Shown here: positions 1 through 64,000 of the stretch, piece by piece
How the letters are laid out: every line of letters starts with the position of its first letter
Numbering within the stretch: position 1 is the stretch's first letter
Assembly: GCF_023955655.1 (NCBI RefSeq)
Contig: NZ_JAMXHT010000008.1
Span: 62,001 to 126,000 of the forward strand
Origin: Ralstonia soli
GTDB lineage: Bacteria > Pseudomonadota > Gammaproteobacteria > Burkholderiales > Burkholderiaceae
Length of the DNA stretch: 64,000 nucleotides
Direction: 5' to 3'
Position numbers and translations under genes: made by a program
Notes under the pieces: model-generated
What the model was told of the DNA's origin: nothing
Database searches by the model: none
The model's input: only the letters and a program-made list of their open reading frames with translations

Positions 1-435
1 CGTGCCCTCGCCCGCAACTCGTCGCGCGGCTTCACCCTGATCGAGATCATGGTGGTGGTGGTGATCCTGGGCATCCTCGCCGCGCTGGTGGTGCCGAAGA
101 TCATGAGCCGCCCAGACGAGGCCCGCATCATCGCCGCCAAGCAAGACATCGCGTCCATTTCGCAGGCGCTCAAGCTCTATCGCCTGGACAACGGCCGCTA
201 CCCGACCACCGAACAGGGCATTGCCGCACTCGTCACCAAGCCAACCACCGAGCCGATCCCCAACAACTGGAAGGGCGGTGGCTATCTGGAACGCCTGCCC
301 AAGGACCCTTGGGGCCATCCGTATCAGTACCTGAACCCGGGCGTGCGCGGTGAAGTGGACGTCTTCAGCTTTGGCGCCGACGGCCAGGCCGGCGGCACGG
401 GCAACGACGCCGATATCGGCAACTGGGACAACTAA
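1..435 (+). CDS. gspG: Type II secretion major pseudopilin GspG (5' end outside window)
   Basis: Major pseudopilin of the type II secretion system, the subunit that polymerises into the periplasmic pseudopilus driving export through the GspD secretin. The reading frame is open from base 1, so the start lies upstream and only a few codons are missing. The prepilin peptidase site RGFTLIE is at codons 9-15 (cleavage after Gly10), followed by the hydrophobic helix. The C-terminal part ([25 protein letters not shown]) is the usual GspG calcium-binding region. It heads the G-H-I-J-K pseudopilin series on the same strand. Confidence 0.96.
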
Positions 436-466
436 GCCCCGCCCTTTTCCATCCACCCCGCGCGTC

Positions 467-955
467 ATGCTCGGCCACCCGCCCCGCCGCCGGCATCTGC
501 GCGGCTTCACGCTGCTGGAACTGCTGGTGGTGGTGGTCATCATCGGCATCGTGCTGGGGGTGGTGGCCGTGAACGCCACACCCAACCCGCGCTCGCAACT
601 GGCCGATGATGCGCAGAAGCTGGCCCGCCTGATCGAACTCGCGCAGGAAGAGGCGCAGCTCACTTCGCGCCCCGTGGCGTGGGAAGGCGACGCACAGGGC
701 TGGCGCTTCTACGAATCGACCCCCAACGGCTGGCGCCCGCTCACGCGAGACGTGCTGGCGCCCGGCCACTGGCGACAGGGCATGGACAGCGTGCAGATCG
801 TCGCAGGTGCCACCGGGATACCGGGCGCGCCGCAACGCCTGGTGTTCGGCCGCGAGGCGATCGGACTGCCGTGGCGCGTGGCGCTGACCTCGCAGGGCGC
901 GCGCGTGGATGTGGTCTCCGACGGCGGCCCACGCGTGCTGACGGAAACGCAATGA
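467..955 (+). CDS. gspH: Type II secretion minor pseudopilin GspH
   Basis: Minor pseudopilin of the type II secretion pseudopilus, 162 aa. The start at 467 is chosen because it places the class III prepilin signal HLRGFTLLELL within the first 20 residues (cleavage after Gly13). The frame is open further upstream, but that part overlaps gspG and lacks any family feature. A single N-terminal hydrophobic helix is followed by a globular domain. The stop codon overlaps the gspI start (ATGA), which points to translational coupling within the operon. Confidence 0.93.
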   Translation: MLGHPPRRRHLRGFTLLELLVVVVIIGIVLGVVAVNATPNPRSQLADDAQKLARLIELAQEEAQLTSRPVAWEGDAQGWRFYESTPNGWRPLTRDVLAPGHWRQGMDSVQIVAGATGIPGAPQRLVFGREAIGLPWRVALTSQGARVDVVSDGGPRVLTETQ

Positions 956-1344
956 CCCCGGCAATGGACCGCGCTCGCGGCTTCACCCTGCTCGAAGTGC
1001 TGGTGGCACTGACCATCGTGGCCGTGGCACTCACCGCCACCATGCGCGCCATGGGCAGCATGACGACTGCCAGCGATTCCTTGCAGACCCGCATGATCGC
1101 TACCTGGAGCGCCGAGAACCACCTGGCCAACCTACGGCTGTCACGCGCGTTTCCCGATCCGGGCTCGCGCGGCTTTGCGTGCCCACAGGGCGACACGCAA
1201 CTGTGGTGCGAAGAGACCATCGCTACCACGCCCAACCCGGTGTTCCGCCGCGCGGAGGTGTCCGTCTATCCGGATGCGTCCAAATCCGTGCGCCTGGCCT
1301 GGCTCGTGACCCTGCTGCCCAACGATGCGCGCAATGTCTTCTAA
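952..1344 (+). CDS. gspI: Type II secretion minor pseudopilin GspI
   Basis: Minor pseudopilin, 130 aa, part of the GspH-I-J-K tip complex at the end of the pseudopilus. The start ATG at 952 overlaps the gspH stop by four bases. The prepilin signal RARGFTLLEVL has its cleavage Gly at residue 10, followed by a hydrophobic stretch rich in Ala and Val. The longer open frame upstream runs through gspH and is not used. The 3' end overlaps the start of gspJ by up to 20 bases, as is common in these clusters. Confidence 0.92.
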   Translation: MTPAMDRARGFTLLEVLVALTIVAVALTATMRAMGSMTTASDSLQTRMIATWSAENHLANLRLSRAFPDPGSRGFACPQGDTQLWCEETIATTPNPVFRRAEVSVYPDASKSVRLAWLVTLLPNDARNVF

Positions 1345-2068
1345 GCGTCCGGCGCATATCGGCGCGCGCGGCTTCACGCTGCTCGAACTGCTGGTGGCGA
1401 TCACGCTGATGGCCATCCTGGCCGTGATCGCCTGGCGTGGGCTGGACAGCATGACCCGCACGCGCGAAGCGCTGGCCCAGCGCGACGAACGCATCGAAGC
1501 CCTCAAGACGGCCTACGCCCAGTTCGACGCCGACTGCACCCAGCTGGCCGATCCGAACACGCTGTCGCGCCCGCCCATCGAGGTGGACGCCAACCGCGTG
1601 CTGATGGTGCGCGACCGCCGTGACGATGGCCAGCCGCCCGCGTGGCAGGTGGTGCTCTATCGCATCACCGATGGCCGCCTTGAACGCCTGCAGAGCCCGC
1701 CGATCACGAACCGCGGAGACCTGCGCGGCGCGCTCGACAGCCTGCGCCAAGGCGGCGGCGGTGCGGCGCGCTACCTGCTCGCCAGCAACGTCGACAGCAT
1801 CAGCGCGCGCGCCTGGATCGAACCCGGCGGCTGGATGGACAACAGCGGCACGCTGTCGGCGGCGCTGTTCCCCGCCGGCAGCAATACGACCACCCTCGCC
1901 GGACTGCCGTCGGCATCCACGCCCAGCGCACCGGCACCCGTGGCCAACAGCCCAGGCGTGGTGGTGCCCGCCGCCTCGGTGCGTGCGGTGGAACTGGCGC
2001 TGCTTGTGCGCATGACGCCGCAGGGGGCGCCGCAGCGCTTCACGCGCATCTGCATGACGGGGCTCTGA
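1325..2068 (+). CDS. gspJ: Type II secretion minor pseudopilin GspJ
   Basis: Minor pseudopilin of the tip complex, about 247 aa. The prepilin motif GARGFTLLELLVAIT has its cleavage Gly at residue 16 from the 1325 start. A second ATG at 1334, three codons later, is equally possible and would also leave a good leader. The reading frame overlaps the end of gspI. A Pro/Ala/Ser-rich stretch near residues 195-215 looks like a linker before the last strand. The stop is one base before the gspK start codon. Confidence 0.92.
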   Translation: MRAMSSKRPAHIGARGFTLLELLVAITLMAILAVIAWRGLDSMTRTREALAQRDERIEALKTAYAQFDADCTQLADPNTLSRPPIEVDANRVLMVRDRRDDGQPPAWQVVLYRITDGRLERLQSPPITNRGDLRGALDSLRQGGGGAARYLLASNVDSISARAWIEPGGWMDNSGTLSAALFPAGSNTTTLAGLPSASTPSAPAPVANSPGVVVPAASVRAVELALLVRMTPQGAPQRFTRICMTGL

Positions 2069-2069
2069 C

Positions 2070-3143
2070 ATGACTCGGTGCTCCCGTCGACCTGCTCAAC
2101 GCCACGCACGCCAGCGCGGTGCGGCCATCATCACCGCGCTGCTGGTGGTCACGCTGGCGGTGGTGATCGTCTCGGGCATGCTGTGGCGCCAGCAGGTGGA
2201 GATCCGCGCGGTGGAAAACCAACGCCTCAAGGCGCAGGCCACCTGGATCGCGCGGGCGGGCATCGACTGGGCGCGCCTGATCCTGCGCGACGACCAGCGC
2301 CGCACCGGCGCCGTCGACCACTTGGGCGAGATCTGGGCGGTGCCCATCCAGGAGACCAAGCTGTCGGACTTCCTCGGCAGCTCGCTGCGCACGGACACGG
2401 CCGGCGAGGAGTCGTACCTGTCGGGCCGCATCTTCGACGCCCAGGCGCGCTTCAACCTGATGAACCTGCTGACGATGCAGACGCTGGGCGCGCGCACCAT
2501 CGTCACGGGCCGCGACAAGGACGGCATCAAGGCCTACGGCCTGCTGCTGCAATCGCTCAACCTCGATCCGAGCCTGGCCAACGTCACGGCGACGACGCTG
2601 GCGCAGATGCTGGGCGGCTTCCAGTCGGCCGAAGGCACGCAGGGCGGCCAGCCCGGCGGCGAAGACAGCAGCAGTGGCGGGAGCGGCGGCGACAACGGCC
2701 CGCGCCCGCTGGACGATGTCGACAGCCTGCTGACGGTGCCCGGCTACACGGCGGACATGATCGCCAAGCTGCGCCCCTACGTGATCGTGCTGCCCGCCCG
2801 CACGCAGATCAACGCCAACACAGCCAGCGCCGAGGTGCTGGCCGCCGTCATCCCGAACCTGAGTCTGGACCGCGCCCGCGCGCTGGTGCTGGTGCGCGAT
2901 CGCGCCTACTTCCGCAACATCGGCGACGTCGTCAACAATTTGCGCGGCATCGCGCCGGGGGCGGACACCACCGCCGCGGCCAACCTGCTGGACGTGCAGA
3001 CGCACTATTTCCTGGTCTACGGCATGGCCCGTCACGAGCGCGCGCAGATCGGGGAAGTGGCGCTTGTATCACGTGGTGATCCGGTCAACAATAACGCGAC
3101 CCGGATCGTCTGGGTCCGCCGCGTGGACGAGATTCCGTCATGA
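2070..3143 (+). CDS. gspK: Type II secretion pseudopilus tip protein GspK
   Basis: Largest minor pseudopilin, 357 aa, which caps the GspH-I-J-K tip complex. The N-terminal helix follows QRGAAIITALLVV (cleavage after Gly17) and lacks the Glu at position +5, as expected for GspK. Two helix-hairpin-helix-like segments are visible, one of them QINANTASAEVLAAV followed by ALVLVRDRAYF. A Gly/Ser-rich insert lies near residues 190-210. The start is one base after the gspJ stop. It is the last gene of the pseudopilin block, before a 163-bp gap. Confidence 0.92.
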   Translation: MTRCSRRPAQRHARQRGAAIITALLVVTLAVVIVSGMLWRQQVEIRAVENQRLKAQATWIARAGIDWARLILRDDQRRTGAVDHLGEIWAVPIQETKLSDFLGSSLRTDTAGEESYLSGRIFDAQARFNLMNLLTMQTLGARTIVTGRDKDGIKAYGLLLQSLNLDPSLANVTATTLAQMLGGFQSAEGTQGGQPGGEDSSSGGSGGDNGPRPLDDVDSLLTVPGYTADMIAKLRPYVIVLPARTQINANTASAEVLAAVIPNLSLDRARALVLVRDRAYFRNIGDVVNNLRGIAPGADTTAAANLLDVQTHYFLVYGMARHERAQIGEVALVSRGDPVNNNATRIVWVRRVDEIPS

Positions 3144-3306
3144 CGGCGCCACAATACCCTTCTGCATGCGTACGTTGCGCAAGTAGACAGACCCCAGCCT
3201 TCGCCGTATTGTCATCCGCATCGTTCAGCATCGCGGGTCTTGCGCAATCCGGCGGCTCTCTCGGTTTCGTTGGTCACTCGCATCCATATTCAATTAGAGG
3301 AGCGGT
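3144..3306 (+). promoter_or_regulatory. Non-coding gap gspK-gspL with two TTGCGCAA palindromes
   Basis: This 163-bp gap is by far the longest in the gsp cluster. It contains two copies of the perfect 8-bp palindrome TTGCGCAA, at 3175-3182 and 3240-3247, start to start 65 bp. A purine-rich ribosome binding site (GAGGAGC) lies just before the gspL start. No convincing sigma-70 promoter pair was found by eye. An internal promoter or regulator site is possible but unproven. Confidence 0.35.
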
Positions 3307-4749
3307 TTGACGACCTCCCTGTACGTGCGCCTGCCGCACCGGCCCATTCAATCACCCGAGCGCTGGTCAGCGGGTGCGCTGGCCTCCGTGCCCTTTGCCC
3401 TGGTGCGCGAGGACGGCGCACAAGGACCGCAGCGCATCCAGCGCGAAGGCACGTCGCGCCCCGACGAGCTGCCCGCCGCCGATCGCCTGATCCTGCTACT
3501 GCCCGCCGCCGATGTGCTGCTGGTGCCGGCCAACGTGCCGCCGCTTGCGCTGCCCAAACTCCGCCTGGCCCTGCCCAACTTGGTGGAAGACCGCCTCGTG
3601 CAGGACGCGCAGCAGTGCCATATCGCCCTGGGCCCCCGGCTGGGGGCGGCACCCGCGCGCGGCTGGCGTGCGCCGCGCGAACCGCAATCGCGCGCACTGA
3701 TGATTGCCGACCGCGCGTGGGTCCGCTTCATCCTCGATACCTTCGCCAGCCACAAGCACCGCACCTGCCATCTGCTGCCCGCGCAGCTTTGTGTGCCGTT
3801 TGAAACGCCTGCCGCTACAGCGGTCGCGATCGCAGAATCTGCCAACGGCGTCGTACGCGCTGAGCCCTCGCTCGAGACGCCCGCCGAACCGGCAAGCGAC
3901 ACACCCGTTGTGGAAACCGCGGCGGCAGTCGCTCACGCGACCATCGCCCTCGATGCCGCCCCGCCGTCGGACCCCGACGCGCCAGTCGCCGTCGACATCA
4001 CCGTGCGCACCGGCGTTGCCGAGGGCTACGGCCTGCGCCTGCTGCCGGCCAACGTGGCCAACTGGCTGGCCATTGCGCCCACCCCGGCCACGCTGATGGT
4101 GTCGCCCGCACTGCATGCATTGGCAACTCAGCTCACGCCCGGCCTGTCGGCCGACCCGGCCACCGCCACGCTGGACTGGTCCACCTGGGCCGCCGGCGCG
4201 CGGGACGCACTGGCCTCGGGTGACGCCGACCTCTGCCAGTTCGACTTTGCACGCGGCGGCGTGGCCGGCATGGACTGGAGCCTGTGGCGCCTGCCGGTCG
4301 CGTTGGCCGTGCTGCTGGTGGTCGTGCAGTTGGTTGGCATGAACGCGCGCTGGCTCACCCTGCGCGCCGAGCAGAAGCGGCTCGATACGGCCATGCGCGC
4401 ACAATTGCAGACCGCCTTCCCGAATACGCCGGTGATCCTCGATCCGCCCGCGCAGATGCGCCGCCAGATCGAACAGCTGCGGCTGGCCGCCGGCAAATCG
4501 GCGCCGGAAGATTTCCTGCCGCTGGCCGATCGCTTTGCCCAGGCCGCCACGGGCCTCGCGCCCGATGCGCTGCTCGCACTTGATTACCACGGCCGCGCGC
4601 TGACGGTCACGCTCAAGGACGGCACCGACACCGCCAGCCTGCGCACCGCCGCCCGCAACGTCGGCCTGAACATGGACACCGCCGAGGCCCCGCGCGGCGC
4701 TGAGGCTACCGTGCCCGGCTCGCGCTGGACGGTCTCCATCGCCCAATAA
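3307..4749 (+). CDS. gspL: Type II secretion inner-membrane platform protein GspL
   Basis: Bitopic inner-membrane component, 480 aa, that couples the cytoplasmic ATPase GspE to the assembly platform. The N-terminal actin-like cytoplasmic domain (about residues 1-320, including LILLLPAADVLLVP) is followed by one membrane helix near residues 325-345 (LPVALAVLLVVVQLVGM) and a ferredoxin-like periplasmic domain. The start is TTG at 3307, supported by a GAGGAG Shine-Dalgarno sequence about 6 bases upstream and by the MTTSLYVRLP start typical of betaproteobacterial GspL. It is followed 10 bp later by gspM. Confidence 0.9.
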   Translation: MTTSLYVRLPHRPIQSPERWSAGALASVPFALVREDGAQGPQRIQREGTSRPDELPAADRLILLLPAADVLLVPANVPPLALPKLRLALPNLVEDRLVQDAQQCHIALGPRLGAAPARGWRAPREPQSRALMIADRAWVRFILDTFASHKHRTCHLLPAQLCVPFETPAATAVAIAESANGVVRAEPSLETPAEPASDTPVVETAAAVAHATIALDAAPPSDPDAPVAVDITVRTGVAEGYGLRLLPANVANWLAIAPTPATLMVSPALHALATQLTPGLSADPATATLDWSTWAAGARDALASGDADLCQFDFARGGVAGMDWSLWRLPVALAVLLVVVQLVGMNARWLTLRAEQKRLDTAMRAQLQTAFPNTPVILDPPAQMRRQIEQLRLAAGKSAPEDFLPLADRFAQAATGLAPDALLALDYHGRALTVTLKDGTDTASLRTAARNVGLNMDTAEAPRGAEATVPGSRWTVSIAQ

Positions 4750-4759
4750 CGATCCCCCC

Positions 4760-5341
4760 ATGGCGACCTCTTCCCCCTCCTCCGCCCGATCGTCGACCCG
4801 CCGGCTGCCGCGCATCGGTGTGCTGGATTCGGTGCTTGATTCGATCAATTCGGCGGCCACGACGTTCTGGATGCAGCGCGAGCCACGCGAACGCCGCATC
4901 CTGGCCGGCGGCGGCGTAATCCTGCTGCTCGTCATCCTCTACCTGGCGCTGTGGGAGCCCGCGTTCGAGGGCCAGCGCCGCATCGAAAAGGCCCTGCCGC
5001 AGATGCGCACCCAGCTGGCCGAGATGGAAACGCTCGGCCAGGAAGCGCGCGGCCTGTCGGCCATTGCCGCCGCACCCGTGCCGCGCGGCGCCGACCTGCA
5101 GCAGGCGCTGAACACGAGCCTGACCAACCACGGCCTGAAGGCCACGCGGATGGCGATGTCAGGCGAGAGCGTGCAGGTGCAGCTCGACAAGGCGCCCTTT
5201 GGCGCCGTTGCCGAATGGCTGCAGGAAGTCAGGCAGGCCCAGCGCATGAAGGTGATCGACGCAAGCATCAAGTACGTGGGCGCCACCGCCCTGGTCAACG
5301 TGACGGCGACGCTGCAAGGCCCCGCCGCCGCGAGCCGCTGA
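4760..5341 (+). CDS. gspM: Type II secretion inner-membrane platform protein GspM
   Basis: Small bitopic inner-membrane protein of 193 aa, which pairs with GspL in the assembly platform. A basic N-terminal cytoplasmic stretch is followed by one membrane helix near residues 48-68 (GGGVILLLVILYLALWEP). The periplasmic part then has a coiled-coil-like segment and a ferredoxin-like domain. It starts 10 bp after gspL and ends 10 bp before gspN, so it lies inside the operon. Confidence 0.9.
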   Translation: MATSSPSSARSSTRRLPRIGVLDSVLDSINSAATTFWMQREPRERRILAGGGVILLLVILYLALWEPAFEGQRRIEKALPQMRTQLAEMETLGQEARGLSAIAAAPVPRGADLQQALNTSLTNHGLKATRMAMSGESVQVQLDKAPFGAVAEWLQEVRQAQRMKVIDASIKYVGATALVNVTATLQGPAAASR

Positions 5342-5351
5342 CGCCTGCCCG

Positions 5352-6194
5352 ATGGCGATCGAATCCCTGCCGCCGCTACGCCTGCGCCGCCGCGCCGAAG
5401 CCGACGAGCGCACGAGCCTGGGCTGGCGCGTGCTGTGGTGCGTGGCGGCGCTGCTCGCCATTGCGGTGACGGTCGTCGCGCAATACCCGGCCGCCTGGGC
5501 CGCCGAGCGCGTGGCCGCAGCCACAGGGCACCGTGTCTTGCTGGCCGACAGCCAGGGAACGCTCTGGCACGGCAGCGCCACGCTGGCACTCACTGCCGGC
5601 AACGGGGGCGCCGATGCGACGGTGCTGCCGGGGCGACTGTCATGGTCGATCGACATACTGCCGCTGCTGGCCGGCACACTGCGCGCGCACCTCACGCACG
5701 ATCGCGCGCTGGAGAAGCCCGTGACGTTGACGGTCACCCCGGGCCACTGGGAGGCGGAAGCCGGCACGGTCACGCTGCCGGCCTCGCTGCTGCAGGGCAT
5801 CGGCGCGCCATTCAACACGCTCAAACTCGACGGCCGCCTGCGCGCGCAGTGGACGCCGCTCTGGGGCCAGTTTGGGCACAGCAAAGGCACGCCGGACACC
5901 GCCCAGGGGGCGCTGACCGTCACGCTTGAGCAGGTATCATCCAGCCTCAGCCGGGTACGGCCCCTGGGCAGCTACCAGGCGGTGGTTTCCTTTGGCGGCG
6001 TGAGCGGCGGGCCCATGCAGCTGGCGCTGTCGACACTGGCCGGGCCGCTGTCTCTGCAGGGCCAGGGGACGCTGGGCCGAGGCGCACATTTTGACGGCGT
6101 GGCCAGTGCCACGCCGGAGTCGGAACCGCAATTGATTGGCCTGTTGAGTCTGCTGGGCCCGCGAGACGGGTCGCACCATCGACTCCGCTTTTGA
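5352..6194 (+). CDS. gspN: Type II secretion protein GspN
   Basis: GspN-family protein, 280 aa, an accessory type II secretion component present only in some lineages. One membrane helix lies near residues 25-45 (VLWCVAALLAIAVTVVAQ). The large periplasmic part carries the family segment SQGTLWHGSATLAL and ends in a short basic tail. Identification rests on position between gspM and gspD and on this segment. Its role in secretion is poorly defined in the family. Confidence 0.85.
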   Translation: MAIESLPPLRLRRRAEADERTSLGWRVLWCVAALLAIAVTVVAQYPAAWAAERVAAATGHRVLLADSQGTLWHGSATLALTAGNGGADATVLPGRLSWSIDILPLLAGTLRAHLTHDRALEKPVTLTVTPGHWEAEAGTVTLPASLLQGIGAPFNTLKLDGRLRAQWTPLWGQFGHSKGTPDTAQGALTVTLEQVSSSLSRVRPLGSYQAVVSFGGVSGGPMQLALSTLAGPLSLQGQGTLGRGAHFDGVASATPESEPQLIGLLSLLGPRDGSHHRLRF

Positions 6195-6231
6195 TTTCCA
6201 AGCCGGCGCGCGAGCCAGCACGCCGACAACC

Positions 6232-8625
6232 ATGAACGAGACCATGTACAACGCCGCTTCCCGACTCACCGTCCGCGCCATCGTCCTGGCATGCTGCGTA
6301 GCGATGGTGGGTGGTTCGATGCCCTTGATGTCGGCCCACGCTGCCCCGCCGAACGCGGCATCCGCTGGGGATGAGGTCTCGCTGAATTTCGTCAACGCCG
6401 ATCTGGATTCGGTGGTCAAGGCCGTAGGCCAGGCCACCGGCAAGAACTTCATCGTCGACCCGCGCGTGAAGGGCACCGTCAACCTCGTCACCGAGAAGCC
6501 GGTGACGCGCGCGCAGGCGCTCGAATCGCTGGGCTCGATCCTGCGCATGCAGGGCTACGCGATCGTCGAAGGCAACGGCTTCACCAAGGTCGTGCCGGAA
6601 GCCGATGCCAAGCTGCAGGGCTCGCCGACCAGCGTGGGCGCGGCGGGTGCACGCGGCGGCGAGCAGGTCGTCACGCAGGTCTTCCGCCTGCAGCATGAAT
6701 CGGCCAACAACCTGGTGCCAGTGCTGCGCCCGATGATCGCGCCCAACAACACGATCACCGCGTACCCGGCCAACAACACGCTGGTCATTACCGACTACGC
6801 CGACAACCTGCGCCGCATCGGCCGCATCATCGCGTCGATCGATACGCCGGTGGCCGGCGAGACGGAGCTGATCCCGCTGAAGAACGCCGTGGCCATCGAC
6901 GTGGCCGCCACGCTGCAGAAGCTGCTCGACCCGTCAGCCGGTGGCGCGGGTGGCGCAGGCGCCGGCGCGGCGCTGTCGGACCCGAGCCTGCGCACGTCGG
7001 TCGTGGCGGAGCCGCGCTCGAACAGCGTGATGATCCGTGCCTCCAGCGCGGCGCGCCTGGCGCAGGCCAAACAACTGGTCGCCAAGCTGGATGTGCCCAA
7101 CGCACGCCCCGGCAATATCTGGGTGGTGCCGCTCAAGAACGCCAACGCCGTGCAACTGGCGACCACCCTGCGCGCCATCGTGGCGGCGGATGCGACGCTG
7201 TCGGCCTCCGCATCCACCGGCCCCGGCGGCCAGAACGCCGCGCAAGGCGCCACCTCGCAGCCAACCGGCGGCACGAGCGGCTCGCAGTTCAACCAGAACA
7301 CGCAGAACACCAACACCGGCGGTTCTGGCAGCGGCATGGGCAGCGGCAACTCGTCGTTCCGGGCCTCGTTCGGGCAGAACAACACGCCCGCCACCGGCGG
7401 CATCATCCAGGCCGATCCGGCCACCAACGCGCTCATCATCACCGCCAGCGAGCCGGTCTACCGCAACCTGCGCGCGGTGATCGACGACCTGGATGCGCGT
7501 CGCGCACAGGTCTACATCGAATCGATGATCGTCGAGGTGACGGCCACCAAGGCGTCGCAGTTGGGCATTCAGTGGCTGGTGGGCGGCGGCGGGCCGGGCA
7601 CGTTCGTTGGCGGCGGCACCAACTACGGCACCGGTTCGGGCAACCTGCTCAATCTGGCCGGCACGATCGCCGCCATCGGTTCGGGCGGCATCGGCAGCGC
7701 GGCGGCACAGACGGCGCTGGGCAGCCTCAACGTCGGCCAGCTCAACGGCGGAAATTTCGGCGTGTTCAACAAAGGCAGCGGCTTGGGCGTGCTGCTCTCG
7801 GCGCTGGGTTCGGACGGCTCGGTCAACGTGCTGTCGACCCCGAACCTCATCACGCTCGACAACGAAGAAGCCAAGATCCTGATCGGCCAGAACGTACCGA
7901 TCACCACCGGCTCGTATGCGCAGACGGGCACTGCGGCTTCGGTCACGCCGTTCCAGACATTCGACCGCAAGGACGTCGGCATCACGCTGCGCGTCAAGCC
8001 GCAGATCACCGACGGCGGGCTGGTGAAGCTGCAGATCTTCCAGGAATCGTCGGCGGTGGTGCCGGGCACGCAGAATGCGACGCAAGGGCCGACCACCAAC
8101 GTGCGCTCGATCGAGACCAACGTGCTGGCCAACGACGGCCAGGTCGTCGTGCTCGGCGGGCTGCTGGAAGACAACTACCAGGACGGCGAACAGAAGGTGC
8201 CGGGCCTGGGCGACATCCCGATCCTGGGTGCGCTGTTCCGCTCGGAGAACAAGACGCGCGTGAAGACCAACCTGCTGGTGTTCCTCCGCCCGATCATCCT
8301 GCGCACGGCCGATGCCACCGGCGCGCTGTCGGACAACCGCTACAACTACATGCGCGACACGCAGCAGGGCTTTGTCTCGCCGAACATGCTGCCGACCACC
8401 TCCGACAAGGACACGCCGGTGCTGCCCGCGCCCGAAACTGTGCGCCCGGCCGACAACTACGGTGATGTGTCGATCGTGCCGAAGGGCCCGGCCGGTACGC
8501 AGGTGCCCCCGGGTGCCCCGATGCCGATGCCGCAATCGACCACGCGCCCCCAGCCGCGCCTGCAGAACTTCGCGGCGCCCACTTCGGGCGGCTACGACAG
8601 CAACGCGCCGCGCAACGGTGGTTAA
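6232..8625 (+). CDS. gspD: Type II secretion outer-membrane secretin GspD
   Basis: Outer-membrane secretin, 797 aa, the exit channel of the system. A signal peptide occupies roughly residues 1-36 (cleavage near AHA/AP). It is followed by the N0 domain (LNFVNADLDSVVKAVGQ), N1-N3 repeats and a low-complexity Gly/Ser/Asn/Thr stretch at about 325-385 inserted in N3. The C-terminal secretin domain contains VPGLGDIPILGALFR near residue 655. The Pro-rich tail after about residue 720 may be the S-domain/pilotin region. Two in-frame ATGs lie close together (6232 and 6244); the first is given. Confidence 0.95.
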   Translation: MNETMYNAASRLTVRAIVLACCVAMVGGSMPLMSAHAAPPNAASAGDEVSLNFVNADLDSVVKAVGQATGKNFIVDPRVKGTVNLVTEKPVTRAQALESLGSILRMQGYAIVEGNGFTKVVPEADAKLQGSPTSVGAAGARGGEQVVTQVFRLQHESANNLVPVLRPMIAPNNTITAYPANNTLVITDYADNLRRIGRIIASIDTPVAGETELIPLKNAVAIDVAATLQKLLDPSAGGAGGAGAGAALSDPSLRTSVVAEPRSNSVMIRASSAARLAQAKQLVAKLDVPNARPGNIWVVPLKNANAVQLATTLRAIVAADATLSASASTGPGGQNAAQGATSQPTGGTSGSQFNQNTQNTNTGGSGSGMGSGNSSFRASFGQNNTPATGGIIQADPATNALIITASEPVYRNLRAVIDDLDARRAQVYIESMIVEVTATKASQLGIQWLVGGGGPGTFVGGGTNYGTGSGNLLNLAGTIAAIGSGGIGSAAAQTALGSLNVGQLNGGNFGVFNKGSGLGVLLSALGSDGSVNVLSTPNLITLDNEEAKILIGQNVPITTGSYAQTGTAASVTPFQTFDRKDVGITLRVKPQITDGGLVKLQIFQESSAVVPGTQNATQGPTTNVRSIETNVLANDGQVVVLGGLLEDNYQDGEQKVPGLGDIPILGALFRSENKTRVKTNLLVFLRPIILRTADATGALSDNRYNYMRDTQQGFVSPNMLPTTSDKDTPVLPAPETVRPADNYGDVSIVPKGPAGTQVPPGAPMPMPQSTTRPQPRLQNFAAPTSGGYDSNAPRNGG

Positions 8626-8656
8626 GCACGGCGAAGGCGACGAAGGACACCCGACC

Positions 8657-10213
8657 ATGGCAACGCAAGCCCTCACCACCGACGCCAGCACGCTCGAGCC
8701 GCCTTCGCAGTCGGCTGTGCGGCTGGTGCCGTATGCGTTCGCGCGCGACGCCAAGTTGCTGGTCGCCCGGCAAGGCGTCGACACGCTCGAGGTGTGGGTC
8801 TGCCCCGACACCTCGCGCACGGCGCTGGCCGAACTCGCACGTGTGTTCGGCGCGCTGCACTTGGTGACGCTGGATGCTGCGGCGCTCTCCACCGCCACGC
8901 AAACCGCCTACAACGCGCAAGACGGCAGTGCCGCCCAGGTCGTCGGCGAGGTGGAAGGCGAAGTCGATCTCTCGCGCCTGATGCAGGACATTCCCGCCGT
9001 GGAAGACCTGCTCGAATCCGAAGACGACGCGCCGATCATCCGCATGATCAACGCGCTGCTCACGCAGGCCGCGCGTGAGGGCGCCTCGGACATCCACATC
9101 GAGCCGTTCGAGAATGCATCGGTCGTGCGCTTTCGCGTGGATGGCACGCTACGCGATGTGGTGCGTCCGAAGAAGGCACTGCACGGCGCGCTGATCTCGC
9201 GCATCAAGATCATGGCGCAGCTCGACATTGCTGAAAAACGCCTGCCGCAAGACGGCCGCATCACGCTGCGTGTCGGTGGACGCCCGGTCGACGTGCGCGT
9301 CAGCACGCTGCCCACCGGCCACGGCGAACGCGCGGTGTTGCGTCTGCTCGACAAGGAAGCCGGCCGGCTCGACCTCGGCAAGCTCGGCATGGGCGCCAGC
9401 ACGCTGGCGCGCTTCGACCACCTGATCAACCAGCCGCACGGCATCGTGCTCGTCACCGGCCCGACGGGTTCCGGCAAGACAACGACGCTGTACGCGGCGC
9501 TATCGCGGCTCGATGCGTCATCCACCAACATCATGACGGTGGAAGACCCGATCGAATACGACCTCGACGGCATCGGCCAGACGCAGGTCAACCCGAAGAT
9601 CGACATGACCTTCGCCAAGGCCCTGCGCGCCATCCTGCGCCAGGACCCGGACGTGGTGATGATCGGGGAAATCCGCGATCTGGAAACCGCGCAGATCGCC
9701 GTGCAGGCCTCCTTGACCGGCCACCTGGTGCTGGCGACGCTGCATACGAATGATTCCGCCTCGGCTGTGACGCGCCTCATCGACATGGGGATCGAGCCGT
9801 TCCTGCTGTCGTCGTCATTGCTGGGCGTGCTGGCGCAGCGGCTGGTACGCCGCCTGTGCGTGCATTGCCGCCGCGAGGAAGTGCTCGAACTCACGCCTGC
9901 AGAAGTCGAAGCCGTGGCCGGCACACCGGTTGCAGAAGGCGTGGCACCGGCTGCACCGGCACGCAAATCCGTGTGGCATCACGTCGGGTGCGAGCGCTGC
10001 AGCAACTCGGGCTACCAGGGCCGGACCGGTGTGTACGAACTGCTGACTGTCACGCCTGAGATCCAGACCATGATCCACCGCCAGGCCGCTGAATCCGAGA
10101 TCAAGGCCTTCGCCATCAACCAGGGCATGCAGACCATGCGCATGGATGCGCAGCGCTGGATCGACACGGGTGCCACGTCGCTGGAAGAAGTGTTGCGCGT
10201 GACGCGCGACTAA
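8657..10213 (+). CDS. gspE: Type II secretion ATPase GspE
   Basis: Cytoplasmic hexameric ATPase that powers pseudopilus assembly, 518 aa. It shows an N-terminal domain, Walker A GPTGSGKTTT near residues 267-276, Walker B within DPDVVMIGEIRD near 330, the His-box segment and a zinc-binding tetracysteine (LCVHC near 400 and CERC near 444). The start ATG at 8657 (MATQALTTD) follows the gspD stop by 31 bp. A longer open frame upstream overlaps gspD in another frame and is rejected. Confidence 0.95.
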   Translation: MATQALTTDASTLEPPSQSAVRLVPYAFARDAKLLVARQGVDTLEVWVCPDTSRTALAELARVFGALHLVTLDAAALSTATQTAYNAQDGSAAQVVGEVEGEVDLSRLMQDIPAVEDLLESEDDAPIIRMINALLTQAAREGASDIHIEPFENASVVRFRVDGTLRDVVRPKKALHGALISRIKIMAQLDIAEKRLPQDGRITLRVGGRPVDVRVSTLPTGHGERAVLRLLDKEAGRLDLGKLGMGASTLARFDHLINQPHGIVLVTGPTGSGKTTTLYAALSRLDASSTNIMTVEDPIEYDLDGIGQTQVNPKIDMTFAKALRAILRQDPDVVMIGEIRDLETAQIAVQASLTGHLVLATLHTNDSASAVTRLIDMGIEPFLLSSSLLGVLAQRLVRRLCVHCRREEVLELTPAEVEAVAGTPVAEGVAPAAPARKSVWHHVGCERCSNSGYQGRTGVYELLTVTPEIQTMIHRQAAESEIKAFAINQGMQTMRMDAQRWIDTGATSLEEVLRVTRD

Positions 10214-10235
10214 GGCGCGATTAAACGAATAGCGC

Positions 10236-11447
10236 ATGCCAGCCTTCCGCTACGAAGCCGCCGACGCCGCCGGCAAAACCGACAAGGGCGTCATCGAAGC
10301 CGACAGCGCGCGCCAGGCGCGTACTGTGCTGCGTGCACGCGGGCTCACGCCGCTGGTGGTCGATGCGCTCGGGGCACAGGCCACCAAGCGTGGCGGCTCG
10401 AGTTTCGGTAAGAGACTCTCGGCACAGGAGAACGCACTGGTCACACGCCAGCTCGCCAGCTTGTTGGTTGCGGGCTTGCCGCTCGATGAAGCGCTTGCCG
10501 CGCTGGCTGATCAGGCGGAGCGCGCTTACGTAGGCGAACTGCTCGCCGCCATCCGCGCGGAAGTCGTGGGCGGGAGTTCGTTATCCGTCGCGCTGGCACA
10601 GCATCCGAAGGATTTTCCTGACATCTATCGCGCGCTCGTTTCCGCAGGCGAGCACTCGGGCAACCTGGGCCTCGTGCTCTCGCGCCTGGCCGACTACATC
10701 GAGAGCCGCAACGCGCTTACGTCCAAGATCAAGCTGGCGTTCACATACCCGGCCATCGTCACAGTAGTGGCGTTTGCGATCGTGATCTTCCTGCTGTCGT
10801 ATGTGGTGCCGCAGGTGGTGAGCGTGTTCGCCAATACCAAGCAGAAGCTGCCCACGCTCACGATCATCATGCTGTGGTTGTCGGACTTCGTGCGGAACTG
10901 GGGGTGGCTGGCTGCGATCGTGCTGGTGGCGTTGGGCTTGCTGATCCGCAATCTGCTCAAGCAGCCGGCATTGCGCTTGTCGTGGCACAAGTGGCTGCTG
11001 ACGGCGCCGCTGTTCGGCAAGCTCGTCCGCGGCTACAACACGGCGCGGTTTGCGAGCACGCTGGCGATTCTCACCAGTGCGGGTGTGCCGATTTTGCGTG
11101 GGCTGCAGGCGGCAGGGGAGACGTTGAATAACGTCGCGCTCAAGACGAACGTTGAGGATGCGTCCACGCGGGTGCGGGAAGGGACATCGCTGGCGCGGGC
11201 GTTGGCGGCGCAGAATCAGTTTCCGCCTGTGCTGGTGCATCTGATTCGTTCCGGCGAGGCGACTGGCAACTTGCCCGCAATGCTGGAAAGGGCGGCGCAG
11301 GGTGAGGCTCAAGAGCTTGAGCGCCGCACCTTGTTCCTGACTGGGCTGCTGGAACCGGCTTTGATTTTGACGATGGGGGTGGTTGTGCTGCTCATCGTGT
11401 TGGCTGTGCTGATGCCGATCATCGAGATCAACCAACTGGTGCACTGA
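10236..11447 (+). CDS. gspF: Type II secretion inner-membrane platform protein GspF
   Basis: Polytopic inner-membrane protein, 403 aa, of the assembly platform. It has two GspF domains. Three membrane helices are visible near residues 168-198, 215-240 and 372-398. The start segment MPAFRYEAADAAGK and the central FTYPAIVTVVAFAIVIFLL are characteristic. It is the last gene of the gsp cluster and converges with the next gene. The 3' half uses noticeably more T-ending and G-ending codons than the 5' half. Confidence 0.95.
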   Translation: MPAFRYEAADAAGKTDKGVIEADSARQARTVLRARGLTPLVVDALGAQATKRGGSSFGKRLSAQENALVTRQLASLLVAGLPLDEALAALADQAERAYVGELLAAIRAEVVGGSSLSVALAQHPKDFPDIYRALVSAGEHSGNLGLVLSRLADYIESRNALTSKIKLAFTYPAIVTVVAFAIVIFLLSYVVPQVVSVFANTKQKLPTLTIIMLWLSDFVRNWGWLAAIVLVALGLLIRNLLKQPALRLSWHKWLLTAPLFGKLVRGYNTARFASTLAILTSAGVPILRGLQAAGETLNNVALKTNVEDASTRVREGTSLARALAAQNQFPPVLVHLIRSGEATGNLPAMLERAAQGEAQELERRTLFLTGLLEPALILTMGVVVLLIVLAVLMPIIEINQLVH

Positions 11448-11485
11448 CTGGTTGGTTTGGATTTCTTTTGGTTCATCCCCTGTTT

Positions 11486-11515
11486 CATCCCCTGCCGGGG
11501 CCGATACCGGGGATG
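11486..11515. other. Inverted repeat between convergent genes
   Basis: The arms CATCCCC (11486-11492) and GGGGATG (11509-11515) are perfectly complementary around a 16-base loop, between the convergent ends of gspF and the next gene. There is no T-tract on either strand, so it is only a weak candidate for transcription termination. Confidence 0.3.
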
Positions 11516-11555
11516 CCCCAACAACATCAAACAACAACGCCGCTGCTGCACACGC

Positions 11556-12239
11556 TCACAGCGCTACCGCTTCATCGACGGAAAGCCGAGCGCTGTCCTT
11601 CCACTCCTGCACGTAGTCCGGTGTGCCGGCTGGTGCGGCTTCAACCACGGGCGCTAGCGGCAACAACGCCATCGGCAGCACACCAGCCCACACCGGCAGA
11701 TCCAGGTCTTCGGCATCGTCCTTCGGGCCACCCGCGCGGATCTTGCAGGCCGCCTCGTCCAGCGGAATGCGCAACACGGTGGTCGCAGCCAGCTCCTTGG
11801 CATTACCGGGCCGCGCCTGCCGCGACCGGCCCGGCGCGAGGACCTCCATGAACGCATCCAGCACAGCCGGCTTCTGCGCATCGGGCACGACTTCAAAGGC
11901 CCCGTAGATGACAGCCGAGCGATAGTTCATCGAATGGTTGAACGCCGATCGCGCCAGCACCAAGCCGTCGATATGCGTGACGGTCACGCACACCTGCGCG
12001 CCGCTGGCTGCCAGCTTGAGCATGCGGCTGCCATTGGAGCCGTGGATGTAGAGGTGATCGCCTTCGCGCCAGCATGCGGTGGGAATGCAGTGCACGCCAT
12101 GCGCATCGGTGAAGGCGATGTGGCAGACATAAGCCTCGTCGAGGATGGCGTGCAGCGTGGTGCGGTCGTAGTGGCCGCGATGCGCGACGCGGCGCACGCG
12201 TGTGCGGTCAGTCGGCGACGTGGGTTCTGTGGTCGACAT
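11556..12239 (-). CDS. Pyridoxamine 5'-phosphate oxidase-like flavin-binding protein
   Basis: Predicted FMN-binding split-barrel protein, 227 aa, of the group annotated as pyridoxamine-5'-phosphate-oxidase-related. It contains the segments RRVAHRGHYDRTTLHAIL, YVCHIAFTD and DHLYIHGSNGSRMLK of the family. The start at 12239 (MSTTEPTSP) is chosen because the family begins just after it and the longer frame upstream runs into the divergent regulator's promoter region. It is transcribed away from the MocR-type regulator, 92 bp apart, a typical regulator/target arrangement. The substrate is unknown. Confidence 0.8.
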   Translation of the reverse strand: MSTTEPTSPTDRTRVRRVAHRGHYDRTTLHAILDEAYVCHIAFTDAHGVHCIPTACWREGDHLYIHGSNGSRMLKLAASGAQVCVTVTHIDGLVLARSAFNHSMNYRSAVIYGAFEVVPDAQKPAVLDAFMEVLAPGRSRQARPGNAKELAATTVLRIPLDEAACKIRAGGPKDDAEDLDLPVWAGVLPMALLPLAPVVEAAPAGTPDYVQEWKDSARLSVDEAVAL

Positions 12240-12331
12240 GCAAGGCTCCGGGTCATCAATCGATGTGCCGACGATAGAAAAACCGTGGCACCATGCATAG
12301 ACCCACCAAAATGCAGAACCTTGGAGCCACG

Positions 12332-13804
12332 ATGGACTACGGCGTCTTGCTGTCGAACTACGAGCGCACTGCGGCACGCAGCAACGTCGATGGCACACGC
12401 ACGTCGCAACAGCATCGCCTGTATGCCTGCCTGCGGGCGGCCATCCTGAGCGGACAGATCGAGGAAGGCACACGTCTGGCGCCGTCGCGCACGCTGGCCG
12501 AGGAGCTGGGCATTGCGCGCAACTCGGTGCTGTACGCGTATGAGCAGCTCGCTGCGGAAGGCTTTGTACTCAGCCGGCGCCAGGGCACGGTGGTGGCGCG
12601 CGTGGGCCTGCAGCAGACGCCGGTGCAGGCGCCGGAAGCTCCGCCGGTGCTGTCACGCCGCGCGCGCGATCTGGAGCGCCCACGCGGCGAGATGAGCGAC
12701 CTGCTGCCCTTCCTGCCCGGCACGCCCGCGCTGGATGCGTTTCCGCTCTCGCAATGGCGCCGCTGCATGGAGCGCGGATGGCGCGCCATCGGCCCCGGCC
12801 AGATGGGCTACGGCCCGGTGGAAGGCAACGTCGCCCTGCGGCAAGCGGTGGCGGAATACCTGCGCGTCTCGCGCGGAGTGCGCTGCGATGCGGGGCAGGT
12901 GTTCATCACCGACGGCACGCAGAACAGCCTCGACATGTGCGCCCGCACCCTGGCCGATGCGGGCGACATCGCCTGGATCGAGAACCCCGGCTACTACGGC
13001 GCACGTGCCGCACTGCAGGCGGCCGACCTGCGCCTCGTGCCGATCGGCGTGGATGTCGACGGCCTTGCCCCGCGCGAGGCAGACTGGCGCGACACCGCGC
13101 CCAAGCTCATCTACATCACGCCGTCGCACCAGTACCCGCTGGGCGCGGTGATGAGCCTGGAACGGCGCCTCGCGTTGATCCAGCATGCGCGCGCAGCCGG
13201 CGCGTGGATCATCGAAGACGATTACGACAGCGAATTCCGCCACACGGGGGCGCCGCTCTCTGCGGTGCAGGGGCTGACCGAAGATGCGCCGGTCATCTAC
13301 CTCGGCACGTTCAGCAAGATGCTATTCCCGGCGCTGCGCCTGGGCTACATGGTGGTGCCGCCCGCGCTGGCGCCCGTGCTGCGCAAGACGGCGGGCGCGT
13401 TGATGCTGCGCGGGCGCGTGGCCGAGCAGCTCGCACTGGCGGAGTTCATCGAGGCGGGGCATTTCACACGGCACCTGCGGCGCATGCGGCGCCTGTACGG
13501 CGAGCGGCGTGATGCACTGCAAGCCGCCATCGAGCGACATCTGGATGGCATCGTCACCGTGTCGGGTGGTGCGGGCGGCATGCATCTTTCCGCCCGGCTC
13601 GACGCGCCGGTGCCCGACACCGAGGTCAGCCGCGCCGCGCGCGAACACGGGATGGTGCTGCGGCCGCTGTCGCGCTTCTGCCTGCCCGGCACGTTCACCC
13701 CGCAGTACAACGGCCTGGTGCTCGGGTACGGCAACGTGCCCGCCGAGGCGATGGACGGGTTGGTGATGCGCATGCGCGACGTGATCGAAGCGGTCGCTGG
13801 TTGA
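12332..13804 (+). CDS. MocR/PdxR-type regulator (GntR HTH fused to aminotransferase domain)
   Basis: Chimeric transcription factor, 490 aa. A GntR winged helix-turn-helix occupies about residues 25-95 (LAPSRTLAEELGIARNSVLYAYEQL). It is followed by a fold-type I aminotransferase-like domain with the PLP-binding lysine in the segment GTFSKMLFPALRLGY (near residue 329). The ATG at 12332 is preceded by a GGAG ribosome binding site and preferred to the in-frame ATG at 12293. Divergent orientation from the oxidase-like gene suggests it controls that gene in response to a B6 vitamer or an amino compound; this is inference. Confidence 0.88.
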   Translation: MDYGVLLSNYERTAARSNVDGTRTSQQHRLYACLRAAILSGQIEEGTRLAPSRTLAEELGIARNSVLYAYEQLAAEGFVLSRRQGTVVARVGLQQTPVQAPEAPPVLSRRARDLERPRGEMSDLLPFLPGTPALDAFPLSQWRRCMERGWRAIGPGQMGYGPVEGNVALRQAVAEYLRVSRGVRCDAGQVFITDGTQNSLDMCARTLADAGDIAWIENPGYYGARAALQAADLRLVPIGVDVDGLAPREADWRDTAPKLIYITPSHQYPLGAVMSLERRLALIQHARAAGAWIIEDDYDSEFRHTGAPLSAVQGLTEDAPVIYLGTFSKMLFPALRLGYMVVPPALAPVLRKTAGALMLRGRVAEQLALAEFIEAGHFTRHLRRMRRLYGERRDALQAAIERHLDGIVTVSGGAGGMHLSARLDAPVPDTEVSRAAREHGMVLRPLSRFCLPGTFTPQYNGLVLGYGNVPAEAMDGLVMRMRDVIEAVAG

Positions 13805-14473
13805 TCAGACGACCATCCTCGTGGCGGCGGCCAGTTCAGCCAGGCTCCAGCCTGTCCCCAGCAGCACGCGCCGCGTGTGCAAGTCCTCCAGCAGCACGGC
13901 ATCGTCCACCTGCTCGCCCAGGTAGCGCAGGCGCTTGTCGCGCACCTCCACATAGCCAGATGGGTAGCGCCTGGCGAGCGACTGCCACACCCCGTGCACC
14001 CCGACGGACTGACGCGCGCCGCTCATCAGACACATCCCCCCGTCGAGCGCGCGCCGGAATACGGTCGAGGCCAACCCGCGCCGCTGGTACGCCAACGCGT
14101 ACTTCGAGTGCGGCGCACGCAGATAGCGATCCGCGCGCTTGTCCAATTCAATCAAGCGGTTGAAGACCGTGTAGCCGGCCAGGCGCCGCGCCGCCACGTC
14201 TTCGACATAGACATAGGTCTCGCCATCGGCCTCGCGCGTGTGGATGCGGAAACCCGGCAAGGTGCCGTCGTCGAAGGTCATGCCGTGCAGCGGCGTGCCG
14301 GGCGTTTGCATGCGTTCATACAGCGCGTCGAGTTCGCGCTCGATGTCGTCGTTGTTGAAGTCGACGTCCGTGCGCAGGCCGAGCGGCTGCAGCCACTCGC
14401 GCAGCGATTGCACCATCGATGCCAACGTCGGCAACGCTGGTGGCGGCATGGGCAGGGTCGGTACGGCGCTCAT
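13805..14473 (-). CDS. Unknown protein, possible acyltransferase-like fold
   Basis: Protein of 222 aa that I do not recognise. The middle (YVYVEDVAARRLAGYTVFNR, then YQRRGLASTVFRRALDGG) resembles a GNAT-like arrangement in which a strand is followed by a Q/RxxGxA acyl-CoA loop, but the match is by eye only. There is no signal peptide or membrane segment. The start codon overlaps the stop of the upstream gene (ATGA at 14470-14473), so the two are translationally coupled. The stop lies directly beside the MocR gene's stop on the other strand. Confidence 0.6.
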   Translation of the reverse strand: MSAVPTLPMPPPALPTLASMVQSLREWLQPLGLRTDVDFNNDDIERELDALYERMQTPGTPLHGMTFDDGTLPGFRIHTREADGETYVYVEDVAARRLAGYTVFNRLIELDKRADRYLRAPHSKYALAYQRRGLASTVFRRALDGGMCLMSGARQSVGVHGVWQSLARRYPSGYVEVRDKRLRYLGEQVDDAVLLEDLHTRRVLLGTGWSLAELAAATRMVV

Positions 14474-15336
14474 GCCGCCTCCGCCCAGTAACCGCTGATG
14501 AGCCGCGCCGGCGGCTCGGCGGCACGGATGCGCGCGCTCGCGGGCCAGTCGTCCATGCGCACGTTCAGGCCCGCGTGGATGCCGTAGCCCGGCCCGGCGA
14601 GGATTACGCCGCCGGCCTCGACGCCTTCGCCCACGCGGATCGCGCCGCCCGCCTCGACATCGCCGCCCGCCCTGATACCCCAGTCCGCTTCGAGGTGTGT
14701 GCCGACGCGCAGGTCGCCGCCAGCCAGGATGCCGTTGCCGCTCACGATGCCGGCCTCGCAGCTCACCTCACCGCCCGCGCGCAGGCCCTTGCCGCAGCGC
14801 ACGTTGCCGCGCGCGGCCAGCGCCTCGCCGATCAGCAGGTCGGCCGCGACCTCGATGTCGGCATCGCAATGCAGGTCGCGGTGCACGCGCGCCACGCCGC
14901 CGCAGTGCAGCGCTCCGGTGGCGGTGAGGGTCCAGCCGACGCGCAGGTCGCCGCCCACGTGCACGGCGCCGTCGCAGTAAAGGCCAGCCTTGGCTTCGAG
15001 ATTGCCGCCAGTGGTGATCGACGTGCCGGCACGGACGCCACCGCCCGCGCGGATGGCCTGCCCAGCGCGCAACAAGCCGTCGACGTGGATGCCGTGGCGC
15101 ACAAGGATCGTGCCCGCAAAGACGAGCGCATCGGCCTCGATGGCGTCGGCTTCGAGCACGGCATCAGTCGGGCCGAAGTTGTCGAGCAGCCAGATCGCGT
15201 CGGTGATGCGGCCCTCGCGCACGAGGCTGTCGAGCAGGTGTTGGTAGTCGGTGCCGTTGTGGCGGTTGCGGATGTACCAGCGGTAGCCATCCGCGCAAGG
15301 CCGCTTGGCCTTGACGAAGTTCTGCGTGAGTTCCAT
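14470..15336 (-). CDS. Repeat protein with predicted beta-helix (bactofilin-like pattern)
   Basis: Protein of 288 aa from the ATG at 15336, which has AGGAAT about 8 bases upstream; a further ATG at 15375 is less likely. After about 80 N-terminal residues (MELTQNFVKAKRPCADGYRW, then DAIWLLDNFG) come roughly 10-12 imperfect repeats of about 17-18 residues, such as LRAGQAIRAGGGVRAGTS and LYCDGAVHVGGDLRVGW, with regular Gly and hydrophobic spacing. That pattern is typical of a right-handed beta-helix like bactofilins. There is no signal peptide. It is first in a two-gene operon. Function unknown; scaffold or polymer is inferred. Confidence 0.65.
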   Translation of the reverse strand: MELTQNFVKAKRPCADGYRWYIRNRHNGTDYQHLLDSLVREGRITDAIWLLDNFGPTDAVLEADAIEADALVFAGTILVRHGIHVDGLLRAGQAIRAGGGVRAGTSITTGGNLEAKAGLYCDGAVHVGGDLRVGWTLTATGALHCGGVARVHRDLHCDADIEVAADLLIGEALAARGNVRCGKGLRAGGEVSCEAGIVSGNGILAGGDLRVGTHLEADWGIRAGGDVEAGGAIRVGEGVEAGGVILAGPGYGIHAGLNVRMDDWPASARIRAAEPPARLISGYWAEAA

Positions 15337-16013
15337 GGCGATTCCTGCGCCGCCATAGCGAGTCGTGTCCGGCAATGGCGGGCGAACCGGTGCCGGCGCA
15401 TGTCAGCACCAGACCGGAGTTGAAGAGGAAAGCGAAAGCGGAGGGTGCCGTGCGGAGCGGGTGTGCCAGCTGGGGCTACGCCCCGCACGGCTTACGAAAG
15501 CCGGGCGAGCAGGAAGTGCCGGAGGGCCGCGTGCGTGGGCGGCAGGTCATGCGCGGCCGCGCAATGCACGCGCGCGCAGGCTGCCGGCGAAGCTTGCCGG
15601 TGCTGGATGCGGGTGGATTGGGGGCGGCGCATGGTCTGGAAAGGAGGCATTCAAGATGGAGCGGCGCAGGATGGCGGCGGCGACCCCGAAAGTCCAGTGG
15701 CAAGGTGACGCACGCGCTGCTTCTTGACGCAAGTTTGCCAATACCCGGCGCTTCAACCGGCCGGCCTGCGCGTTTCGCGTGCACCGCAGCATGTGCCCGA
15801 ACGACTCAGCCAATGCGCCACATCTGTGCCGAAAACGCCGCAACCTCGGGAAAACCCACCCCCATTCTTGCTGCGTTGCATGGTGTTGCGAGTGTCACGC
15901 GATGCTACGATGCGGCGATCCATCGCTGTCTGCCAGTTTCCACAAGAAGCGGCGCAGGCAGCATCAAAAGAGACCTGTTGTCGGTGATCCCGGCACACCC
16001 ACACGGAGCACGC
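15337..16013. other. Long intergenic region before iorAB
   Basis: 677 bp between two divergent transcription units. No open frame here has family-like features; the long frame in phase with iorAB has no supported start before 16014. A short GAGC purine stretch precedes the iorAB ATG. Several GC-rich short inverted repeats occur (for example CCGGCGAAGCTTGCCGG around 15583-15600) but no T-tract terminator. It probably carries the promoters of both flanking units. Confidence 0.4.
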
Positions 16014-19000
16014 ATGAATGCCCCTCTGAACGACGCGCTACGCCGCGCGCTCGAAACCGTTTCCCTGGACGACAAGTACACGCTCGAGCGTGGCCGCATC
16101 TATATCAGCGGCACGCAGGCACTGGTTCGCTTGCCGATGCTGCAGCAGGAGCGCGACCGCGCCGCTGGGCTCAATACGGCAGGCTTCATCTCCGGCTACC
16201 GCGGCTCGCCGCTGGGTGCGCTGGACCAAGCGTTGTGGAAGGCCAAGAAGCATCTGGCCGGGCACAACATCGTCTTCCAGGCGGGGCTCAATGAAGACCT
16301 GGCCGCCACGGCGGTCTGGGGCTCGCAGCAGGTCAATCTGTATCCGAACGCCAAGTTCAGCGGCGTGTTCGGCATGTGGTACGGCAAGGGCCCGGGTGTG
16401 GACCGCACGATCGACGTGTTCAAGCACGCCAACTCGGCCGGCTCGTCCGCGCACGGCGGGGTGCTGGTGCTGGCGGGCGATGACCACGCCGCCAAGTCGT
16501 CCACGCTGGCGCACCAGTCGGAGCACGTCTTCAAGGCGGCCGGCATTCCGGTGCTGTATCCGTCCAACGTGCAGGAGTACCTCGACTACGGCCTGCACGG
16601 CTGGGCGATGAGCCGCTACTCCGGCCTGTGGGTGTCGATGAAGTGCGTGACGGACGTGGTGGAATCGTCCGCCTCGGTGGATGTCGACCCGCACCGCGCC
16701 GAGATCATCCTGCCCGAAGATTTCATCATGCCGCAGGGCGGCCTCAACATCCGCTGGCCCGATCCGCCGCTGGTACAGGAAGCCCGCCTGCTGGACTACA
16801 AGTGGTACGCCGGCCTGTCGTACGTGCGTGCCAACAAGCTCGACCGCGTGGTGATGGATTCGCCGCAAGCGCGCTTCGGCATCATGACCGCCGGCAAGGC
16901 GTACCTGGACGTACGCCAGGCGCTGGTCGACCTCGGCCTGGACGAGGAAACCTGCCGCCGCATCGGCATCCGCCTGTACAAGGTCGGCTGCGTATGGCCG
17001 CTCGAAGCGCACGGCGCGCGCGCCTTTGCCGAAGGGCTGCAAGAGATTCTGGTGGTGGAAGAAAAGCGCCAGATCCTCGAATACCAACTGAAGGAAGAGC
17101 TGTACAACTACCGCGACGACGTCCGTCCGCGCGTGTACGGCAAGTTTGATGAGAAGGACAACGCCGGCGGCGAATGGTCGGTGCCGATGGCCAACTGGCT
17201 GCTGCCGGCGCACTACGAGCTGTCGCCGGCGCTGATCGCCCGTGCCATCGCCACGCGGCTGGAGAAGTTCGAGCTGCCGTCGGATGTGCGCGCGCGCATT
17301 GCCTCGCGCATCGCCATCATCGACGCCAAGGAGAAGGCGCTCGCCAAGCCGCGCATCACCGCCGAGCGCAAGCCGTGGTTCTGCTCGGGCTGCCCGCACA
17401 ACACGTCGACCAACGTGCCGGAAGGCTCGCGCGCGCTGGCCGGCATCGGCTGCCACTACATGACCGTGTGGATGGACCGCCGCACAGACACCTTCAGCCA
17501 GATGGGCGGCGAAGGCGTGGCATGGATCGGCCAGATGCCGTTCTCGGGCGACCAGCACGTGTTCGCCAACCTGGGCGATGGCACGTACTACCACTCGGGC
17601 CTGCTGGCGATTCGCGCCTCCATCGCGGCCAAGGTGAACATCACCTACAAGATCCTCTACAACGATGCGGTGGCCATGACCGGCGGCCAGCCGGTGGACG
17701 GCCCGCTGTCGGTGCCGCAGATTGCCGCGCAGGTGCATGCCGAAGGCACGTCGCGCATCGTCATCGTCACGGACGAGCCTGAGAAGTACAACGCGGCCAT
17801 CAAGCTGCCCGAAGGCGTGACCGTGCACCACCGCGATCGCCTGGACGCCATCCAGCGCGAGCTGCGCGAGGTGCAAGGCACCAGCATCCTGATCTACGAC
17901 CAGACCTGCGCGACGGAGAAGCGCCGCCGCCGCAAGCGCGGCACGATGGCCGATCCGGCACGCCGCGCGTTCATCAATGACGCGGTGTGTGAAGGCTGCG
18001 GCGATTGCTCGGTCAAGTCGAATTGCCTGTCGGTCGAGCCGCTGGAAACGGAGCTGGGCACCAAGCGCAAGATCAACCAGTCGTCGTGCAACAAGGATTT
18101 CTCGTGCGTGAACGGCTTCTGCCCGAGCTTTGTGACGGCCGAAGGCGCACAGGTGCGCAAGCCCGAGTCGCGCGGCGTGTCGATGAGCGACTTGCCGCTG
18201 CTGCCGCATCCTGAGCTGCCCGCCATCCAGCGCGCGTACGGCGTGCTGGTGACCGGCGTGGGCGGCACGGGCGTGGTAACCATCGGCGGCCTGCTCGGCA
18301 TGGCCGCGCACATCGAAGGCAAGGGCGTGACCGTGCTCGACATGGCAGGCCTGGCGCAGAAGGGCGGCGCGGTGCTCTCGCACGTGCAGATCGGCGAGCG
18401 TCCGGATTCGATCCACGCCACGCGCATCGCCATGGGCGAAGCGGACCTGGTGATCGGCTGCGATGCGATCGTCTCGGCCTCGGACGAAGTGCTGTCGAAG
18501 GTGCAGCACGGCCAGACGCGCGCCATCGTCAACAGCGCGGCCTCGCCCACGGCGGACTTCATCAAAAACCCGAACTGGCGCTTCCCGGGCAGCTCGGCCG
18601 AGGCGGACATCCGCGCGGCCGTGGGTGATGCCTGCGCGTTTGAAGACGCCAGCACGCTGGCCGTGCGCCTGCTGGGCGACGCGATCTTCACCAACCCGCT
18701 GGTGCTGGGCTTTGCGTGGCAGAAGGGCTGGATTCCGCTGACGTACGACGCGCTCCTCCGCGCGATCGAACTCAACGGCGTGGCGGTCGAGAAGAACAAG
18801 ACCGCGTTCGAATGGGGCCGCCACTTGGCACAAGACCGCGATGCGGTGCTCAAGCTGGCCGACGATGCGCCGCGTGCCAAAGCGGACGTGATCGCCCTGC
18901 CCTCGCTCGATACGCTCATCGCCCGCCGCGTCGATCTGCTGACCGCGTACCAGAACGCTGCCTACGCTGCTGAGTTCCGCAGCGTGGTCGAGCGCGTGCG

Positions 19001-19574
19001 CGCAGCGGAAACGGCGGTGGTCGGTGCCGGCCAAGCGCTCACGCTCACGGAAGCCGTGGCACGCAACCTGTCGAAGCTGATGGCGTACAAGGACGAATAC
19101 GAAGTCGCCCGCCTGTACACCGATCCGGCCTTCCTCGACAAGCTGCGCGCGCAGTTTGAAGGCGAACCCGGCCGCGACTACCAGCTCAACTTCTGGCTCG
19201 CGCCGCCCATGACGGCCAAGCGCGACGAGAAGGGCCACCTGGTCAAGCAACGCTTCGGCCCGAACACGATGCGCATCTTCAAGCTGCTGGCCAAGCTCAA
19301 AGGCCTGCGCGGCACGGCGTTCGACGTGTTCGGCAAGACCGAAGAGCGCCGCACCGAGCGCGCGCTGATCGGCGAATACCGTGCGCTGGTGGATGAGTTG
19401 GTAAAGGGGCTGAACGCGCAGAAGCTGGCGCAGGCCGTGGAACTGGCACGTCTGCCGGAAGACATCCGCGGCTTCGGCCATGTGAAGGAGGCCAACCTGG
19501 CCGCCGCACGCATCCGCTGGAACAAGCTGCTCGCGCAGTGGCGTGATCCGGCAGGGGCGCAGCGCGCAGCCTGA
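16014..19574 (+). CDS. Indolepyruvate ferredoxin oxidoreductase, fused alpha/beta subunits
   Basis: Fused 2-oxoacid oxidoreductase, 1186 aa, which decarboxylates aryl pyruvates (indolepyruvate) to the acyl-CoA with thiamine diphosphate and iron-sulfur clusters. The N-terminal part shows SGYRGSPLGALDQALW. The thiamine-binding region contains FCSGCPHNTSTNVPEG and NLGDGTYYHSGLL. A cysteine cluster CEGCGDCSVKSNC lies near residue 659. The gamma-like domain begins with GVGGTGVVTIGG near 748. The start at 16014 (MNAPLNDAL) is chosen because the family begins there; the frame upstream has no homology-like features. It is monocistronic and its 3' end faces sbcB. Confidence 0.9.
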   Translation: MNAPLNDALRRALETVSLDDKYTLERGRIYISGTQALVRLPMLQQERDRAAGLNTAGFISGYRGSPLGALDQALWKAKKHLAGHNIVFQAGLNEDLAATAVWGSQQVNLYPNAKFSGVFGMWYGKGPGVDRTIDVFKHANSAGSSAHGGVLVLAGDDHAAKSSTLAHQSEHVFKAAGIPVLYPSNVQEYLDYGLHGWAMSRYSGLWVSMKCVTDVVESSASVDVDPHRAEIILPEDFIMPQGGLNIRWPDPPLVQEARLLDYKWYAGLSYVRANKLDRVVMDSPQARFGIMTAGKAYLDVRQALVDLGLDEETCRRIGIRLYKVGCVWPLEAHGARAFAEGLQEILVVEEKRQILEYQLKEELYNYRDDVRPRVYGKFDEKDNAGGEWSVPMANWLLPAHYELSPALIARAIATRLEKFELPSDVRARIASRIAIIDAKEKALAKPRITAERKPWFCSGCPHNTSTNVPEGSRALAGIGCHYMTVWMDRRTDTFSQMGGEGVAWIGQMPFSGDQHVFANLGDGTYYHSGLLAIRASIAAKVNITYKILYNDAVAMTGGQPVDGPLSVPQIAAQVHAEGTSRIVIVTDEPEKYNAAIKLPEGVTVHHRDRLDAIQRELREVQGTSILIYDQTCATEKRRRRKRGTMADPARRAFINDAVCEGCGDCSVKSNCLSVEPLETELGTKRKINQSSCNKDFSCVNGFCPSFVTAEGAQVRKPESRGVSMSDLPLLPHPELPAIQRAYGVLVTGVGGTGVVTIGGLLGMAAHIEGKGVTVLDMAGLAQKGGAVLSHVQIGERPDSIHATRIAMGEADLVIGCDAIVSASDEVLSKVQHGQTRAIVNSAASPTADFIKNPNWRFPGSSAEADIRAAVGDACAFEDASTLAVRLLGDAIFTNPLVLGFAWQKGWIPLTYDALLRAIELNGVAVEKNKTAFEWGRHLAQDRDAVLKLADDAPRAKADVIALPSLDTLIARRVDLLTAYQNAAYAAEFRSVVERVRAAETAVVGAGQALTLTEAVARNLSKLMAYKDEYEVARLYTDPAFLDKLRAQFEGEPGRDYQLNFWLAPPMTAKRDEKGHLVKQRFGPNTMRIFKLLAKLKGLRGTAFDVFGKTEERRTERALIGEYRALVDELVKGLNAQKLAQAVELARLPEDIRGFGHVKEANLAAARIRWNKLLAQWRDPAGAQRAA

Positions 19575-19625
19575 TCGGTCAAAGTCTCAAGAAGGGGCGC
19601 GCAGGACGCGGCGCTCCACGAAGGC

Positions 19626-19928
19626 GGCTCTCGGAGCGCCGGCAGCGGGTCTTTCAGAGCCAACGCCGGGTCTCAGAGCGTCGCCTTCGGGTCTTTAAGC
19701 GCCAGCACTGGCACTCCACACACCCACCGGCGACGCTTTGAGAGCGAGCCGTGGGTCTTTAAGAGCCAGCGCCCGGGTCTTTGAGAGCCAGCGCCGATTC
19801 TCGGAGTGTCGGCATCGGCTCTGGGAGCGTCGACAGTGGGTCTCAGGAGAGCCAGCATCGGGTCTTTGGGACTCGACAGTGGCTCCCACGGTGCCAACAC
19901 CGGCACTCGCGAAGTCAGCGGCGGAGGC
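19626..19928. repeat. Array of about 14 degenerate 21-bp units (arm-loop-arm-hexamer)
   Basis: Fills the gap between the convergent iorAB and sbcB genes. Read on +, units such as GGGTCTTTAAGAGCCAGCGCC recur with a 21-22 bp period, with one 25/18-bp irregularity near 19710-19752. Each unit is a 6-base arm (GGGTCT or GGCTCT), about 3 loop bases, a partly complementary arm (AGAGCC or AGCGTC) and a variable hexamer (AGCGCC, GACAGT, AACACC). The last unit abuts the sbcB stop codon. It is not a CRISPR, since there are no unique spacers. Because 21 is a multiple of three, frames through it stay open without being genes. Confidence 0.85.
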
Positions 19929-21377
19929 TTAGCCCGGCACGATCTGCTGCGCGTAGTCGTACAGGTCTTGCAGGAGGCGCTGCGCGCGGGTGTCGCCTTT
20001 CTCCGTGGCTTCCGCGCCCAGTTGTTGGAGCCGCTCGCCGAAGGCTTCGAACGTCAGGTAACCGCCGTTGCCCTCGAACAGGCGCTCGGCGCGCAACTGC
20101 TCCCACTGCTCGTATTCCTCTTCGCTGAGCGTGTCGGGGAAGTTGCGTGCGCGGTAGTGGAACAGCAGTTCCGGCAGGCGCGCATCGGCGAAATCCGGAT
20201 GCAACTGCGCGAGCTGCTCGCCGCTGAGCGTGCGCAGTTCGTTCAGCGTGCGGCGGTCGTCGTTGCTGACGAAGCCGCCGTAGAGGTTCTGGTCGACATC
20301 GTCGATGGGCTCCAGCTCGCGGGCGTAGACCTGGCGCCAGGTTTCGCGCATATCGGGCGCGGCCTGGGCGATGGCGGCGTGGCGGTCAATGGTGGCGAAG
20401 TCGATGCCCCAGCGCTCGGCCTGCGCGGGCTGCAGCGTCTTCAGGTTGCCGATGACGATGGGCGACTTGTTGATGTGGATCGACTTGATCGGCAGGCGCG
20501 TGGTGCCCTCGGCCAGATCGGCAGTGCGCGTGAACATGCGCTCGCGGATCGTGGCGACATCCATGTCGAACAGCTCCGACGGATCGAACGCGAGGTCCCA
20601 CACGATCAGCTCGTTCTTGTTGGTCGGGTGCCCACCCAGCGGCCAGACGACAGCCATGCAGCCGCGCTCCACGCCGTACATGCCGGAGATGTGCAGCAGC
20701 GGGCGTGGCGCGTTGCCAATCTCGGCTACCACGCGGTCTTTCTTGCGCAGCGCCAGGCAGAAGTCGAACAGGCGCGGCTGTGCGTTGCGGATCAGGCGCG
20801 CCAGCGCGATCGTCGCGCGCACGTCGGATACCGCATCGTGCGCGGCTTCGTGCACCAGGCCGTTGGCCTTGGACAGATGCTCAAGCTTGAAGCTCGGCCT
20901 GCCGTCTTCGTGTTTCGGCCATTGGATGCCTTCGGGCCGCAGCGCCCACGTGGTGCGCACCACGTCGAGCAAATCCCACCGCCCGCATTCGTTCTGCCAC
21001 TCGCGGGCGTACGGGTCGATCAGGTTGCGCCAGAACAGGTGGCGCGTCACCTCGTCATCAAAGCGGATGGTGTTGTAGCCGACGCCGATGGTGCCGGGCG
21101 TGCCCAGCTCGCGCTCGATGGCCTGCGCAAAGCGGTATTCCGGGATGCCCTGCCTGGCGCACTGCTGCGGCGTGATACCGGTGATCAGGCACGACACCGG
21201 GTCGGGCAGCCAGTCGTTGGAGGGCTGGCAGAACAGCTCGACCGGCTCGCCGATCTCGTTGAGTTCGGCATCGGTGCGGATGCCCGCAAACTGGGCCGGG
21301 CGGTCACGGCGCGGCACGGCGCCGAAGGTTTCGTAGTCGTGCCAGAGGAAGGTCTGGCTAACGGGTGAAGGGGGCAA
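19929..21377 (-). CDS. sbcB: Exodeoxyribonuclease I
   Basis: Single-strand-specific 3'-5' DNA exonuclease of the DnaQ (DEDDh) superfamily, 482 aa, involved in recombination and mismatch repair. The first acidic pair lies in FLWHDYETFG (Asp14, Glu16) and the HxAxxD motif in HEAAHDAVSDVRAT near residue 185. The middle region with PIKSIHINKSP and the C-terminal exonuclease I domain match full-length ExoI. It converges with iorAB across the 21-bp array, which begins at its stop codon. Confidence 0.93.
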   Translation of the reverse strand: MPPSPVSQTFLWHDYETFGAVPRRDRPAQFAGIRTDAELNEIGEPVELFCQPSNDWLPDPVSCLITGITPQQCARQGIPEYRFAQAIERELGTPGTIGVGYNTIRFDDEVTRHLFWRNLIDPYAREWQNECGRWDLLDVVRTTWALRPEGIQWPKHEDGRPSFKLEHLSKANGLVHEAAHDAVSDVRATIALARLIRNAQPRLFDFCLALRKKDRVVAEIGNAPRPLLHISGMYGVERGCMAVVWPLGGHPTNKNELIVWDLAFDPSELFDMDVATIRERMFTRTADLAEGTTRLPIKSIHINKSPIVIGNLKTLQPAQAERWGIDFATIDRHAAIAQAAPDMRETWRQVYARELEPIDDVDQNLYGGFVSNDDRRTLNELRTLSGEQLAQLHPDFADARLPELLFHYRARNFPDTLSEEEYEQWEQLRAERLFEGNGGYLTFEAFGERLQQLGAEATEKGDTRAQRLLQDLYDYAQQIVPG

Positions 21378-21508
21378 GGCGGTGGCTCGCTGGAAAAGGC
21401 AAAAGATGCCGGCATGCTAACAGCCCAGCCGGCCGGGCCGCGCAAACCCGGCCTGGGGCGGGAGTAAGCTAGTGCGGTCGCCCACTTGCCCCACGCGCCC
21501 GAGCCACC

Positions 21509-22504
21509 ATGCGCATCCTCTTCTTCAGCAGCCACCGTTATGACGAAGACAGCTTCCGCGCCGCACAAGCGCGCGGTGGCCACAGCTTCGACCTTGTCTT
21601 CCAGCGCGCGCATCTCGACGCGCATACGGCACCGCTCGCCACCGGCTTCGAGGTGGTCTGCCCATTCGTGAACGACTCGCTCAGCGCCGAGGTGCTGGTC
21701 GCCCTGGCTGCCGGCGGCACGCGCCTGATCGCACTGCGCTCGGCGGGCTTCAACCATGTCGATCTGGCGGCGGCGCAGCGCCTGGGGCTGACGGTGGTGC
21801 GCGTGCCTGCCTATTCGCCGCATGCGGTGGCCGAGCACGCGGTCGGCATGATCCTCACGCTCAATCGTCGGCTGCACCGCGCCTGCAATCGCACGCGCGA
21901 GGGCGATTTCTCGCTGGATGGGCTGCTCGGTTTCGACCTGGCTGGCAAGACCGTCGGCGTGGTCGGCACCGGGCAGATCGGGCAGGTGTTCGCGCGCATC
22001 ATGGCGGGCTTCGGGTGCCAGGTGCTGGCGTTCGATCCATTCCCGCAGGCGGCGCTCACGGCGCTGGGCGTGCGTTATGTGCCGCTGCCGGACTTGCTGG
22101 CGCAGTCCGACATCGTCAGCCTGCACTGCCCGCTCAATGCCGACACACACCACCTGATCGACGCCAGCGCCATCGCCAGCATGAAGACCGGCGCCATGCT
22201 CATCAACACGAGCCGCGGCGGCCTGGTCGACAGCCCCGCGCTGATCGATGCACTCAAGACCGGCCAGCTCGGCCACCTCGGGCTGGATGTGTATGAAGAA
22301 GAAGCCGACCTCTTCTTCGAGGACCGCTCCGCCGATGTGCTGCAGGACGATGTGTTCGCGCGGCTGCTGACGTTTCCCAACGTGATCGTCACCGCGCATC
22401 AGGCGTTCTTTACGCGCGAGGCGCTGGCGGGCATTGCCGATACGACGCTCGCCAACGTTGCGGCATGGGCGGCGGGGGCGCCGATCAATGTCGTGAAACC
22501 TTAG
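21509..22504 (+). CDS. ldhA: D-lactate dehydrogenase / 2-hydroxyacid dehydrogenase
   Basis: NAD-dependent D-2-hydroxyacid dehydrogenase, 331 aa, most like fermentative D-lactate dehydrogenases (pyruvate to D-lactate). It has the nucleotide-binding GVVGTGQIGQVFA near residue 150 and the catalytic Arg in INTSRGGLVD, the Glu in LGLDVYEEEADLFFED and the His in VIVTAHQAF. The insert ADLFFEDRSADVLQDDVFARL is typical of the LdhA subgroup. It is divergent from sbcB with a 131-bp gap. Confidence 0.9.
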   Translation: MRILFFSSHRYDEDSFRAAQARGGHSFDLVFQRAHLDAHTAPLATGFEVVCPFVNDSLSAEVLVALAAGGTRLIALRSAGFNHVDLAAAQRLGLTVVRVPAYSPHAVAEHAVGMILTLNRRLHRACNRTREGDFSLDGLLGFDLAGKTVGVVGTGQIGQVFARIMAGFGCQVLAFDPFPQAALTALGVRYVPLPDLLAQSDIVSLHCPLNADTHHLIDASAIASMKTGAMLINTSRGGLVDSPALIDALKTGQLGHLGLDVYEEEADLFFEDRSADVLQDDVFARLLTFPNVIVTAHQAFFTREALAGIADTTLANVAAWAAGAPINVVKP

Positions 22505-22707
22505 CTGCGATGGCGGATCAGCGGCGTGCCTTCCCATCGACACAGACGGTGTTCGCGGCCCGGCGGTCTCGGACATGGCAGGATTCCTGCAATACCTAGG
22601 GGAAACCCGATGTCGCCAACGCGCAGCCGCACCGCATCGGGGCATCGACACCCGCTTGGCGCCGCTGCAGTGCAATTGGCGCCCCAGCCCCAAACGTTAG
22701 CGCCGCA

Positions 22708-23805
22708 ATGCCGACTTCCATCCGCCTCCATCGCCCCTTGAGACTCCCCGCCCCCTTTCTTTCCGCGCTCCGGCTGGTACGCGATCCGCACCGGCGCTAT
22801 CACCATGCGCGCGTCATCCATGCGACGCGGGTGAGCCTTGGCGTGCTGCTGTCGATCGTGGTGACGTCGGGGCTCGGTCTGCCGCACGGCGAATGGGCCA
22901 CCATCTCGTTGTTGATCGTCATTGCCGGGCTGCAACACCACGGCAACATCCGCAAGCGCGCGGCCGAGCGGGCCTGGGGCACGTTGATCGGCGCGCTGGC
23001 CGGTCTGTTGATCATCATTCAGCAGACCTGGCTCGGCCACCTGCCGCTCACCTACGCGCTGATGGCCTTGGCCTGCGGCGTCTGCGCCTACCACGCGATC
23101 GGCAAGGGGGGCTACATCGCCCTGCTGGCCGCCATTACGCTGGTCATCGTGGTGGGGCACGGCAACACCGATCTGCTCGAGGGTGCCTGGCGCACGCTCA
23201 ATGTCCTGATCGGGATTGCGATTGCCCTGCTGTTCTCCTTTGCGCTGCCGCTGTATGCCACTTTCTCGTGGCGCTACCGGATGGCCGATGCGTTGCGCGA
23301 ATGTGCCAAGGCCTATGCCGGTCTGCAGACGGCAGGCCGCACTGCCGATAGCGGGCGGCACGCACACCTCACGAAGCTCAACACGCTGCTGGTGCAATTG
23401 CGCTCGCTCATGCCGTCGGTCTCCAAGGAGATCGGTGTGCCGATCGATCGGCTCGACCGCATCCAGCGCAGTCTGCGCATCTGCATCAGCACGCTGGAGC
23501 TGCTCGATGCGGCACGCGCATCGTCGGGCGCTTCAGCCGAACACGCAGCGGCAGATGCAGTGTCAGCGGCGCAAGACCGGCGCTTGCGCGATACGCTCAT
23601 CGGCATGTCCCGCGCGCTCAGGTTCGGTACGGTGACACGCCTGGCGCACGACCGCGCAGCGGGCGCCCCTGTGGACAACTCGACGGCAACCAGCCGGCCC
23701 GCGCCGCTCTCTGCCGAAGGCGCACTGGCGCAGCGCTTTGCCAGCGAAGTCGAGCACCTGCGCGGCGAGCTCCTGGCCATCGCACCGCAGTGGAACATCG
23801 GCTGA
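22708..23805 (+). CDS. FUSC-family inner-membrane protein
   Basis: Integral membrane protein of 365 aa. The N-terminal half has about five or six membrane helices (VSLGVLLSIVVTSGLG, ATISLLIVIAGLQ, IALLAAITLVIVV, LIGIAIALLFSFALPL), followed by a cytoplasmic helical domain. The motif HHGNIRKRAAERAWGTLIGA matches the fusaric-acid-resistance/aromatic-acid-exporter (FUSC, YccS/AaeB) superfamily. No periplasmic adaptor gene is adjacent, so the export role and substrate are unknown. Confidence 0.8.
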   Translation: MPTSIRLHRPLRLPAPFLSALRLVRDPHRRYHHARVIHATRVSLGVLLSIVVTSGLGLPHGEWATISLLIVIAGLQHHGNIRKRAAERAWGTLIGALAGLLIIIQQTWLGHLPLTYALMALACGVCAYHAIGKGGYIALLAAITLVIVVGHGNTDLLEGAWRTLNVLIGIAIALLFSFALPLYATFSWRYRMADALRECAKAYAGLQTAGRTADSGRHAHLTKLNTLLVQLRSLMPSVSKEIGVPIDRLDRIQRSLRICISTLELLDAARASSGASAEHAAADAVSAAQDRRLRDTLIGMSRALRFGTVTRLAHDRAAGAPVDNSTATSRPAPLSAEGALAQRFASEVEHLRGELLAIAPQWNIG

Positions 23806-23864
23806 ACGCAGCGACGGCCCATCCGACAAGGCAAACAGACCGACGGGCAAAGCCCCGCCAGCGC

Positions 23865-24482
23865 TCAGGCGGCTTTCGGCTTGGACAGCTCGCTTTCGCC
23901 TTCCTTCACATAGATGGAGTTGCGCGGCTTAGCCAGCACGCGGCGCACCATCGGCTCGAAGAACGACAGCGGCAGGTTGTCGTAGTCCGCCATGAAGGCG
24001 GCGCCGTCGTATTTGGCGCAGAACTCGGCGGTGCGCTCGAACAGCTCGGGCTGGCTGCGGTACTGCTCACGCAGGTTGCGGTCCAGGCCCAGGTGGTGGA
24101 AGAAGTAGTAGCCCTGGAAGATGCCGTGCTTCTCGACCATCCACAGGTTCTCGGGGCTGACGAACGGCTTGAGGATGGCGGCGGCGATGTCCGGGTGGTT
24201 GAAGCTGCCGAGCGTATCGCCGATGTCGTGCAGCAGCGCGCAGACCACGTATTCCTCATCCCGGCCGTCGCGGTGCGCCAGCGTGGCGGTCTGCAGCGAG
24301 TGGGCGAGGCGGTCGATCGGGAAGCCGCCGCAGTCGCCGTCGAGCAGCTTCAGGTGCGCGAGCACGCGGTCGGGCAGCGCCCGGGCGAACGGCACGAATT
24401 CAGCCGAGATGGCGGCCCAGTCTTCGCGCGTGCCGCGCTCCATATGGGAAAACGTTGCGTGCGGGGCGGTGTGTTGCGTCAT
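23865..24482 (-). CDS. HD-domain protein (possible HD-type oxygenase)
   Basis: Cytoplasmic HD-domain protein, 205 aa. It shows H-S-L-Q-T-A then CALLHDIGDTLGSFNHPDI, a spacing closer to the diiron HD oxygenases (PhnZ/TmpB, myo-inositol oxygenase-like) than to nucleotide phosphohydrolases. A reversal to phosphohydrolase cannot be excluded. The start at 24482 has the strong ribosome binding site AAGGAG upstream; the longer frame reaches into the divergent regulator. It lies 130 bp from a Crp/Fnr gene on the other strand, a likely regulator. Confidence 0.7.
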   Translation of the reverse strand: MTQHTAPHATFSHMERGTREDWAAISAEFVPFARALPDRVLAHLKLLDGDCGGFPIDRLAHSLQTATLAHRDGRDEEYVVCALLHDIGDTLGSFNHPDIAAAILKPFVSPENLWMVEKHGIFQGYYFFHHLGLDRNLREQYRSQPELFERTAEFCAKYDGAAFMADYDNLPLSFFEPMVRRVLAKPRNSIYVKEGESELSKPKAA

Positions 24483-24612
24483 GAGGTGTCTCCTTCGTCG
24501 CCTGAATGGTCTCCAGGGTGTCATCGATGCCGCGTCATATGAACGTCCGGGCGCGCAGCTTGTGGGGCATTCTCTGCCCGGGCCTTGCGTGCAGACTGTC
24601 AAGCGTTTGACA

Positions 24613-25344
24613 ATGCCCCGTCCGCCTTCGCCGCATCCTGCTGCCATGTCTGCCGAAGCTTCCCGCGCCCACCCTGCCCCCACGCCCGCCCAGCTTGCGC
24701 AGGGCTGGCTGCGCGACGCCCCCGCCGACCTGCTGGCCGAGATTGCCCCCACCACACGCCTCGTCACCTACCCCGACGGCGAGTGCATCCACCTGCACGG
24801 TGACCCGGCGCAGGGCATGTTCCTGATCGTGCGGGGCCGGGTACGCATCAGCCGCACGACGGGTGCCGGCAGTGAACTCGTCTACAGCGTGCTGCGCGCG
24901 GGCGAATGGTTTGGCGAGATCGCACTCATCGACGGCGGCGGCCGCACGCACAGCGCCCATGCGCAGGGGTCGACCACGCTCATCCTGCTCGGCAGCGCAG
25001 CGTTCACGCGCATCGTCGACGGGTATCCGGCCAGCCGATGGGCGCTGATGCAGCAGCTCTGTGAGCGCATTCGCCTGATCTTCGACGAGGTGGAGCACGC
25101 CAGCGAGATGCCCGCCGAGGCCCGTCTCGCGCAACGCCTGCTGCTGCTCGCCCGCACGGGTGACGGTCACATGGTGGCCGCCAGCAACGAAGAGCTCGGC
25201 CGCATGCTGGCGCGCTCGCGGCAGACGATCTCCAAGTACCTGCAGGCGTGGCAGCGCGCGGGCTGGGTCCGGTGCCACTACCGGGGCGTCGAGATCGTCG
25301 ATGCAGCGGCTTTGCGCATGCTGATCGGCAACACCCCCTCCTGA
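24613..25344 (+). CDS. Crp/Fnr-family transcriptional regulator
   Basis: About 243 aa (or 232 aa if the ATG at 24646 is used; neither has a clear Shine-Dalgarno). The cyclic-nucleotide-binding-like domain contains GDPAQGMFLIVRGRVRISR and GEWFGEIALIDGG. A C-terminal Crp-type helix-turn-helix follows, with NEELGRMLARSRQTISKYLQAW as recognition region. No N-terminal cysteine cluster like that of Fnr is visible. It is divergent from the HD-domain gene and likely controls it; the effector is unknown. Confidence 0.88.
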   Translation: MPRPPSPHPAAMSAEASRAHPAPTPAQLAQGWLRDAPADLLAEIAPTTRLVTYPDGECIHLHGDPAQGMFLIVRGRVRISRTTGAGSELVYSVLRAGEWFGEIALIDGGGRTHSAHAQGSTTLILLGSAAFTRIVDGYPASRWALMQQLCERIRLIFDEVEHASEMPAEARLAQRLLLLARTGDGHMVAASNEELGRMLARSRQTISKYLQAWQRAGWVRCHYRGVEIVDAAALRMLIGNTPS

Positions 25345-25436
25345 CGGAGCCCCGCGGAGGGGGCACGCGCGCTCGGGGCATGCGCCAATAGAATGGTTTT
25401 TTGCTGCGCGCGGCGCTGGCCGCCCTCACCTGCCCC

Positions 25437-26687
25437 ATGACCCCCATGTTCTCGCCGGGCTCGCCCGAAGGCCGGCGCCTTGTGTTGCTGCTCGGCCTGG
25501 CCCAGATGGTCTCGTGGGGCACGCTGTACTTCACCTTCACCGTGTTTCTTGCGCCGATGCACGACGCGCTCGGCTGGACACGGCCGTTTCTGGCGGGCGG
25601 CTTTTCGCTGGGGCTCCTGGTGTGGGCGCTGTGCTCGTTCTGGGTCGGGCGCGCGCTGGATCGCTGGCCGGCGCGCCGTGTGATGGGCGCGGGCACCGTC
25701 CTGGCAGCAGGCAGCCTGCTGGCCTGGTCGCTCGTCTCCGGTGAGACGGCCTTCCTGCTGCTCTGGCTGCCGATGGGCGTGGCCATGGCGACCACGCTCT
25801 ACGACCCCGCCTTCGTCGTGCTGCGCCAGGCGTTTGGTGATGCCTACCAGCGGCCCATCATCGGCCTCACGCTGATCGCGGGGTTCTCCAGCACGCTGTG
25901 CATTCCGCTCGCGCAATGGGGCGTCGAGCACATCGGCTGGCGGCACACGCTGCAGGTGTTTGCGCTGGCGCATGTGCTGATCTGCCTGCCGATCCATGCG
26001 AGGCTGCGCGTGCGGCCACCCGCGCATGCGCCGGCTGCGGCGGTCGACCCGGCCGCACCGGTGCACGCATCGGCGTGGCGGATGGCACTGCGCATGCCGG
26101 TGTTCTGGGCGGTGGTGCTGGCCTTCGTGGCCGTCAGCCTGATCGCCACGGTGCTGGGCGCGCACCTGATTCCACTGTTGACGGAGAAAGGCGTGCCGAC
26201 CGGCCGGCAGTTGCTGATCGCCGCACTCATCGGCCCTGCGCAGGTGCTCGGCCGGCTGGCGATGATGCGCTCGCGCCCCGCGCACCCGGTACGCATCGCG
26301 CCGTGGACGTACCTCGCCATGGCAGCGGGGCTTGCCTTGCTCGCACTCTCCAGCGGCCCGCTGCTGCTGGTGTTCGCACTCGTGTACGGCGCGGCCAACG
26401 GCATCAACACGATGGTGCGAGCGATTGCCATGCCGGAGCTGGTCTCGCGCAGCCAGTACGCCACGCTCAACGGCCTGATGATGACGCCGGTGCTGCTTGC
26501 GCAGGCCAGCGCGCCCTGGCTCGGCGCCTTGTTGTGGCGGGCCACCGGCGGCTACGCGGCGGTCGAATGGGCGATGGTGGCGGCTGCGTTCATCGCGCTC
26601 GCAGCCTTCACCTATGCCTTGCGGCACGCGCAGGCACGCACCGTACCCACTGCTGCGGCACGTGGCGAGGTGACGCAATCGCCATAA
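25437..26687 (+). CDS. Major facilitator superfamily transporter
   Basis: Twelve-helix MFS permease of 416 aa. The first helix is LVLLLGLAQMVSWGTLYF, followed by the loop FWVGRALDRWPARRVMGAG (the MFS motif A position). A second bundle starts near residue 215 (MPVFWAVVLAFVAVSLIATVLG). The start ATG at 25437 is used rather than the TTG at 25401. Sequence type is like permeases of the aromatic-acid/oxalate or YbjJ-like groups; the substrate cannot be assigned. Confidence 0.85.
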   Translation: MTPMFSPGSPEGRRLVLLLGLAQMVSWGTLYFTFTVFLAPMHDALGWTRPFLAGGFSLGLLVWALCSFWVGRALDRWPARRVMGAGTVLAAGSLLAWSLVSGETAFLLLWLPMGVAMATTLYDPAFVVLRQAFGDAYQRPIIGLTLIAGFSSTLCIPLAQWGVEHIGWRHTLQVFALAHVLICLPIHARLRVRPPAHAPAAAVDPAAPVHASAWRMALRMPVFWAVVLAFVAVSLIATVLGAHLIPLLTEKGVPTGRQLLIAALIGPAQVLGRLAMMRSRPAHPVRIAPWTYLAMAAGLALLALSSGPLLLVFALVYGAANGINTMVRAIAMPELVSRSQYATLNGLMMTPVLLAQASAPWLGALLWRATGGYAAVEWAMVAAAFIALAAFTYALRHAQARTVPTAAARGEVTQSP

Positions 26688-26826
26688 TGTTTTCGGCACT
26701 TTGTACGCAGAAGATTGCTTTTAGGAACCTTTTCACGCGCAAATCTGTCTTGAATCCTGAGACGTGATGTTTCATTCTCGTAAGAGGCGGCCCGGTTTTT
26801 GCGAAACCGTCAACGGAGGAAGCGCC

Positions 26827-27681
26827 GTGTCACAGGCTCATCTGGAAACAGCATCTGCGAGTGAACGCATGCCGTGGTCGATCCAGGAGATCGCCTACGG
26901 CAGCATCGACACCGCCCGCGTGCGCGAGAACCGCACGCTGTTCTATCTGGTCGCCAGCGCCTCGTTCATCGAGAGCGGCTCGGATCTCTACGCCGGCAAT
27001 CTCGCCCAGTACTACGCCGACCGTCCTGAAACCGCACACTGGCTGATCGCCCACTGGGAGCGCGAAGAGCTCCAGCACGGCCGCGCGTTGCGCCGCTACG
27101 TCGAAACCGTGTGGCCCGAGTTCGATTGGGAACGCGGCTACGCCCGCTTCTTCGAGGAATACTCCGTCACGTGTTCGGTCGACCAGTTCGAGCCCACGCA
27201 GGCGCTGGAGATGGTCGCGCGCTGCGTGGTCGAAACCGGTACCGCCACGTTCTACCGCGCCATCGCCCAGGCTGCCGACGACGCCCGCGAGCCCGTGCTG
27301 CAAGACCTCGCCAGCCGCATCTCGGCCGACGAAGTGCGGCACTACAAACACTTCTATCGCTTCTTCAACGAATGCAACGCACACGAAGGCGTGGGCCGCG
27401 CACGCGTGCTCAAGGCGCTCGCCCTGCGCCTGCGCGAGATCAAGAACGAGGATTCGATGATCGCCCTGCGCAATGTGCTGCGCATCGAGCGCGATCAGAA
27501 AGACGTGCCCGAAGCCGACGTGCACGCACTCAACTCACAAGTAAGCGCGCTGGTGCGCGCCTACCTGCCGATCGATATGGCGGCCAAGATGCTGCTCAAG
27601 CCGCTGCGACTGCGCCCGGGATTCGAGCGTTCGATCCGGCCTCCGCTGGTGGCACTGGTGCGGCGGGTCATGCTGCACTAG
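26827..27681 (+). CDS. Ferritin-like (diiron) domain protein
   Basis: Soluble helical protein of 284 aa. Metal-ligand-like residues recur in the ferritin-like pattern: [43 protein letters not shown] and [12 protein letters not shown], which gives paired E and ExxH motifs as in diiron ferritin-like/acyl-desaturase-like proteins. The start is GTG at 26827 with GGAGGAA six bases upstream; an in-frame ATG at 26764 has no such site. Followed by a strong bidirectional terminator. Catalytic role unknown. Confidence 0.75.
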
Positions 27682-27713
27682 GCCACTCGGCGTGTCGTAC
27701 AGTGAGCGCCAAT

Positions 27714-27743
27714 AAAAAAACCCGGGCCGAAGCCCGGGTTTTT
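27714..27743. terminator. Bidirectional intrinsic terminator
   Basis: Stem CCCGGGC (27721-27727) and GCCCGGG (27732-27738) with loop CGAA, flanked by A7 on the left and T5 on the right. It can terminate both the ferritin-like gene (+) and the porin gene (-). Confidence 0.9.
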
Positions 27744-27765
27744 GATCTAGCCGACTGGGTGTCGA

Positions 27766-28872
27766 TTAGAACTTGTGGCGCAGACCAACCATGGCGCCCA
27801 TCTGGTTGCTGCTTTCTGCCGGCGTGGTACCGACCGCTGGGGTGTACTGCACATCACCCATGCCTGCCACACCCAGGATCGAACCGCTGCTGTTCTTGGC
27901 ATAAGCCAGGTTCAGGTAGGCGTCCGTACGCTTGGACAGGGCGTAATCGCTGCCGACCACGAACAGCCACGGGCTACCCACGTTGCTGCCCTTGTCTTGC
28001 TGGTAGTACGCGGCGCCCGTCAGGGACACCGCCGGCGTGGCTTGGTAGCCAGCGCCCAGCCAGTACAGGTTCGAGCGCACGTTAGGCAGGTTAGCCGCCA
28101 GGTAATCGGCACTCGCGTTGGACCAACGGTAGCCGGCAAACAGCTTGGCCGGACCAAATGCATAGGTGCCAGCCACGGTTGCGCGCTGTTGCTTGGCGCT
28201 CGTGTTGGGGATGAGGATGCCGCCGTTGCTGTTCGATTGGTCATACACCGCACCCACCGAGAAGGGGCCCGTGGCGTAGTTCACACCAGCGCTCCACTCA
28301 CGGCCCACATGGTTGTTGCCAGCCACTTCTTGACCGTCGTTGCGCGTCGAGTACAGCCCCGAGGCCGTCAGGCCGCCGAACGTGCCTACGTACTTCACGG
28401 CGTTGTCGGCACGGCCGCCCATTGCCGGATCCTGCGACAGGATCGAGTAGCGCGAAGTCAGCGCCATCGGGTCGTACTTGGTCGTGAAGTCGTACAGCAG
28501 GTTCGTCTGGCGACCCAGGGTCAGTTGGCCCCACTGGCCTTGCAGGCCGACGTAAGCAGCACGGCCGAACAGGCGGCTATTGCCGTTGGCATCCAGCTGG
28601 GCCGACTTGCCGTCGTCGAGCGTGAAGCCGCTTTCCAGATTGAAGATGCCCTTCAGGCCACCGCCCAGGTCTTCAACACCACGCAGGCCCCAACGGGAAC
28701 CCGTCATTTCGCTACCCGATTGCACGGCCGTGCGCGAGCCACCGTTGCCCGGGCCGTTGTTCACCCACTCAACGCCGGCGTCAACCGTACCGTACAGGGA
28801 GACGCTCGATTGCGCGAATGCGCCTGCCGAAACCAGGGATGCGGCAGCAGCCGCAAACAGCTTGATCTTCAT
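27766..28872 (-). CDS. Outer-membrane general porin (OmpC-like, betaproteobacterial)
   Basis: Trimeric 16-stranded porin of the Gram-negative porin family, 368 aa. The signal peptide is MKIKLFAAAAASLVSAGAFA, followed by QSSVSLYGTVDAGVEWV. It contains the constriction-loop segment and ends with the outer-membrane targeting strand GLRHKF with terminal Phe. The start at 28872 is chosen by the signal peptide. The 5' leader has a 7-bp hairpin. The upstream intergenic region is AT-rich. Probably highly expressed, judging by codon use with few rare codons. Confidence 0.93.
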   Translation of the reverse strand: MKIKLFAAAAASLVSAGAFAQSSVSLYGTVDAGVEWVNNGPGNGGSRTAVQSGSEMTGSRWGLRGVEDLGGGLKGIFNLESGFTLDDGKSAQLDANGNSRLFGRAAYVGLQGQWGQLTLGRQTNLLYDFTTKYDPMALTSRYSILSQDPAMGGRADNAVKYVGTFGGLTASGLYSTRNDGQEVAGNNHVGREWSAGVNYATGPFSVGAVYDQSNSNGGILIPNTSAKQQRATVAGTYAFGPAKLFAGYRWSNASADYLAANLPNVRSNLYWLGAGYQATPAVSLTGAAYYQQDKGSNVGSPWLFVVGSDYALSKRTDAYLNLAYAKNSSGSILGVAGMGDVQYTPAVGTTPAESSNQMGAMVGLRHKF

Positions 28873-28894
28873 ATCGTTTTCCTTGAAAAACACC

Positions 28895-28912
28895 ATCGCA
28901 AGGATTTGCGAT
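28895..28912 (-). promoter_or_regulatory. Hairpin in the porin 5' leader
   Basis: Perfect inverted repeat ATCGCAA-GGAT-TTGCGAT, 7-bp stem and 4-base loop, 23 bp upstream of the porin start codon on the leader side. A possible promoter lies further up: minus-strand -10-like CATAAT (28921-28926) and TTGTTC (28946-28951), although the 19-bp spacer is long. May stabilise the mRNA or bind a regulator; inference only. Confidence 0.4.
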
Positions 28913-29139
28913 CGACGGCCATTATGTATGCCGATAACGCGTGCCGAACAATGAAGCCGATTGCCCTGTGGTAAATATGAAACCTAAGCCTTGATCCATG
29001 AATTCAACATGCAAATCAATGACTTACACCGAATCAAACGCCACCGTAAGCATGCCTCACAAACACGTAATCCAATGCACCTCCACACGTAATCCAATGA
29101 AGCAACAAAATCATCAAATAAATTACGCAAATTAAAATA

Positions 29140-29167
29140 TTGAAGGACGGCTGTTTTCGATTATGAT
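29140..29167 (+). promoter_or_regulatory. Sigma-70-type promoter of a candidate small RNA
   Basis: -35 TTGAAG (29140-29145), 16-bp spacer, -10 TATGAT (29162-29167), in an AT-rich intergenic stretch. The predicted transcript starts near 29175. No protein-coding gene on + follows; the next signal is an intrinsic terminator about 40 bp downstream. Confidence 0.6.
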
Positions 29168-29174
29168 TCGGGCC

Positions 29175-29246
29175 GAAGCTTGAATGACAGTTTCACAGCT
29201 TCATATCGACCTTAAGGGGCCGCCTACACAGCGGCCTCTTTTTTTT
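29175..29246 (+). ncRNA. Candidate small RNA, about 72 nt
   Basis: Starts at the predicted initiation point and ends in the T8 run of an intrinsic terminator (stem 29215-29223 with 29231-29239, loop CTACACA). Its 5' end folds as GAAGCT (29175-29180) with AGCTTC (29197-29202). The terminator works only on +, where no gene reads into it, because the porin and the response regulator flanking it are both on minus. An ATG at 29184 begins a frame with no ribosome binding site, so a non-coding RNA is the better reading. The porin neighbour makes an envelope-regulating sRNA conceivable. Confidence 0.6.
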
Positions 29247-29267
29247 CGCGCGCAAAACCTGCGGGTT

Positions 29268-29852
29268 TCAGGTGGCGAGCCCGACCTTCCTCGATATGCG
29301 GTGCTTGAAGGTGGAGACGGTCTTCGGAGAGATGCCCAGCCGCTTGGCGATCTCGGTGTTCCGGTGGCCTTCTGCCAGCAGCTGGTTCACGCGCATCTCG
29401 CGCTGGGTGAGCGTGGCGATGCCACCGCCTTCGGCGGGGCTCATCGCCGTGGTCGGAAACGCGAGATAGCCTCGCGCCGCCAGCAGCAGCGCTGCCGTCA
29501 GCACGGATGTCGCCTCCGACTTCGGGACGTACGCATTGGCGCCCGCGAGAAAGGCCAGCCGGGCTTCGTTGCCTGTGGTGTCGGAAGAGGTCATCACGAA
29601 GCCGATGTCCTGGCGCTGCGCACGCACGCGGCGTACGAGCTCCAGGCCGTCGAGGTTGGGCAGGTTGATATCGACGATGGCGAGCTTCGGGGCCGCCGAG
29701 CGCACCAGTTGCAGCCCCTGCGCGCCGTCGGCGGCGGTGGCAACCAACTGCAGTTGGGGGGAGCCGGCAAGCAAGGCCTGGATAGACTCCAGGACGATTG
29801 GATGGTCGTCAATCGCGACGACAGAGTAAAACGTGGGATCTACGGTGGACAT
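29268..29852 (-). CDS. Two-component response regulator, NarL/LuxR (BvgA-like) type
   Basis: 194 aa. The receiver domain has the acidic pair Asp15/Asp16 (VVAIDDHP), the phosphoacceptor Asp61 in LAIVDINLPNLDG and the Lys in AYVPKSEA. The C-terminal LuxR-type helix-turn-helix contains LTQREMRVNQLLAEGHRNTEIAKRL and ISPKTVSTFKHRI. The start at 29852 (MSTVDPTF) fits the family; the longer frame is unlikely. No histidine kinase lies nearby, so the partner must be encoded elsewhere. Confidence 0.88.
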   Translation of the reverse strand: MSTVDPTFYSVVAIDDHPIVLESIQALLAGSPQLQLVATAADGAQGLQLVRSAAPKLAIVDINLPNLDGLELVRRVRAQRQDIGFVMTSSDTTGNEARLAFLAGANAYVPKSEATSVLTAALLLAARGYLAFPTTAMSPAEGGGIATLTQREMRVNQLLAEGHRNTEIAKRLGISPKTVSTFKHRISRKVGLAT

Positions 29853-30031
29853 GGTCGCTGGCGTTCGCACGGGTTGGACTTTCCGCCACGTTCCGTTGCA
29901 AAAACACGGCGGATTCCATGGTGCGAGTGCGCCCGTGCAAGCCAGGTTCCGCGCGGTACAGGTTTGCACCGAACAGGCGTCAGATCCTTGTCAATTGCAA
30001 CGTAGGGTCACAAGCCATGCCCTCCGCCGGC

Positions 30032-30223
30032 TCAAGCGAGGCGGAACACATCCACCGCGCCGCGCAATTCCTGCGCTTGCTGGCGCAGGCTTTCGGCAGC
30101 AGCGGCGGCCTCTTCCACCAGCGCAGCGTTCTGCTGCGTCACCTCGTCCATCACCGTGACAGCCCGGTTGACCTCTTCAATGCCCTGAGACTGCTCGCGC
30201 GAGGCATGGTCGTTCTCCGTCAA
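30032..30223 (-). pseudogene. C-terminal remnant of a methyl-accepting chemotaxis protein
   Basis: About 63 codons matching the end of chemoreceptor signalling domains: HASREQSQGIEEVNRAV, MDEVTQQNAALVEEAAAAA and the closing heptads. A full receptor needs several hundred more residues upstream, but that space is taken by the SDR gene, whose stop lies 12 bp away. No ribosome binding site precedes it. It is a 3' relic left by deletion or by recombination at this site. Confidence 0.8.
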
Positions 30224-30234
30224 ACAGGTCGACG

Positions 30235-31023
30235 TCAGAACGCCGACTTCACCACCCCGCCATCCACCCGCAGCGCAGCACCGGTGGTGGCCGACGACAA
30301 CGGGCTGGCCACGTAGGCGACCAGGTTGGCCACCTCCTGCGTCGTGGCAAAGCGCTTGATGAGCGAGGTCGGCCGGGCGGTCTCGAAGAAGGTTTTCTCG
30401 AAGGCCTCGAAGCTCTGGCCGCCCGAGAGCTTGCCGACAAACTCATCCACGCCTTCCGAGCGCGTCGGCCCGGGCAGCACGGCATTCACGGTGACGGCCG
30501 TGCCGGCGGTCAGTTCGGCCAACCCGCGCGAGAGGCCCAGCAGCGCCGTCTTCGTCACACCGTAGTGGATCATCTCGGCCGGAATCTGCACGCCGCTCTC
30601 GCTGCTGATGAAGACGATCCGGCCCCAGTTCTGTGCACGCATGCCGGGCAGGTACGCGCGCGAAAGCCGCACGCCGCTCATCACGTTCACGTTGAAGAAA
30701 CGCAGCCACTCGGCGTCGTCGATGTCTTCGAACGGCTTCGGATCGAAGATACCGAGGTTGTTGACGAGGATGTCGACCGCGGGGAAGCGGCCCAGCAGCG
30801 CGTCGACCTGAGCCGGGTTGGACAAATCGCCCGCAAAGCCTTCGACCTGGGCGTCGGGCACCTCGGTGCGCAACCGCGCAATCGCATCGGAGACCGAGCC
30901 TTCGGTGCGGCCGTTGACGATCACGCGGGCGCCTTCGGCGGCGAGTGCTACAGCAATGGCATGTCCGATGCCCTTGGTCGAGCCCGTGACGAGGGCTAGC
31001 TTGTTCTGAAGGTGGAGGTTCAT
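30235..31023 (-). CDS. Short-chain dehydrogenase/reductase
   Basis: Classical SDR oxidoreductase, 262 aa. It has the cofactor motif VTGSTKGIGHAIA near residue 12, LVNNLGIFD, and the catalytic Tyr-x-x-x-Lys in MIHYGVTKTALLG, with the C-terminal DGGVVKSAF. The start is ATG 31023 (MNLHLQNKLAL); the frame extends further but without support. Substrate unknown. It is divergent from a MarR regulator 288 bp away, which could control it. Confidence 0.87.
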   Translation of the reverse strand: MNLHLQNKLALVTGSTKGIGHAIAVALAAEGARVIVNGRTEGSVSDAIARLRTEVPDAQVEGFAGDLSNPAQVDALLGRFPAVDILVNNLGIFDPKPFEDIDDAEWLRFFNVNVMSGVRLSRAYLPGMRAQNWGRIVFISSESGVQIPAEMIHYGVTKTALLGLSRGLAELTAGTAVTVNAVLPGPTRSEGVDEFVGKLSGGQSFEAFEKTFFETARPTSLIKRFATTQEVANLVAYVASPLSSATTGAALRVDGGVVKSAF

Positions 31024-31311
31024 GGCGTGCAAAAAAGGAATATGGAGGAGGAGGAGCACGCCGCGCCACTTGGTGCTGGGGCGACGTTTCAACCATGATA
31101 CGAAGCCCCCCGGCCCTTGGCAGCCGCAATCGTTTTGCAGCGGTATCCAACGAGATTTGATGGTCAGCGTTGGTGTCGATCCCGGCTTGACGGCCTGGGC
31201 AAGCGACGATTAGTGTGCAATGGAGCACGCCCCGCGCGAATCGGGGAAACAGACAGGGAACGCATGGCGTGCCATACAAGCCGGATCACCGGCAGAACGG
31301 GGAGCACCACC

Positions 31312-31803
31312 ATGAGCATCGACGTACAGACACCTGAGGCCGCCGCCGGCAACAGCGCCATCGAAGGCGCTTACCAGATTGACACCATGGACCGCGAAAC
31401 CAACGTCGGCCGGCTCGTGCAGCGGGTCCGGCATGCGCTGGTGACGCATATCGACAGCGCCATGGCCTCGCTGGACCTGACAGCCGCGCAGTGGACCGTG
31501 GTCATCTACCTTGCGGAAGACCTGGCGACCACGCCAGCCGAACTCTCGCGCCTGTTGCACTACGATCCAGGTGCGATGACGCGACTGATCGATCGGCTGG
31601 AGAAGAAGAACATCGTCAAGCGCGCCCCGAGCGATGCGGACCGCCGCTCGGTGGTGGTCTCGCTCACCGAACAGGGCCGTGCGCTGTATCCGGAGATCCG
31701 GCCCTTGATCATCGACGTGCTGAACCACCTGCTGCGCGGGTTCTCGCAGACCGAGGTCAAGCAGTTGGAAAACCTGCTGCTGCGCGTGCTGCACAACGCC
31801 TGA
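31312..31803 (+). CDS. MarR-family transcriptional regulator
   Basis: 163 aa with the winged helix-turn-helix of MarR proteins: LTAAQWTVVIYLAEDL, TTPAELSRLLHYDPGAMTRLIDRLEKK and the wing DADRRSVVVSLTEQGRALYPEI. The start ATG at 31312 has GGGGAGC upstream. It is divergent from the SDR gene with a long shared leader region (31024-31311), the likely operator region. The ligand is unknown. Confidence 0.9.
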   Translation: MSIDVQTPEAAAGNSAIEGAYQIDTMDRETNVGRLVQRVRHALVTHIDSAMASLDLTAAQWTVVIYLAEDLATTPAELSRLLHYDPGAMTRLIDRLEKKNIVKRAPSDADRRSVVVSLTEQGRALYPEIRPLIIDVLNHLLRGFSQTEVKQLENLLLRVLHNA

Positions 31804-31837
31804 TCGATTCGGGCGCTGGCAATGCTGCGCGGCAGTC

Positions 31838-32554
31838 TCAGCCGGCGGTGCTGCCGGCGCGCAGGTTGTCGCGCTGGCGGCGCAGTTCTGCCAGCGTATC
31901 GGGTGCATCGATGGGAATGGCGGCAGCCTGCTTCAGCACCGCCTCCAATGCGCCGGCACGCTGCGCGATCGTGCCCTGCTCCACGGCCAGGGCCGCGCCT
32001 TTGATGCGATGCGCCGCATGGCGGAGCCCTTCCAGGTCGGCCGCAGCGATGGCATGGGCCAGGCGCTCCAGATCCTCGTCGAGCGACTCCAGATAGACCG
32101 ACCAAAGATCGCGCCCGACCGCGGCCGTGACGGGCATGTGAGCCTGCACATCATCAGCACGGTCACACCACAGCGCGAGCAGGTCGCGCAGGACGTCTTC
32201 GCGAATCGGCTTGGTCAGCATGCCGTCCATTCCGCTCGCCATGACGCGCTGCTGGTGTTCGTCGTCGGTGGCCGAAGAGATGGCGAGGATGGGCATATGA
32301 GCGCCCGTGCCGGACTCATGCGCACGAATGCGCTCGGCCACGGCATAGCCATCGAGATCAGGCAACTGGCAATCCAGCAGGATCAGATCAAACGGCTGCG
32401 CGCCAGCCTTCTCCAGCGCCTGCGCGCCATCGGCGGCGAGTTCGACATCGCAGTCGAGTTCGCGCAGCTGGTATTCGAGGATCAGCAGGTTGGCCGGCTG
32501 GTCATCGACCACCAGCACGCGGGGGCGCGGCCGGACAGGCTGGCCAGCGCTCAT
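31838..32554 (-). CDS. Receiver-Hpt phosphorelay protein
   Basis: 238 aa with two modules: a receiver domain (VLVVDDQPANLLI; phosphoacceptor Asp61 in LILLDCQLPDLDG; Lys115 in MLTKPI) and a C-terminal histidine phosphotransfer domain with the HxxKG site H182-R-I-K-G. This is the tail half of an unorthodox sensor kinase without the kinase. Its start overlaps the stop of the upstream regulator gene (ATGA at 32551-32554), so both are made together and probably act in one phosphorelay. Confidence 0.87.
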   Translation of the reverse strand: MSAGQPVRPRPRVLVVDDQPANLLILEYQLRELDCDVELAADGAQALEKAGAQPFDLILLDCQLPDLDGYAVAERIRAHESGTGAHMPILAISSATDDEHQQRVMASGMDGMLTKPIREDVLRDLLALWCDRADDVQAHMPVTAAVGRDLWSVYLESLDEDLERLAHAIAAADLEGLRHAAHRIKGAALAVEQGTIAQRAGALEAVLKQAAAIPIDAPDTLAELRRQRDNLRAGSTAG

Positions 32555-33252
32555 TGCCCCTCCAGCTCGTGCTTGATCTTGAAGAGTTCGGTGTCGGTAC
32601 GGATGCCGAGCTTGCGATAGGCGGATTGCTTCTGCGAGCTGATGGTCTTGATGCTGCGTGCGAACTTCTCGGCAATGTCCGTCACCGACATGCCGTCGAG
32701 GCAGCAGCGCAGTACTTCGCGCTCACGCGGGCTCAGTTCAGGGCGATCGACCAGGGCGGCGAGATCGCCAGCGGCCCCGTCGGCTGCAGCAGCCGGCGCA
32801 TCGGCCAGCGCATCGCGTTCCATCTCGGCGGCCAGGGTGTCGTTCAGGCGTTTGCCGCCCGTGGCCACGGTGCGGATGGCGCGCACCAGTTCCGACAGCT
32901 CTTCTTCCTTGCCGACAAACCCGCGCGCGCCGGCATGCATGACCATGCCGACCGTCGCCTTGTTGTGGTGCGCCGAAGCCACCAGGATCTTCAAATCCGG
33001 ATACCGCACGCGAATCAGGCGGATCAGGTTCAGCCCGTCGATTTCGGCGGGCCCGAGCGAGTAGTCCATCAGCAGGACGTCCACTTCGACGGCGCTGTCC
33101 TTGAGCGCCTGCACCACCTCGCGGCCCGACGCAAACAGGGCTGTGACCTCGATGTCCGATTCCTGCTTCAGGCGCGCGGCCAAGCCATGGCGGACGACCG
33201 CATGGTCATCGAGCACGACCACGCGAATCGGTCGGGTCGCGGTCCAGTTCAT
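32551..33252 (-). CDS. Two-component response regulator, RcsB/NarL-like
   Basis: 233 aa. The receiver domain has VVVLDDHAVVRHGL, Asp63 in LLMDYSLGPAEIDG and Lys in FVGKEEEL. The C-terminal LuxR-type helix-turn-helix contains LSPREREVLRCCLDGMSVTDIA and IKTISSQKQSAYRKL. The insertion after the phosphoacceptor and the HTH resemble RcsB. The ATG at 33252 has AGGAAT about 10 bases upstream. First gene of a two-gene operon with the receiver-Hpt protein. No cognate kinase in the window. Confidence 0.88.
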   Translation of the reverse strand: MNWTATRPIRVVVLDDHAVVRHGLAARLKQESDIEVTALFASGREVVQALKDSAVEVDVLLMDYSLGPAEIDGLNLIRLIRVRYPDLKILVASAHHNKATVGMVMHAGARGFVGKEEELSELVRAIRTVATGGKRLNDTLAAEMERDALADAPAAAADGAAGDLAALVDRPELSPREREVLRCCLDGMSVTDIAEKFARSIKTISSQKQSAYRKLGIRTDTELFKIKHELEGQ

Positions 33253-33590
33253 GTTGGCAGATTCCTATTCGACTTGTTTTGATTGACTGCACAGGCTGGC
33301 TCTAATGTGCCACAACGTCACAGCGGGATATAACACGTAGGCACAAATTTTGGGCCAAAACGGCTCCGCCGCAATGGGCGCCCGATATGACGAGGCCATG
33401 CCCGTCCGGCAAAACGGGCACATATTAATGTCTTTATGACCTGTGCTGAATGCAATCAAATAGATACCGAGCGTTGCGGCAGCTCGGGTTCCATGCAGGC
33501 CGCCGGCGATGCAGCCGGGATGAAGCGGGCCGTGTCCCCTGTTTGCGCTGCCAAGTCGGGCAGATGGCCCGGGTACAGCGACGTTGCCGC
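33253..33590. other. Intergenic region upstream of the RcsB-like operon
   Basis: 338 bp with relatively low GC. It holds an inverted repeat TGCCCGT (33400-33406) and ACGGGCA (33415-33421). No gene-like frame with a ribosome binding site was found; a short + frame starting MTCAECNQ at 33436 has no family features. The promoter of the response-regulator operon should be in 33260-33350. Confidence 0.35.
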
Positions 33591-34190
33591 TTACTTACGC
33601 ACCCAGCCGCGCCGCACGCACGGCGCAAGCACCACGCCGTGCACCGCCAGCCCCAGGCGGTGCAGCGGCTCGGACAGCGTATGTGCCACGCGCCCGCTGC
33701 ACAGCCATGCGCTCAGGGCCGCTACGGCCGCCGCGCCGAGCATGTCGAACGGATAGTGCACACCGAGGTAGATGCGCGCCCAGGCCATCGGCAAGCCCAG
33801 CAGCGCTAGCAGCACCCCGGTGCGACGCAGGCGCGCGTTCCACATCAGGCTGAACGCCACGGTCCAGAGTACGGTCAGGTGATCGCTCGGGAACGAGGAG
33901 TCCGGCACGTGCGGCAGCAGGTTGGTCCCCAACCCGATTGCAAACGGCCGCGGGTGATACCACACCAGGCCAAGCCCGACGTTGATCAGCAGCGCCAGCA
34001 CCGTGGCCACGGCGGTCTGCAACGCCTGGCGGCGCGTGGTGGGCGCCCCCCACAACCAGCCAGCCACGAGCGTGAGCGGCACCAGCCAGATGGCGTATTC
34101 AGCAAAGGCCATCGCCAGCCAGACCGTGGTGACGGCAGGGTCGGCGGGTGCGTTGATCCAGAGAAACAGTGTGTGATTGAGCGATTCCAT
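33591..34190 (-). CDS. PAP2-family phosphatase (undecaprenyl-diphosphatase-like)
   Basis: Integral membrane phosphatase of 199 aa with about six helices and the three PAP2 motifs: the K-x6-RP-like region reads WYHPRPFAIG, the PSDH motif FPSDHLTVL, and R-x5-H-x3-D in ARIYLGVHYPFDML. Its size and the MESLNHTLFLWINAPA start resemble BcrC-type undecaprenyl pyrophosphate phosphatases that recycle the cell-wall lipid carrier. The actual substrate is inferred. Confidence 0.83.
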   Translation of the reverse strand: MESLNHTLFLWINAPADPAVTTVWLAMAFAEYAIWLVPLTLVAGWLWGAPTTRRQALQTAVATVLALLINVGLGLVWYHPRPFAIGLGTNLLPHVPDSSFPSDHLTVLWTVAFSLMWNARLRRTGVLLALLGLPMAWARIYLGVHYPFDMLGAAAVAALSAWLCSGRVAHTLSEPLHRLGLAVHGVVLAPCVRRGWVRK

Positions 34191-34477
34191 ACAGCATCGG
34201 CCCGCAGACCGGAGTGATTCGACAGCGGTGGTTGGTCCGGCCGAGGGTACGGGACGTTCCCTTCAATTCGCTTGGAGCCGGCCAGCGCACAAGCCTACGG
34301 TGTCAGACTTAGCCCAGCCGTAGCACCAGCGGATCATTGCCTAGGCTTTTCGCACCGCCTGCCGGTGCCTATGATGTAGGCACCTCGACGCGCAGCCGGG
34401 CGGGCTACCGCATGCCGGAAGACACAACAAGGCGCCCGGCAGGCATCGAACACCACAGTCAAAACCCTGGGGGGTGG

Positions 34478-35845
34478 ATGGAAAGTTTCCTGATTCAGCG
34501 GGCTACGCGCCGGCAAGCGGTCAGTGCCGGCACGGTGGCGCTGCTGATCTTGCTCACGCTGGCGCTGGCCGCGCCGCGCGCCGGCGTGCAATGGCCAGCA
34601 ATCCACCCATTCATGCCGATGTGCGCATTGACGGTGTTCACCACGGCCGGCATTGCGGCGTTCCTTCTGGGCGCGCAGTTCACCGTCACGCGGCAGCCAA
34701 TGCTGGGCGCGCTGGGAGGCGCATATGCCTTCACCGCGCTGGCCGTTGCCCTGCAATTGCTGATGTTCCCGGGCGTGTTCTCCCCGACGGGCCTGCTCGG
34801 CGCCCGCCCCACGAGCGCCGTGTGGATGTGGGTGTTCTGGCACGGCGGCTTTCCGCTGTTCGTGACCCTGGCGGTGCTCATGCGCGACCGGCTCTCGCGC
34901 GATGCCATTCCCGCCGGGCGGGTCGGCCTATGGGCTTGGCTCCTGATCGGCGGACCGGTGGCGGTGGGTGCCATGCTGTGCGGCTTCGCGCTGGTGACCA
35001 ACCTGCCGCCACCACTGCATGCGACCAACAGCGACAACCCGGTGGCAGTCATCCTGTGGGCAATCAACGCCATCGCCGTGCTGCTGGTAGTCGCCAAGAG
35101 CCGCCTGCGCGGCGTGCTCGACGTGTGGCTGGCCGTTGCCGCCCTGGCCTGCCTGACCGACACCACCCTCAACCTGCTGAGCACCGACCGCTTTACCGTC
35201 GGCTGGTACGTGGCACGCTTGTTCAGCATGCTGGCGCCCGGCGTGTTGGTGTGCGTGCTGGTGTGGGAAGTCACGGCGCTGTACCGGCGCCTGTTCGAAG
35301 CGCATGTGTCGCTGCGGCAAGCGTCCATGCGTGATGCGCTGACCGGCCTGTACAACCGCAGCTATTTCAACGAGCAGATCGGCACGACGATCAGCGCTGC
35401 GCAGCACGCGGGGCAGCCGCTCTCGCTGGTGATGGTCGATGTGGACCACTTCAAGCGCTACAACGACGCATTCGGCCACCTCAAGGGCGACGCCTGCCTG
35501 GCGGCCGTAGCCGATGCGCTAGCCGGCGTGGTGCGCCGCCCGGCCGATTTCATCGTCCGCTACGGTGGCGAAGAGTTCGTCGTCGTGCTGCCCGAAACCG
35601 ATGCACAGGCCGCACAGGACCTGGCCGAGCGCGCGCGTGAAGCGGTGCTGCGTCTGCGCATCGAAGCCACCGCGCCGTCGCGCTACGTGACCGTCAGCGC
35701 CGGCTGCGCCACGGCCGCGCCGGGCACAGGCACCTTCTCCATCGACATGCTGGTCGAAACCGCCGATGCCGCGCTGTACCGGGCCAAGGCGGCCGGGCGC
35801 AATCTGGTGATCAGCGCGCAGGCGCTGCCGGCTGCGCTCACGTAG
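34478..35845 (+). CDS. Membrane-bound diguanylate cyclase
   Basis: 455 aa. An N-terminal membrane domain of about seven or eight helices, of MASE4-like type, is followed by a GGDEF domain (ASMRDALTGLYNRSYF, VDVDHFKRYNDAFGH, active loop RYGGEEFVVV near residue 361). The product-inhibition site RxxD (RPAD) lies five residues before GGEEF, so the cyclase is probably active and feedback-inhibited by cyclic di-GMP. The start at 34478 has a GGGGTGG purine tract; longer in-frame starts lack one. Confidence 0.87.
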   Translation: MESFLIQRATRRQAVSAGTVALLILLTLALAAPRAGVQWPAIHPFMPMCALTVFTTAGIAAFLLGAQFTVTRQPMLGALGGAYAFTALAVALQLLMFPGVFSPTGLLGARPTSAVWMWVFWHGGFPLFVTLAVLMRDRLSRDAIPAGRVGLWAWLLIGGPVAVGAMLCGFALVTNLPPPLHATNSDNPVAVILWAINAIAVLLVVAKSRLRGVLDVWLAVAALACLTDTTLNLLSTDRFTVGWYVARLFSMLAPGVLVCVLVWEVTALYRRLFEAHVSLRQASMRDALTGLYNRSYFNEQIGTTISAAQHAGQPLSLVMVDVDHFKRYNDAFGHLKGDACLAAVADALAGVVRRPADFIVRYGGEEFVVVLPETDAQAAQDLAERAREAVLRLRIEATAPSRYVTVSAGCATAAPGTGTFSIDMLVETADAALYRAKAAGRNLVISAQALPAALT

Positions 35846-35846
35846 C

Positions 35847-35885
35847 GCAAGTCAAACGCTCAAACCCTCTGAGCGTTCGACTTGC
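35847..35885 (+). terminator. Long hairpin after the diguanylate cyclase
   Basis: The arms 35847-35862 and 35870-35885 (GCAAGTC-A-AACGCTCA against TGAGCGTT-C-GACTTGC) pair over 16 positions with one mismatch, loop AACCCTC. It begins just after the stop codon. The T-run downstream is weak, so it may stabilise the 3' end as much as terminate. Confidence 0.55.
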
Positions 35886-35925
35886 CCGTCTTTGCTGTCT
35901 TCTTTATTTCTTCTGTATATAAAAA

Positions 35926-36158
35926 TAGTAGTAGTAGATAACGGTGGATCGTTTCTGTGGATAGCTGCAGAAAACGCTTTTGCGTCAACTGCTTGCGAAA
36001 TGCACAACCCATCGGACAGAGTGTGCCGTTGCGTGGATGAGTCGTGCAAAGCGCGTCCCACCCCTCGGCATACGCCAAAGTTATTCCAATGCTGTGGACA
36101 ACCTGACCCCGGACAGCGAACACAGTTGTCCCTGAAGTTCTTCACGCGCTTATCCACA
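35926..36158. promoter_or_regulatory. Cluster of DnaA-box-like sites beside an AT-rich TAG-repeat
   Basis: An AT-rich stretch (35901-35925) is followed by four TAG triplets (35926-35937), then TGTGGATAG (35956-35964), TGTGGACAA (36093-36101) and the perfect DnaA box TTATCCACA (36150-36158). The first two differ from the box by one base on the reverse strand. The order AT-rich, TAG triplets, boxes resembles the unwinding module of bacterial origins. No dnaA, dnaN, rep or par gene is nearby. Confidence 0.45.
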
Positions 36159-36190
36159 GCGACAATCACGACCGTGACCGTGCACCATGG

Positions 36191-37108
36191 TTACTGTGTC
36201 GGCCCCCGCCCCAGTCGCGCCGGGAAAAACTCCACCAGCCAATCAATGAATACTCTCAGACGATGCGTGACATGGCGCGTCTGCGGATAGACGACGTGGA
36301 ACGGGTAAGGCGCCGGCCGCCACGGCTTCAGGATTTCCACCATCGCGCCGTCGTTGATCGCCGCTTCAGCCGCATAACCAAAGGTCTGCACGATGCCCAG
36401 GCCGGCAAGACACGCGGCCAGATGCGCATTGCTCTCGTTCACGCTGATGCGATGCTCGACCTTGATCTCGGTCTTTTCGCCGTCGCGCTCGAAGCGGAAT
36501 GGAACCGACCGGCCCGTCTGGCTAAAGACATAGCTCACCAGCCGGTGGCCATTCCTCAACTCGTCGGGATAGGCCGGCGTCCCGTATTGCCGGAGGTATT
36601 CCGGGGTGGCGCACGTGATCAGGGACGCATCGCCCAGGTGGCGTGCGACCAGGGACGAGTTATCCAGCGGGCCACCACGGATCACGCAGTCGACGTTGTC
36701 CGCGATCAGATCCACCGAGCGGTCTGACACGCCCAAGTCGATCCGGATCTCGGGATAGCGCGCAGCGAACTCAGGCAGCAGAGGAATGAGCACGTCCCGC
36801 GCGGTCGAGCCGCCGACATCGATGCGCAAGGACCCGCGCGGCCGCCCGCGTGCGAGGCTGAGCGAGGCGTCGATGTCTTCCAGGTCGCGCAGGATTCGCG
36901 TGCTCTTGGCGTAGTAGTCCTCACCTTCGGGCGTCACCGTCACGCGCCGTGTCGTCCGCTGCAGCAGGCGCACACCCAGATGGGCCTCCAACTCCTGTAC
37001 CTGCTTGCTGACCGTGGCGATGGGCATGTCAAGCGAATCGGCCGCCCGCGTAAAGCTGCCCGCTTCCACCACCCGCGCAAAAGAGCGCATTGCCAGTAGT
37101 TGATCCAT
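36191..37108 (-). CDS. LysR-family transcriptional regulator
   Basis: 305 aa, full length. The N-terminal helix-turn-helix contains FARVVEAGSFTRAADSL and VSKQVQELEAHLGVRLLQRTTRRV; the C-terminal part is the two-lobed effector domain. It is of the CrgA/DmlR-like subgroup often paired with oxidoreductases. It is divergent from an SDR gene (37302), with a palindrome TATCCACA-GT-TGTGGATA in between, so it probably regulates that gene and itself. The ligand is unknown. Confidence 0.9.
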   Translation of the reverse strand: MDQLLAMRSFARVVEAGSFTRAADSLDMPIATVSKQVQELEAHLGVRLLQRTTRRVTVTPEGEDYYAKSTRILRDLEDIDASLSLARGRPRGSLRIDVGGSTARDVLIPLLPEFAARYPEIRIDLGVSDRSVDLIADNVDCVIRGGPLDNSSLVARHLGDASLITCATPEYLRQYGTPAYPDELRNGHRLVSYVFSQTGRSVPFRFERDGEKTEIKVEHRISVNESNAHLAACLAGLGIVQTFGYAAEAAINDGAMVEILKPWRPAPYPFHVVYPQTRHVTHRLRVFIDWLVEFFPARLGRGPTQ

Positions 37109-37140
37109 TCAAACGTCCCTGCCGCCGTGCGACCTCAAAA

Positions 37141-37158
37141 TATCCACAGTTGTGGATA
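37141..37158. promoter_or_regulatory. Perfect palindrome in the LysR/SDR divergent promoter region
   Basis: TATCCACA-GT-TGTGGATA, 8-bp arms, 33 bp upstream of the LysR start codon. It fits a LysR operator (T-N11-A inverted repeat) for autoregulation and control of the SDR gene. The arms are also near-DnaA boxes, like those beyond the LysR 3' end. Confidence 0.5.
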
Positions 37159-37301
37159 GTCATTCCATTTATATCGCTTTTTCGAAAAATAGGTGGGCCC
37201 TACAGTGTGTCCATGCCCGACGCGACGGGGAAATGCAAAGCAAAGCAAGCCCCGCCCCGAGGTCATTCATCCAAACCTGAAATCACGACATGGAGCACAT
37301 C

Positions 37302-38051
37302 ATGAGCAAGCAACTGGAAGGCAAGATCGCACTCGTCACGGGTGGCAGCAGCGGTATCGGTCTTGGCGCAGCCAAGGAGCTCGCGGCCCAAGGCGCGCGC
37401 GTATTTATCACTGGCCGCCGTCAGGCCGAGCTGGATGAGGCCGTCGCAGAGATCGGCGCTGGAGCCACCGCATTGCGGGCCGATGTGTCGGTGCTCTCCG
37501 ATCTCGACGCCGTCTATGCCCAGATCGCCAAGGTAGCCGGCAGGCTGGACATCTTGTTCGCCAATGCCGGCGGTGGCGACATGATGCCGCTGGGTGCCAT
37601 CACCGAAGAGCATTTCGACCGAATCTTCGGGACGAATGTGCGCGGCGTGCTGTTCACCGTGCAGAAAGCCCTGCCGCTGCTGACCGACGGCGCGTCGATC
37701 ATCCTCACATCGTCCACGGTGTCCGTGCAAGGCACGGCCAACTTCAGCGTCTACAGCGCCAGCAAGGCGGCAGTGCGCAACTTCGCTCGCTCATGGGTAA
37801 TGGATCTGAAGGATCGCGGTATCCGCGTGAATGTGGTGAGCCCGGGCCCCATCCGTACGCCGGGCCTTGGCGGCCTGGCGTCGGATGAAACGCGCCAGGG
37901 CCTGTTCGACTTCCTCGCCGCACAAGTGCCGCTGGGCCGCTTGGGGGAGCCATCCGAAGTGGGCAAGGCTGTCGCGTTTCTTGCCTCTGATGCCGCCAGC
38001 TTTATCAATGGCATCGAGTTGTTTGTTGATGGAGGAATGGCGCAGGTCTGA
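37302..38051 (+). CDS. Short-chain dehydrogenase/reductase, divergent from LysR
   Basis: Classical SDR, 249 aa. It has [16 protein letters not shown] near residue 12, LFANAGGGD, the catalytic Ser region [24 protein letters not shown] and the C-terminal FVDGGMAQV. The start at 37302 has GGAG upstream; an in-frame ATG at 37290 is possible. Probably regulated by the divergent LysR protein; substrate unknown. These pairs are frequent and often respond to electrophiles, which is only an analogy here. Confidence 0.88.
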
Positions 38052-38141
38052 GCGATGGGCTCGCCGCCCGTTTGGCGCCGGGTGAATGGCAACGGATGTT
38101 GTCGCGCCGTCTGAGTGGGCGGCGCTTCGCGCGGGGCCAGT

Positions 38142-39512
38142 TCAGGCAGAGCGAGCCAACCAGATCTTTTTACGGTTCAGCAGCAGCGGAATGACACCGA
38201 TGGCGATGCCGCCCATCCCCACGACATTGGTGACCCAGTCAAAGGTCGGGATGCTGTAGAGCGCGATAAAGAAGAGGAAGAGCCCGCTTGCTACCGGCCA
38301 GATGACATGGGTGATGGCGACCCACGGCCCCTGCGTCAGCACCTTGCGGTAGTACCAGCCACAGGCCAGCCCAGTGAGCCCAAGGTAGAAGCAGATCTGG
38401 AAGCCGATGGCGGTAATCGAATCCTGCAGGATGACGTTGATCGTCGGCAAATAAGACGACACGAACAGCAGTGCGAGTCCCGTGAGCCAGATGAAGAAGA
38501 TGGCGATGTGCGGCGTGCGCCAAACTGGATGCAGACGCGCATAGCGAGCGTGCAGTGCGCCGTCGCGGCTTTTGGCAAAAAGTGTGCGCGTGAACTGCAG
38601 CATCTGGGTTTCGACCGTTCCCACCGTGCTCAGCAATACCGCGACGATCGCGACGTAACCCCAGGTCGGCCCAAACAGCTTCTCGGCAATGGCGAAAATG
38701 ATGTTCGTGTTGTAGTGCTGAATCTCGGCATCCGACAGACCAAGCTGCGTAATGACGATGAAGACGAGGAAGAACACCATCAAGAACACCATCGACCAGA
38801 ACGCGGCACGACCGGGAGTGCGGTTAGCGTCGCGCGTCTCTTCGCTGAGGTTCATTGTCACGTCCCAGCCGTAAAAGAAGAAGATCGCCACCAACGCGCC
38901 GTTCGCGAACAGCTTGGGCGTGAACGCGAAAGGCCAGAACCAGACCCACGAGAAGGGGTGCTGTGGCGCACGCGGGAACACGATGAAACTCGCGACGATG
39001 ATCACGAGCAGGATGACACCCTCGACGATCGTCATCAGCACCTGCACGTAGCTGGTGAGCTTGATGCCCTTGACGACCACCACGCTGACAAACGTGAGCC
39101 ATGCCGCCGCGATCAGCGTCACGTAGTGCACGTTGTTCATCATGGGCCGATCAAAGATCAGCAGTGTGGCATTCGCCGCCGGAATCATGGCAGACACCAT
39201 GAACACGCAGCACAGCACCAGCAGCGCCCAGCCTGCAAGGAAGCCGAGCGCGCGCCCGAATACCATGCTCACCCACGAGTAAGAGGTGCCGGCGCTCGCC
39301 AGGGCGCGGTTCATGTTGATGAACGCGTACGCGATGCCAAACATGATGAGGCCGCACACCAGGATGCTCGCCGGCGACTGCGTGCCTGCCGTCCCGATGA
39401 TGGTGGAAGTCGTGATCTCGATGCTGTAGGCCGGTGCAGTACCGGCGATACCCATGATCACCGATTCGACGATGCCCAGGGAATCGGCATTGAGCTTGGC
39501 TGGCTGGTCCAT
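38142..39512 (-). CDS. APC-superfamily amino acid permease
   Basis: Integral membrane transporter of 456 aa with about 12 helices. The first helix region SVIMGIAGTAPAYSIEI is followed by TSYSWVSMVFGRALGF, and the later FFFYGWDVTMNLSEETRD is the APC consensus GYDxxxxxxEE-like segment. The start at 39512 (MDQPAKLNAD) has GGGAG upstream; 39536 is an alternative. Substrate unknown. Converges with the SDR gene across 90 bp. Confidence 0.88.
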   Translation of the reverse strand: MDQPAKLNADSLGIVESVIMGIAGTAPAYSIEITTSTIIGTAGTQSPASILVCGLIMFGIAYAFINMNRALASAGTSYSWVSMVFGRALGFLAGWALLVLCCVFMVSAMIPAANATLLIFDRPMMNNVHYVTLIAAAWLTFVSVVVVKGIKLTSYVQVLMTIVEGVILLVIIVASFIVFPRAPQHPFSWVWFWPFAFTPKLFANGALVAIFFFYGWDVTMNLSEETRDANRTPGRAAFWSMVFLMVFFLVFIVITQLGLSDAEIQHYNTNIIFAIAEKLFGPTWGYVAIVAVLLSTVGTVETQMLQFTRTLFAKSRDGALHARYARLHPVWRTPHIAIFFIWLTGLALLFVSSYLPTINVILQDSITAIGFQICFYLGLTGLACGWYYRKVLTQGPWVAITHVIWPVASGLFLFFIALYSIPTFDWVTNVVGMGGIAIGVIPLLLNRKKIWLARSA

Positions 39513-39959
39513 GGGTGCACGACTCCCGATCGACATTGGGCAATGGATAAATTTTTACCCTGTGCCGGATATGCAGGCAATAGGGCCCGCCCTAGGGCGA
39601 GTCAGTGTCTTGGGCGACGGCTGTTGGCACATCCCCCGTTTGCTGATCGACATCACGCCCCCGGAGTGACATCGAAGCGTACGCATCCATTGCATCGACA
39701 AAGCTTTTAATGACTGCCGGCGGGAATGACTGCGTGGAGGAGACCTGAAGCTCCGCGCGCGGCACACGTGGCTGGGCATTGGCCGTGTGTGCACATGACG
39801 GTGCGTGCGCTTGAGATACGCCAGTGCTGCTGGTGCGGGTGGAGAGGGGTAGGAGGCGGGCCACGTCGCGTCGGAAATTGGCTTAGGAGCCTCCTTGGGG
39901 TTGAAGGCGCCCCACCATCTCGGCGCTAACCGGGGGGTCACGGCCCGTTGCCAAACGGC
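39513..39959. other. Intergenic region left of the island
   Basis: About 450 bp with no gene I can support. A minus frame over 39592-39864 has a plausible-looking segment (VIKSFVDAMDAYASMSLRG) but no recognisable family or ribosome binding site. A GC-rich inverted repeat lies around 39582-39600 (GGGCCCGCCCTAGGGCG). Confidence 0.3.
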
Positions 39960-40004
39960 TTAAGCAGTGCGCCTGGCCGGTTTCGTCTTCGGTTTGCGAG
40001 ACAT
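39960..40004 (-). CDS. Possible 14-residue basic small protein
   Basis: Frame MSRKPKTKPARRTA preceded by AAGGAGG with a 4-base spacing to ATG, one of the strongest Shine-Dalgarno matches in the window. Highly basic (seven Lys/Arg of 14). It lies downstream of the original tRNA-Ala terminator on the same strand. No comparison was possible, so the gene call rests on the ribosome binding site alone. Confidence 0.4.
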   Translation of the reverse strand: MSRKPKTKPARRTA

Positions 40005-40067
40005 AAACCCTCCTTGAGGGCAAGTTATGCCTTGAACACAAAGTTACTCACAGGCCCGGCCAGCGAT

Positions 40068-40109
40068 AAAAAGCCCGCGAGGCTTTGCAGCATCGCGGGC
40101 TTTTTTTTT
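40068..40109. terminator. Bidirectional intrinsic terminator, probably the original tRNA-Ala terminator
   Basis: Stem GCCCGCGA (40073-40080) with TCGCGGGC (40093-40100), flanked by A5 on the left and T9 on the right. No + gene ends just before it. On minus it would lie directly after tRNA-Ala if the island were absent, so it is best explained as the tRNA's terminator displaced by integration. Confidence 0.85.
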
Positions 40110-40143
40110 GGCATCGCACTTGTCAGGCTTTGCCGATGAATCT

Positions 40144-40155
40144 GTGGACCGAAGG
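40144..40155. other. Left attachment core (attL)
   Basis: GTGGACCGAAGG, an exact 12-base copy of the end of the tRNA-Ala 3' half in the same orientation as at 47761-47772. Flanking bases diverge on both sides, as expected for a recombination core. Confidence 0.7.
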
Positions 40156-40213
40156 GCTACAAAACAGTTGCCGCAAAGCCACAAAAACAAAGGCACTGTG
40201 AAAAATCGCCTTT

Positions 40214-40238
40214 GCATATACCCCCAAAAATACCCCCA
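40214..40238 (+). repeat. Left arm-type repeat
   Basis: GCATATACCCCC then AAAAATACCCCC: two TACCCCC blocks about 12 bp apart, matching the pair at 47623-47644 in the same orientation. Likely integrase arm-binding site. Confidence 0.55.
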
Positions 40239-40317
40239 CCCTAGGGCTGCTGTCCACCGATCGACCGGCAGTCACTCGCATGCCATAGCCTACTGCTCCG
40301 CTCGCTCATACGCCACG

Positions 40318-41097
40318 ATGCGGGGAGCGGCGTTACGCTGGCGGCGTGTGCGGCGAACGCCTGAAGACGAGTTGTTCGGTTGGTATGTTGAAAATTTGAG
40401 TAAGGGGTTGAGAGTGAAGAAGGCGGAGTTCGATGCAATGATCTTGTCCAAGATTCAGGAGCTAGCGCCGGGCTCGGTCGCAGACGCTAAGGTGACGTGG
40501 GACATCGACATGCTCTTGACCGGCGACGCGACCTTTCGTGCCCCAACGATTGGAGACACTGACCCAAAGACTACCGCGAGGCGCCTATTGCGGGAGCACT
40601 GTGAAGCAACCCTGCGTGGTGACGAACCGAGCAAGGTCTACCAAACGTGGTTTGCCTTGGTCGGTTTGGCCTATCTCGACGGCGAGATTGAAACGATAGA
40701 GTCGGCCCTGAAGTTGAATGGTAGACAAGGCCGGCCCAGTCCCACGCTCGAACAAATTGAAGCCGTCCGAGCTGCATACCAGAGCGCATGGCCGAAGGGC
40801 CACCCTGGTTATGTCTTGCCCGAAGGCTGTGAAACTGCCTCTGATGGACACGCACTCACTCCCAAAGGCGCTGATCCGGCCGAATTCGCAACGCTTCTTT
40901 TGAAGCTCACACGCGAGAGCGAAGTGGAGCATGAGCGCCACGCGCGCGGACTCGAACTTGCGTATGAGGCGCTGCATGGTGAAAACGTAGTCAAAGCTCG
41001 GCGCTCCCTGACCGATAAAGAGTATTACAAGCGGATGGACAGGGTTAAGGCGCTCCTCCAGCGTTACGGGAATATCTGGCTCGATGACACCCCTTAA
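40318..41097 (+). CDS. Unknown island protein
   Basis: About 259 aa from the ATG at 40318; the frame is open back to 40108, but that part crosses the attachment site and the C-rich repeat, so a start inside the island is required. Later starts (for example GTG near 40416) are possible. Mostly helical, soluble, with a charged C-terminus (SLTDKEYYKRMDRVKALLQRY). No motif recognised. Codon use is more AT-rich than the chromosomal genes. Confidence 0.6.
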   Translation: MRGAALRWRRVRRTPEDELFGWYVENLSKGLRVKKAEFDAMILSKIQELAPGSVADAKVTWDIDMLLTGDATFRAPTIGDTDPKTTARRLLREHCEATLRGDEPSKVYQTWFALVGLAYLDGEIETIESALKLNGRQGRPSPTLEQIEAVRAAYQSAWPKGHPGYVLPEGCETASDGHALTPKGADPAEFATLLLKLTRESEVEHERHARGLELAYEALHGENVVKARRSLTDKEYYKRMDRVKALLQRYGNIWLDDTP

Positions 41098-41154
41098 ACA
41101 TTCAATCTTTTCAGTGGTTCTCCCGCTCTACGCCCATCACTAGAGTGCTCCTGT

Positions 41155-41175
41155 TGACCCGGATGGGCCGGGTCA
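41155..41175. promoter_or_regulatory. Operator-like inverted repeat upstream of alpA-like gene
   Basis: TGACCCGG (41155-41162) and CCGGGTCA (41168-41175) are perfectly complementary around ATGGG, 19 bp before the AlpA-like start. A -35-like TTGACC starts at 41154, so a protein bound here would block transcription. Autoregulation by AlpA or the island XRE protein is a guess. Confidence 0.5.
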
Positions 41176-41193
41176 TACGAGACAGGAGCATGC

Positions 41194-41460
41194 ATGACGC
41201 AAAGCAGTCACCTCGCCGCTTCGGTGGCATCCCTCCCGGTCGCCCATCACGCGGCCATCACCACGAACGCGGCACCCTACCAGCGCGTCATGCGTATGAA
41301 AGACGTGTCGGCATACGTCGCGCTCGGAAAATCCACCCTTTACGCCATGATCTCCGAAGGAGTATTCCCTCCTCCGGACGTTCAGCTCGGCCCCAACGCC
41401 AAAGGCTGGTTGGTTGAAAGTCTCGAAGCTTGGTTGACCTCTCGCCGCATCGCGCACTGA
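41194..41460 (+). CDS. AlpA-family excisionase/regulator
   Basis: Small DNA-binding protein of 88 aa of the AlpA/MerR-like helix-turn-helix type, which in P4-like islands activates integrase or directs excision. It shows the typical RMKDVSAYVALGKSTLYAMI, EGVFPPPDVQLG and GWLVESLEAWL. AGGAG precedes the start. The first 30 residues are poorly conserved-looking. It heads the small-gene set of the island. Confidence 0.85.
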   Translation: MTQSSHLAASVASLPVAHHAAITTNAAPYQRVMRMKDVSAYVALGKSTLYAMISEGVFPPPDVQLGPNAKGWLVESLEAWLTSRRIAH

Positions 41461-41473
41461 CGGAGCGACAGCC

Positions 41474-41647
41474 ATGATCGAAATCGACATTCCAGAGCAC
41501 ACGTTCGCCATGGTGGAACTGCTCGCCCAGGCGGAGAACATGACGCCTGCCGCCCTGCTTGATTGGATGGTCATCGAGTATCGAACCGCCGACGAGCGCG
41601 CGTTGATCGCAGAGTCCGCGCTAAATATGAAGGGGAACAAACGATGA
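41474..41647 (+). CDS. Small unknown protein
   Basis: 57 aa (MIEIDIPEHTFAMVELLAQA at the start, ALNMKGNKR at the end). The pattern, a short strand followed by a helix with AENMTPAALLDWMV, resembles a ribbon-helix-helix protein but the match is weak. It starts 13 bp after the alpA-like gene and its stop overlaps the next start (ATGA at 41644-41647), so it belongs to the same operon. Confidence 0.6.
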   Translation: MIEIDIPEHTFAMVELLAQAENMTPAALLDWMVIEYRTADERALIAESALNMKGNKR

Positions 41648-42027
41648 CACGCGAGGAATTCCAGAAAGGTGGCGAAGCCCTGCACGCTGCCCGCGACTGG
41701 TTGCTTGATGCATCGCAATGGCATCCCGTTGCAGGAACGGTGGCGCACCTTTTCACAGACAGCGACCTCGCGAGCCTCTTGGAGGGTGCGCAGATCGACG
41801 GCGAGCAAGACATTGGCGGTCCGGTCGTCGTGCTCTATGGCTGGCTATCTCCGAACCACGGTATGGACGGGACAGGGGGTGGCTACGCCTTCCTGTGCGT
41901 GCGTGAGAAGGGTGAAGGCGACGACGGCGAGCTGCGCCATATGGTGTTCATGCCTACCCGGCCCTATGAGCCGGGCGATGAATACGGTCTGCTCGCCGGA
42001 CACGAAGACACAGCGCCTGTCGCATGA
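41644..42027 (+). CDS. Unknown island protein, acidic
   Basis: 127 aa, no membrane segment. It begins MTREEFQKGGEALHAARDW and ends in an acidic tail (EPGDEYGLLAGHEDTAPVA). The start overlaps the previous stop and its own stop overlaps the next start (ATGA at 42024-42027), a chain of translational coupling. The frame extends upstream, but the coupled ATG at 41644 is preferred. No family recognised. Confidence 0.65.
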   Translation: MTREEFQKGGEALHAARDWLLDASQWHPVAGTVAHLFTDSDLASLLEGAQIDGEQDIGGPVVVLYGWLSPNHGMDGTGGGYAFLCVREKGEGDDGELRHMVFMPTRPYEPGDEYGLLAGHEDTAPVA

Positions 42028-42893
42028 GTGCCCAGTCCACTCAATCGGAAGGGCTGCAAGGGGTTGCCGGTATCGGGCCGATCAGCCCAATTGGCGATAC
42101 GTCTCAGCGTCCGCTGTCGGTCCTGCTGGCCGCTATCGGTCCCTATGAGTTGGCTCACCATCGGGATCGGCTAGCCACCCAGCACCGCCACAAGCTGGTG
42201 CAGGCTTACCAGCGGGCCATGGCGACCGGAAAGCGGGAACTTGCGTTCTTGCTGAGCGAAGCGCTGACCGCTCGGCGTGCCCCGCTCCCGCCATGCTTTC
42301 GCCTGGACGACGCACACCGGGTGGCCGACATGGCGTTCGACCTGCTGGCGCATGACCTCCAGTGGATCAGAACGATGTATCCGGAGCAGTGGCGGAAAGC
42401 GTCCGGTAGCTACGCGAGCCTGCTGCATGGCGAGGGCGATAGCTGGCTTCCCCGAGCGGAATATCTGTGGACGACCAAGCATCAGGCCAAGACCTGGATT
42501 CTCGTTCGCCAGATGGCTCTCACCGTCGACCAGCAGTGGGAGTGCAACGTGCTTCGCAGTCAGCCAGTCAGGCATGCCGCACAGGGTCTACGGTATCGGC
42601 GCGTGAAGACCCACAAGGCGATCATGGCGCAGCTACCGGAAGCGAAGCGACGGCAGGGCGAAGGCGAGGCGACGCATACTTTGGAACGGCGCTACCGCAT
42701 TTGGCTGTGCGGAGAGATGACTGGACGCAGCCCGACCAAGACAGCCCGCCTATACGGTCTCTGGCAAGACATTGACATGCGCACCAGCACCGCTGCGCGT
42801 GATCTCGATTGGGTGTTCTACAACGTCTCCGAATCGCGCGGCAGCAGAAGCGCGAAGACGAGCAAATTCGAGATGCCCTGGGACATGCAGTGA
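42024..42893 (+). CDS. Unknown island protein
   Basis: 289 aa, basic, soluble. Contains helical segments and a late region TLERRYRIWLCGEMTGRSPTKTARLYGLWQDID that looks like a DNA-contacting helix pair, as in replication initiators or late-gene regulators of satellites; this is an impression, not a match. Last member of the coupled alpA-like operon; a 22-bp palindrome follows 17 bp after its stop. Confidence 0.6.
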   Translation: MSAQSTQSEGLQGVAGIGPISPIGDTSQRPLSVLLAAIGPYELAHHRDRLATQHRHKLVQAYQRAMATGKRELAFLLSEALTARRAPLPPCFRLDDAHRVADMAFDLLAHDLQWIRTMYPEQWRKASGSYASLLHGEGDSWLPRAEYLWTTKHQAKTWILVRQMALTVDQQWECNVLRSQPVRHAAQGLRYRRVKTHKAIMAQLPEAKRRQGEGEATHTLERRYRIWLCGEMTGRSPTKTARLYGLWQDIDMRTSTAARDLDWVFYNVSESRGSRSAKTSKFEMPWDMQ

Positions 42894-42909
42894 GGGAGGG
42901 ATGGTGTCT

Positions 42910-42931
42910 CCGGGAATCTATAGATTCCCGG
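42910..42931. other. Perfect 22-bp palindrome
   Basis: CCGGGAATCTA followed directly by its reverse complement TAGATTCCCGG, with no loop. It lies between two island genes and has no T-tract, so it is not a normal terminator. Candidate operator, origin element or recombination site. Confidence 0.6.
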
Positions 42932-43181
42932 TATGTTCCTTCTCACCATAAACCCTTGTGCCACAACGCTCTATGCTGAGAAAAAACACACCCCAAGTTT
43001 CCAATTCTTGAGCTGCCTATTTTCTCAGCAACCGGCGCGCTGGCCGACCTTTCCAGCCAGCGCCTCGCCTTGTTGTAAACCGCGTCGCGCATCGACACAA
43101 TCGACCATCCCGGCGACCGCGCGTGCGCACCATCGGCACGTGCGCCGACCAGGGCAACCCAACGAAAGGAGAACTCCCCCC

Positions 43182-43355
43182 ATGCAACATGCACAGCAAC
43201 ACGACATCGACAACTATTTCGAAGTCATCGACCAGATGGACATCACCAGCACCATCCGGCACGGACACACGACGATCCATATTGGCACGCTCGAAGGTGC
43301 GCTAGTGACTGGCATCTACCACGAAGCTGAAAGCGTCGGCGCCATCATCTACTGA
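43182..43355 (+). CDS. Small unknown island protein
   Basis: 57 aa, His-rich N-terminus (MQHAQQHDIDNYFEVIDQ), ending VGAIIY. The ATG at 43182 follows AAAGGAGAA with an overlong spacer of C residues; the open frame continues upstream without support. No family recognised. Followed by a 356-bp gap with a terminator at its end. Confidence 0.45.
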   Translation: MQHAQQHDIDNYFEVIDQMDITSTIRHGHTTIHIGTLEGALVTGIYHEAESVGAIIY

Positions 43356-43617
43356 CCCTTCAGCCTTCCCGCCTTTGCGTCGTCTGTTCTGACGACGTGT
43401 CACGCGATCAGTCATAGCTGACTGACATTCGTCCCCGCGTCGCACCGGCCAACCGGCAATCACGCGCGGCTACAGACCTAGCCCCTTGCCCGTCAAGGCT
43501 CACATTGGGTCTCAGCTCCAAATGATCCCCCCAAGATACCGCTGTAAGAATATCCAGTAAGGAATTCGGCATCATATGCTGGCACGCGCCGGCTTCATTA
43601 GAAAGTAAAACCCCTAG

Positions 43618-43650
43618 AAAAAACGCACCCTCGGGATGGGGTGCGTTTTG
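43618..43650. terminator. Bidirectional intrinsic terminator
   Basis: AAAACGCACCC (43620-43630) pairs with GGGTGCGTTTT (43639-43649), loop TCGGGATG. A-rich on the left, T-rich on the right, between a + unit and the minus-strand lipoprotein. Confidence 0.75.
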
Positions 43651-43711
43651 TCAACGGGTAGCAAAAATCCCCCGATCCTTACAGAACTAGCCGCACCAAT
43701 TAAGCTCAATT

Positions 43712-44200
43712 TCACTCAAATGAGACAGGATAAAATTCCTGATTAACTCCTTTTAGACCAAGCCATAACCCCACTTTTGGCTTCTCGCCAAGATCGGCAA
43801 AAGTTGCGTTAAGCCTCTTTTGGTCATAAAACTCCTGATATCTAGCCTCATAGACATGCATCGGTTTCATGTCCACCACCTCAATATTAACCGTTGCAAC
43901 TGTGGATGTAATGACGGGGCCCATTAGCGCGATATTTGCAGTGTAGCGAATTGTGAAAGTATGAGAGCCTGGCAAAACACGAACCCAAATTGGGCAGCCA
44001 ACCTGAAAACAGGATGTATCTTTCCCATCGACCTGTGTAATACGTGCCACAATGTGTTTCGTTTGCGTGTGATCTGATGCCGAGAACACCGTTGTTGTAG
44101 ATAACGGTGGGTTTCCTTCATACATGACATAAGGTGTTTTGTGAAAGGCGCAACCCGAAATTGAAATGACAAATATGATTGCAAGGAAAATTCTCAGCAT
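43712..44200 (-). CDS. Predicted lipoprotein, AT-rich
   Basis: 162 aa. A type II signal peptide with lipobox ISGC (MLRIFLAIIFVISISGC) predicts lipid anchoring. The mature part is beta-rich (PIWVRVLPGSHTFTIRYTA, TVNIEVVDMKPMHVYEARYQ), like small periplasmic immunoglobulin-like proteins. The base composition is clearly more AT-rich than anything around it, which suggests separate acquisition. No family recognised; it faces a terminator downstream. Confidence 0.75.
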   Translation of the reverse strand: MLRIFLAIIFVISISGCAFHKTPYVMYEGNPPLSTTTVFSASDHTQTKHIVARITQVDGKDTSCFQVGCPIWVRVLPGSHTFTIRYTANIALMGPVITSTVATVNIEVVDMKPMHVYEARYQEFYDQKRLNATFADLGEKPKVGLWLGLKGVNQEFYPVSFE

Positions 44201-44435
44201 AATTTATGTTTTTGAATTGTTGTGTAAATCGCGCGTTGAGGTAAATCTTGCCAGCCCCCTTGGCGAACTCTTAACTTCGCTCTCCGGCCCCTTCCGTCAG
44301 GTTTTGCTCCTTCAGCACCAAAGCCCATTGGCTACACGCCAATGCAGCCAAGAATAATCGTATCTACCGGGTCGGTATGTCGCCAACCCAACGGCAGAAG
44401 GGCAGGCGGGTTTATCCCAATACTCGCCCCATTCA

Positions 44436-44513
44436 TTAGGCCACTCGCCTGACCTTGCCCGGAGTAATGTGGGCCCTGCCCCGAGCATCCACCATGTCAG
44501 CCCACGCCCGCAT
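44436..44513 (-). pseudogene. C-terminal fragment of a second tyrosine integrase
   Basis: The frame ending at 44436 reads MRAWADMVDARGRAHITPGK then VRRVA, which aligns with the end of the intact integrase (MMQAWADYLDQLKAGARIIPGK, FGQVA). Upstream the homology breaks by frameshift within about 15 codons and nothing of the catalytic domain is left. Relic of another P4-like element in the same orientation. Confidence 0.75.
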
Positions 44514-44541
44514 CGTCTTCGTGCGTCAGCTTGATGCTCGG

Positions 44542-45075
44542 TCATGGCTCAACGCGAACAACCGTTGAGGCCGATATGAAATCCGTGTCCGGCTTACCAC
44601 GCCACCTGGAAGAGCCGTTGTGAATCTGCATCTCAGCGGTCATCGAGATGATCGCACCTACCGGGACGACCAGGGTGCGCATGTCGTCCATTTCCGCGCT
44701 GGGAAGAAGCAGGTATTCACCCCCGGTTTTCTCCATCAGGTCGACCTTTGCGATCAGCTCGCCCTCATCTTCATCGACAACGGCCCTTTCTTTCCTGTCC
44801 ATCGCGATACGACGGAAGCGTAGCTCGAATGAGTCGCCAGCTTTGCTGTTTAGCTCAAACTCGTAGCCGCGCGGATTCTTTGATCTGACATGCACAACCA
44901 GCAGTCGAAGATTATCCCGGTATGGGAGAACTTTCGTGTCTAGCGTGATGTTGTTCGTCCAGTCGGTCGCCCCGGACAACTCATATTGGTAGATCGCCCA
45001 TCCACCGCCGACAACGAGCGCAACGAACGTCAAAATGCGCAGGATAAAGTCGGCTTTTTCAAGCGACAGCTTCAT
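44542..45075 (-). CDS. Unknown protein with one N-terminal membrane helix
   Basis: 177 aa. One helix near residues 10-30 (ADFILRILTFVALVVGGGWAIYQYE) is followed by a beta-rich soluble domain facing the periplasm or cytoplasm (RLLVVHVRSKNPRGYEFEL, FELRFRRIAMDRKERAV). The start at 45075 has GGGAG upstream, better than the ATG at 45087. Third gene of the minus-strand operon of envelope proteins in the island. No family recognised. Confidence 0.65.
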   Translation of the reverse strand: MKLSLEKADFILRILTFVALVVGGGWAIYQYELSGATDWTNNITLDTKVLPYRDNLRLLVVHVRSKNPRGYEFELNSKAGDSFELRFRRIAMDRKERAVVDEDEGELIAKVDLMEKTGGEYLLLPSAEMDDMRTLVVPVGAIISMTAEMQIHNGSSRWRGKPDTDFISASTVVRVEP

Positions 45076-45135
45076 GTGCACTCCCACCTTACCCGCTGCG
45101 ATAGCGATTGAAATATCGCAGATCGTTGCTCCTCG

Positions 45136-45501
45136 CTACTCAGAACACGGATTGGCCATCAGATACGCGATCAGGTTGTCACCTTGCCCAAACAGCGCGG
45201 CGCTGTCCGTCTGGTGACGCTCAACCAGTGTGGCACCGGCCGTGTCCGTCAGCATAACAAGGGTGAGCGGTTGTCGGAACCACGCATAACCCTGGCGCTC
45301 ATTGATGTAGCCAGTAGGGACCGGCTCGGTGGCATTGCTGCGCGACGTGACATGCTCCAGACCCTTCTGATACAGGCATGCGAGCGGTGCCGGCACGGTA
45401 ATCGTCTTGTTGGAGGGCGCGGCCTTCAGCTCTTCGTATTGCGGGTAGGTGGCGCAACCCGATGTCGCAAGCGCAGCAAGAAGGAAGGCAGTTTTTCTCA
45501 T
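45136..45501 (-). CDS. Small predicted lipoprotein
   Basis: 121 aa. Type II signal peptide MRKTAFLLAALATSGC (lipobox TSGC) followed by ATYPQYEELKAAPSNKT. GAGGTG precedes the start at 45501. Separated from the upstream gene by 10 bp and from the downstream one by 60 bp. No family recognised. Confidence 0.65.
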   Translation of the reverse strand: MRKTAFLLAALATSGCATYPQYEELKAAPSNKTITVPAPLACLYQKGLEHVTSRSNATEPVPTGYINERQGYAWFRQPLTLVMLTDTAGATLVERHQTDSAALFGQGDNLIAYLMANPCSE

Positions 45502-45511
45502 GGCTGGCACC

Positions 45512-45880
45512 TCAGTGGCGAACTTCGTCTTCCGTCATGTAGCTGCCGGGACTGCGGTGTGCGGCATGGTCCAGATTGTCCATGCATTTCCCAAACGCGA
45601 CCATGTGGGCGTTGCGCGGGTTGGGCGCCACGTCATGCCCGTAGTTGTAGGCAAAGGTCATGATCCCGCCTATCCAGCTGTTGCGCGTCTCGTCGTCAAT
45701 GTTGGTCGGTAGCGGTGTTCCCCGGTTACCGAAGCCAATCTCTGCCTCAGCGCCCACCATCCGGCACAGCTCGATCTTCTGTGTCTCGTTGCCGTAGCCG
45801 CCAGCGTGTGCGGTAGTTGCGGTTAGGCCGCAGAGCAACGCAATGATGATTGACGCTGCCGGTTTCGCGCGATTTTCCAC
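45512..45880 (-). CDS. Small secreted protein
   Basis: 122 aa from GTG at 45880, which has GGAGGGG just upstream and gives a clean signal peptide (MENRAKPAASIIIALLCGLT, cleavage after AHA). The mature part has two Cys (ELCRMVG, FGKCMDNL) that could pair. First gene of the operon that continues with the lipoprotein and the membrane protein; it is divergent from the XRE regulator. No family recognised. Confidence 0.62.
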   Translation of the reverse strand: MENRAKPAASIIIALLCGLTATTAHAGGYGNETQKIELCRMVGAEAEIGFGNRGTPLPTNIDDETRNSWIGGIMTFAYNYGHDVAPNPRNAHMVAFGKCMDNLDHAAHRSPGSYMTEDEVRH

Positions 45881-45911
45881 TTCCCCTCCGTGATCTTGCA
45901 TCCCTAGTTCG

Positions 45912-45952
45912 GGCATTCGAATGCCACTTTTAGGGTGGCCTTTATTAGGGTG
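45912..45952. promoter_or_regulatory. Operator-like sites between the XRE gene and the envelope operon
   Basis: Perfect 14-bp palindrome GGCATTC-GAATGCC (45912-45925), then two direct copies of TTAGGGTG (45930-45937 and 45945-45952). The location in a 108-bp divergent promoter region suits a binding site of the adjacent XRE repressor. Confidence 0.5.
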
Positions 45953-45988
45953 TGGAGCGGATTATACGCACGCGACACCATCCGGCGG

Positions 45989-46246
45989 ATGAGGAAACAC
46001 ACATCACTTCGGGAACGGTTTGGGGCGCGCGTTCGACATCTCCGCAAAACCATGACGGACCTCAGCCAGGAGGCTCTGGCGGACAGATGTGGGTTTGTGC
46101 GCAGCTATATGGGCAAAGTCGAGACAGGGAAAGCCAACCCATCTCTAGACGCGATTCAGACGATTGCCGATGCTCTTGGCGTAAATGTGCGTGCGTTGTT
46201 TGACGAGGATGAAGTCGACGAGATGCACACGACATCGCGCGGATGA
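45989..46246 (+). CDS. XRE-family helix-turn-helix regulator
   Basis: 85 aa, almost entirely one Cro/CI-type HTH domain: FGARVRHLRKTMTDLSQEALADRCGFVRSYMGKVETGKANPSL and IQTIADALGVNVRALF. The ATG at 45989 (MRKHTSLRERF) is used; an earlier in-frame GTG at 45935 would add 18 residues and overlap the operator-like repeats. It probably represses the divergent envelope operon and perhaps itself. Confidence 0.82.
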   Translation: MRKHTSLRERFGARVRHLRKTMTDLSQEALADRCGFVRSYMGKVETGKANPSLDAIQTIADALGVNVRALFDEDEVDEMHTTSRG

Positions 46247-46263
46247 GGGCGATCCTCGCCCTT
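46245..46263 (+). terminator. Short hairpin after the XRE gene
   Basis: GAGGGCGA-TCC-TCGCCCTT, 6-8 bp stem beginning at the stop codon of the regulator, followed by a weak pyrimidine run. Weak intrinsic terminator candidate. Confidence 0.4.
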
Positions 46264-46376
46264 CTTGCGACGCAATGCAGTAGCTGCATTCCCACAGTAA
46301 TGCCGCATGACGCGAGACGCTGTCACGTCGTCCATGGATAGTCGGCGGCTTGCCGCCCTCCTCCCTCCTGCACTGA

Positions 46377-47594
46377 CTACGCTACCTGCCCGAATTTGCC
46401 AGGAATAATGCGGGCGCCCGCTTTCAGTTGATCCAGGTAGTCAGCCCACGCTTGCATCATCTTGATACGAGCGTCTATAAATTTCGTCCGGTTGTAGGCG
46501 GTGCCTAAGGAGTCCGCCACCTTGTGAGCCAGTTGGTGCTCGATAACCTCGGGCTTTATCTCCAGCTCTTCGTGCAGGATCGTCCGAGCCATCGCCCGGA
46601 AGCCGTGGCCGGTGATCTCCGTCTTCGTGTCGTAACCCATGCGGCGCAGTGCCGCATTAACTGCGGCTTCGCTCATGGGCTTTTTGGGGTCTCGGCCAGG
46701 GAAGACATAGCGCCCTCCGCCAGTCAGAGCATGCAGCTCCCGAAGAATGGCAACGGCCTGCGATGCCAGCGGCACCACGTGGTCTGTCTTGGTCTTCGTC
46801 ACGAAGTAGCGCCACTCAGCTCTGTCCAGATCGAACCCCGCCCACTCTGCCGAACGAAGCTCACCGGGACGCACGAACAACAGCGGGGCCAACAGCAGCG
46901 CGCACTTCACAACGAACGTTCCCCTGAAGGCATCGATCGCTCGCAGCAACTCGCCCACCCTTACCGGGTCCGTGATCGACGCGAAGTTTTCATGTTTGGA
47001 CGGCTGTAGCGCGCCTCGCAGATCACCTGAAGGGTCGCGCTCTGCTCGACCGGTCGCCACGGCATACCGAAAAATCTGCCCGCAGTTTTGATGCGCCCGG
47101 TGAGCGGTATCCAGTGCGCCGCGCCCTTCGATACGACGCAGCACCGCCAGCAATTCGGGCGCTGCGATTTCAGCGATGGGGCGCCCGCCCAACCAGGGGA
47201 AGATGTCTTTTTCGAGCCGCTGAATGATCTTGCTTGCATGGGTTGAAGCCCAACCCGGCGCCTGTCTAGCGAACCACTCGCGAGCGACCGCTTCGAAACT
47301 GTTTGCAGCTCGTTCGACCTTGGCAATCTTCTGCGCCTTACGCGCTTCGCCGGGGTCTACGCCGTTCGCCAGCAATTTGCGCGCTGCATCCCGCTTGCCG
47401 CGAGCATCCTTCAGGCCCACGTCGGGATATACGCCTATCGCTAGCAGCTTCTCCTTTCCCAAGACTCGATACTTGAGCCGCCAGTATCTCTGCCCTGCTG
47501 GAGTGATAAGAAGGAAGAGCCCACCCCCGTCAAACAGCTTGATTGGCTTGTCGCCCGGCTTCGTATTCTTGATGGCGGTGTCGGTTAGCGGCAT
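46377..47594 (-). CDS. P4-type tyrosine site-specific integrase
   Basis: 405 aa. An N-terminal DUF4102-like arm-binding domain (MPLTDTAIKNTKPGDKPIKL, DGGGLFLLI, KYRVLGKEKLLAIGVYP) is followed by the SAM-like core-binding domain and the catalytic domain with Arg in LFVRPGELRSAEW, HGFRAMARTILHE, HQLAHKV and the nucleophile Tyr in LGTAYNRTKF. Start at 47594; the frame extends further upstream through a C-rich repeat and is not supported. Reads away from tRNA-Ala, the usual layout of such islands, and is apparently intact. Confidence 0.95.
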   Translation of the reverse strand: MPLTDTAIKNTKPGDKPIKLFDGGGLFLLITPAGQRYWRLKYRVLGKEKLLAIGVYPDVGLKDARGKRDAARKLLANGVDPGEARKAQKIAKVERAANSFEAVAREWFARQAPGWASTHASKIIQRLEKDIFPWLGGRPIAEIAAPELLAVLRRIEGRGALDTAHRAHQNCGQIFRYAVATGRAERDPSGDLRGALQPSKHENFASITDPVRVGELLRAIDAFRGTFVVKCALLLAPLLFVRPGELRSAEWAGFDLDRAEWRYFVTKTKTDHVVPLASQAVAILRELHALTGGGRYVFPGRDPKKPMSEAAVNAALRRMGYDTKTEITGHGFRAMARTILHEELEIKPEVIEHQLAHKVADSLGTAYNRTKFIDARIKMMQAWADYLDQLKAGARIIPGKFGQVA

Positions 47595-47622
47595 TGGGGG
47601 TATCTCTCCGTTGGTGGGCACT

Positions 47623-47644
47623 GCATACCCCCACAAATACCCCC
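47623..47644 (+). repeat. Right arm-type repeat
   Basis: GCATACCCCC then ACAAATACCCCC, the same two-block design as 40214-40238 in the same orientation, 29 bp upstream of the integrase start. Likely arm site that also overlaps the integrase promoter. Confidence 0.55.
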
Positions 47645-47690
47645 TTATCATTCCGGATGTCAACAGATCGGAATGGATGCCGCCGGCAAC

Positions 47691-47723
47691 AAAAAACCCC
47701 GCAGACCTTGAATCTACGGGGTT
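47691..47723 (-). terminator. Intrinsic terminator now serving tRNA-Ala
   Basis: On minus, ACCCCGTAGA (47713-47722) pairs with TCTGCGGGGT (47696-47705), loop of 7 bases, followed by T6. It lies 36 bp after the tRNA 3' end on the island side, so the island supplies it. Confidence 0.8.
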
Positions 47724-47758
47724 CTCTGGACTTCTTGAGACTGCTTCAGATTTGTTCT

Positions 47759-47834
<76 letters not shown>

Positions 47835-47870
47835 GTGAAAAATAAGTCTACCCGAAGTCCCGGTGCGCCT

Positions 47871-49598
47871 TCAATCGCGGGTCAACCCGCCCCCCAGCTC
47901 CATGCCGGGGTTGTCCGCCATGCCCACAATGCGCGGCGTATTCAGGGGCCGCGCCGTCACTTCGCGCTGGTCGCGCAGCCAGTCGGCCAGCACGTCCCAC
48001 ACGGGGCGGCCGCCGGCCTTGCGCGCTTCGGGCGACACGGCGGCCCAGCCGGCGACCTTGTAGCGGCGGTCGGCGTCGAGCGGCTTGTCGCCGAGGCGCA
48101 TGTCGGTAATGCGCTGGCCCATGGGCTTCAGCGGGTCGATGGTGTAGCGCAGGCCGCCGGTGCGCACCATGTCGCCGCCCTGCTGGTAGTACGGGTCGGG
48201 GTTGAACAGGTTGTCGGCCACGTCTTCGAGCACGGTCTTGATGGTGGCGCCGGTCATCTCGGTGAGCGTGGTAGCCGGGTACGTGATGGCGGTCTGGGCC
48301 ATCAGCGCTTCCATGGTGACGGCCTCGCCGGGCAGCAGCGTGGTGCCCCAGCGGAAGCCGGGCGACAAGGCGATCTCCGCGCCCTGTGCCTGCATCAAGC
48401 CATCGACGATGAGCTGATCGAACGTGCCGTTGAAGTTGCCGCGCCGGTACAGCAGGCCGCGGTTCGTGGCGAGCGTCTCGCCGAGCTTGTCTTTGTACGG
48501 CGCGCGCACGCGCTCGATGAGCGCCATCATCGTCGGATCAGGCGGCAGCAGATCGGCGAAGACGGGCAACAACGTGTAGCGGATGTCGCGCACGGTGCCG
48601 CCACGCACGTCCAGATCGAGCACGCCGACAAACTTGCCATTGGCACCCGCGTTGGTGACCAGCGTCACGCCGCCGGGGTTGCTGACCTTGATCGGCGCCG
48701 GCACCGCATCGTGCGTGTGGCCGCCGAGGATGGCATCCAACCCGCGCACGCGCGAGGCGAGTTTCAGGTCGACATCCATGCCGTTGTGCGACAGCAGGAC
48801 GACCACCTTGGCGCCCTTGCCGCGCGCCTCGTCGATCATCTTCTGCAGCCGTTCTTCCTGGATGCCGAAGGTCCAGTCGGGCGTGAAATCCGCCGGATGC
48901 GCGACGGGCGTGTAGGGGAACGCCTGGCCGATGATGGCCACTGGCACGCCGTTCAGCTCACGCAGCACGTAAGGATCAAACACCGGGTCGCCAAAGTCGG
49001 CGGTCTGGATGTTCTGCGCGACGAAGGCGACCTTGTTCTTGAAATCGTGGTCGACCACGTGGCGCACGCGGTCGGCGCCGTAGGTCATTTCCCAGTGCGG
49101 GGTCATGACATCGACGCCGAGCGTGAGGGCCGCGTCGACCATGTCCTGCCCGTTGGTCCACAGCGCAGTGGCCGAGCCCTGCCACGTATCGCCACCGTCG
49201 AGCAGCAATGCATTGGGCCGCGTGGCGCGCAGGTGCTTGATGAGCGTCGCCAGATGCGCAAAGCCGCCCATGCGGCCATAGCGGCGCGCGGCTTCGGTGA
49301 AATCGAGCGAGGTGAAGGCGTGCGCCGTGCGCGAACCCGGTGCGATGCCATAGCGCTTGAGCAATGCATTGCCCACCAGATGCGGCGGCTGCCCCGCCCA
49401 CTGCCCCACGCCCAGGTTGACGCTGGGTTCGCGGTATTCGATGGGCAGCAACTGCGCGTGGCAGTCGGTGAAGTGCAGTAGGTGGACGTTGCCGAAGTGC
49501 GGCACGTTGTAGACCACCGTGTCTGCGTGGGCGTCGGTCAGGCGCAGGCCGGCGGCTGCGGCAATCGCCAGGGCTTGGACGAATTCGCGGCGGTTCAT
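47871..49598 (-). CDS. soxB: Sulfur-oxidation thiosulfohydrolase SoxB
   Basis: Periplasmic dimanganese hydrolase, 575 aa, that releases sulfate from SoxY-bound sulfane-sulfonate in the Sox cycle. It has a twin-Arg-like start (MNRREFVQALAIAAAAGLRL), metal ligands in LLHFTDCHAQLLP, LLLDGGDTWQGS, VVVLLSHNGMDVDL and LGGHTHDAVP, and the C-terminal 5'-nucleotidase-like domain. Its start overlaps the soxW stop (ATGA at 49595-49598). Last gene of the sox operon. Confidence 0.96.
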   Translation of the reverse strand: MNRREFVQALAIAAAAGLRLTDAHADTVVYNVPHFGNVHLLHFTDCHAQLLPIEYREPSVNLGVGQWAGQPPHLVGNALLKRYGIAPGSRTAHAFTSLDFTEAARRYGRMGGFAHLATLIKHLRATRPNALLLDGGDTWQGSATALWTNGQDMVDAALTLGVDVMTPHWEMTYGADRVRHVVDHDFKNKVAFVAQNIQTADFGDPVFDPYVLRELNGVPVAIIGQAFPYTPVAHPADFTPDWTFGIQEERLQKMIDEARGKGAKVVVLLSHNGMDVDLKLASRVRGLDAILGGHTHDAVPAPIKVSNPGGVTLVTNAGANGKFVGVLDLDVRGGTVRDIRYTLLPVFADLLPPDPTMMALIERVRAPYKDKLGETLATNRGLLYRRGNFNGTFDQLIVDGLMQAQGAEIALSPGFRWGTTLLPGEAVTMEALMAQTAITYPATTLTEMTGATIKTVLEDVADNLFNPDPYYQQGGDMVRTGGLRYTIDPLKPMGQRITDMRLGDKPLDADRRYKVAGWAAVSPEARKAGGRPVWDVLADWLRDQREVTARPLNTPRIVGMADNPGMELGGGLTRD

Positions 49599-50104
49599 GG
49601 TTTGGGGCTGTGGGCCGGGTGGGCGTACTGGGCCAGGTCAGCTACGTCGTCTTCGAGCATCTCGCCGACTTCCTTGCGCACGACGCGGCCGTTGGCGTCG
49701 AGCACAAGCAGCTCCGGCAGACCCTTGCGCGGGCCGGTGGCGGCGCACAGCGCGTCGGATTCCATCGTCACCGGGAAGGTGAAGCCGCGCTTGGCGACGT
49801 AGTCCTTTGCGAGCTGCGGGTTGGCGTCGATGCTGATGGTGAGAATGCGCAGGTCCTTGCCGCGCGTGGCGTCGTGGAGCTTTTGCAGACGCGGGTTCTG
49901 CAGCGCGCAGAACGGGCACCACGATGCCCATGTCTCGATGATGACCGGATGCCCGCGCCATGCACTGCCGGGCATCCGCGTACCGTCAAGCAATTGCACA
50001 TCGGGCATCGTCACCACATCGCCCACTTCGACGGCCTGTGCAGCGCCACCGGCAAACACCATCGCCGCTGCTGCCCACATCAAGAACCGTCGAATCGCGT
50101 GCAT
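49595..50104 (-). CDS. soxW: Periplasmic thioredoxin SoxW
   Basis: 169 aa, signal peptide (MHAIRRFLMWAAAAMVFAGGAAQA) followed by a TlpA-like thioredoxin fold with active site WASWCPFCALQ. In Sox clusters SoxW keeps the SoxYZ cysteine carrier reduced and active. Placed between soxX and soxB, 4-bp spacing to soxX and overlap with soxB. Confidence 0.88.
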   Translation of the reverse strand: MHAIRRFLMWAAAAMVFAGGAAQAVEVGDVVTMPDVQLLDGTRMPGSAWRGHPVIIETWASWCPFCALQNPRLQKLHDATRGKDLRILTISIDANPQLAKDYVAKRGFTFPVTMESDALCAATGPRKGLPELLVLDANGRVVRKEVGEMLEDDVADLAQYAHPAHSPKP

Positions 50105-50108
50105 GGCG

Positions 50109-50765
50109 TTACTGATTGACTGGAGATGCCGGGTCCAGCAACAGCGCCATCACATCACGGATCTGCTGCTCGGTCAGGATGCCCTTGTGCCCGAAGCGCG
50201 GCATGTTGGAGCACGCGGCGTATGCGTTGGAGTTGTAGATCTTGCCCCACGTGTAGCGCAGGATCGCCTCCGAGTTACCACGCAGCTTGCCGTACTGGTA
50301 CAGCGACGGGCCGATGGTGCCGTACGACACCTCGTCTTTCGACAGGCGGTGGCACGCATAGCAATTGGCGCCGTTCACACCACCGGCCGGGTCGGAGAAC
50401 TGCATGCCGCGGCCGCTCTGCGCGGTCTTCTCGCCTTCCTTCCAGTCGCCCAGCCACTTGCCGTCGGCGGGGTAATGGATGGTCTTCATCTGCGCGTCTT
50501 CCAGCGTCTTGGCGACGGCGGCGGGCACGGCATTGCGGTCGGCGTACTGGCTGCAGGTCTTCTGCACGTCGTCGCGCTCGGTCACGCCTTCCACGGTGGC
50601 CGGGCCCTTGGAGACAAAGCTCTCGTGGATCACCTTGGCGAGCGCGGCGTCGGCTTTCGCATCGGGCTTGGGCGCGGTGATGGTCTTGGCTGCGTCCGCA
50701 GCGTGTGCGGTGCCGGCAGCCAGCATCAAAGCGATGAGGGTTGTTCGAAGCATGGCGGGCCTCAT
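50109..50765 (-). CDS. soxX: Sulfur-oxidation cytochrome c SoxX
   Basis: 218 aa, monohaem partner of SoxA. Signal peptide (MLRTTLIALMLAAGTAHA), haem motif CYACH with axial Met in CSNMPRFG, and an N-terminal extension of about 90 residues seen in the longer SoxX type. Start ATG 50765 overlaps the soxA stop; the internal ATG 50753 is also possible. SoxAX joins thiosulfate to the SoxY cysteine. Confidence 0.9.
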   Translation of the reverse strand: MRPAMLRTTLIALMLAAGTAHAADAAKTITAPKPDAKADAALAKVIHESFVSKGPATVEGVTERDDVQKTCSQYADRNAVPAAVAKTLEDAQMKTIHYPADGKWLGDWKEGEKTAQSGRGMQFSDPAGGVNGANCYACHRLSKDEVSYGTIGPSLYQYGKLRGNSEAILRYTWGKIYNSNAYAACSNMPRFGHKGILTEQQIRDVMALLLDPASPVNQ

Positions 50766-51592
50766 CGTTTGATCGACGGCGCGTCCATCTTGCCGCCGTT
50801 GGCGTTGCGGGCGAGAAACAGCTCCAGCGCGGTGATCACCTCGCTGCCGTAGAGCGGCTCCGGAAAGCGCTGCTGGCGCAGGCAGTCGTACAGGCGGTGC
50901 TGCATCGTGCGCACCTCGCCTTGCGAGACGCGGTAGCCCGGCCATGTGGAATACGCAAAGCGCGCACCGTCAGCCGTCAGCAGATCGGGCAGTTCCTGCA
51001 GGCGGATGCGCAAACCCGGCTGCGCGTGGCACGTGGCGCAGGCAAAGTCATACGCGCCGCCACGGTAGAAGAACATGCGGCGGCCGAGTTCGTACGTGCG
51101 CTTTTCTTCCGGATGCGCCAGTGGAATATCGATGGCCGCGCCGCGCGATTCCGAGGTGATGTATGCCATCAACCGTTCGATCTGCGACGGCTTGCCCGGC
51201 GACGAGAACGGCGTGGCCGAAGCCTCTTCCTTCGTCAGCCCCTGCAGCGTCATGCGGCAGTACATGAGGCGCTGTTCGGCGTCCATCACACGGCCGGTGT
51301 CCTTGAAGAAGCGCGGCAGCTTGGCGTACGCGCCCTTCACCACGCCGGGGCCCAGGCCCAGGTCGCACGCTTCGAGCGAGGTCTGCTTCGGGCCGGCGGG
51401 CTTCTTCCAGAGTTCTTCGCCGGCGGCTTCCCAGAGCTCGGCCGGATTGCCGTCGGCCAGCATTTCGCGGTACTGCGCGATGCCGGCAGCGGTGCTGTCT
51501 TTTTGATCTTGCGCGCGGGCCGTCATGTTGACGCCCGCTGCAAGTACCACCGCTGCTGCGGTGATCGATGCGATCGATGTGAGTCGTTTCAC
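50762..51592 (-). CDS. soxA: Sulfur-oxidation cytochrome c SoxA
   Basis: 276 aa from GTG at 51592, supported by GGAGGGG and the signal peptide MKRLTSIASITAAAVVLAAG. A single CxxCH haem site (FACATCHAQPG) and the conserved active-site Cys in LYDCLRQQRFPEP identify a monohaem-type SoxA. SoxAX oxidises thiosulfate and links it to SoxY. Downstream soxX overlaps by four bases. Confidence 0.92.
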   Translation of the reverse strand: MKRLTSIASITAAAVVLAAGVNMTARAQDQKDSTAAGIAQYREMLADGNPAELWEAAGEELWKKPAGPKQTSLEACDLGLGPGVVKGAYAKLPRFFKDTGRVMDAEQRLMYCRMTLQGLTKEEASATPFSSPGKPSQIERLMAYITSESRGAAIDIPLAHPEEKRTYELGRRMFFYRGGAYDFACATCHAQPGLRIRLQELPDLLTADGARFAYSTWPGYRVSQGEVRTMQHRLYDCLRQQRFPEPLYGSEVITALELFLARNANGGKMDAPSIKR

Positions 51593-51647
51593 GGTCCCCT
51601 CCGTGGGTCGCCTACAGGCCATGGAGCACCTACAGTCCATGGCACGC

Positions 51648-52103
51648 CTACGGCTTGAGATAGGCGAAACCTTCTTCCTGCTGCAAGCGGGTGACTTCCA
51701 CCACGCCGGCGGGCACCACCTTGGCTTCGAGCAGCAGCTTGTCTTCCGGCACCTTGAAGGCCATCAGCGAGTTGTGGCACACGCGAAACTCCACGCCCAT
51801 GCTCGCCAGTGCAGCCACTGGCGCATCAAACGTGCGGCCCTGCGCATCCTTGGCCCCTTCGACGAGGAAGTCGATGCCGTGCCCGAACGCCACCACCACG
51901 ATCTTCGTGCCGGGCGCGCCGTTCAGGTGGTTGCGCAGGTTGCCGATCGCGCGCGTGGCCTGGTCGATGCCTTCACTGAGTTGGTAGACCACCTTGTAGC
52001 GGGCACCCGCACCACCAGAGCGGGGCGCGTTCTGCGCGGCGGCCTTGCCCGCCACGCCCAGTGCCGCCAGCGCGGCGGTCACACGAAAGAAGCTGCGTCG
52101 CAT
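51648..52103 (-). CDS. DsrE-family periplasmic protein
   Basis: 151 aa, signal peptide (MRRSFFRVTAALAALGVAGKAAA) and a DsrE/DsrF-like fold (YKVVYQLSEGIDQATRAI, KIVVVAFGHGIDFLVEG, VEFRVCHNSLMAF). A single Cys in the FRVCHNSL segment could carry sulfur. Such genes recur inside sox clusters; the exact role in persulfide handling is not established. Confidence 0.8.
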   Translation of the reverse strand: MRRSFFRVTAALAALGVAGKAAAQNAPRSGGAGARYKVVYQLSEGIDQATRAIGNLRNHLNGAPGTKIVVVAFGHGIDFLVEGAKDAQGRTFDAPVAALASMGVEFRVCHNSLMAFKVPEDKLLLEAKVVPAGVVEVTRLQQEEGFAYLKP

Positions 52104-52118
52104 GTCGGCCTCCGGGGC

Positions 52119-52430
52119 TTATTGAATTGCCGTTTCGTCGGTGCGCTTGTCACCGTGATTGTCGACCCAGGTGACCGTCACCTTGTCGCCCTTGGCGCCG
52201 CCCTTGAACTTGAAGTTGAGGAACGGATCCTTCGACACGGCCGTGCCGAACTGCGCGTCGAGCACCGTCTTGCCGTTGTGCAGCACCGTCACGTTGGTGA
52301 TGTGCCAAGCCGGCACGAGCTTGCCGGACGCGTCTTTGCGCTGGCCGGTTTCCATATCGTGCTTCATCAGGATCTTCACGTCGGTCGTGCCGCCGTTTTC
52401 CATTGCGCGAATGCGCATCGGGTCTGCCAT
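52119..52430 (-). CDS. soxZ: Sulfur carrier subunit SoxZ
   Basis: 103 aa, Ig-like scaffold of the SoxYZ carrier. Family segments MADPMRIRAMENGGTTDVKI, LVPAWHITNV and FSRDPFLNFKF-like SKDPFLNFKF are visible. No signal peptide, consistent with co-export with SoxY by Tat. Immediately downstream of soxY. Confidence 0.93.
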   Translation of the reverse strand: MADPMRIRAMENGGTTDVKILMKHDMETGQRKDASGKLVPAWHITNVTVLHNGKTVLDAQFGTAVSKDPFLNFKFKGGAKGDKVTVTWVDNHGDKRTDETAIQ

Positions 52431-52448
52431 GGTGTGCTCCTCTGTTCC

Positions 52449-52919
52449 TTAACCGCCGCAGCCACCGAGGGTGACCTTCACTTCCTTGCTTGCCAGCACC
52501 CACTTGCCGCCCGCGCGCACGGCTGCGTAGACCACCGAGGTCTCGCCCATCTTCACGCGCGTGCTCACGAACGGCTCGGTACTGGCGGGAATGCCAAACG
52601 TGGCCGCCAGCGTGTTCGGGTTCTTCTCCACCAGGATGGCGATCATGTCGGTGCCCGGCAGCGTGCTGGTCACCACCAGCGGCACCACGGCGCCGTTCTC
52701 GGCGATGTCCGGCGCGGTCAGGTGCACGCCCGAGCCACCCTTATCGACAGCGCCACCACCCAGTTGCTTGAGCACGTCGTTCACGCCCTTGATGCTGAAG
52801 GCGGTCTTGTTCCACTCGGCGGCCTGGGCGGGCGTGGCAATGCCGGCGGACACCAGCAGCGCCATCATGGCGCCGGCGCGCAGCACGTCGCGGCGGGAGA
52901 GGTTCACGGAATCCGTCAT
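52449..52919 (-). CDS. soxY: Sulfur carrier protein SoxY
   Basis: 156 aa. A twin-arginine signal peptide (LSRRDVLRAGAMMALLVSAG) leads to the Ig-like SoxY domain, ending in the conserved mobile arm VTLGGCGG whose Cys holds the sulfur intermediates. Start at 52919 has GAGGA upstream. It follows a small cytochrome c gene by 8 bp and precedes soxZ. Confidence 0.94.
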   Translation of the reverse strand: MTDSVNLSRRDVLRAGAMMALLVSAGIATPAQAAEWNKTAFSIKGVNDVLKQLGGGAVDKGGSGVHLTAPDIAENGAVVPLVVTSTLPGTDMIAILVEKNPNTLAATFGIPASTEPFVSTRVKMGETSVVYAAVRAGGKWVLASKEVKVTLGGCGG

Positions 52920-52927
52920 CGCATTCC

Positions 52928-53275
52928 TCACTTGGCCGGGGCGCCCGCGAGCACCCACTCGATCACGGTCTTCAGATCGGCGTCGCTGACCTTCGGGTTG
53001 GCCGGCATCGGGATCTGGCCCCAGTTGCCCATGCCGCCTTCGCGCACTTTCTTGATGAGCCTGGCCTCGGCGCCCGCATCGCCCTTGTACTTGGCGGCAA
53101 CGTCCTTGTAGGCCGGGCCGACGAGCTTGCGATCCACGGCGTGGCAGCCCATGCAGGCGTTCTGGTTGGCGAGGGATTGCGCGCGGGCGGCATCAACGGC
53201 GGCCTGTGCGGGCAAGGCGGACAGCGCCAGGCCGGCCAGCACCGCCGAAGCGGCGAGCGTGGGGGCGAACTTCAT
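52928..53275 (-). CDS. Small cytochrome c (c551/c552 type)
   Basis: 115 aa, signal peptide MKFAPTLAASAVLAGLALSA, haem motif CMGCHAVD and axial Met in WGQIPMPANPKVS. A class I cytochrome c probably carrying electrons from SoxAX to the terminal oxidase. GGAGA precedes the start. It heads the sox operon, and a GC-rich hairpin lies just upstream of its start. Confidence 0.9.
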   Translation of the reverse strand: MKFAPTLAASAVLAGLALSALPAQAAVDAARAQSLANQNACMGCHAVDRKLVGPAYKDVAAKYKGDAGAEARLIKKVREGGMGNWGQIPMPANPKVSDADLKTVIEWVLAGAPAK

Positions 53276-53294
53276 GTGGTCTCCGGAAAATGGG

Positions 53295-53320
53295 GCGGCC
53301 CGCGTGTCGTTGCGGGCCGC
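53295..53320. promoter_or_regulatory. GC-rich palindrome in the sox operon leader
   Basis: GCGGCCCGC (53295-53303) and GCGGGCCGC (53312-53320), perfect 9-bp arms around GTGTCGTT, 19 bp upstream of the first sox-cluster start codon. Candidate operator or mRNA hairpin. Between it and the repeat array (53321-53401) nothing else was found. Confidence 0.45.
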
Positions 53321-53401
53321 TTGCGCCGATATTGTGCCCCAAGCGCTTCGCCGAGGCTCGCCTGCGCGGCTCGGACAGCCACGCGCGGCGCAAAAAGCCC
53401 C

Positions 53402-53681
53402 GGCGTTGAGGCAAAAAGCATCAACGTCGAGGCTTGGACAGTCGTCGCTGCCTAAAAAAGCAGCATCATTGCTGAAAAAAGCAGCAGCGTTGAGGCCCGA
53501 GAGCCTCATCGTCGAGTCTTTTCGCTCCGGCGTTGATGCTTTTTTCAGCAGTGATGCCCCTATTTGGGGCATGCGAGAACCTGCGAGGGTCGACGTTGCG
53601 TGTTTTAGGTTCAACGCCGGGGGTTTTAGGTTCGACGGTGGACCTTAGAGGGCCATCGCTGGACCTTTGAGGTCCAACGCT
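53402..53681. repeat. Array of 14 units phased at 21 bp
   Basis: Hexamers of the form RNCGNY (GGCGTT, AACGTC, GACGTT, AACGCC, ATCGCT, AACGCT) occur at 53402, 53423, 53441, 53465, 53486, 53508, 53529, 53550, 53571, 53592, 53613, 53634, 53655 and 53676, spacing 21 bp with three local shifts. The stretch between hexamers is often self-complementary, for example GGACCT-TTG-AGGTCC and GAGGC-CCGAGA-GCCTC. It starts 11 bp from the stop of the EamA gene. Same design and orientation as the array at 19626-19928, but with different sequence. Confidence 0.85.
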
Positions 53682-53692
53682 GGCACGTTGAC

Positions 53693-54580
53693 TCAGGCCA
53701 TCGCGCGCCGCGCAGCCAGCCGGCCACCGAATACGTTCAGCAGCAAGCCGGCCATCACCACGGCGCCGCCCAGCCACTGCGCGGGCGCCAGCCGTTCGCC
53801 CAACAACACGGCGGCCGACACCAGCCCCACCACCGGTACCAGCAGCGACAGCGGCGCCACCCGGCTGGCCGCATAGCGCGCCAGCAACTTGCTCCACAAG
53901 CTGTAGCCGAAGATGGTGGCGCCAAACGACAGGTACACGATCGCCCCGATGCTCGACGCGCTGATATTGGCCAGGCTATGCGCGATCTGCTCCGGGCCTT
54001 CCATCCAGAGCGACAGCAGCAGGAACGGCACGGGTGGGATCACCGCGCCCCACACCACCAGGCTCACCACATTCACCGGCCCCACGCGTTTGGTGACGAT
54101 GTTGCCGCTGGCCCACGAGAGTGCCGCGCACAGCGTGAGCAGAAAGCCCGCGGTGGTCATGCCTGTGGCGGCGGCATTGCCGGCCATGCCGATGATCGCC
54201 AACCCGCAGCCGGCCACCGCCATGCCCGCCAGGTGAAACCAGCGGATCGGCTCGCGCAGCACCACCGCCGCGATCGTCAGCGTAAAGAACGCCTGCGACT
54301 GCAGCACCAGCGAGGCCAGCCCCGCCGGCATGCCCACATACATGGCCGAGAACAGGAACGCGAACTGCCCGAAGCTGATCGTGGCGCCGTAAGCCAGCAA
54401 CCACTTGAGCGGAATCTTCGGGCGCGGCACGAACAGCACCGCCGGGAAGGCCACCAGCGCAAAGCGCAGCGCACCCAGCAGCATGGGCGGCACACCGTGC
54501 AGGCCGACCTTGATGACGACGAAGTTGACGCCCCACACCAGCACAACGGTCAGGGCCAGCAGCAGATCCTTGGGAGACAT
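53693..54580 (-). CDS. EamA/DMT-family transporter
   Basis: 295 aa, ten-helix drug/metabolite transporter with two EamA repeats (LLLALTVVLVWGVNFVVIK at the start; FLLTLCAALSWASGNIVTKR at the second). Start at 54580 with GGGAG just upstream (TTGGGAGACATG seen in reverse). It lies between the two sulfur-oxidation gene blocks. Similar to YedA/amino-acid exporter types; substrate unknown. Confidence 0.86.
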   Translation of the reverse strand: MSPKDLLLALTVVLVWGVNFVVIKVGLHGVPPMLLGALRFALVAFPAVLFVPRPKIPLKWLLAYGATISFGQFAFLFSAMYVGMPAGLASLVLQSQAFFTLTIAAVVLREPIRWFHLAGMAVAGCGLAIIGMAGNAAATGMTTAGFLLTLCAALSWASGNIVTKRVGPVNVVSLVVWGAVIPPVPFLLLSLWMEGPEQIAHSLANISASSIGAIVYLSFGATIFGYSLWSKLLARYAASRVAPLSLLVPVVGLVSAAVLLGERLAPAQWLGGAVVMAGLLLNVFGGRLAARRAMA

Positions 54581-54696
54581 GATGAGCACATGATCAAACG
54601 GCCGCCCGCGCGGCCCGATGACGCACTGTAGGCCCAGGCAGCGGGTACGGCTTGCACAATCTTGCGCATTGTTCGTGCCGTCCAAGGACGGCGTGC

Positions 54697-55980
54697 CTAG
54701 CCGAGCATGTCCGACCAGATGGCCCGGCTCCAGCCTTGCGCGAGCTTGCCCTCGGCGGCGGAAGGCGCATCCGAGAGCCCACCGGCGCCGGGCACCGTCA
54801 CCATGGTGTGCTGGCCCGGGTCGTAGCGGTGGACGGTCGCTATGTGCATTGCCTCGTCGGGCGTAGCGAAGCTGTAGCAGGTGTTGGCATACAGCGGCGA
54901 CGCATCGGGCGCATGGCCGGCCAGCATGGCCACCACCGCGGCGGCGGCCACCTTGCCGTGCTGGTTGGCCATGTGGCCCGACTTGGGCATCAGCGGCGCG
55001 GTCTGGATGGCATCGCCGATCACATGCACGCCCGGTGCCACCTTCGACTCGAACGAGAGGAAATCCACTTCGCACCAGCGCCCGTTGGCTGTCGCCAGCC
55101 CCGCCGACACGGCAATCGCCCCCGCCCGTTGCGGCGGAATCAGGTTGACCACATCGGCCTGCACGTCGTCCTGCACGTCGAACTTGAGCACGCGGCCGGT
55201 CGGGTCGATATCGACAGCGTTGTATTGCGGGCGATATTCGATGTGCTGTGGATAACGCTCGGCCCACACGCGCTTGAACAATGCGCCCTTGGAGGTGACA
55301 TCGTCGTTGGCATCGAGGATGAGCACGCGCGAGGCCGGCTTGGCGCGCTGCAGCCAGTGGGCGATCAGGCAGGCGCGCTCGTACGGCGCGGGCGGGCAGC
55401 GGTACGGCGCCAGCGGAATGCTGATCGCCACCGTGCCGCCGTTGGGCATGGCTTCCAGCCGATGGCGCAACGCGAGCGTCTGCATGCCGGCCTTCCACGC
55501 GTGCGGCGCCTGCGCCGCCGTGGCCGGGTTGGCGAGACCGGGAATCGCGCCCGGCATGAAGTCGATCCCGGGCGAGAGGATCAGCCGGTCGTAGTCGAGC
55601 GTGCCGCCGCCGGCCAGGCGCACCTGCCTGGCCCCGAGATCGATGGCCGAGGCGCGGTCACGCACCCAGCGCACGCCGTGGCGCTCGACCAATGCGTCGT
55701 ACGGCACGGTGATCGAGGCGAGATCGCGGTCGCCCGACAGCACGAGGTTCGACAGCGGGCACGACACGAACGCGGCATTCGGCTCCACCAGCGTCACGTC
55801 GACACGGCCGCCGGAGAACACGCGCACGTGCTTGGCCGCCGTGGCGCCACCGTAGCCGCCGCCCACGACCACCACCCGCGCATTGCGTGTGCCCGACAGC
55901 GACGCACATGCCGCCAGCGGCCCCGCGAGCGCCGTCGCCCCCAGCGCGCGCAGCACCGCGCGTCGATCCTTACTGCTCAT
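54697..55980 (-). CDS. Sulfide dehydrogenase flavoprotein subunit (FccB/SoxF type)
   Basis: 427 aa. Tat-like start (MSSKDRRAVLRALGATALAG), FAD-binding VVVVGGGYGGATAAKHVR, redox-active Cys in FVSCPLSNLVLSG and a second in APYRCPPAPYERAC. C-terminal flavocytochrome c sulfide dehydrogenase domain (ANTCYSFATPDEAMHIATVHRY). Overlaps the upstream cytochrome gene by 11 bp, the pairing expected for FccAB/SoxEF, which oxidises sulfide or helps reactivate SoxYZ. Confidence 0.9.
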   Translation of the reverse strand: MSSKDRRAVLRALGATALAGPLAACASLSGTRNARVVVVGGGYGGATAAKHVRVFSGGRVDVTLVEPNAAFVSCPLSNLVLSGDRDLASITVPYDALVERHGVRWVRDRASAIDLGARQVRLAGGGTLDYDRLILSPGIDFMPGAIPGLANPATAAQAPHAWKAGMQTLALRHRLEAMPNGGTVAISIPLAPYRCPPAPYERACLIAHWLQRAKPASRVLILDANDDVTSKGALFKRVWAERYPQHIEYRPQYNAVDIDPTGRVLKFDVQDDVQADVVNLIPPQRAGAIAVSAGLATANGRWCEVDFLSFESKVAPGVHVIGDAIQTAPLMPKSGHMANQHGKVAAAAVVAMLAGHAPDASPLYANTCYSFATPDEAMHIATVHRYDPGQHTMVTVPGAGGLSDAPSAAEGKLAQGWSRAIWSDMLG

Positions 55981-56392
55981 GACGCCCCTCCTGCGATTGG
56001 CGCGACAGCCAGCCGGCAATGGCGGCGATCTGCGCGTCGTCGTAACCGCGCGCGATCTGGCCCATCACCGTGGCTGGGCGCGTGCCGTTGCGGAACGCCT
56101 GCAGCGCGTCGATCAACTCCGCCTGGGAGCGGCCGGCCAGCGGCGGCAGCGTCTGCGCGGGCAGCCGGGCGCCGGGCGCGGTATCCGTGTGATGGCAGCT
56201 CGCGCACGTGGCGGCCCAGGTGCGCGCCTGCAGATTGGAGGGCGGACGATCGGCCGCTTGGGCCGCTTGGGCTGCTTGAGCCGCTTGGGCTGCTTGAGCC
56301 GCTTGGGCCGTGGACAGTGCCGCAAGCCAGGCTGCGGCGGCAAGGCGGTGGACGACGGGCATTGGGGGGCTGCGAAGTCGCGGGAGCGTCAT
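55970..56392 (-). CDS. Cytochrome c subunit of sulfide dehydrogenase (FccA/SoxE type)
   Basis: 140 aa from the ATG at 56392 (or 130 from 56362, nearer the signal peptide MPVVHRLAAAAWLAALSTAQ). Haem motif CASCHHTD and axial Met in PATVMGQIARGY. Between signal peptide and haem domain is a run of AQA-type tripeptides coded by six 9-bp units. Electron-accepting partner of the flavoprotein that overlaps it. Confidence 0.87.
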   Translation of the reverse strand: MTLPRLRSPPMPVVHRLAAAAWLAALSTAQAAQAAQAAQAAQAAQAADRPPSNLQARTWAATCASCHHTDTAPGARLPAQTLPPLAGRSQAELIDALQAFRNGTRPATVMGQIARGYDDAQIAAIAGWLSRQSQEGRHEQ

Positions 56393-56441
56393 ACGCTAAC
56401 ACGCACGGCCCGCCATGTGCCCCGTGATGCGCGCAGCCAAC

Positions 56442-56467
56442 AAAAAACGCAGCACGGTGGCTGCGTT
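56442..56467 (-). terminator. Intrinsic terminator after the BON gene
   Basis: AACGCAGC (56460-56467 in reverse) pairs with GCTGCGTT (56446-56453 in reverse), loop of 6, followed on minus by T4-T6. Ends the dual-BON transcript and separates it from the sulfide-dehydrogenase genes. Confidence 0.75.
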
Positions 56468-56493
56468 CCTTGCGGGGCGATGTTGCCGACGAC

Positions 56494-57300
56494 TCAGGGC
56501 AGTTGCTTACCTGGCGGCAGCGCCGGCGAATTGGTCGGCGACACCGTGACACCCGGCGAGGCCGAGGTGACGGGCGCCGGTGCCTGCGTGGCCGTCGGCG
56601 TACCTTGCACCGGCGCCGGCGTGCCCTGCGAGGCGCCTGGCGTGGTCGACGGGTTGGTCGACGTGGCGTTCGTGTCCAGGCGCTTGCGCTCGTCTTCGCT
56701 CACGTAGTCGAACACCTTCACGACCTTGTTGACGCCGCTCACGGTGCGCACGGCCTCGGTGGCACGGTTGCCTTCGGCCTCGGTCACCACGCCCATCAGG
56801 AAGACGGTCTGGGCTTCGGTGGTCACCTTGATGGAGTTCCAGGGCACGCCTTCCGTGCCGGCCAGCACGCTCTTCACCTTGGTGGTGATGAAGGTGTCGT
56901 TGGCGCGCGAGCTCATCGTGCTGGATTCGCCGGTCACGACCAGCTCGTTGACGACCTCGCGTGCGTTTTCGAGCTTCTGCGCGTACTGGCCGATCTCCTG
57001 CTTGGTCTGCTCGGTGCCGGCCTCGCCGGTCAGCAGCACCTTGCGGTTGTAGACCGTGACGTTGACGTGGGCACGGCCGTTGTAGCGCGTGATGAGCGTG
57101 TTCTCGGCCTCCAGTTGCAGGCCACGGTCGATGGTCTGGGTTGCGGTCGGGCGACGGTCGGTGGCCAAGGCCACACCGCCCGCCACTGCGCCGGCAAACA
57201 GCGGGAAGCACGCGGTCAGCTGCGTGGCGGTGATGCCGGCCAGCGCGGCCAGCACAACGGTGCGCTTGATACGGGCAGACGTAGGGGACGAGAGTTTCAT
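56494..57300 (-). CDS. Dual-BON-domain lipoprotein (DolP/OsmY-like)
   Basis: 268 aa. Lipobox LTAC after residues 1-30 (VVLAALAGITATQLTAC), two BON domains (VNVTVYNRKVLLTGEAGTE and IKVTTEAQTVFLMGVVTEAE) and a Pro/Thr/Ser-rich C-terminal tail of about 60 residues. DolP-like proteins maintain outer-membrane integrity. The low-complexity tail is longer than in the enteric proteins. Follows yraN by 40 bp, the conserved yraN-dolP neighbourhood. Confidence 0.86.
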   Translation of the reverse strand: MKLSSPTSARIKRTVVLAALAGITATQLTACFPLFAGAVAGGVALATDRRPTATQTIDRGLQLEAENTLITRYNGRAHVNVTVYNRKVLLTGEAGTEQTKQEIGQYAQKLENAREVVNELVVTGESSTMSSRANDTFITTKVKSVLAGTEGVPWNSIKVTTEAQTVFLMGVVTEAEGNRATEAVRTVSGVNKVVKVFDYVSEDERKRLDTNATSTNPSTTPGASQGTPAPVQGTPTATQAPAPVTSASPGVTVSPTNSPALPPGKQLP

Positions 57301-57340
57301 GCTGTCCTTGAAGGAAGTCCGGAAGGGAGAAGAGCGAAGC

Positions 57341-57733
57341 TCATGCTTCAACACCGAAGGCATCGCGCATCCATTCGATGCGGCTGCCGTCGATGGCGAT
57401 GACGTCGAAACGGCAGGCGGGAACGTCCTCAACCTGCCGCGCGAGAAAATCTTCGGCCGCGGCAATCAGGCGGCGCTGCTTGGCTGGTGTCACGCTCGCG
57501 GCCGCACCGCCGAAGCGCTGCGTGGAACGCGCCACGCGGGCCCGCACCTCGACAAACACCAGTGCGCCGGCCGCATCGCGCATCACCAGATCGATCTCGC
57601 CGCCCTTGCAGCGATAATTGCGGGCCACCACCGATAACCCGCGCGCCTGCAAGTAGCGCAGCGCGCGGTCCTCACCGGCTTCACCGGTTGCGGCTGTGAT
57701 GGGCTGTGAAGGGACGGGCTGCGGCGCGTGCAT
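57341..57733 (-). CDS. yraN: UPF0102 family endonuclease-like protein YraN
   Basis: 130 aa. Holliday-junction-resolvase-like fold with GEAGEDRALRYLQARGL, the acidic pair in CKGGEIDLVMRD and FVEVRARVARSTQRFGG. The exact function is unknown. Start at 57733 with the divergent rsmI only 36 bp away, a conserved arrangement. Leads into the BON lipoprotein. Confidence 0.88.
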   Translation of the reverse strand: MHAPQPVPSQPITAATGEAGEDRALRYLQARGLSVVARNYRCKGGEIDLVMRDAAGALVFVEVRARVARSTQRFGGAAASVTPAKQRRLIAAAEDFLARQVEDVPACRFDVIAIDGSRIEWMRDAFGVEA

Positions 57734-57768
57734 TGGCGGTTTGAACCAAGTGACGGAGAGAAGTTCTC

Positions 57769-58671
57769 GTGAGTGATCCTGACTGGACCCTGCTGGCGCA
57801 AGACCAGCACTATCCCGCCGGCGCATTATATGTGGTGGCCACCCCCATCGGGAACGCCGCCGACGTGTCGCTGCGGGCTCGATACGTGCTCGGCCTCGTC
57901 GACGCGGTGGCCTGCGAGGACACGCGCAATACCGGGCAATTGCTCAATCGGCTGGGCCTGTCACGGCCGATGCTGGCGGCGCACGAGCACAACGAGCGCG
58001 AGGCCGCTGCGCGCATCGTCGCGCGTCTGGCGCAGGGCGAGCGCATCGCCTATGTGTCCGATGCCGGTACGCCCGGCGTGTCGGATCCAGGTGCACGGAT
58101 TGTCGAAGCGGTGCGTGCGGCCGGGCATCGCGTGATCCCACTGCCCGGTGCGAGCGCGGTGGTGACGGCGCTCTCTGCCGCCGGCGAGCTGCTCGATACG
58201 TCGGCTGGGCAATTCACATTCGTCGGCTTCCTGCCGCCCAAGGCGGGGCAGCGTGACGCGGCCATCCGCCAATGGGCAGCGCACGGGCCGGCGTGGGTGC
58301 TGTACGAGGCGCCGCATCGCATTGACGCGACGCTCGCGGCGCTGGCGGAACACCTGCCCGCGCGGCGCATCCTCATCGGCCGCGAGCTGACCAAACTGTT
58401 CGAACAGATCGTGGTGATACCAGCCGCCGAGGCGCCGGCATGGCTTGCCGCCGATGCCTCGCATGGCAAGGGTGAATTCGTGTTGGTGGTCGAAGGCGCG
58501 GGCCCGCAGGATGCGGCGCCGGCTGCAATGGCGGCGGATCAGGTCTTGCGTCTGCTGCTGGCCGAGCTGCCCACCAAGCGCGCGGCCAAGCTGGCCGGGG
58601 CGATCACGGGTGCGCCGGTGGACGCGCTGTATCAGAGCGCACTGGCACTGAAGAACGATGGGAAGGATTAA
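57769..58671 (+). CDS. rsmI: 16S rRNA (cytidine-1402-2'-O)-methyltransferase RsmI
   Basis: 300 aa, tetrapyrrole-methylase-superfamily enzyme that modifies C1402 in the ribosomal P site. It shows GALYVVATPIGNAADVSLRA, EDTRNTGQLLNRLGL, YVSDAGTPGVSDPGARIV and PLPGASAVVTALSA. Start is GTG at 57769 with GGAGAGAA upstream. The last four bases overlap the rlpA stop on the other strand. Confidence 0.95.
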   Translation: MSDPDWTLLAQDQHYPAGALYVVATPIGNAADVSLRARYVLGLVDAVACEDTRNTGQLLNRLGLSRPMLAAHEHNEREAAARIVARLAQGERIAYVSDAGTPGVSDPGARIVEAVRAAGHRVIPLPGASAVVTALSAAGELLDTSAGQFTFVGFLPPKAGQRDAAIRQWAAHGPAWVLYEAPHRIDATLAALAEHLPARRILIGRELTKLFEQIVVIPAAEAPAWLAADASHGKGEFVLVVEGAGPQDAAPAAMAADQVLRLLLAELPTKRAAKLAGAITGAPVDALYQSALALKNDGKD

Positions 58672-59423
58672 CGGTGACGCGCCTTCTTGGCGCGATGCTT
58701 CACGCGCTTCTTCAGCGGTGCCGGGTCGTCGGCGCCCACATCGGCATCGCCATCGTTGCTGGCGAGGTCCGTCTGCGTGAGTTCAGGGCGCAGCGCTTCG
58801 ACTTCGGCGCGCGACAGGCGGCGGATCTCCACCTGCGTCGAACCGCGACGGACGAAGTCCAGCCGCTTGGCCGCGGCATACGACATGTCGAGGATGCGCT
58901 TGCCGTAGTACGGACCGCGATCCGTCACCTTGGCCACGACCACGCGGTCGTTGGAGAGGTTGCGCACCAGCACCCAGCTTTGCAGCGGCAGCGACGGGTG
59001 CGCCACCGTGAAGGCGTTCATGTTGAAGCGCTCGCCGCTGGCAGTGCGGCGGCCGTGGAAGCCGCGGCCATACCACGAGGCCAGGCCGCGCTGTTCGAAC
59101 GTGCCAAGGTCGGCGCGCAGGCCGGGCGACGTGTCGGTGTTCTCGTCGAGCTTGAGGCTGCTCGAATCCGGGCTGCCGCGAAACGACAGCGTGCCCCAGG
59201 CATCGGGGTTGTCGCGCGGGTCGGCGAGCTTGAGGGCAGGCGCTGGCTTGCTGGCCTGCACACCGGTCTGCACGCCGGCGGGCGGTTCGCCCGGGACAGC
59301 GGCACAGCCTGCCAGCACCAGCAACGCGGTGCCATGCATCAGCCAGGCACGCAGCGTGCGGCCGGCCTGAAGGCTGGAGATCGGGTGGGGAAGCTTGAGC
59401 ATGGGCGCGAGTCTAACACGCAT
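58668..59423 (-). CDS. rlpA: RlpA-like lipoprotein with DPBB domain
   Basis: 251 aa. Signal peptide with lipobox LAGC (LLVLAGCAAV). The double-psi beta-barrel has GLASWYGRGFHGRRTASGER, MNAFTVAHPSLP and KVTDRGPYYGKRILDMS. In relatives it is a septal lytic transglycosylase or peptidoglycan-binding protein. No SPOR domain at the C-terminus, which ends in a basic tail. A second ATG 21 bases later is an alternative start. Confidence 0.87.
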   Translation of the reverse strand: MRVRLAPMLKLPHPISSLQAGRTLRAWLMHGTALLVLAGCAAVPGEPPAGVQTGVQASKPAPALKLADPRDNPDAWGTLSFRGSPDSSSLKLDENTDTSPGLRADLGTFEQRGLASWYGRGFHGRRTASGERFNMNAFTVAHPSLPLQSWVLVRNLSNDRVVVAKVTDRGPYYGKRILDMSYAAAKRLDFVRRGSTQVEIRRLSRAEVEALRPELTQTDLASNDGDADVGADDPAPLKKRVKHRAKKARHR

Positions 59424-59556
59424 GCTCGGATCGACTATTTACATTTCCTATTAAAACGATCACATCATGCAGTCATCTCGCATCAATTTTGTAATATTTT
59501 CTTTCCGATGTAACAGCGTTCCCCGCCAGCCCAGTGCTGGCGCGGGCTCGGCCCGA

Positions 59557-59562
59557 TACAAT
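59557..59562 (+). promoter_or_regulatory. -10-like box before the metallo-hydrolase gene
   Basis: TACAAT, 16 bp after a poor -35 (TGCTGG at 59535-59540) and about 42 bp before the start codon. Plausible promoter of the two-gene unit that follows. Confidence 0.35.
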
Positions 59563-59603
59563 CGGGTTATCCCTGCCTCGCGCAAATGCGCACATAAGAT
59601 CAC

Positions 59604-60260
59604 ATGAAAGTCGTTGTCGTCCCCGTTACGCCGTTTGAACAGAACTGCACGCTGCTGATTGGCGACGATGGTGCTGCCGCCGTCACCGATCCCGGCGGCG
59701 ATATCGAACGCATCCTGGCCGCCGCCGAGCAGCACGGCGCGCGCATCGAAAAGATCCTGCTCACGCACGGCCACGTCGACCACTGCGCGGCCGCTGACGC
59801 GCTGCGCACGCAACTCGGTGTGCCGATCGAAGGCCCGCAGAAGGACGAGGCGTTCTGGATCGACCAGCTCCCGATGCAGAGCCAGCGCTTCGGTTTTCCG
59901 CCCGCCAAGGCCTTCGTGCCCGATCGCTGGCTGGACGACGGCGACACCGTGGAAGCCGCCGGCCGCACGCTGCAGGTCTTCCACTGCCCCGGTCACACGC
60001 CGGGCCACGTGGTGTTCTTCAGCCCGGAAGATCGCGTTGCGATCGTCGGGGATGTGCTGTTCGCGGGCTCGATCGGCCGCACGGATTTCCCGCGCGGCAA
60101 CCATGCGGACCTGATCCGCTCGATCCGCACCAAGCTCTGGCCGCTCGGCGACGACGTCACCTTCGTGCCGGGCCACGGGCCGGTCTCCACCTTCGGCGAT
60201 GAGCGCGCGAGCAACCCCTACGTCGCCGATCGCCTGTTTGCCAACGAAGGCGCGGCATGA
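59604..60260 (+). CDS. Metallo-beta-lactamase-fold hydrolase (YcbL/GloB-like)
   Basis: 218 aa. The metal ligands are in [29 protein letters not shown] and [16 protein letters not shown], and the late His in FVPGHGP. The size and C-terminal pattern are those of the YcbL type II glyoxalase-like group, which cleave thioesters such as S-lactoylglutathione. The stop overlaps the next start (ATGA, 60257-60260). Confidence 0.88.
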
Positions 60261-60946
60261 GCGACGACACCTTCGCCGACACCGCGCCTGCTGCGCCGGC
60301 AGACAAGCCCCGCCGCAAGCGCGGCAACCAGGCGCCGGACACGCGGCCCGAGATCTACGTCAGCACCGACATCGAAGCCGATGGCCCCATCCCCGGGCCG
60401 CATTCGATGCTGAGCTTTGCCAGCGCGGCGTATCTGGCCGACAAGACGCTTATCAGCACCTTCGAAGCCAATCTCGAAACGCTGCCCGGCGCGGAAGGCC
60501 ATCCGATCCAGATGCAGTGGTGGAAAACGCAGCCTGAAGCCTGGGCCGCGTGCCGGCAGAATCTTGAAGCGCCCGAAGTGGCTCTGCCGCGCTACGTGGA
60601 ATGGGTGGAAAGCCTGCCCGGCAAGCCGGTGTTCGTGGCGTTTCCGGCGGGCTTCGATTTCACGTACATGTTCTGGTACATGATGCGTTTTGCCGGGCGC
60701 TCGCCGTTTGGGTGGGCTGCACTCGACATCAAGACGCTGGCCTTTGCGCTGACGGGGCTGCCGTACCGGCGCAACGTCAAGGCGCTCTTTCCCGAGCACT
60801 GGCATGACCCGCTGCCGCACACGCATGTCGCGCTGGATGACGCGAAGGAGCAAGGCGCGCTCTTCTGCAACATGCTCGCCGAGTTGCGCAAGCGCGAGGC
60901 AGAGCGCGCCGCCACACAAGTGCCCGACCAATCTGCTCAGGATTGA
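60257..60946 (+). CDS. DEDD-type 3'-5' exonuclease-like protein
   Basis: 229 aa. A basic, Pro-rich start ([17 protein letters not shown]) precedes the exonuclease I motif in [19 protein letters not shown], the second Asp region [11 protein letters not shown] and the third in [14 protein letters not shown]. DnaQ-like fold but short, with no polymerase domain. Nucleic-acid substrate unknown. Co-transcribed with the metallo-hydrolase. The following 289 bp (60947-61235) hold no recognisable gene. Confidence 0.82.
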
Positions 60947-61235
60947 ACGCGCGGTTGGGGCGTCGAAGGCATCACGCATTTCGCGAAGAGCCGCACGCCG
61001 TTTGCCTCTCGCCCGCGTGACGCGCACACCATGCCGCAACGCAACTTGCGGCGCCGCAAACCCGCGTCTACGCTGGGTTCGTGCGAGGCGACCAGACGAC
61101 TGCGCCACCCGGCGCCGGCAAGCAAAGCCACTCGCATACGCCATTTGCTTGTCGTATCGTTTTCGGGCCGCACGTACCCCCGACGCCGGTGCGTGCCGGC
61201 GTCGGCTTATCAGCTAACGACGGGGAGGTTCTGCG

Positions 61236-61502
61236 ATGCGATTTTCCCGTGACGCGTTTGACACGCAACACTTGCGAGCGATGACGGAGCGCTTGCATTG
61301 GCATCGCAAACCCTCCGCGAAGGCGATGCCGTTGAGCATGCGTGCGCAGCATCCACATCACACGCACAGCAATGGGCACGACGACGCGGAAGTCATGAAA
61401 GTCGCCATGGTGTCTACCGTGACGGCGCTGGCAGTGGTGCTTGCAGCCCTGCTGGCAGTTGGTTTCGGGTCAGAAATGGCCCGATGGATGGGCCTGGAAT
61501 GA
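61236..61502 (+). CDS. Small His-rich protein with one membrane helix
   Basis: 88 aa. GGGGAGG precedes the ATG at 61236. A His-rich stretch (QHPHHTHSNGHDD) lies before a single helix (VAMVSTVTALAVVLAALLAVGFG). Could bind metal or sit at the membrane face; no family recognised. The C-terminus is short (SEMARWMGLE). Confidence 0.6.
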   Translation: MRFSRDAFDTQHLRAMTERLHWHRKPSAKAMPLSMRAQHPHHTHSNGHDDAEVMKVAMVSTVTALAVVLAALLAVGFGSEMARWMGLE

Positions 61503-61568
61503 TCCGGAGCCCCTGCGCGTCTTGACGGACGCAGCCCCGGCCCTCGCGCAAGGCGATACGGCCACCCC

Positions 61569-61605
61569 TGAACGGCCTGTCCGATGGAAATCGGCAGGCC
61601 GTTCA
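61569..61605. terminator. Strong hairpin between convergent genes
   Basis: TGAACGGCCTG (61569-61579) with CAGGCCGTTCA (61595-61605), and an inner CCGAT/ATCGG pair around GGAA. There is no clear T-run on either side (ACTTT on +), so termination is plausible but not strong. Confidence 0.5.
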
Positions 61606-61630
61606 ACTTTGTGGCCGCGCCCATTGCGAT

Positions 61631-61981
61631 TTACTTCAGGAACGCGTCGAGCGCTTCGGGCGTGCGGCCGATGGTGGCGCGGTCGTTACGAACGAGCACG
61701 GGGCGCTGCAGGAGCCTGGGATGTGCAGCGATGGCCTTCAACAGCGCGTCGTCCGAAGCGCCGGCCAGGTTCAGCTGTGCGTATTCGTCTTCGTTTTCGC
61801 GCACAAGCGAGCGGACGGGGGTGTCGAGTTGCGCGGCCAGCGTCTTGAGCTCGGCCAGCGTGGGCGGTGTGTTCAGGTATTCGATGACTTCCAGCGGTTC
61901 GCCCTGTTTTGCTGCAAAAGCCTGGGCTTGTTCAAGCGCGGTGCGGGATTTGGAGCACCGGGGGTTGTGGTAGATCTGCAT
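61631..61981 (-). CDS. arsC: Arsenate reductase (glutaredoxin-dependent), ArsC family
   Basis: 116 aa, full length. Catalytic Cys9 in IYHNPRCSKSRTAL, with VIEYLNTPPTLAEL and LLQRPVLVRNDRATIGR containing the anion-binding Arg residues. It lacks any arsR or arsB neighbour, so it may be an ArsC/YfgD-like housekeeping relative rather than a resistance gene. Converges with the small membrane-protein gene. Confidence 0.88.
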   Translation of the reverse strand: MQIYHNPRCSKSRTALEQAQAFAAKQGEPLEVIEYLNTPPTLAELKTLAAQLDTPVRSLVRENEDEYAQLNLAGASDDALLKAIAAHPRLLQRPVLVRNDRATIGRTPEALDAFLK

Positions 61982-62095
61982 GTCGAGATGGTTGGCTTGT
62001 TGTGGATGGGTGCCATCTTAATGGGTGGATGCTGTTGCAGATTTCGCGTCTGGCTAAAGGGGGCTTCTTTTGGTGCCCCCCCCACAAAACACGAA

Positions 62096-62116
62096 GGGCC
62101 GACAAAAGCCGGCCCC
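62096..62116 (-). terminator. Hairpin after the M20 gene
   Basis: On minus, GGGGCCGGC-TTTTG-TCGGCCC followed by TTCGTGTTTTG. Good stem and moderate U content; likely terminator of the M20 gene. Confidence 0.6.
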
Positions 62117-62141
62117 ACGCAAAACCTCAAACCGCAACCAA

Positions 62142-63416
62142 TCAACCGCCCAACAACTCCGCCACAGCGCAGCCAACTACCACCGTCGCGCCGCGCAGAT
62201 CATTCAATCGCAGGTTCTCATCCGTGTTGTGCCCACGCGCTTCCATCAACGTGCGTGGGCCGGCGCCGTATAGCACGGTCGGCACACCGTGCGCCGTGTA
62301 GTGGCGCGCATCGGTGTACAGCGGCACGCCATGCACCGGAACCTCACCGCCGAATACTGCCTGCACGTTGCGCTTCAACGCACCGATCAGGGTCTCCACC
62401 CCCGGCAGTTCGGCCAACGGCTGCGCCAGGATGATGCGCTCTACCGACACCTCGATCCCGGGCCGCTCAGCCGCAGCACGCTCGATCACGGCACGCAGTT
62501 CGCCTTCGGCATCGCGCCCGGCCTCTTCGGGAATCATGCGGCGGTCGATACGGAACGTCACCAGATCCGGCACGACGTTGGTGTTGATGCCGCCTTGGAT
62601 GAGACCGACATTGAGCGTCGCGTGGTCGATGCCGGGCACGGCGGATTTGCGCGTTGCCAGTTCTGCGCGATATGCATACACGGCCTGCAGGATGTGCGTG
62701 GCCGCTTCAATCGCATCGATGCCCGTGTGCGGCATGGCAGCGTGCGCCTGCTTGCCGCGCACCGTCACCTGCACGTGCAGGCAGCCGTTGTGCGCCGAGG
62801 TGATGCCGTATGCAAAGCCGGCCGAGATGGCGTAGTCCGGCTTGGTCAGGCCCTGATCCAGCAGCCACTTCGGGCCGATGTCACCGCCGGTTTCTTCGTC
62901 GTACGTGAAATGCAGTTCGATGGTGCCGTTGAGCTTGGCGCCGCGCTTTTCAGCGTCGATCAGCGCGAGTAGCGCCCACGTGTAGGTGACGAAATCCGAT
63001 TTGGACACGGCCACGCCACGGCCGAACATGGTGGGGCCGTGTTCGGTCTCGACAATCTCGCCGCCGTACGGGTCGTGCGTCCAGCCCAGGCCGGGCGGAA
63101 CAACGTCGCCGTGCGCGTTCATGGCCACAGTGGGGCCGCCGCTGCCGAACGTGTGCCGCACGATCAGGTTGGTGACGCTGACCATGCCGACGGCGCGCAC
63201 TTGCGCCTCGGGCACGGGATGCGCCTCGACCGTCAAGCCCAGCGCCTCCAGCAGCGCCTTGGCGCGCGCCGCATGCGGTGCACAGTCGCCGGACGGGTTG
63301 TCCGACGGCACCTTCACCAGCTCGCGCAGAAATTCGATCTGCTGCGGGTGCGCGGCCTCGACAAACGCGCGGATGTCCGCGCCGATGCCGGGGTTGGCGA
63401 GTTGAGCCTGAGTCAT
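62142..63416 (-). CDS. M20-family metallohydrolase (ArgE/DapE/acetylornithine-type deacylase)
   Basis: 424 aa. Metal-binding segments PTVAMNAHGDVVPPG and HFTYDEETGGDIGP (acidic pair), and a dimerisation domain from about residue 210. Family members remove acyl or carbamoyl groups from amino acids. The neighbour ureidoglycolate lyase suggests, but does not prove, a role in ureide or purine breakdown. It lies 93 bp downstream of that gene. Confidence 0.85.
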   Translation of the reverse strand: MTQAQLANPGIGADIRAFVEAAHPQQIEFLRELVKVPSDNPSGDCAPHAARAKALLEALGLTVEAHPVPEAQVRAVGMVSVTNLIVRHTFGSGGPTVAMNAHGDVVPPGLGWTHDPYGGEIVETEHGPTMFGRGVAVSKSDFVTYTWALLALIDAEKRGAKLNGTIELHFTYDEETGGDIGPKWLLDQGLTKPDYAISAGFAYGITSAHNGCLHVQVTVRGKQAHAAMPHTGIDAIEAATHILQAVYAYRAELATRKSAVPGIDHATLNVGLIQGGINTNVVPDLVTFRIDRRMIPEEAGRDAEGELRAVIERAAAERPGIEVSVERIILAQPLAELPGVETLIGALKRNVQAVFGGEVPVHGVPLYTDARHYTAHGVPTVLYGAGPRTLMEARGHNTDENLRLNDLRGATVVVGCAVAELLGG

Positions 63417-63462
63417 GTCGATGTCTCCCTGTTGTCGGGGGATGGGTGTTGAATGTGACTGA

Positions 63463-63481
63463 GCCCCCGTTGTGCGGGGGC
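63463..63481. other. Intercistronic hairpin
   Basis: GCCCCCG-TTGTG-CGGGGGC, perfect 7-bp stem between the ureidoglycolate lyase and M20 genes, without a T-run. May attenuate or stabilise the transcript. Confidence 0.4.
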
Positions 63482-63509
63482 CCAGGGTGGTCGCCGATGA
63501 AGGGGACGC

Positions 63510-64000
63510 TTACTTGGCGGCTTGCATCGCCTCTTCGGTCAACCACACCGATTCAGGCAGATCCTGCTCGTCGCAGTTATGGCCTTCGCCGCCGCGGTCG
63601 ATGACGAGGAAGTCGCTCACCTCGCCCAAGGCCAGCAGCGGGTGATGCCACACGCCGCGCGCATAGTTCACGCCCTGCCAGCCGCGCGAGACGAACGCGC
63701 GCAGCTTGGACGGATCGAGATCGCCCGCCGGTGCCACGACCACCAGGTACGGCTTGTCGTTCTGCGGGATGAAGGCCTGGCTGCCACGCGGGTGGCGCTC
63801 CAGCATCTTGATCTCGAACGGCAGCGACCGCGGCTGGCCACGGAACAGGTTGATCAGCGCCCGGCCGCCCTCGCCTACATCCACGTTGGCGAGGTCATGA
63901 AAGCGGATGGTCGTGCCCTGGTTGATGGGGAACTGCTTGGCGCCTTCCAGTTCGATTACGTCGCCGAACGGCGCGAAGGCTTCGCGCGTGAGCGGCTCGA
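63510..64000 (-). CDS. allA: Ureidoglycolate lyase (start outside window)
   Basis: Enzyme that splits ureidoglycolate into glyoxylate and urea in purine (allantoin) degradation; cupin fold. The frame is open to the window end ([19 protein letters not shown], then [18 protein letters not shown]), so only the first few residues are missing. Family segments [20 protein letters not shown] and [10 protein letters not shown] are present, with the His residues of the active region. About 163 codons are in the window. Confidence 0.88.

Follow-up and report, generated by a model that had tools for sequence, protein, structure and literature searches.

What are the tandem repeats that lie at the ends of two minus-strand genes of Ralstonia soli, and what might they do there? 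The first-pass annotation of the 64,000-nucleotide stretch analysed here (hereafter referred to as the window) described two 21-bp arrays placed directly past the stop codons, with units ordered as hexamer, arm, loop and arm and read in the same orientation. It proposed that they belong to a dispersed family that may control mRNA decay, transcription termination or translation coupling.

Two 21-bp arrays past minus-strand stop codons

The window contains the following features around the arrays.

15978..19574, plus strand: gene with POR and DUF6537 domains (Pfam PF01558, PF20169), convergent with sbcB
19626..19923, no strand assigned: array 1, about 15 imperfect 21/22-bp pseudo-palindromic units (PWM chain, lag-21 identity and purine/pyrimidine heptad detector)
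19929..21377, minus strand: sbcB, with exonuclease domains (PF08411, PF00929); stop codon and array 1 about 6 bp apart
52928..53275, minus strand: cytochrome c gene (PF00034), downstream of array 2 on the same strand
53366..53692, no strand assigned: array 2, some 14 units of 21/22 bp whose arms vary (PWM chain, lag-21 identity)
53693..54685, minus strand: EamA transporter gene (PF00892); stop codon abuts array 2

Both arrays are borne out by lag-21 identity (0.44 in array 1 and 0.48 in array 2, the best among lags 5–69 in each) and by the PWM chain, whose limits (19626–19944 and 53366–53681) agree with those annotated earlier; the right edge of array 1 at about 19923 is a judgement, and the chain overruns the stop by a few bases. 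They are the two intergenic lag-21 matches of the window, a third match lying inside a gene. The heptad detector picked up array 1, and array 2 fell below its threshold. The described position past minus-strand stops also holds, with the stop codons at 19929 and 53693 within about 11 bp of the arrays. From the EamA stop, array 2 extends toward the region upstream of the next gene. Array 1 fills a convergent gap, 51 bases of which separate it from the end of the plus-strand POR/DUF6537 gene at 19574, a setting absent from the first-pass annotation. The name sbcB is taken from that annotation, the Pfam search showing exonuclease domains, and the start of the POR/DUF6537 gene comes from our own gene caller.

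Several known classes were rejected. A CRISPR array is contradicted by the absence of spacers and by neighbouring units that are about 54% identical, and a coding repeat by stops that interrupt all six frames in both window arrays, leaving open stretches of 93 and 96 codons at most. By eye, the conserved unit positions follow no third-base pattern. The sole match in the window at the Rfam gathering score is a tRNA, and, to our knowledge, Fis, Lrp and similar motifs do not fit the arrays.

A dispersed family with a purine/pyrimidine skeleton

All 20 arrays examined in this genome are intergenic according to our gene caller: 7 lie in convergent gaps, 12 in codirectional gaps and 1 in a divergent gap. 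In 8 of the 20, an array edge comes to about 16 bp or less from a stop codon; no edge comes as close as 16 bp to a start codon. The placement statistics are modest (divergent gaps, p = 0.017 by base-pair share and 0.092 by gap count; convergent gaps, p = 0.035). With 19 of the 20 arrays outside divergent gaps and 8 edges near stops, the proposed family at gene 3′ ends is supported: the arrays are dispersed in Ralstonia and lie mostly just past gene ends. At least 17 arrays of the shared-sequence type were found by model R1 (150 of 2,671 candidates scored), and arrays of any type extrapolate to about 43 for the genome (95% interval, 9–126), in which case several hundred units would be expected. 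No arrays were found in 545 kb from 76 loci of other genera, and in five genomes of five other genera (321 kb) the one match is a plain heptamer repeat, without a 21-bp array.

The claim of a shared orientation is weak. The plus strand gives the higher score in both window arrays (209 versus 172 in array 1; 89 versus 57 in array 2), but the unit is close to a palindrome and scores on either strand, and array 2 doubles back on itself. Among the codirectional arrays whose strand scores differ by at least 20, seven of eight point against their own gene (p = 0.07; 4 of the 12 were left out as unclear), and with the three copies of one composite counted once, five of six do so (p = 0.22), a weak tendency. 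Tabulated by distance and orientation to stop codons, the 20 arrays support gene-end placement, at modest p values, and show a weak orientation bias.

Although unit sequences vary between loci and species, a purine/pyrimidine skeleton with period 7 within the 21 bp is strong in 42 of 46 arrays, the power at period 7 averaging 13–24 by group versus 1.0 in block-shuffled controls. At the level of bases, the period is 21 and units are about 55% identical. Helical phasing at 10.5 bp was rejected as the main code, as period 7 is stronger; 22-bp steps interrupt strict helical phasing. The substitution rate between orthologous arrays varies by unit position from 0.04 to 0.28 in a test that follows unit paths, which replaced a fixed-phase test (p = 0.53, 0.11 and 0.002) blurred by the 22-bp steps. 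Transitions exceed transversions at purine/pyrimidine-conserved positions (89:40 versus 61:48 elsewhere, p = 0.044). The unequal rates and the kept skeleton suggest constraint, although homogenisation could imitate it.

REP and BIME elements share a sequence at high copy number, usually over 100. Excerpts of the papers describing them report imperfect palindromes outside genes, clustered in tandem and in some cases lying shortly after stop codons, for which functions in gyrase binding, termination and the control of translation have been proposed (PMC2817692, PMC12306157, PMC3733652, PMC6379681), and state that each REP palindrome carries GTAG (or CGTC) as a tag at one of its ends (PMC3733652, PMC2817692). 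The Ralstonia arrays resemble them in being extragenic and near 3′ ends, but consist of 21-bp head-to-tail units, about 10–28 per array, with a base sequence that is not conserved between arrays, and probably occupy tens, not hundreds, of loci. GTAG is not enriched in the 20 arrays (0.78 per kb versus 1.65 in array-free gaps), and CGTC occurs at 6.13 versus 5.63 per kb, both words being counted anywhere and not at unit ends. With heptamer repeats and variable-number tandem repeats (VNTRs), the arrays share period 7, in purine/pyrimidine space; simple heptamer repeats, such as the 7-bp repeat between genes of a relative (L314), differ from the base period of 21 and the roughly 55% identity found here. 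Excerpts on R. solanacearum typing loci give VNTR units of 5–18 bp, in schemes that require about 80% or more within-array identity (PMC4860299, PMC7723262). The wording '21 bp' or 'palindrom' was not found in the Ralstonia VNTR papers examined, and the family is undescribed in the open-access titles and abstract openings listed.

Terminators at the array sites and turnover of the arrays

At the sbcB site, 13 of 15 relatives have an intrinsic terminator instead of an array, consisting of an A-run, a hairpin and a T-run and detected on both strands in 13 of 13; at the EamA site, 13 of 14 evaluable relatives have one. In this genome, neither terminator was found at that position past the sbcB or EamA stop. 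The EamA-site terminator is probably ancestral, because it is also present in the outlying genome G012, whereas the polarity at sbcB is uncertain, because G012 and G013 lack the terminator there and the branch of this genome is weakly supported (0.285). Terminator replacement was rejected as a general rule: at the four other array loci with orthologue data, no strong terminator was found in array-free relatives, so only two of six loci had one to replace. At one of these four, the flanking genes converge in 13 of 15 relatives, overlapping or lying at most 16 bp apart with nothing between them, and at another the relatives have a plain spacer of about 170 bp. The earlier idea of a role in termination gains support at the two window loci but not at the other four tested.

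Arrays and terminators also coexist. Good terminators share a gap with an array at L153, L284 and L287, and a looser scan gives matches in many array gaps. In convergent gaps, terminator matches on both strands occur in 1 of 7 with an array versus 21 of 46 without (p = 0.22), and on either strand in 6 of 7 versus 26 of 46; in codirectional gaps of at least 60 bp, the counts are 8 of 11 versus 34 of 125 (p = 0.004), the array gaps being far longer. The consensus terminator scan found none in array 1, and three matches in the 2 kb around array 2 (1.6 expected), two of them inside the array.

53397..53412, minus strand: terminator-like stem, then TTTTTGCGCC, inside array 2 on the EamA sense strand
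53461..53474, minus strand: second terminator-like stem, then CTTTTTTAGG, inside array 2

One T-run hairpin of array 2, lying 258 nt beyond the EamA stop, has a folding energy of −22.4 kcal/mol. The arrays resemble bidirectional intrinsic terminators in position and, for array 2, in holding T-run hairpins, but they span about 300 bp and most units lack a regular hairpin and T-run.

We tentatively favour, as plausible though short of probable, a reading in which fast-turning Ralstonia repeats, settled in the zone where transcription ends, act as bidirectional barriers, either alongside an intrinsic terminator or instead of one. This is supported by the gene-end location, the absence here of terminators present in most relatives at both window sites, the near strand symmetry and the kept purine/pyrimidine skeleton, and weakened by the uncertain sbcB polarity, the T-run hairpins of array 2 and terminator matches that are no rarer in array gaps. 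The arrays would stop or insulate transcription coming from either side, RNA polymerase being halted or slowed there through the repeated dyads on DNA (by a bound protein, a topoisomerase or DNA shape) rather than by one conserved RNA hairpin, and array 2 could additionally terminate via its own T-run hairpins or long fold-back. Such barriers would be BIME-like, with the REP tag missing, and would represent a mobile repeat replacing a terminator, traceable across sister species at defined loci. A more specific version is a long shot: a genome-wide class of barriers coded by RRRNYYY-like heptads, three to each 21 bp and legible from both strands, moving from locus to locus as ready-made arrays and able to replace intrinsic terminators, perhaps through a Ralstonia-specific shape-reading DNA-binding protein. 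A recognition code keeping purine/pyrimidine class without base identity would be unusual.

A serious rival, although on balance an unlikely one, is that copying and recombination spread the arrays as neutral or selfish repeats, which accumulate at gene ends simply because insertions are tolerated there, with no promoter or coding sequence to disrupt. A site that holds an array in one species may lack it in a related one, arrays often gain or lose 21 or 42 bp, a whole number of units, L160 contains a run of five identical units, and three arrays lie in copies of one composite repeat. DNA similar to array 1 occurs in only 1 of 15 relatives. Neighbouring units of array 1 are 54% identical, while sbcB fourfold sites are 74–78% identical to relatives; as its units are more diverged than its probable age at the site would allow, array 1 probably arrived pre-formed or evolves fast. 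Against neutrality stand the signs of constraint described above, and the loss of a terminator at two sites without effect would be surprising. Neutral arrays would still mark fast repeat turnover, and would mean that a terminator can go missing without a conventional substitute.

DNA topology and RNA structure

It is rather improbable that the arrays are BIME-2-like topological elements, in which phased dyads would serve as binding sites for gyrase or a nucleoid protein and take up positive supercoils at transcription ends or points of convergence. The position at 3′ ends and in convergent gaps would fit, as would the strong/weak-base power at 10.5 bp (5.1 in arrays versus 1.1 in array-free gaps), which recalls the phased 10-bp G/C variation of the E. 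coli gyrase motif in excerpts of its description (PMC6379681). However, the strongest period of the skeleton is 7, not 10.5, and part of the G/C phasing would be expected of any 21-bp repeat.

We give a similarly small chance to RNA 3′-UTR structures, in which unit hairpins, single or paired over long range, would terminate transcription or block 3′ exonucleases. On either strand, the predicted folds of both window arrays are more stable than those of dinucleotide shuffles (z = −5.7 to −9.1), and L284 contains palindromes with altered arms. In 202 units from relatives, several arm pairs covary (z up to 4.5), but this shuffle mixed arrays with orthologues; shuffling within 47 arrays leaves a small excess (z = 2.6). 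By contrast, no inner-arm covariation was found in 206 distinct units of 14 arrays in this genome, where a per-unit hairpin was rejected, and 12 of 16 arrays fail to beat column-shuffled unit controls by 2 s.d. on both strands (16 of 17 arrays were scored, L284 having no path; L137, L138 and L141 were not given). On the sense strand, G–U pairs are not in excess over A–C (237 versus 213 in 10 arrays here; 57 versus 58 in 3 arrays of relatives). In the alignment of the L142 locus, double-sided changes occur in 7 of 161 pairs and the covariation term is unfavourable (+0.75). A conserved fold across species was rejected; compensated changes exceed slid partners in a tally that was not counted, because the fold had been optimised on the same alignment. 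Of the annotated hexamer–arm–loop–arm hairpin, the covariation in relatives and the small within-array excess speak for the unit, and the data from this genome speak against it, so that support for unit-by-unit hairpins appears weak and mixed.

Array 2 contains, in addition, a long imperfect inverted repeat, one arm of which carries AAAAA units and the other TTTTT units.

53393..53489, plus strand: left arm, 73 of 96 aligned positions matching the right arm
53531..53627, minus strand: right arm, self-match at the same span

As a general feature of the arrays, such a fold-back was rejected, since the block shuffle that suggested it lost phase. Judged by the column shuffle, the long fold-back is convincing in array 2 (z = −4.0 and −3.9) and suggestive in L148, L153 and L287, which exceed the controls by more than 2 s.d. 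on both strands.

Array units and limits

Two intergenic stretches of the window stand out by their identity at a lag of 21 bp. Fourteen arrays of this genome supplied 230 units for the iterative training of a position matrix, whose unit consensus is G R S N C T Y N R A G M G Y C R G C R B Y. The unit is 21 bp long, with 22-bp steps now and then, and is nearly palindromic around position 8 and again between positions 18 and 19. Chaining of the matrix matches returned the same limits as the first-pass annotation for both arrays:

19626–19944, array 1, between minus-strand sbcB (stop at 19929) and a convergent gene, the end of which is at 19574
53366–53681, array 2, between minus-strand EamA (stop at 53693) and a cytochrome c gene whose upstream side faces the array

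Separately, a tandem repeat of 9/18 bp (GGCCGCTTG-like) lies at 56252–56310, inside or close to a gene.

Given where the arrays lie, the absence of the relatives' terminators at both window loci, the strand symmetry and the preserved skeleton, we tentatively read the arrays as a possible bidirectional 3′-end barrier that would act at the DNA level.

Distribution and turnover

The genome (5.73 Mb, 31 contigs) has four closest relatives by sbcB in the named collection, three Ralstonia and 'Burkholderiaceae bacterium 26', at 92–95% identity, the next being at 80%. R1, a sequence-only model built from three units, identified at least 17 arrays in this genome among the matches listed (150 of 2,671 candidates scored) and matched 13 of 16 Ralstonia genomes, this one counted. 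With stricter filters, 12 of 299 family genomes matched, all Ralstonia; because R1 is tied to sequence, the lack of a match elsewhere speaks only to similar units. A generic lag-21 scan of 400 kb, sampled from this genome at a chosen spacing, found two strict intergenic arrays (loci L271 and L287), a looser setting added a third (L284), and a detector of period-7 purine/pyrimidine patterns, which scores 12 hits over the 17 array loci and misses array 2, returned these three and no others. Extrapolation from the 400-kb scan gives about 43 arrays in this genome (95% 9–126), without correction for sensitivity. Generic scans of 545 kb from 76 loci outside Ralstonia found no 21-bp arrays. Five genomes, each from a different other genus, were sampled over 321 kb in all, with a simple heptamer repeat as the sole detector match; in two relatives, at 200 kb apiece, G011 had one simple heptamer repeat and G009 one array. 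The simple heptamer repeats, possible ancestors of the 21-bp arrays, are the two detector matches other than 21-bp arrays, and lie in largely non-coding DNA:

L314, 7307–7626 (relative G011), simple heptamer repeat
L311, 4970–5281 (another genus), simple heptamer repeat

Adjacent units are 54% identical in each array, with best matches at 74% (array 1) and 72% (array 2), and the fourfold sites in sbcB and EamA show 74–80% identity between this genome and the compared relatives. Lower divergence would be expected of arrays born on the spot by duplication since the split, so the arrays probably arrived ready-made or change rapidly. By DNA search, similarity elsewhere was only partial: array 1 matched 2 of 16 genomes, and short pieces of array 2 matched 11 of 16, this genome included in both counts. 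Of 40 internal pairwise gaps exceeding 3 bp between orthologous FUSC-locus arrays, 24 have lengths divisible by 21, and all five gaps in two smaller orthologue alignments are whole units, in tallies that count non-independent species pairs; other gaps measure 13, 86, 120, 128 and 254 bp, or 1–3 bp. Five identical 21-bp units in series at L160 (5246–5350, G011) are a recent tandem expansion. Array-2-like units (GGACCTTTGAGGTCC type) recur downstream of the FUSC-like gene in relative G004 (L219), which suggests that a unit type may pass between loci and between species. Neutral mobile repeats, a serious rival that we hold only somewhat less likely than a barrier, would account equally well for the turnover and the pre-diverged arrays. 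Ralstonia VNTRs are treated in three papers (PMC4860299, PMC12366337, PMC7723262).

Gene context and terminators

The 3′ sides of six genes were inspected in 15 relatives. Downstream of sbcB, 13 of 15 carry a hairpin between A- and T-runs, and the gap to the convergent gene spans 68–88 bp (12 relatives measured); the hairpin is absent from G012 and G013, and G012 has another terminator-like match. Downstream of EamA, the scan found a terminator in 13 of 14 evaluable relatives, a set outside which the unreadable G013 site falls; in G002 the tail behind the hairpin is poor. For the EamA gene of G012 (L184), a genome search reported a single in-frame TGA. This genome is without the relatives' sbcB and EamA terminators at the matching positions. 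Array 1 has a hairpin with an imperfect T-run (−18.3 kcal/mol) on the strand opposite to sbcB, and array 2 has several such hairpins on the EamA sense strand, the best (−22.4 kcal/mol) 258 nt past the stop.

An sbcB protein tree that includes four outgroups places G012 and G013 outside and joins this genome to G011, G004 and G010 (support 0.285); a six-gene nucleotide tree is midpoint-rooted only. Because the outlying G012 also has the EamA terminator, the terminator there probably predates the array; which came first is less certain at sbcB.

The FUSC-like 739-aa gene is followed by a clear array in 9 of 15 relatives and a weak one in G004; among the five array-free relatives, the gap in G006 is 13 bp long and lacks a sense terminator as well. 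At L143, the convergent genes overlap or lie ≤16 bp apart in 13 of 15, and G012 and G004 have arrays built of different units. Array-free relatives at these two loci show a few weak terminator matches. At L142, lag-21 arrays occur in 11 of 15, several of them built from other unit sequences, and the rest have gaps of about 60 bp (three) or 153 bp (one). At L145, all 15 have an array-free spacer of 167–181 bp, with a sense terminator in none of the 14 scanned. Thus, an array here stands against a terminator in most relatives at the two window loci, with no replacement at the other four.

For array gaps in general, a looser scan than the consensus scan gave terminator matches on both strands for 1 of 7 convergent gaps with an array versus 21 of 46 without (p = 0.22); with a match on either strand counted, the figures are 6 of 7 and 26 of 46 (p = 0.22). 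Among codirectional gaps of ≥60 bp, 8 of 11 with an array versus 34 of 125 without had matches (p = 0.004), an excess that speaks against simple substitution, in a comparison where array gaps are much longer (median 553 versus 66.5 bp across codirectional gaps) and L148 is excluded because its gap exceeds the 1,200-bp limit.

By the calls of a simple gene caller used alone, 20 arrays of this genome occupy 7 convergent, 12 codirectional and 1 divergent gaps; three of them (L137, L138 and L141) belong to copies of a single composite repeat. One or fewer divergent arrays has p = 0.017 by base-pair shares and 0.092 by gap number, the sole case (L149) hanging on a weakly scored gene, and seven or more convergent arrays has p = 0.035 against base-pair shares. 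A stop codon lies within about 16 bp of the array edge in 8 of 20, and a start codon within 16 bp in none, the nearest being at 20 bp (L151). A self-complementary element of about 210–240 bp, with many copies in this genome, adjoins arrays at L137, L138, L141, L148 and L151, flanking both sides at the first three:

L137, 5357–5560 and 6199–6467, element copies
L270, 12738–12983, element copy
L271, 13428–13694 and 14944–15228, element copies
L138, L141, L148 and L151, further copies

A BIME-like topological role would fit this placement and a 10.5-bp base-composition signal; we regard it as improbable. REP/BIME elements (PMC3733652, PMC12306157, PMC2817692, PMC6379681) carry a tag, and on that tag the arrays fall outside the group.

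Purine/pyrimidine skeleton and folding

Period-7 purine/pyrimidine power has a median of 18.6 across 46 arrays (above 5 in 42, lowest 0.0), against a mean of 1.0 in block-shuffled controls, and the autocorrelation of 47 arrays peaks every 7 bp as far as 42, most strongly at 21 and 42. Unit types are GGNNCT in most arrays of this genome, GTTC.GAAC in G012 and G004, and GAGC-A5-GCTC in L284. Substitution rates vary by unit position in the FUSC-locus arrays (chi-square 56.7, p = 2e-5, optimistic because species pairs overlap). Transitions outnumber transversions by 89:40 at class-conserved positions versus 61:48 elsewhere (p = 0.044). The ratio is 162:315 at fourfold sites of the neighbouring gene, where base composition differs, and 74:74 and 33:28 over all positions of the L142 and L143 alignments.

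Both window arrays fold well relative to dinucleotide shuffles on both strands, largely because the consensus is palindromic. With column-shuffled units as the control, array 2 is exceptional (z −4.0 and −3.9), array 1 reaches −1.7 on both strands, L148, L153 and L287 reach −2.1 to −3.0 on both, and the other 11 of 16 arrays fall short of −2. Inner arm pairs of this genome's units show no covariation. In 202 units from relatives, pairs 4–12 and 5–11 reach z 4.5 and four others 2.5–3.0 when shuffled across arrays; shuffling within 47 arrays gives 2,908 observed against 2,846 expected (z 2.6), with signs mixed among arrays. Sense-strand G-U pairs are overall no commoner than A-C, and arrays differ widely. 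RNA structures fit array 2 but the array family less well, and seem a poor prospect as the general explanation. Within array 2, an inverted repeat matches at 73 of 96 positions.
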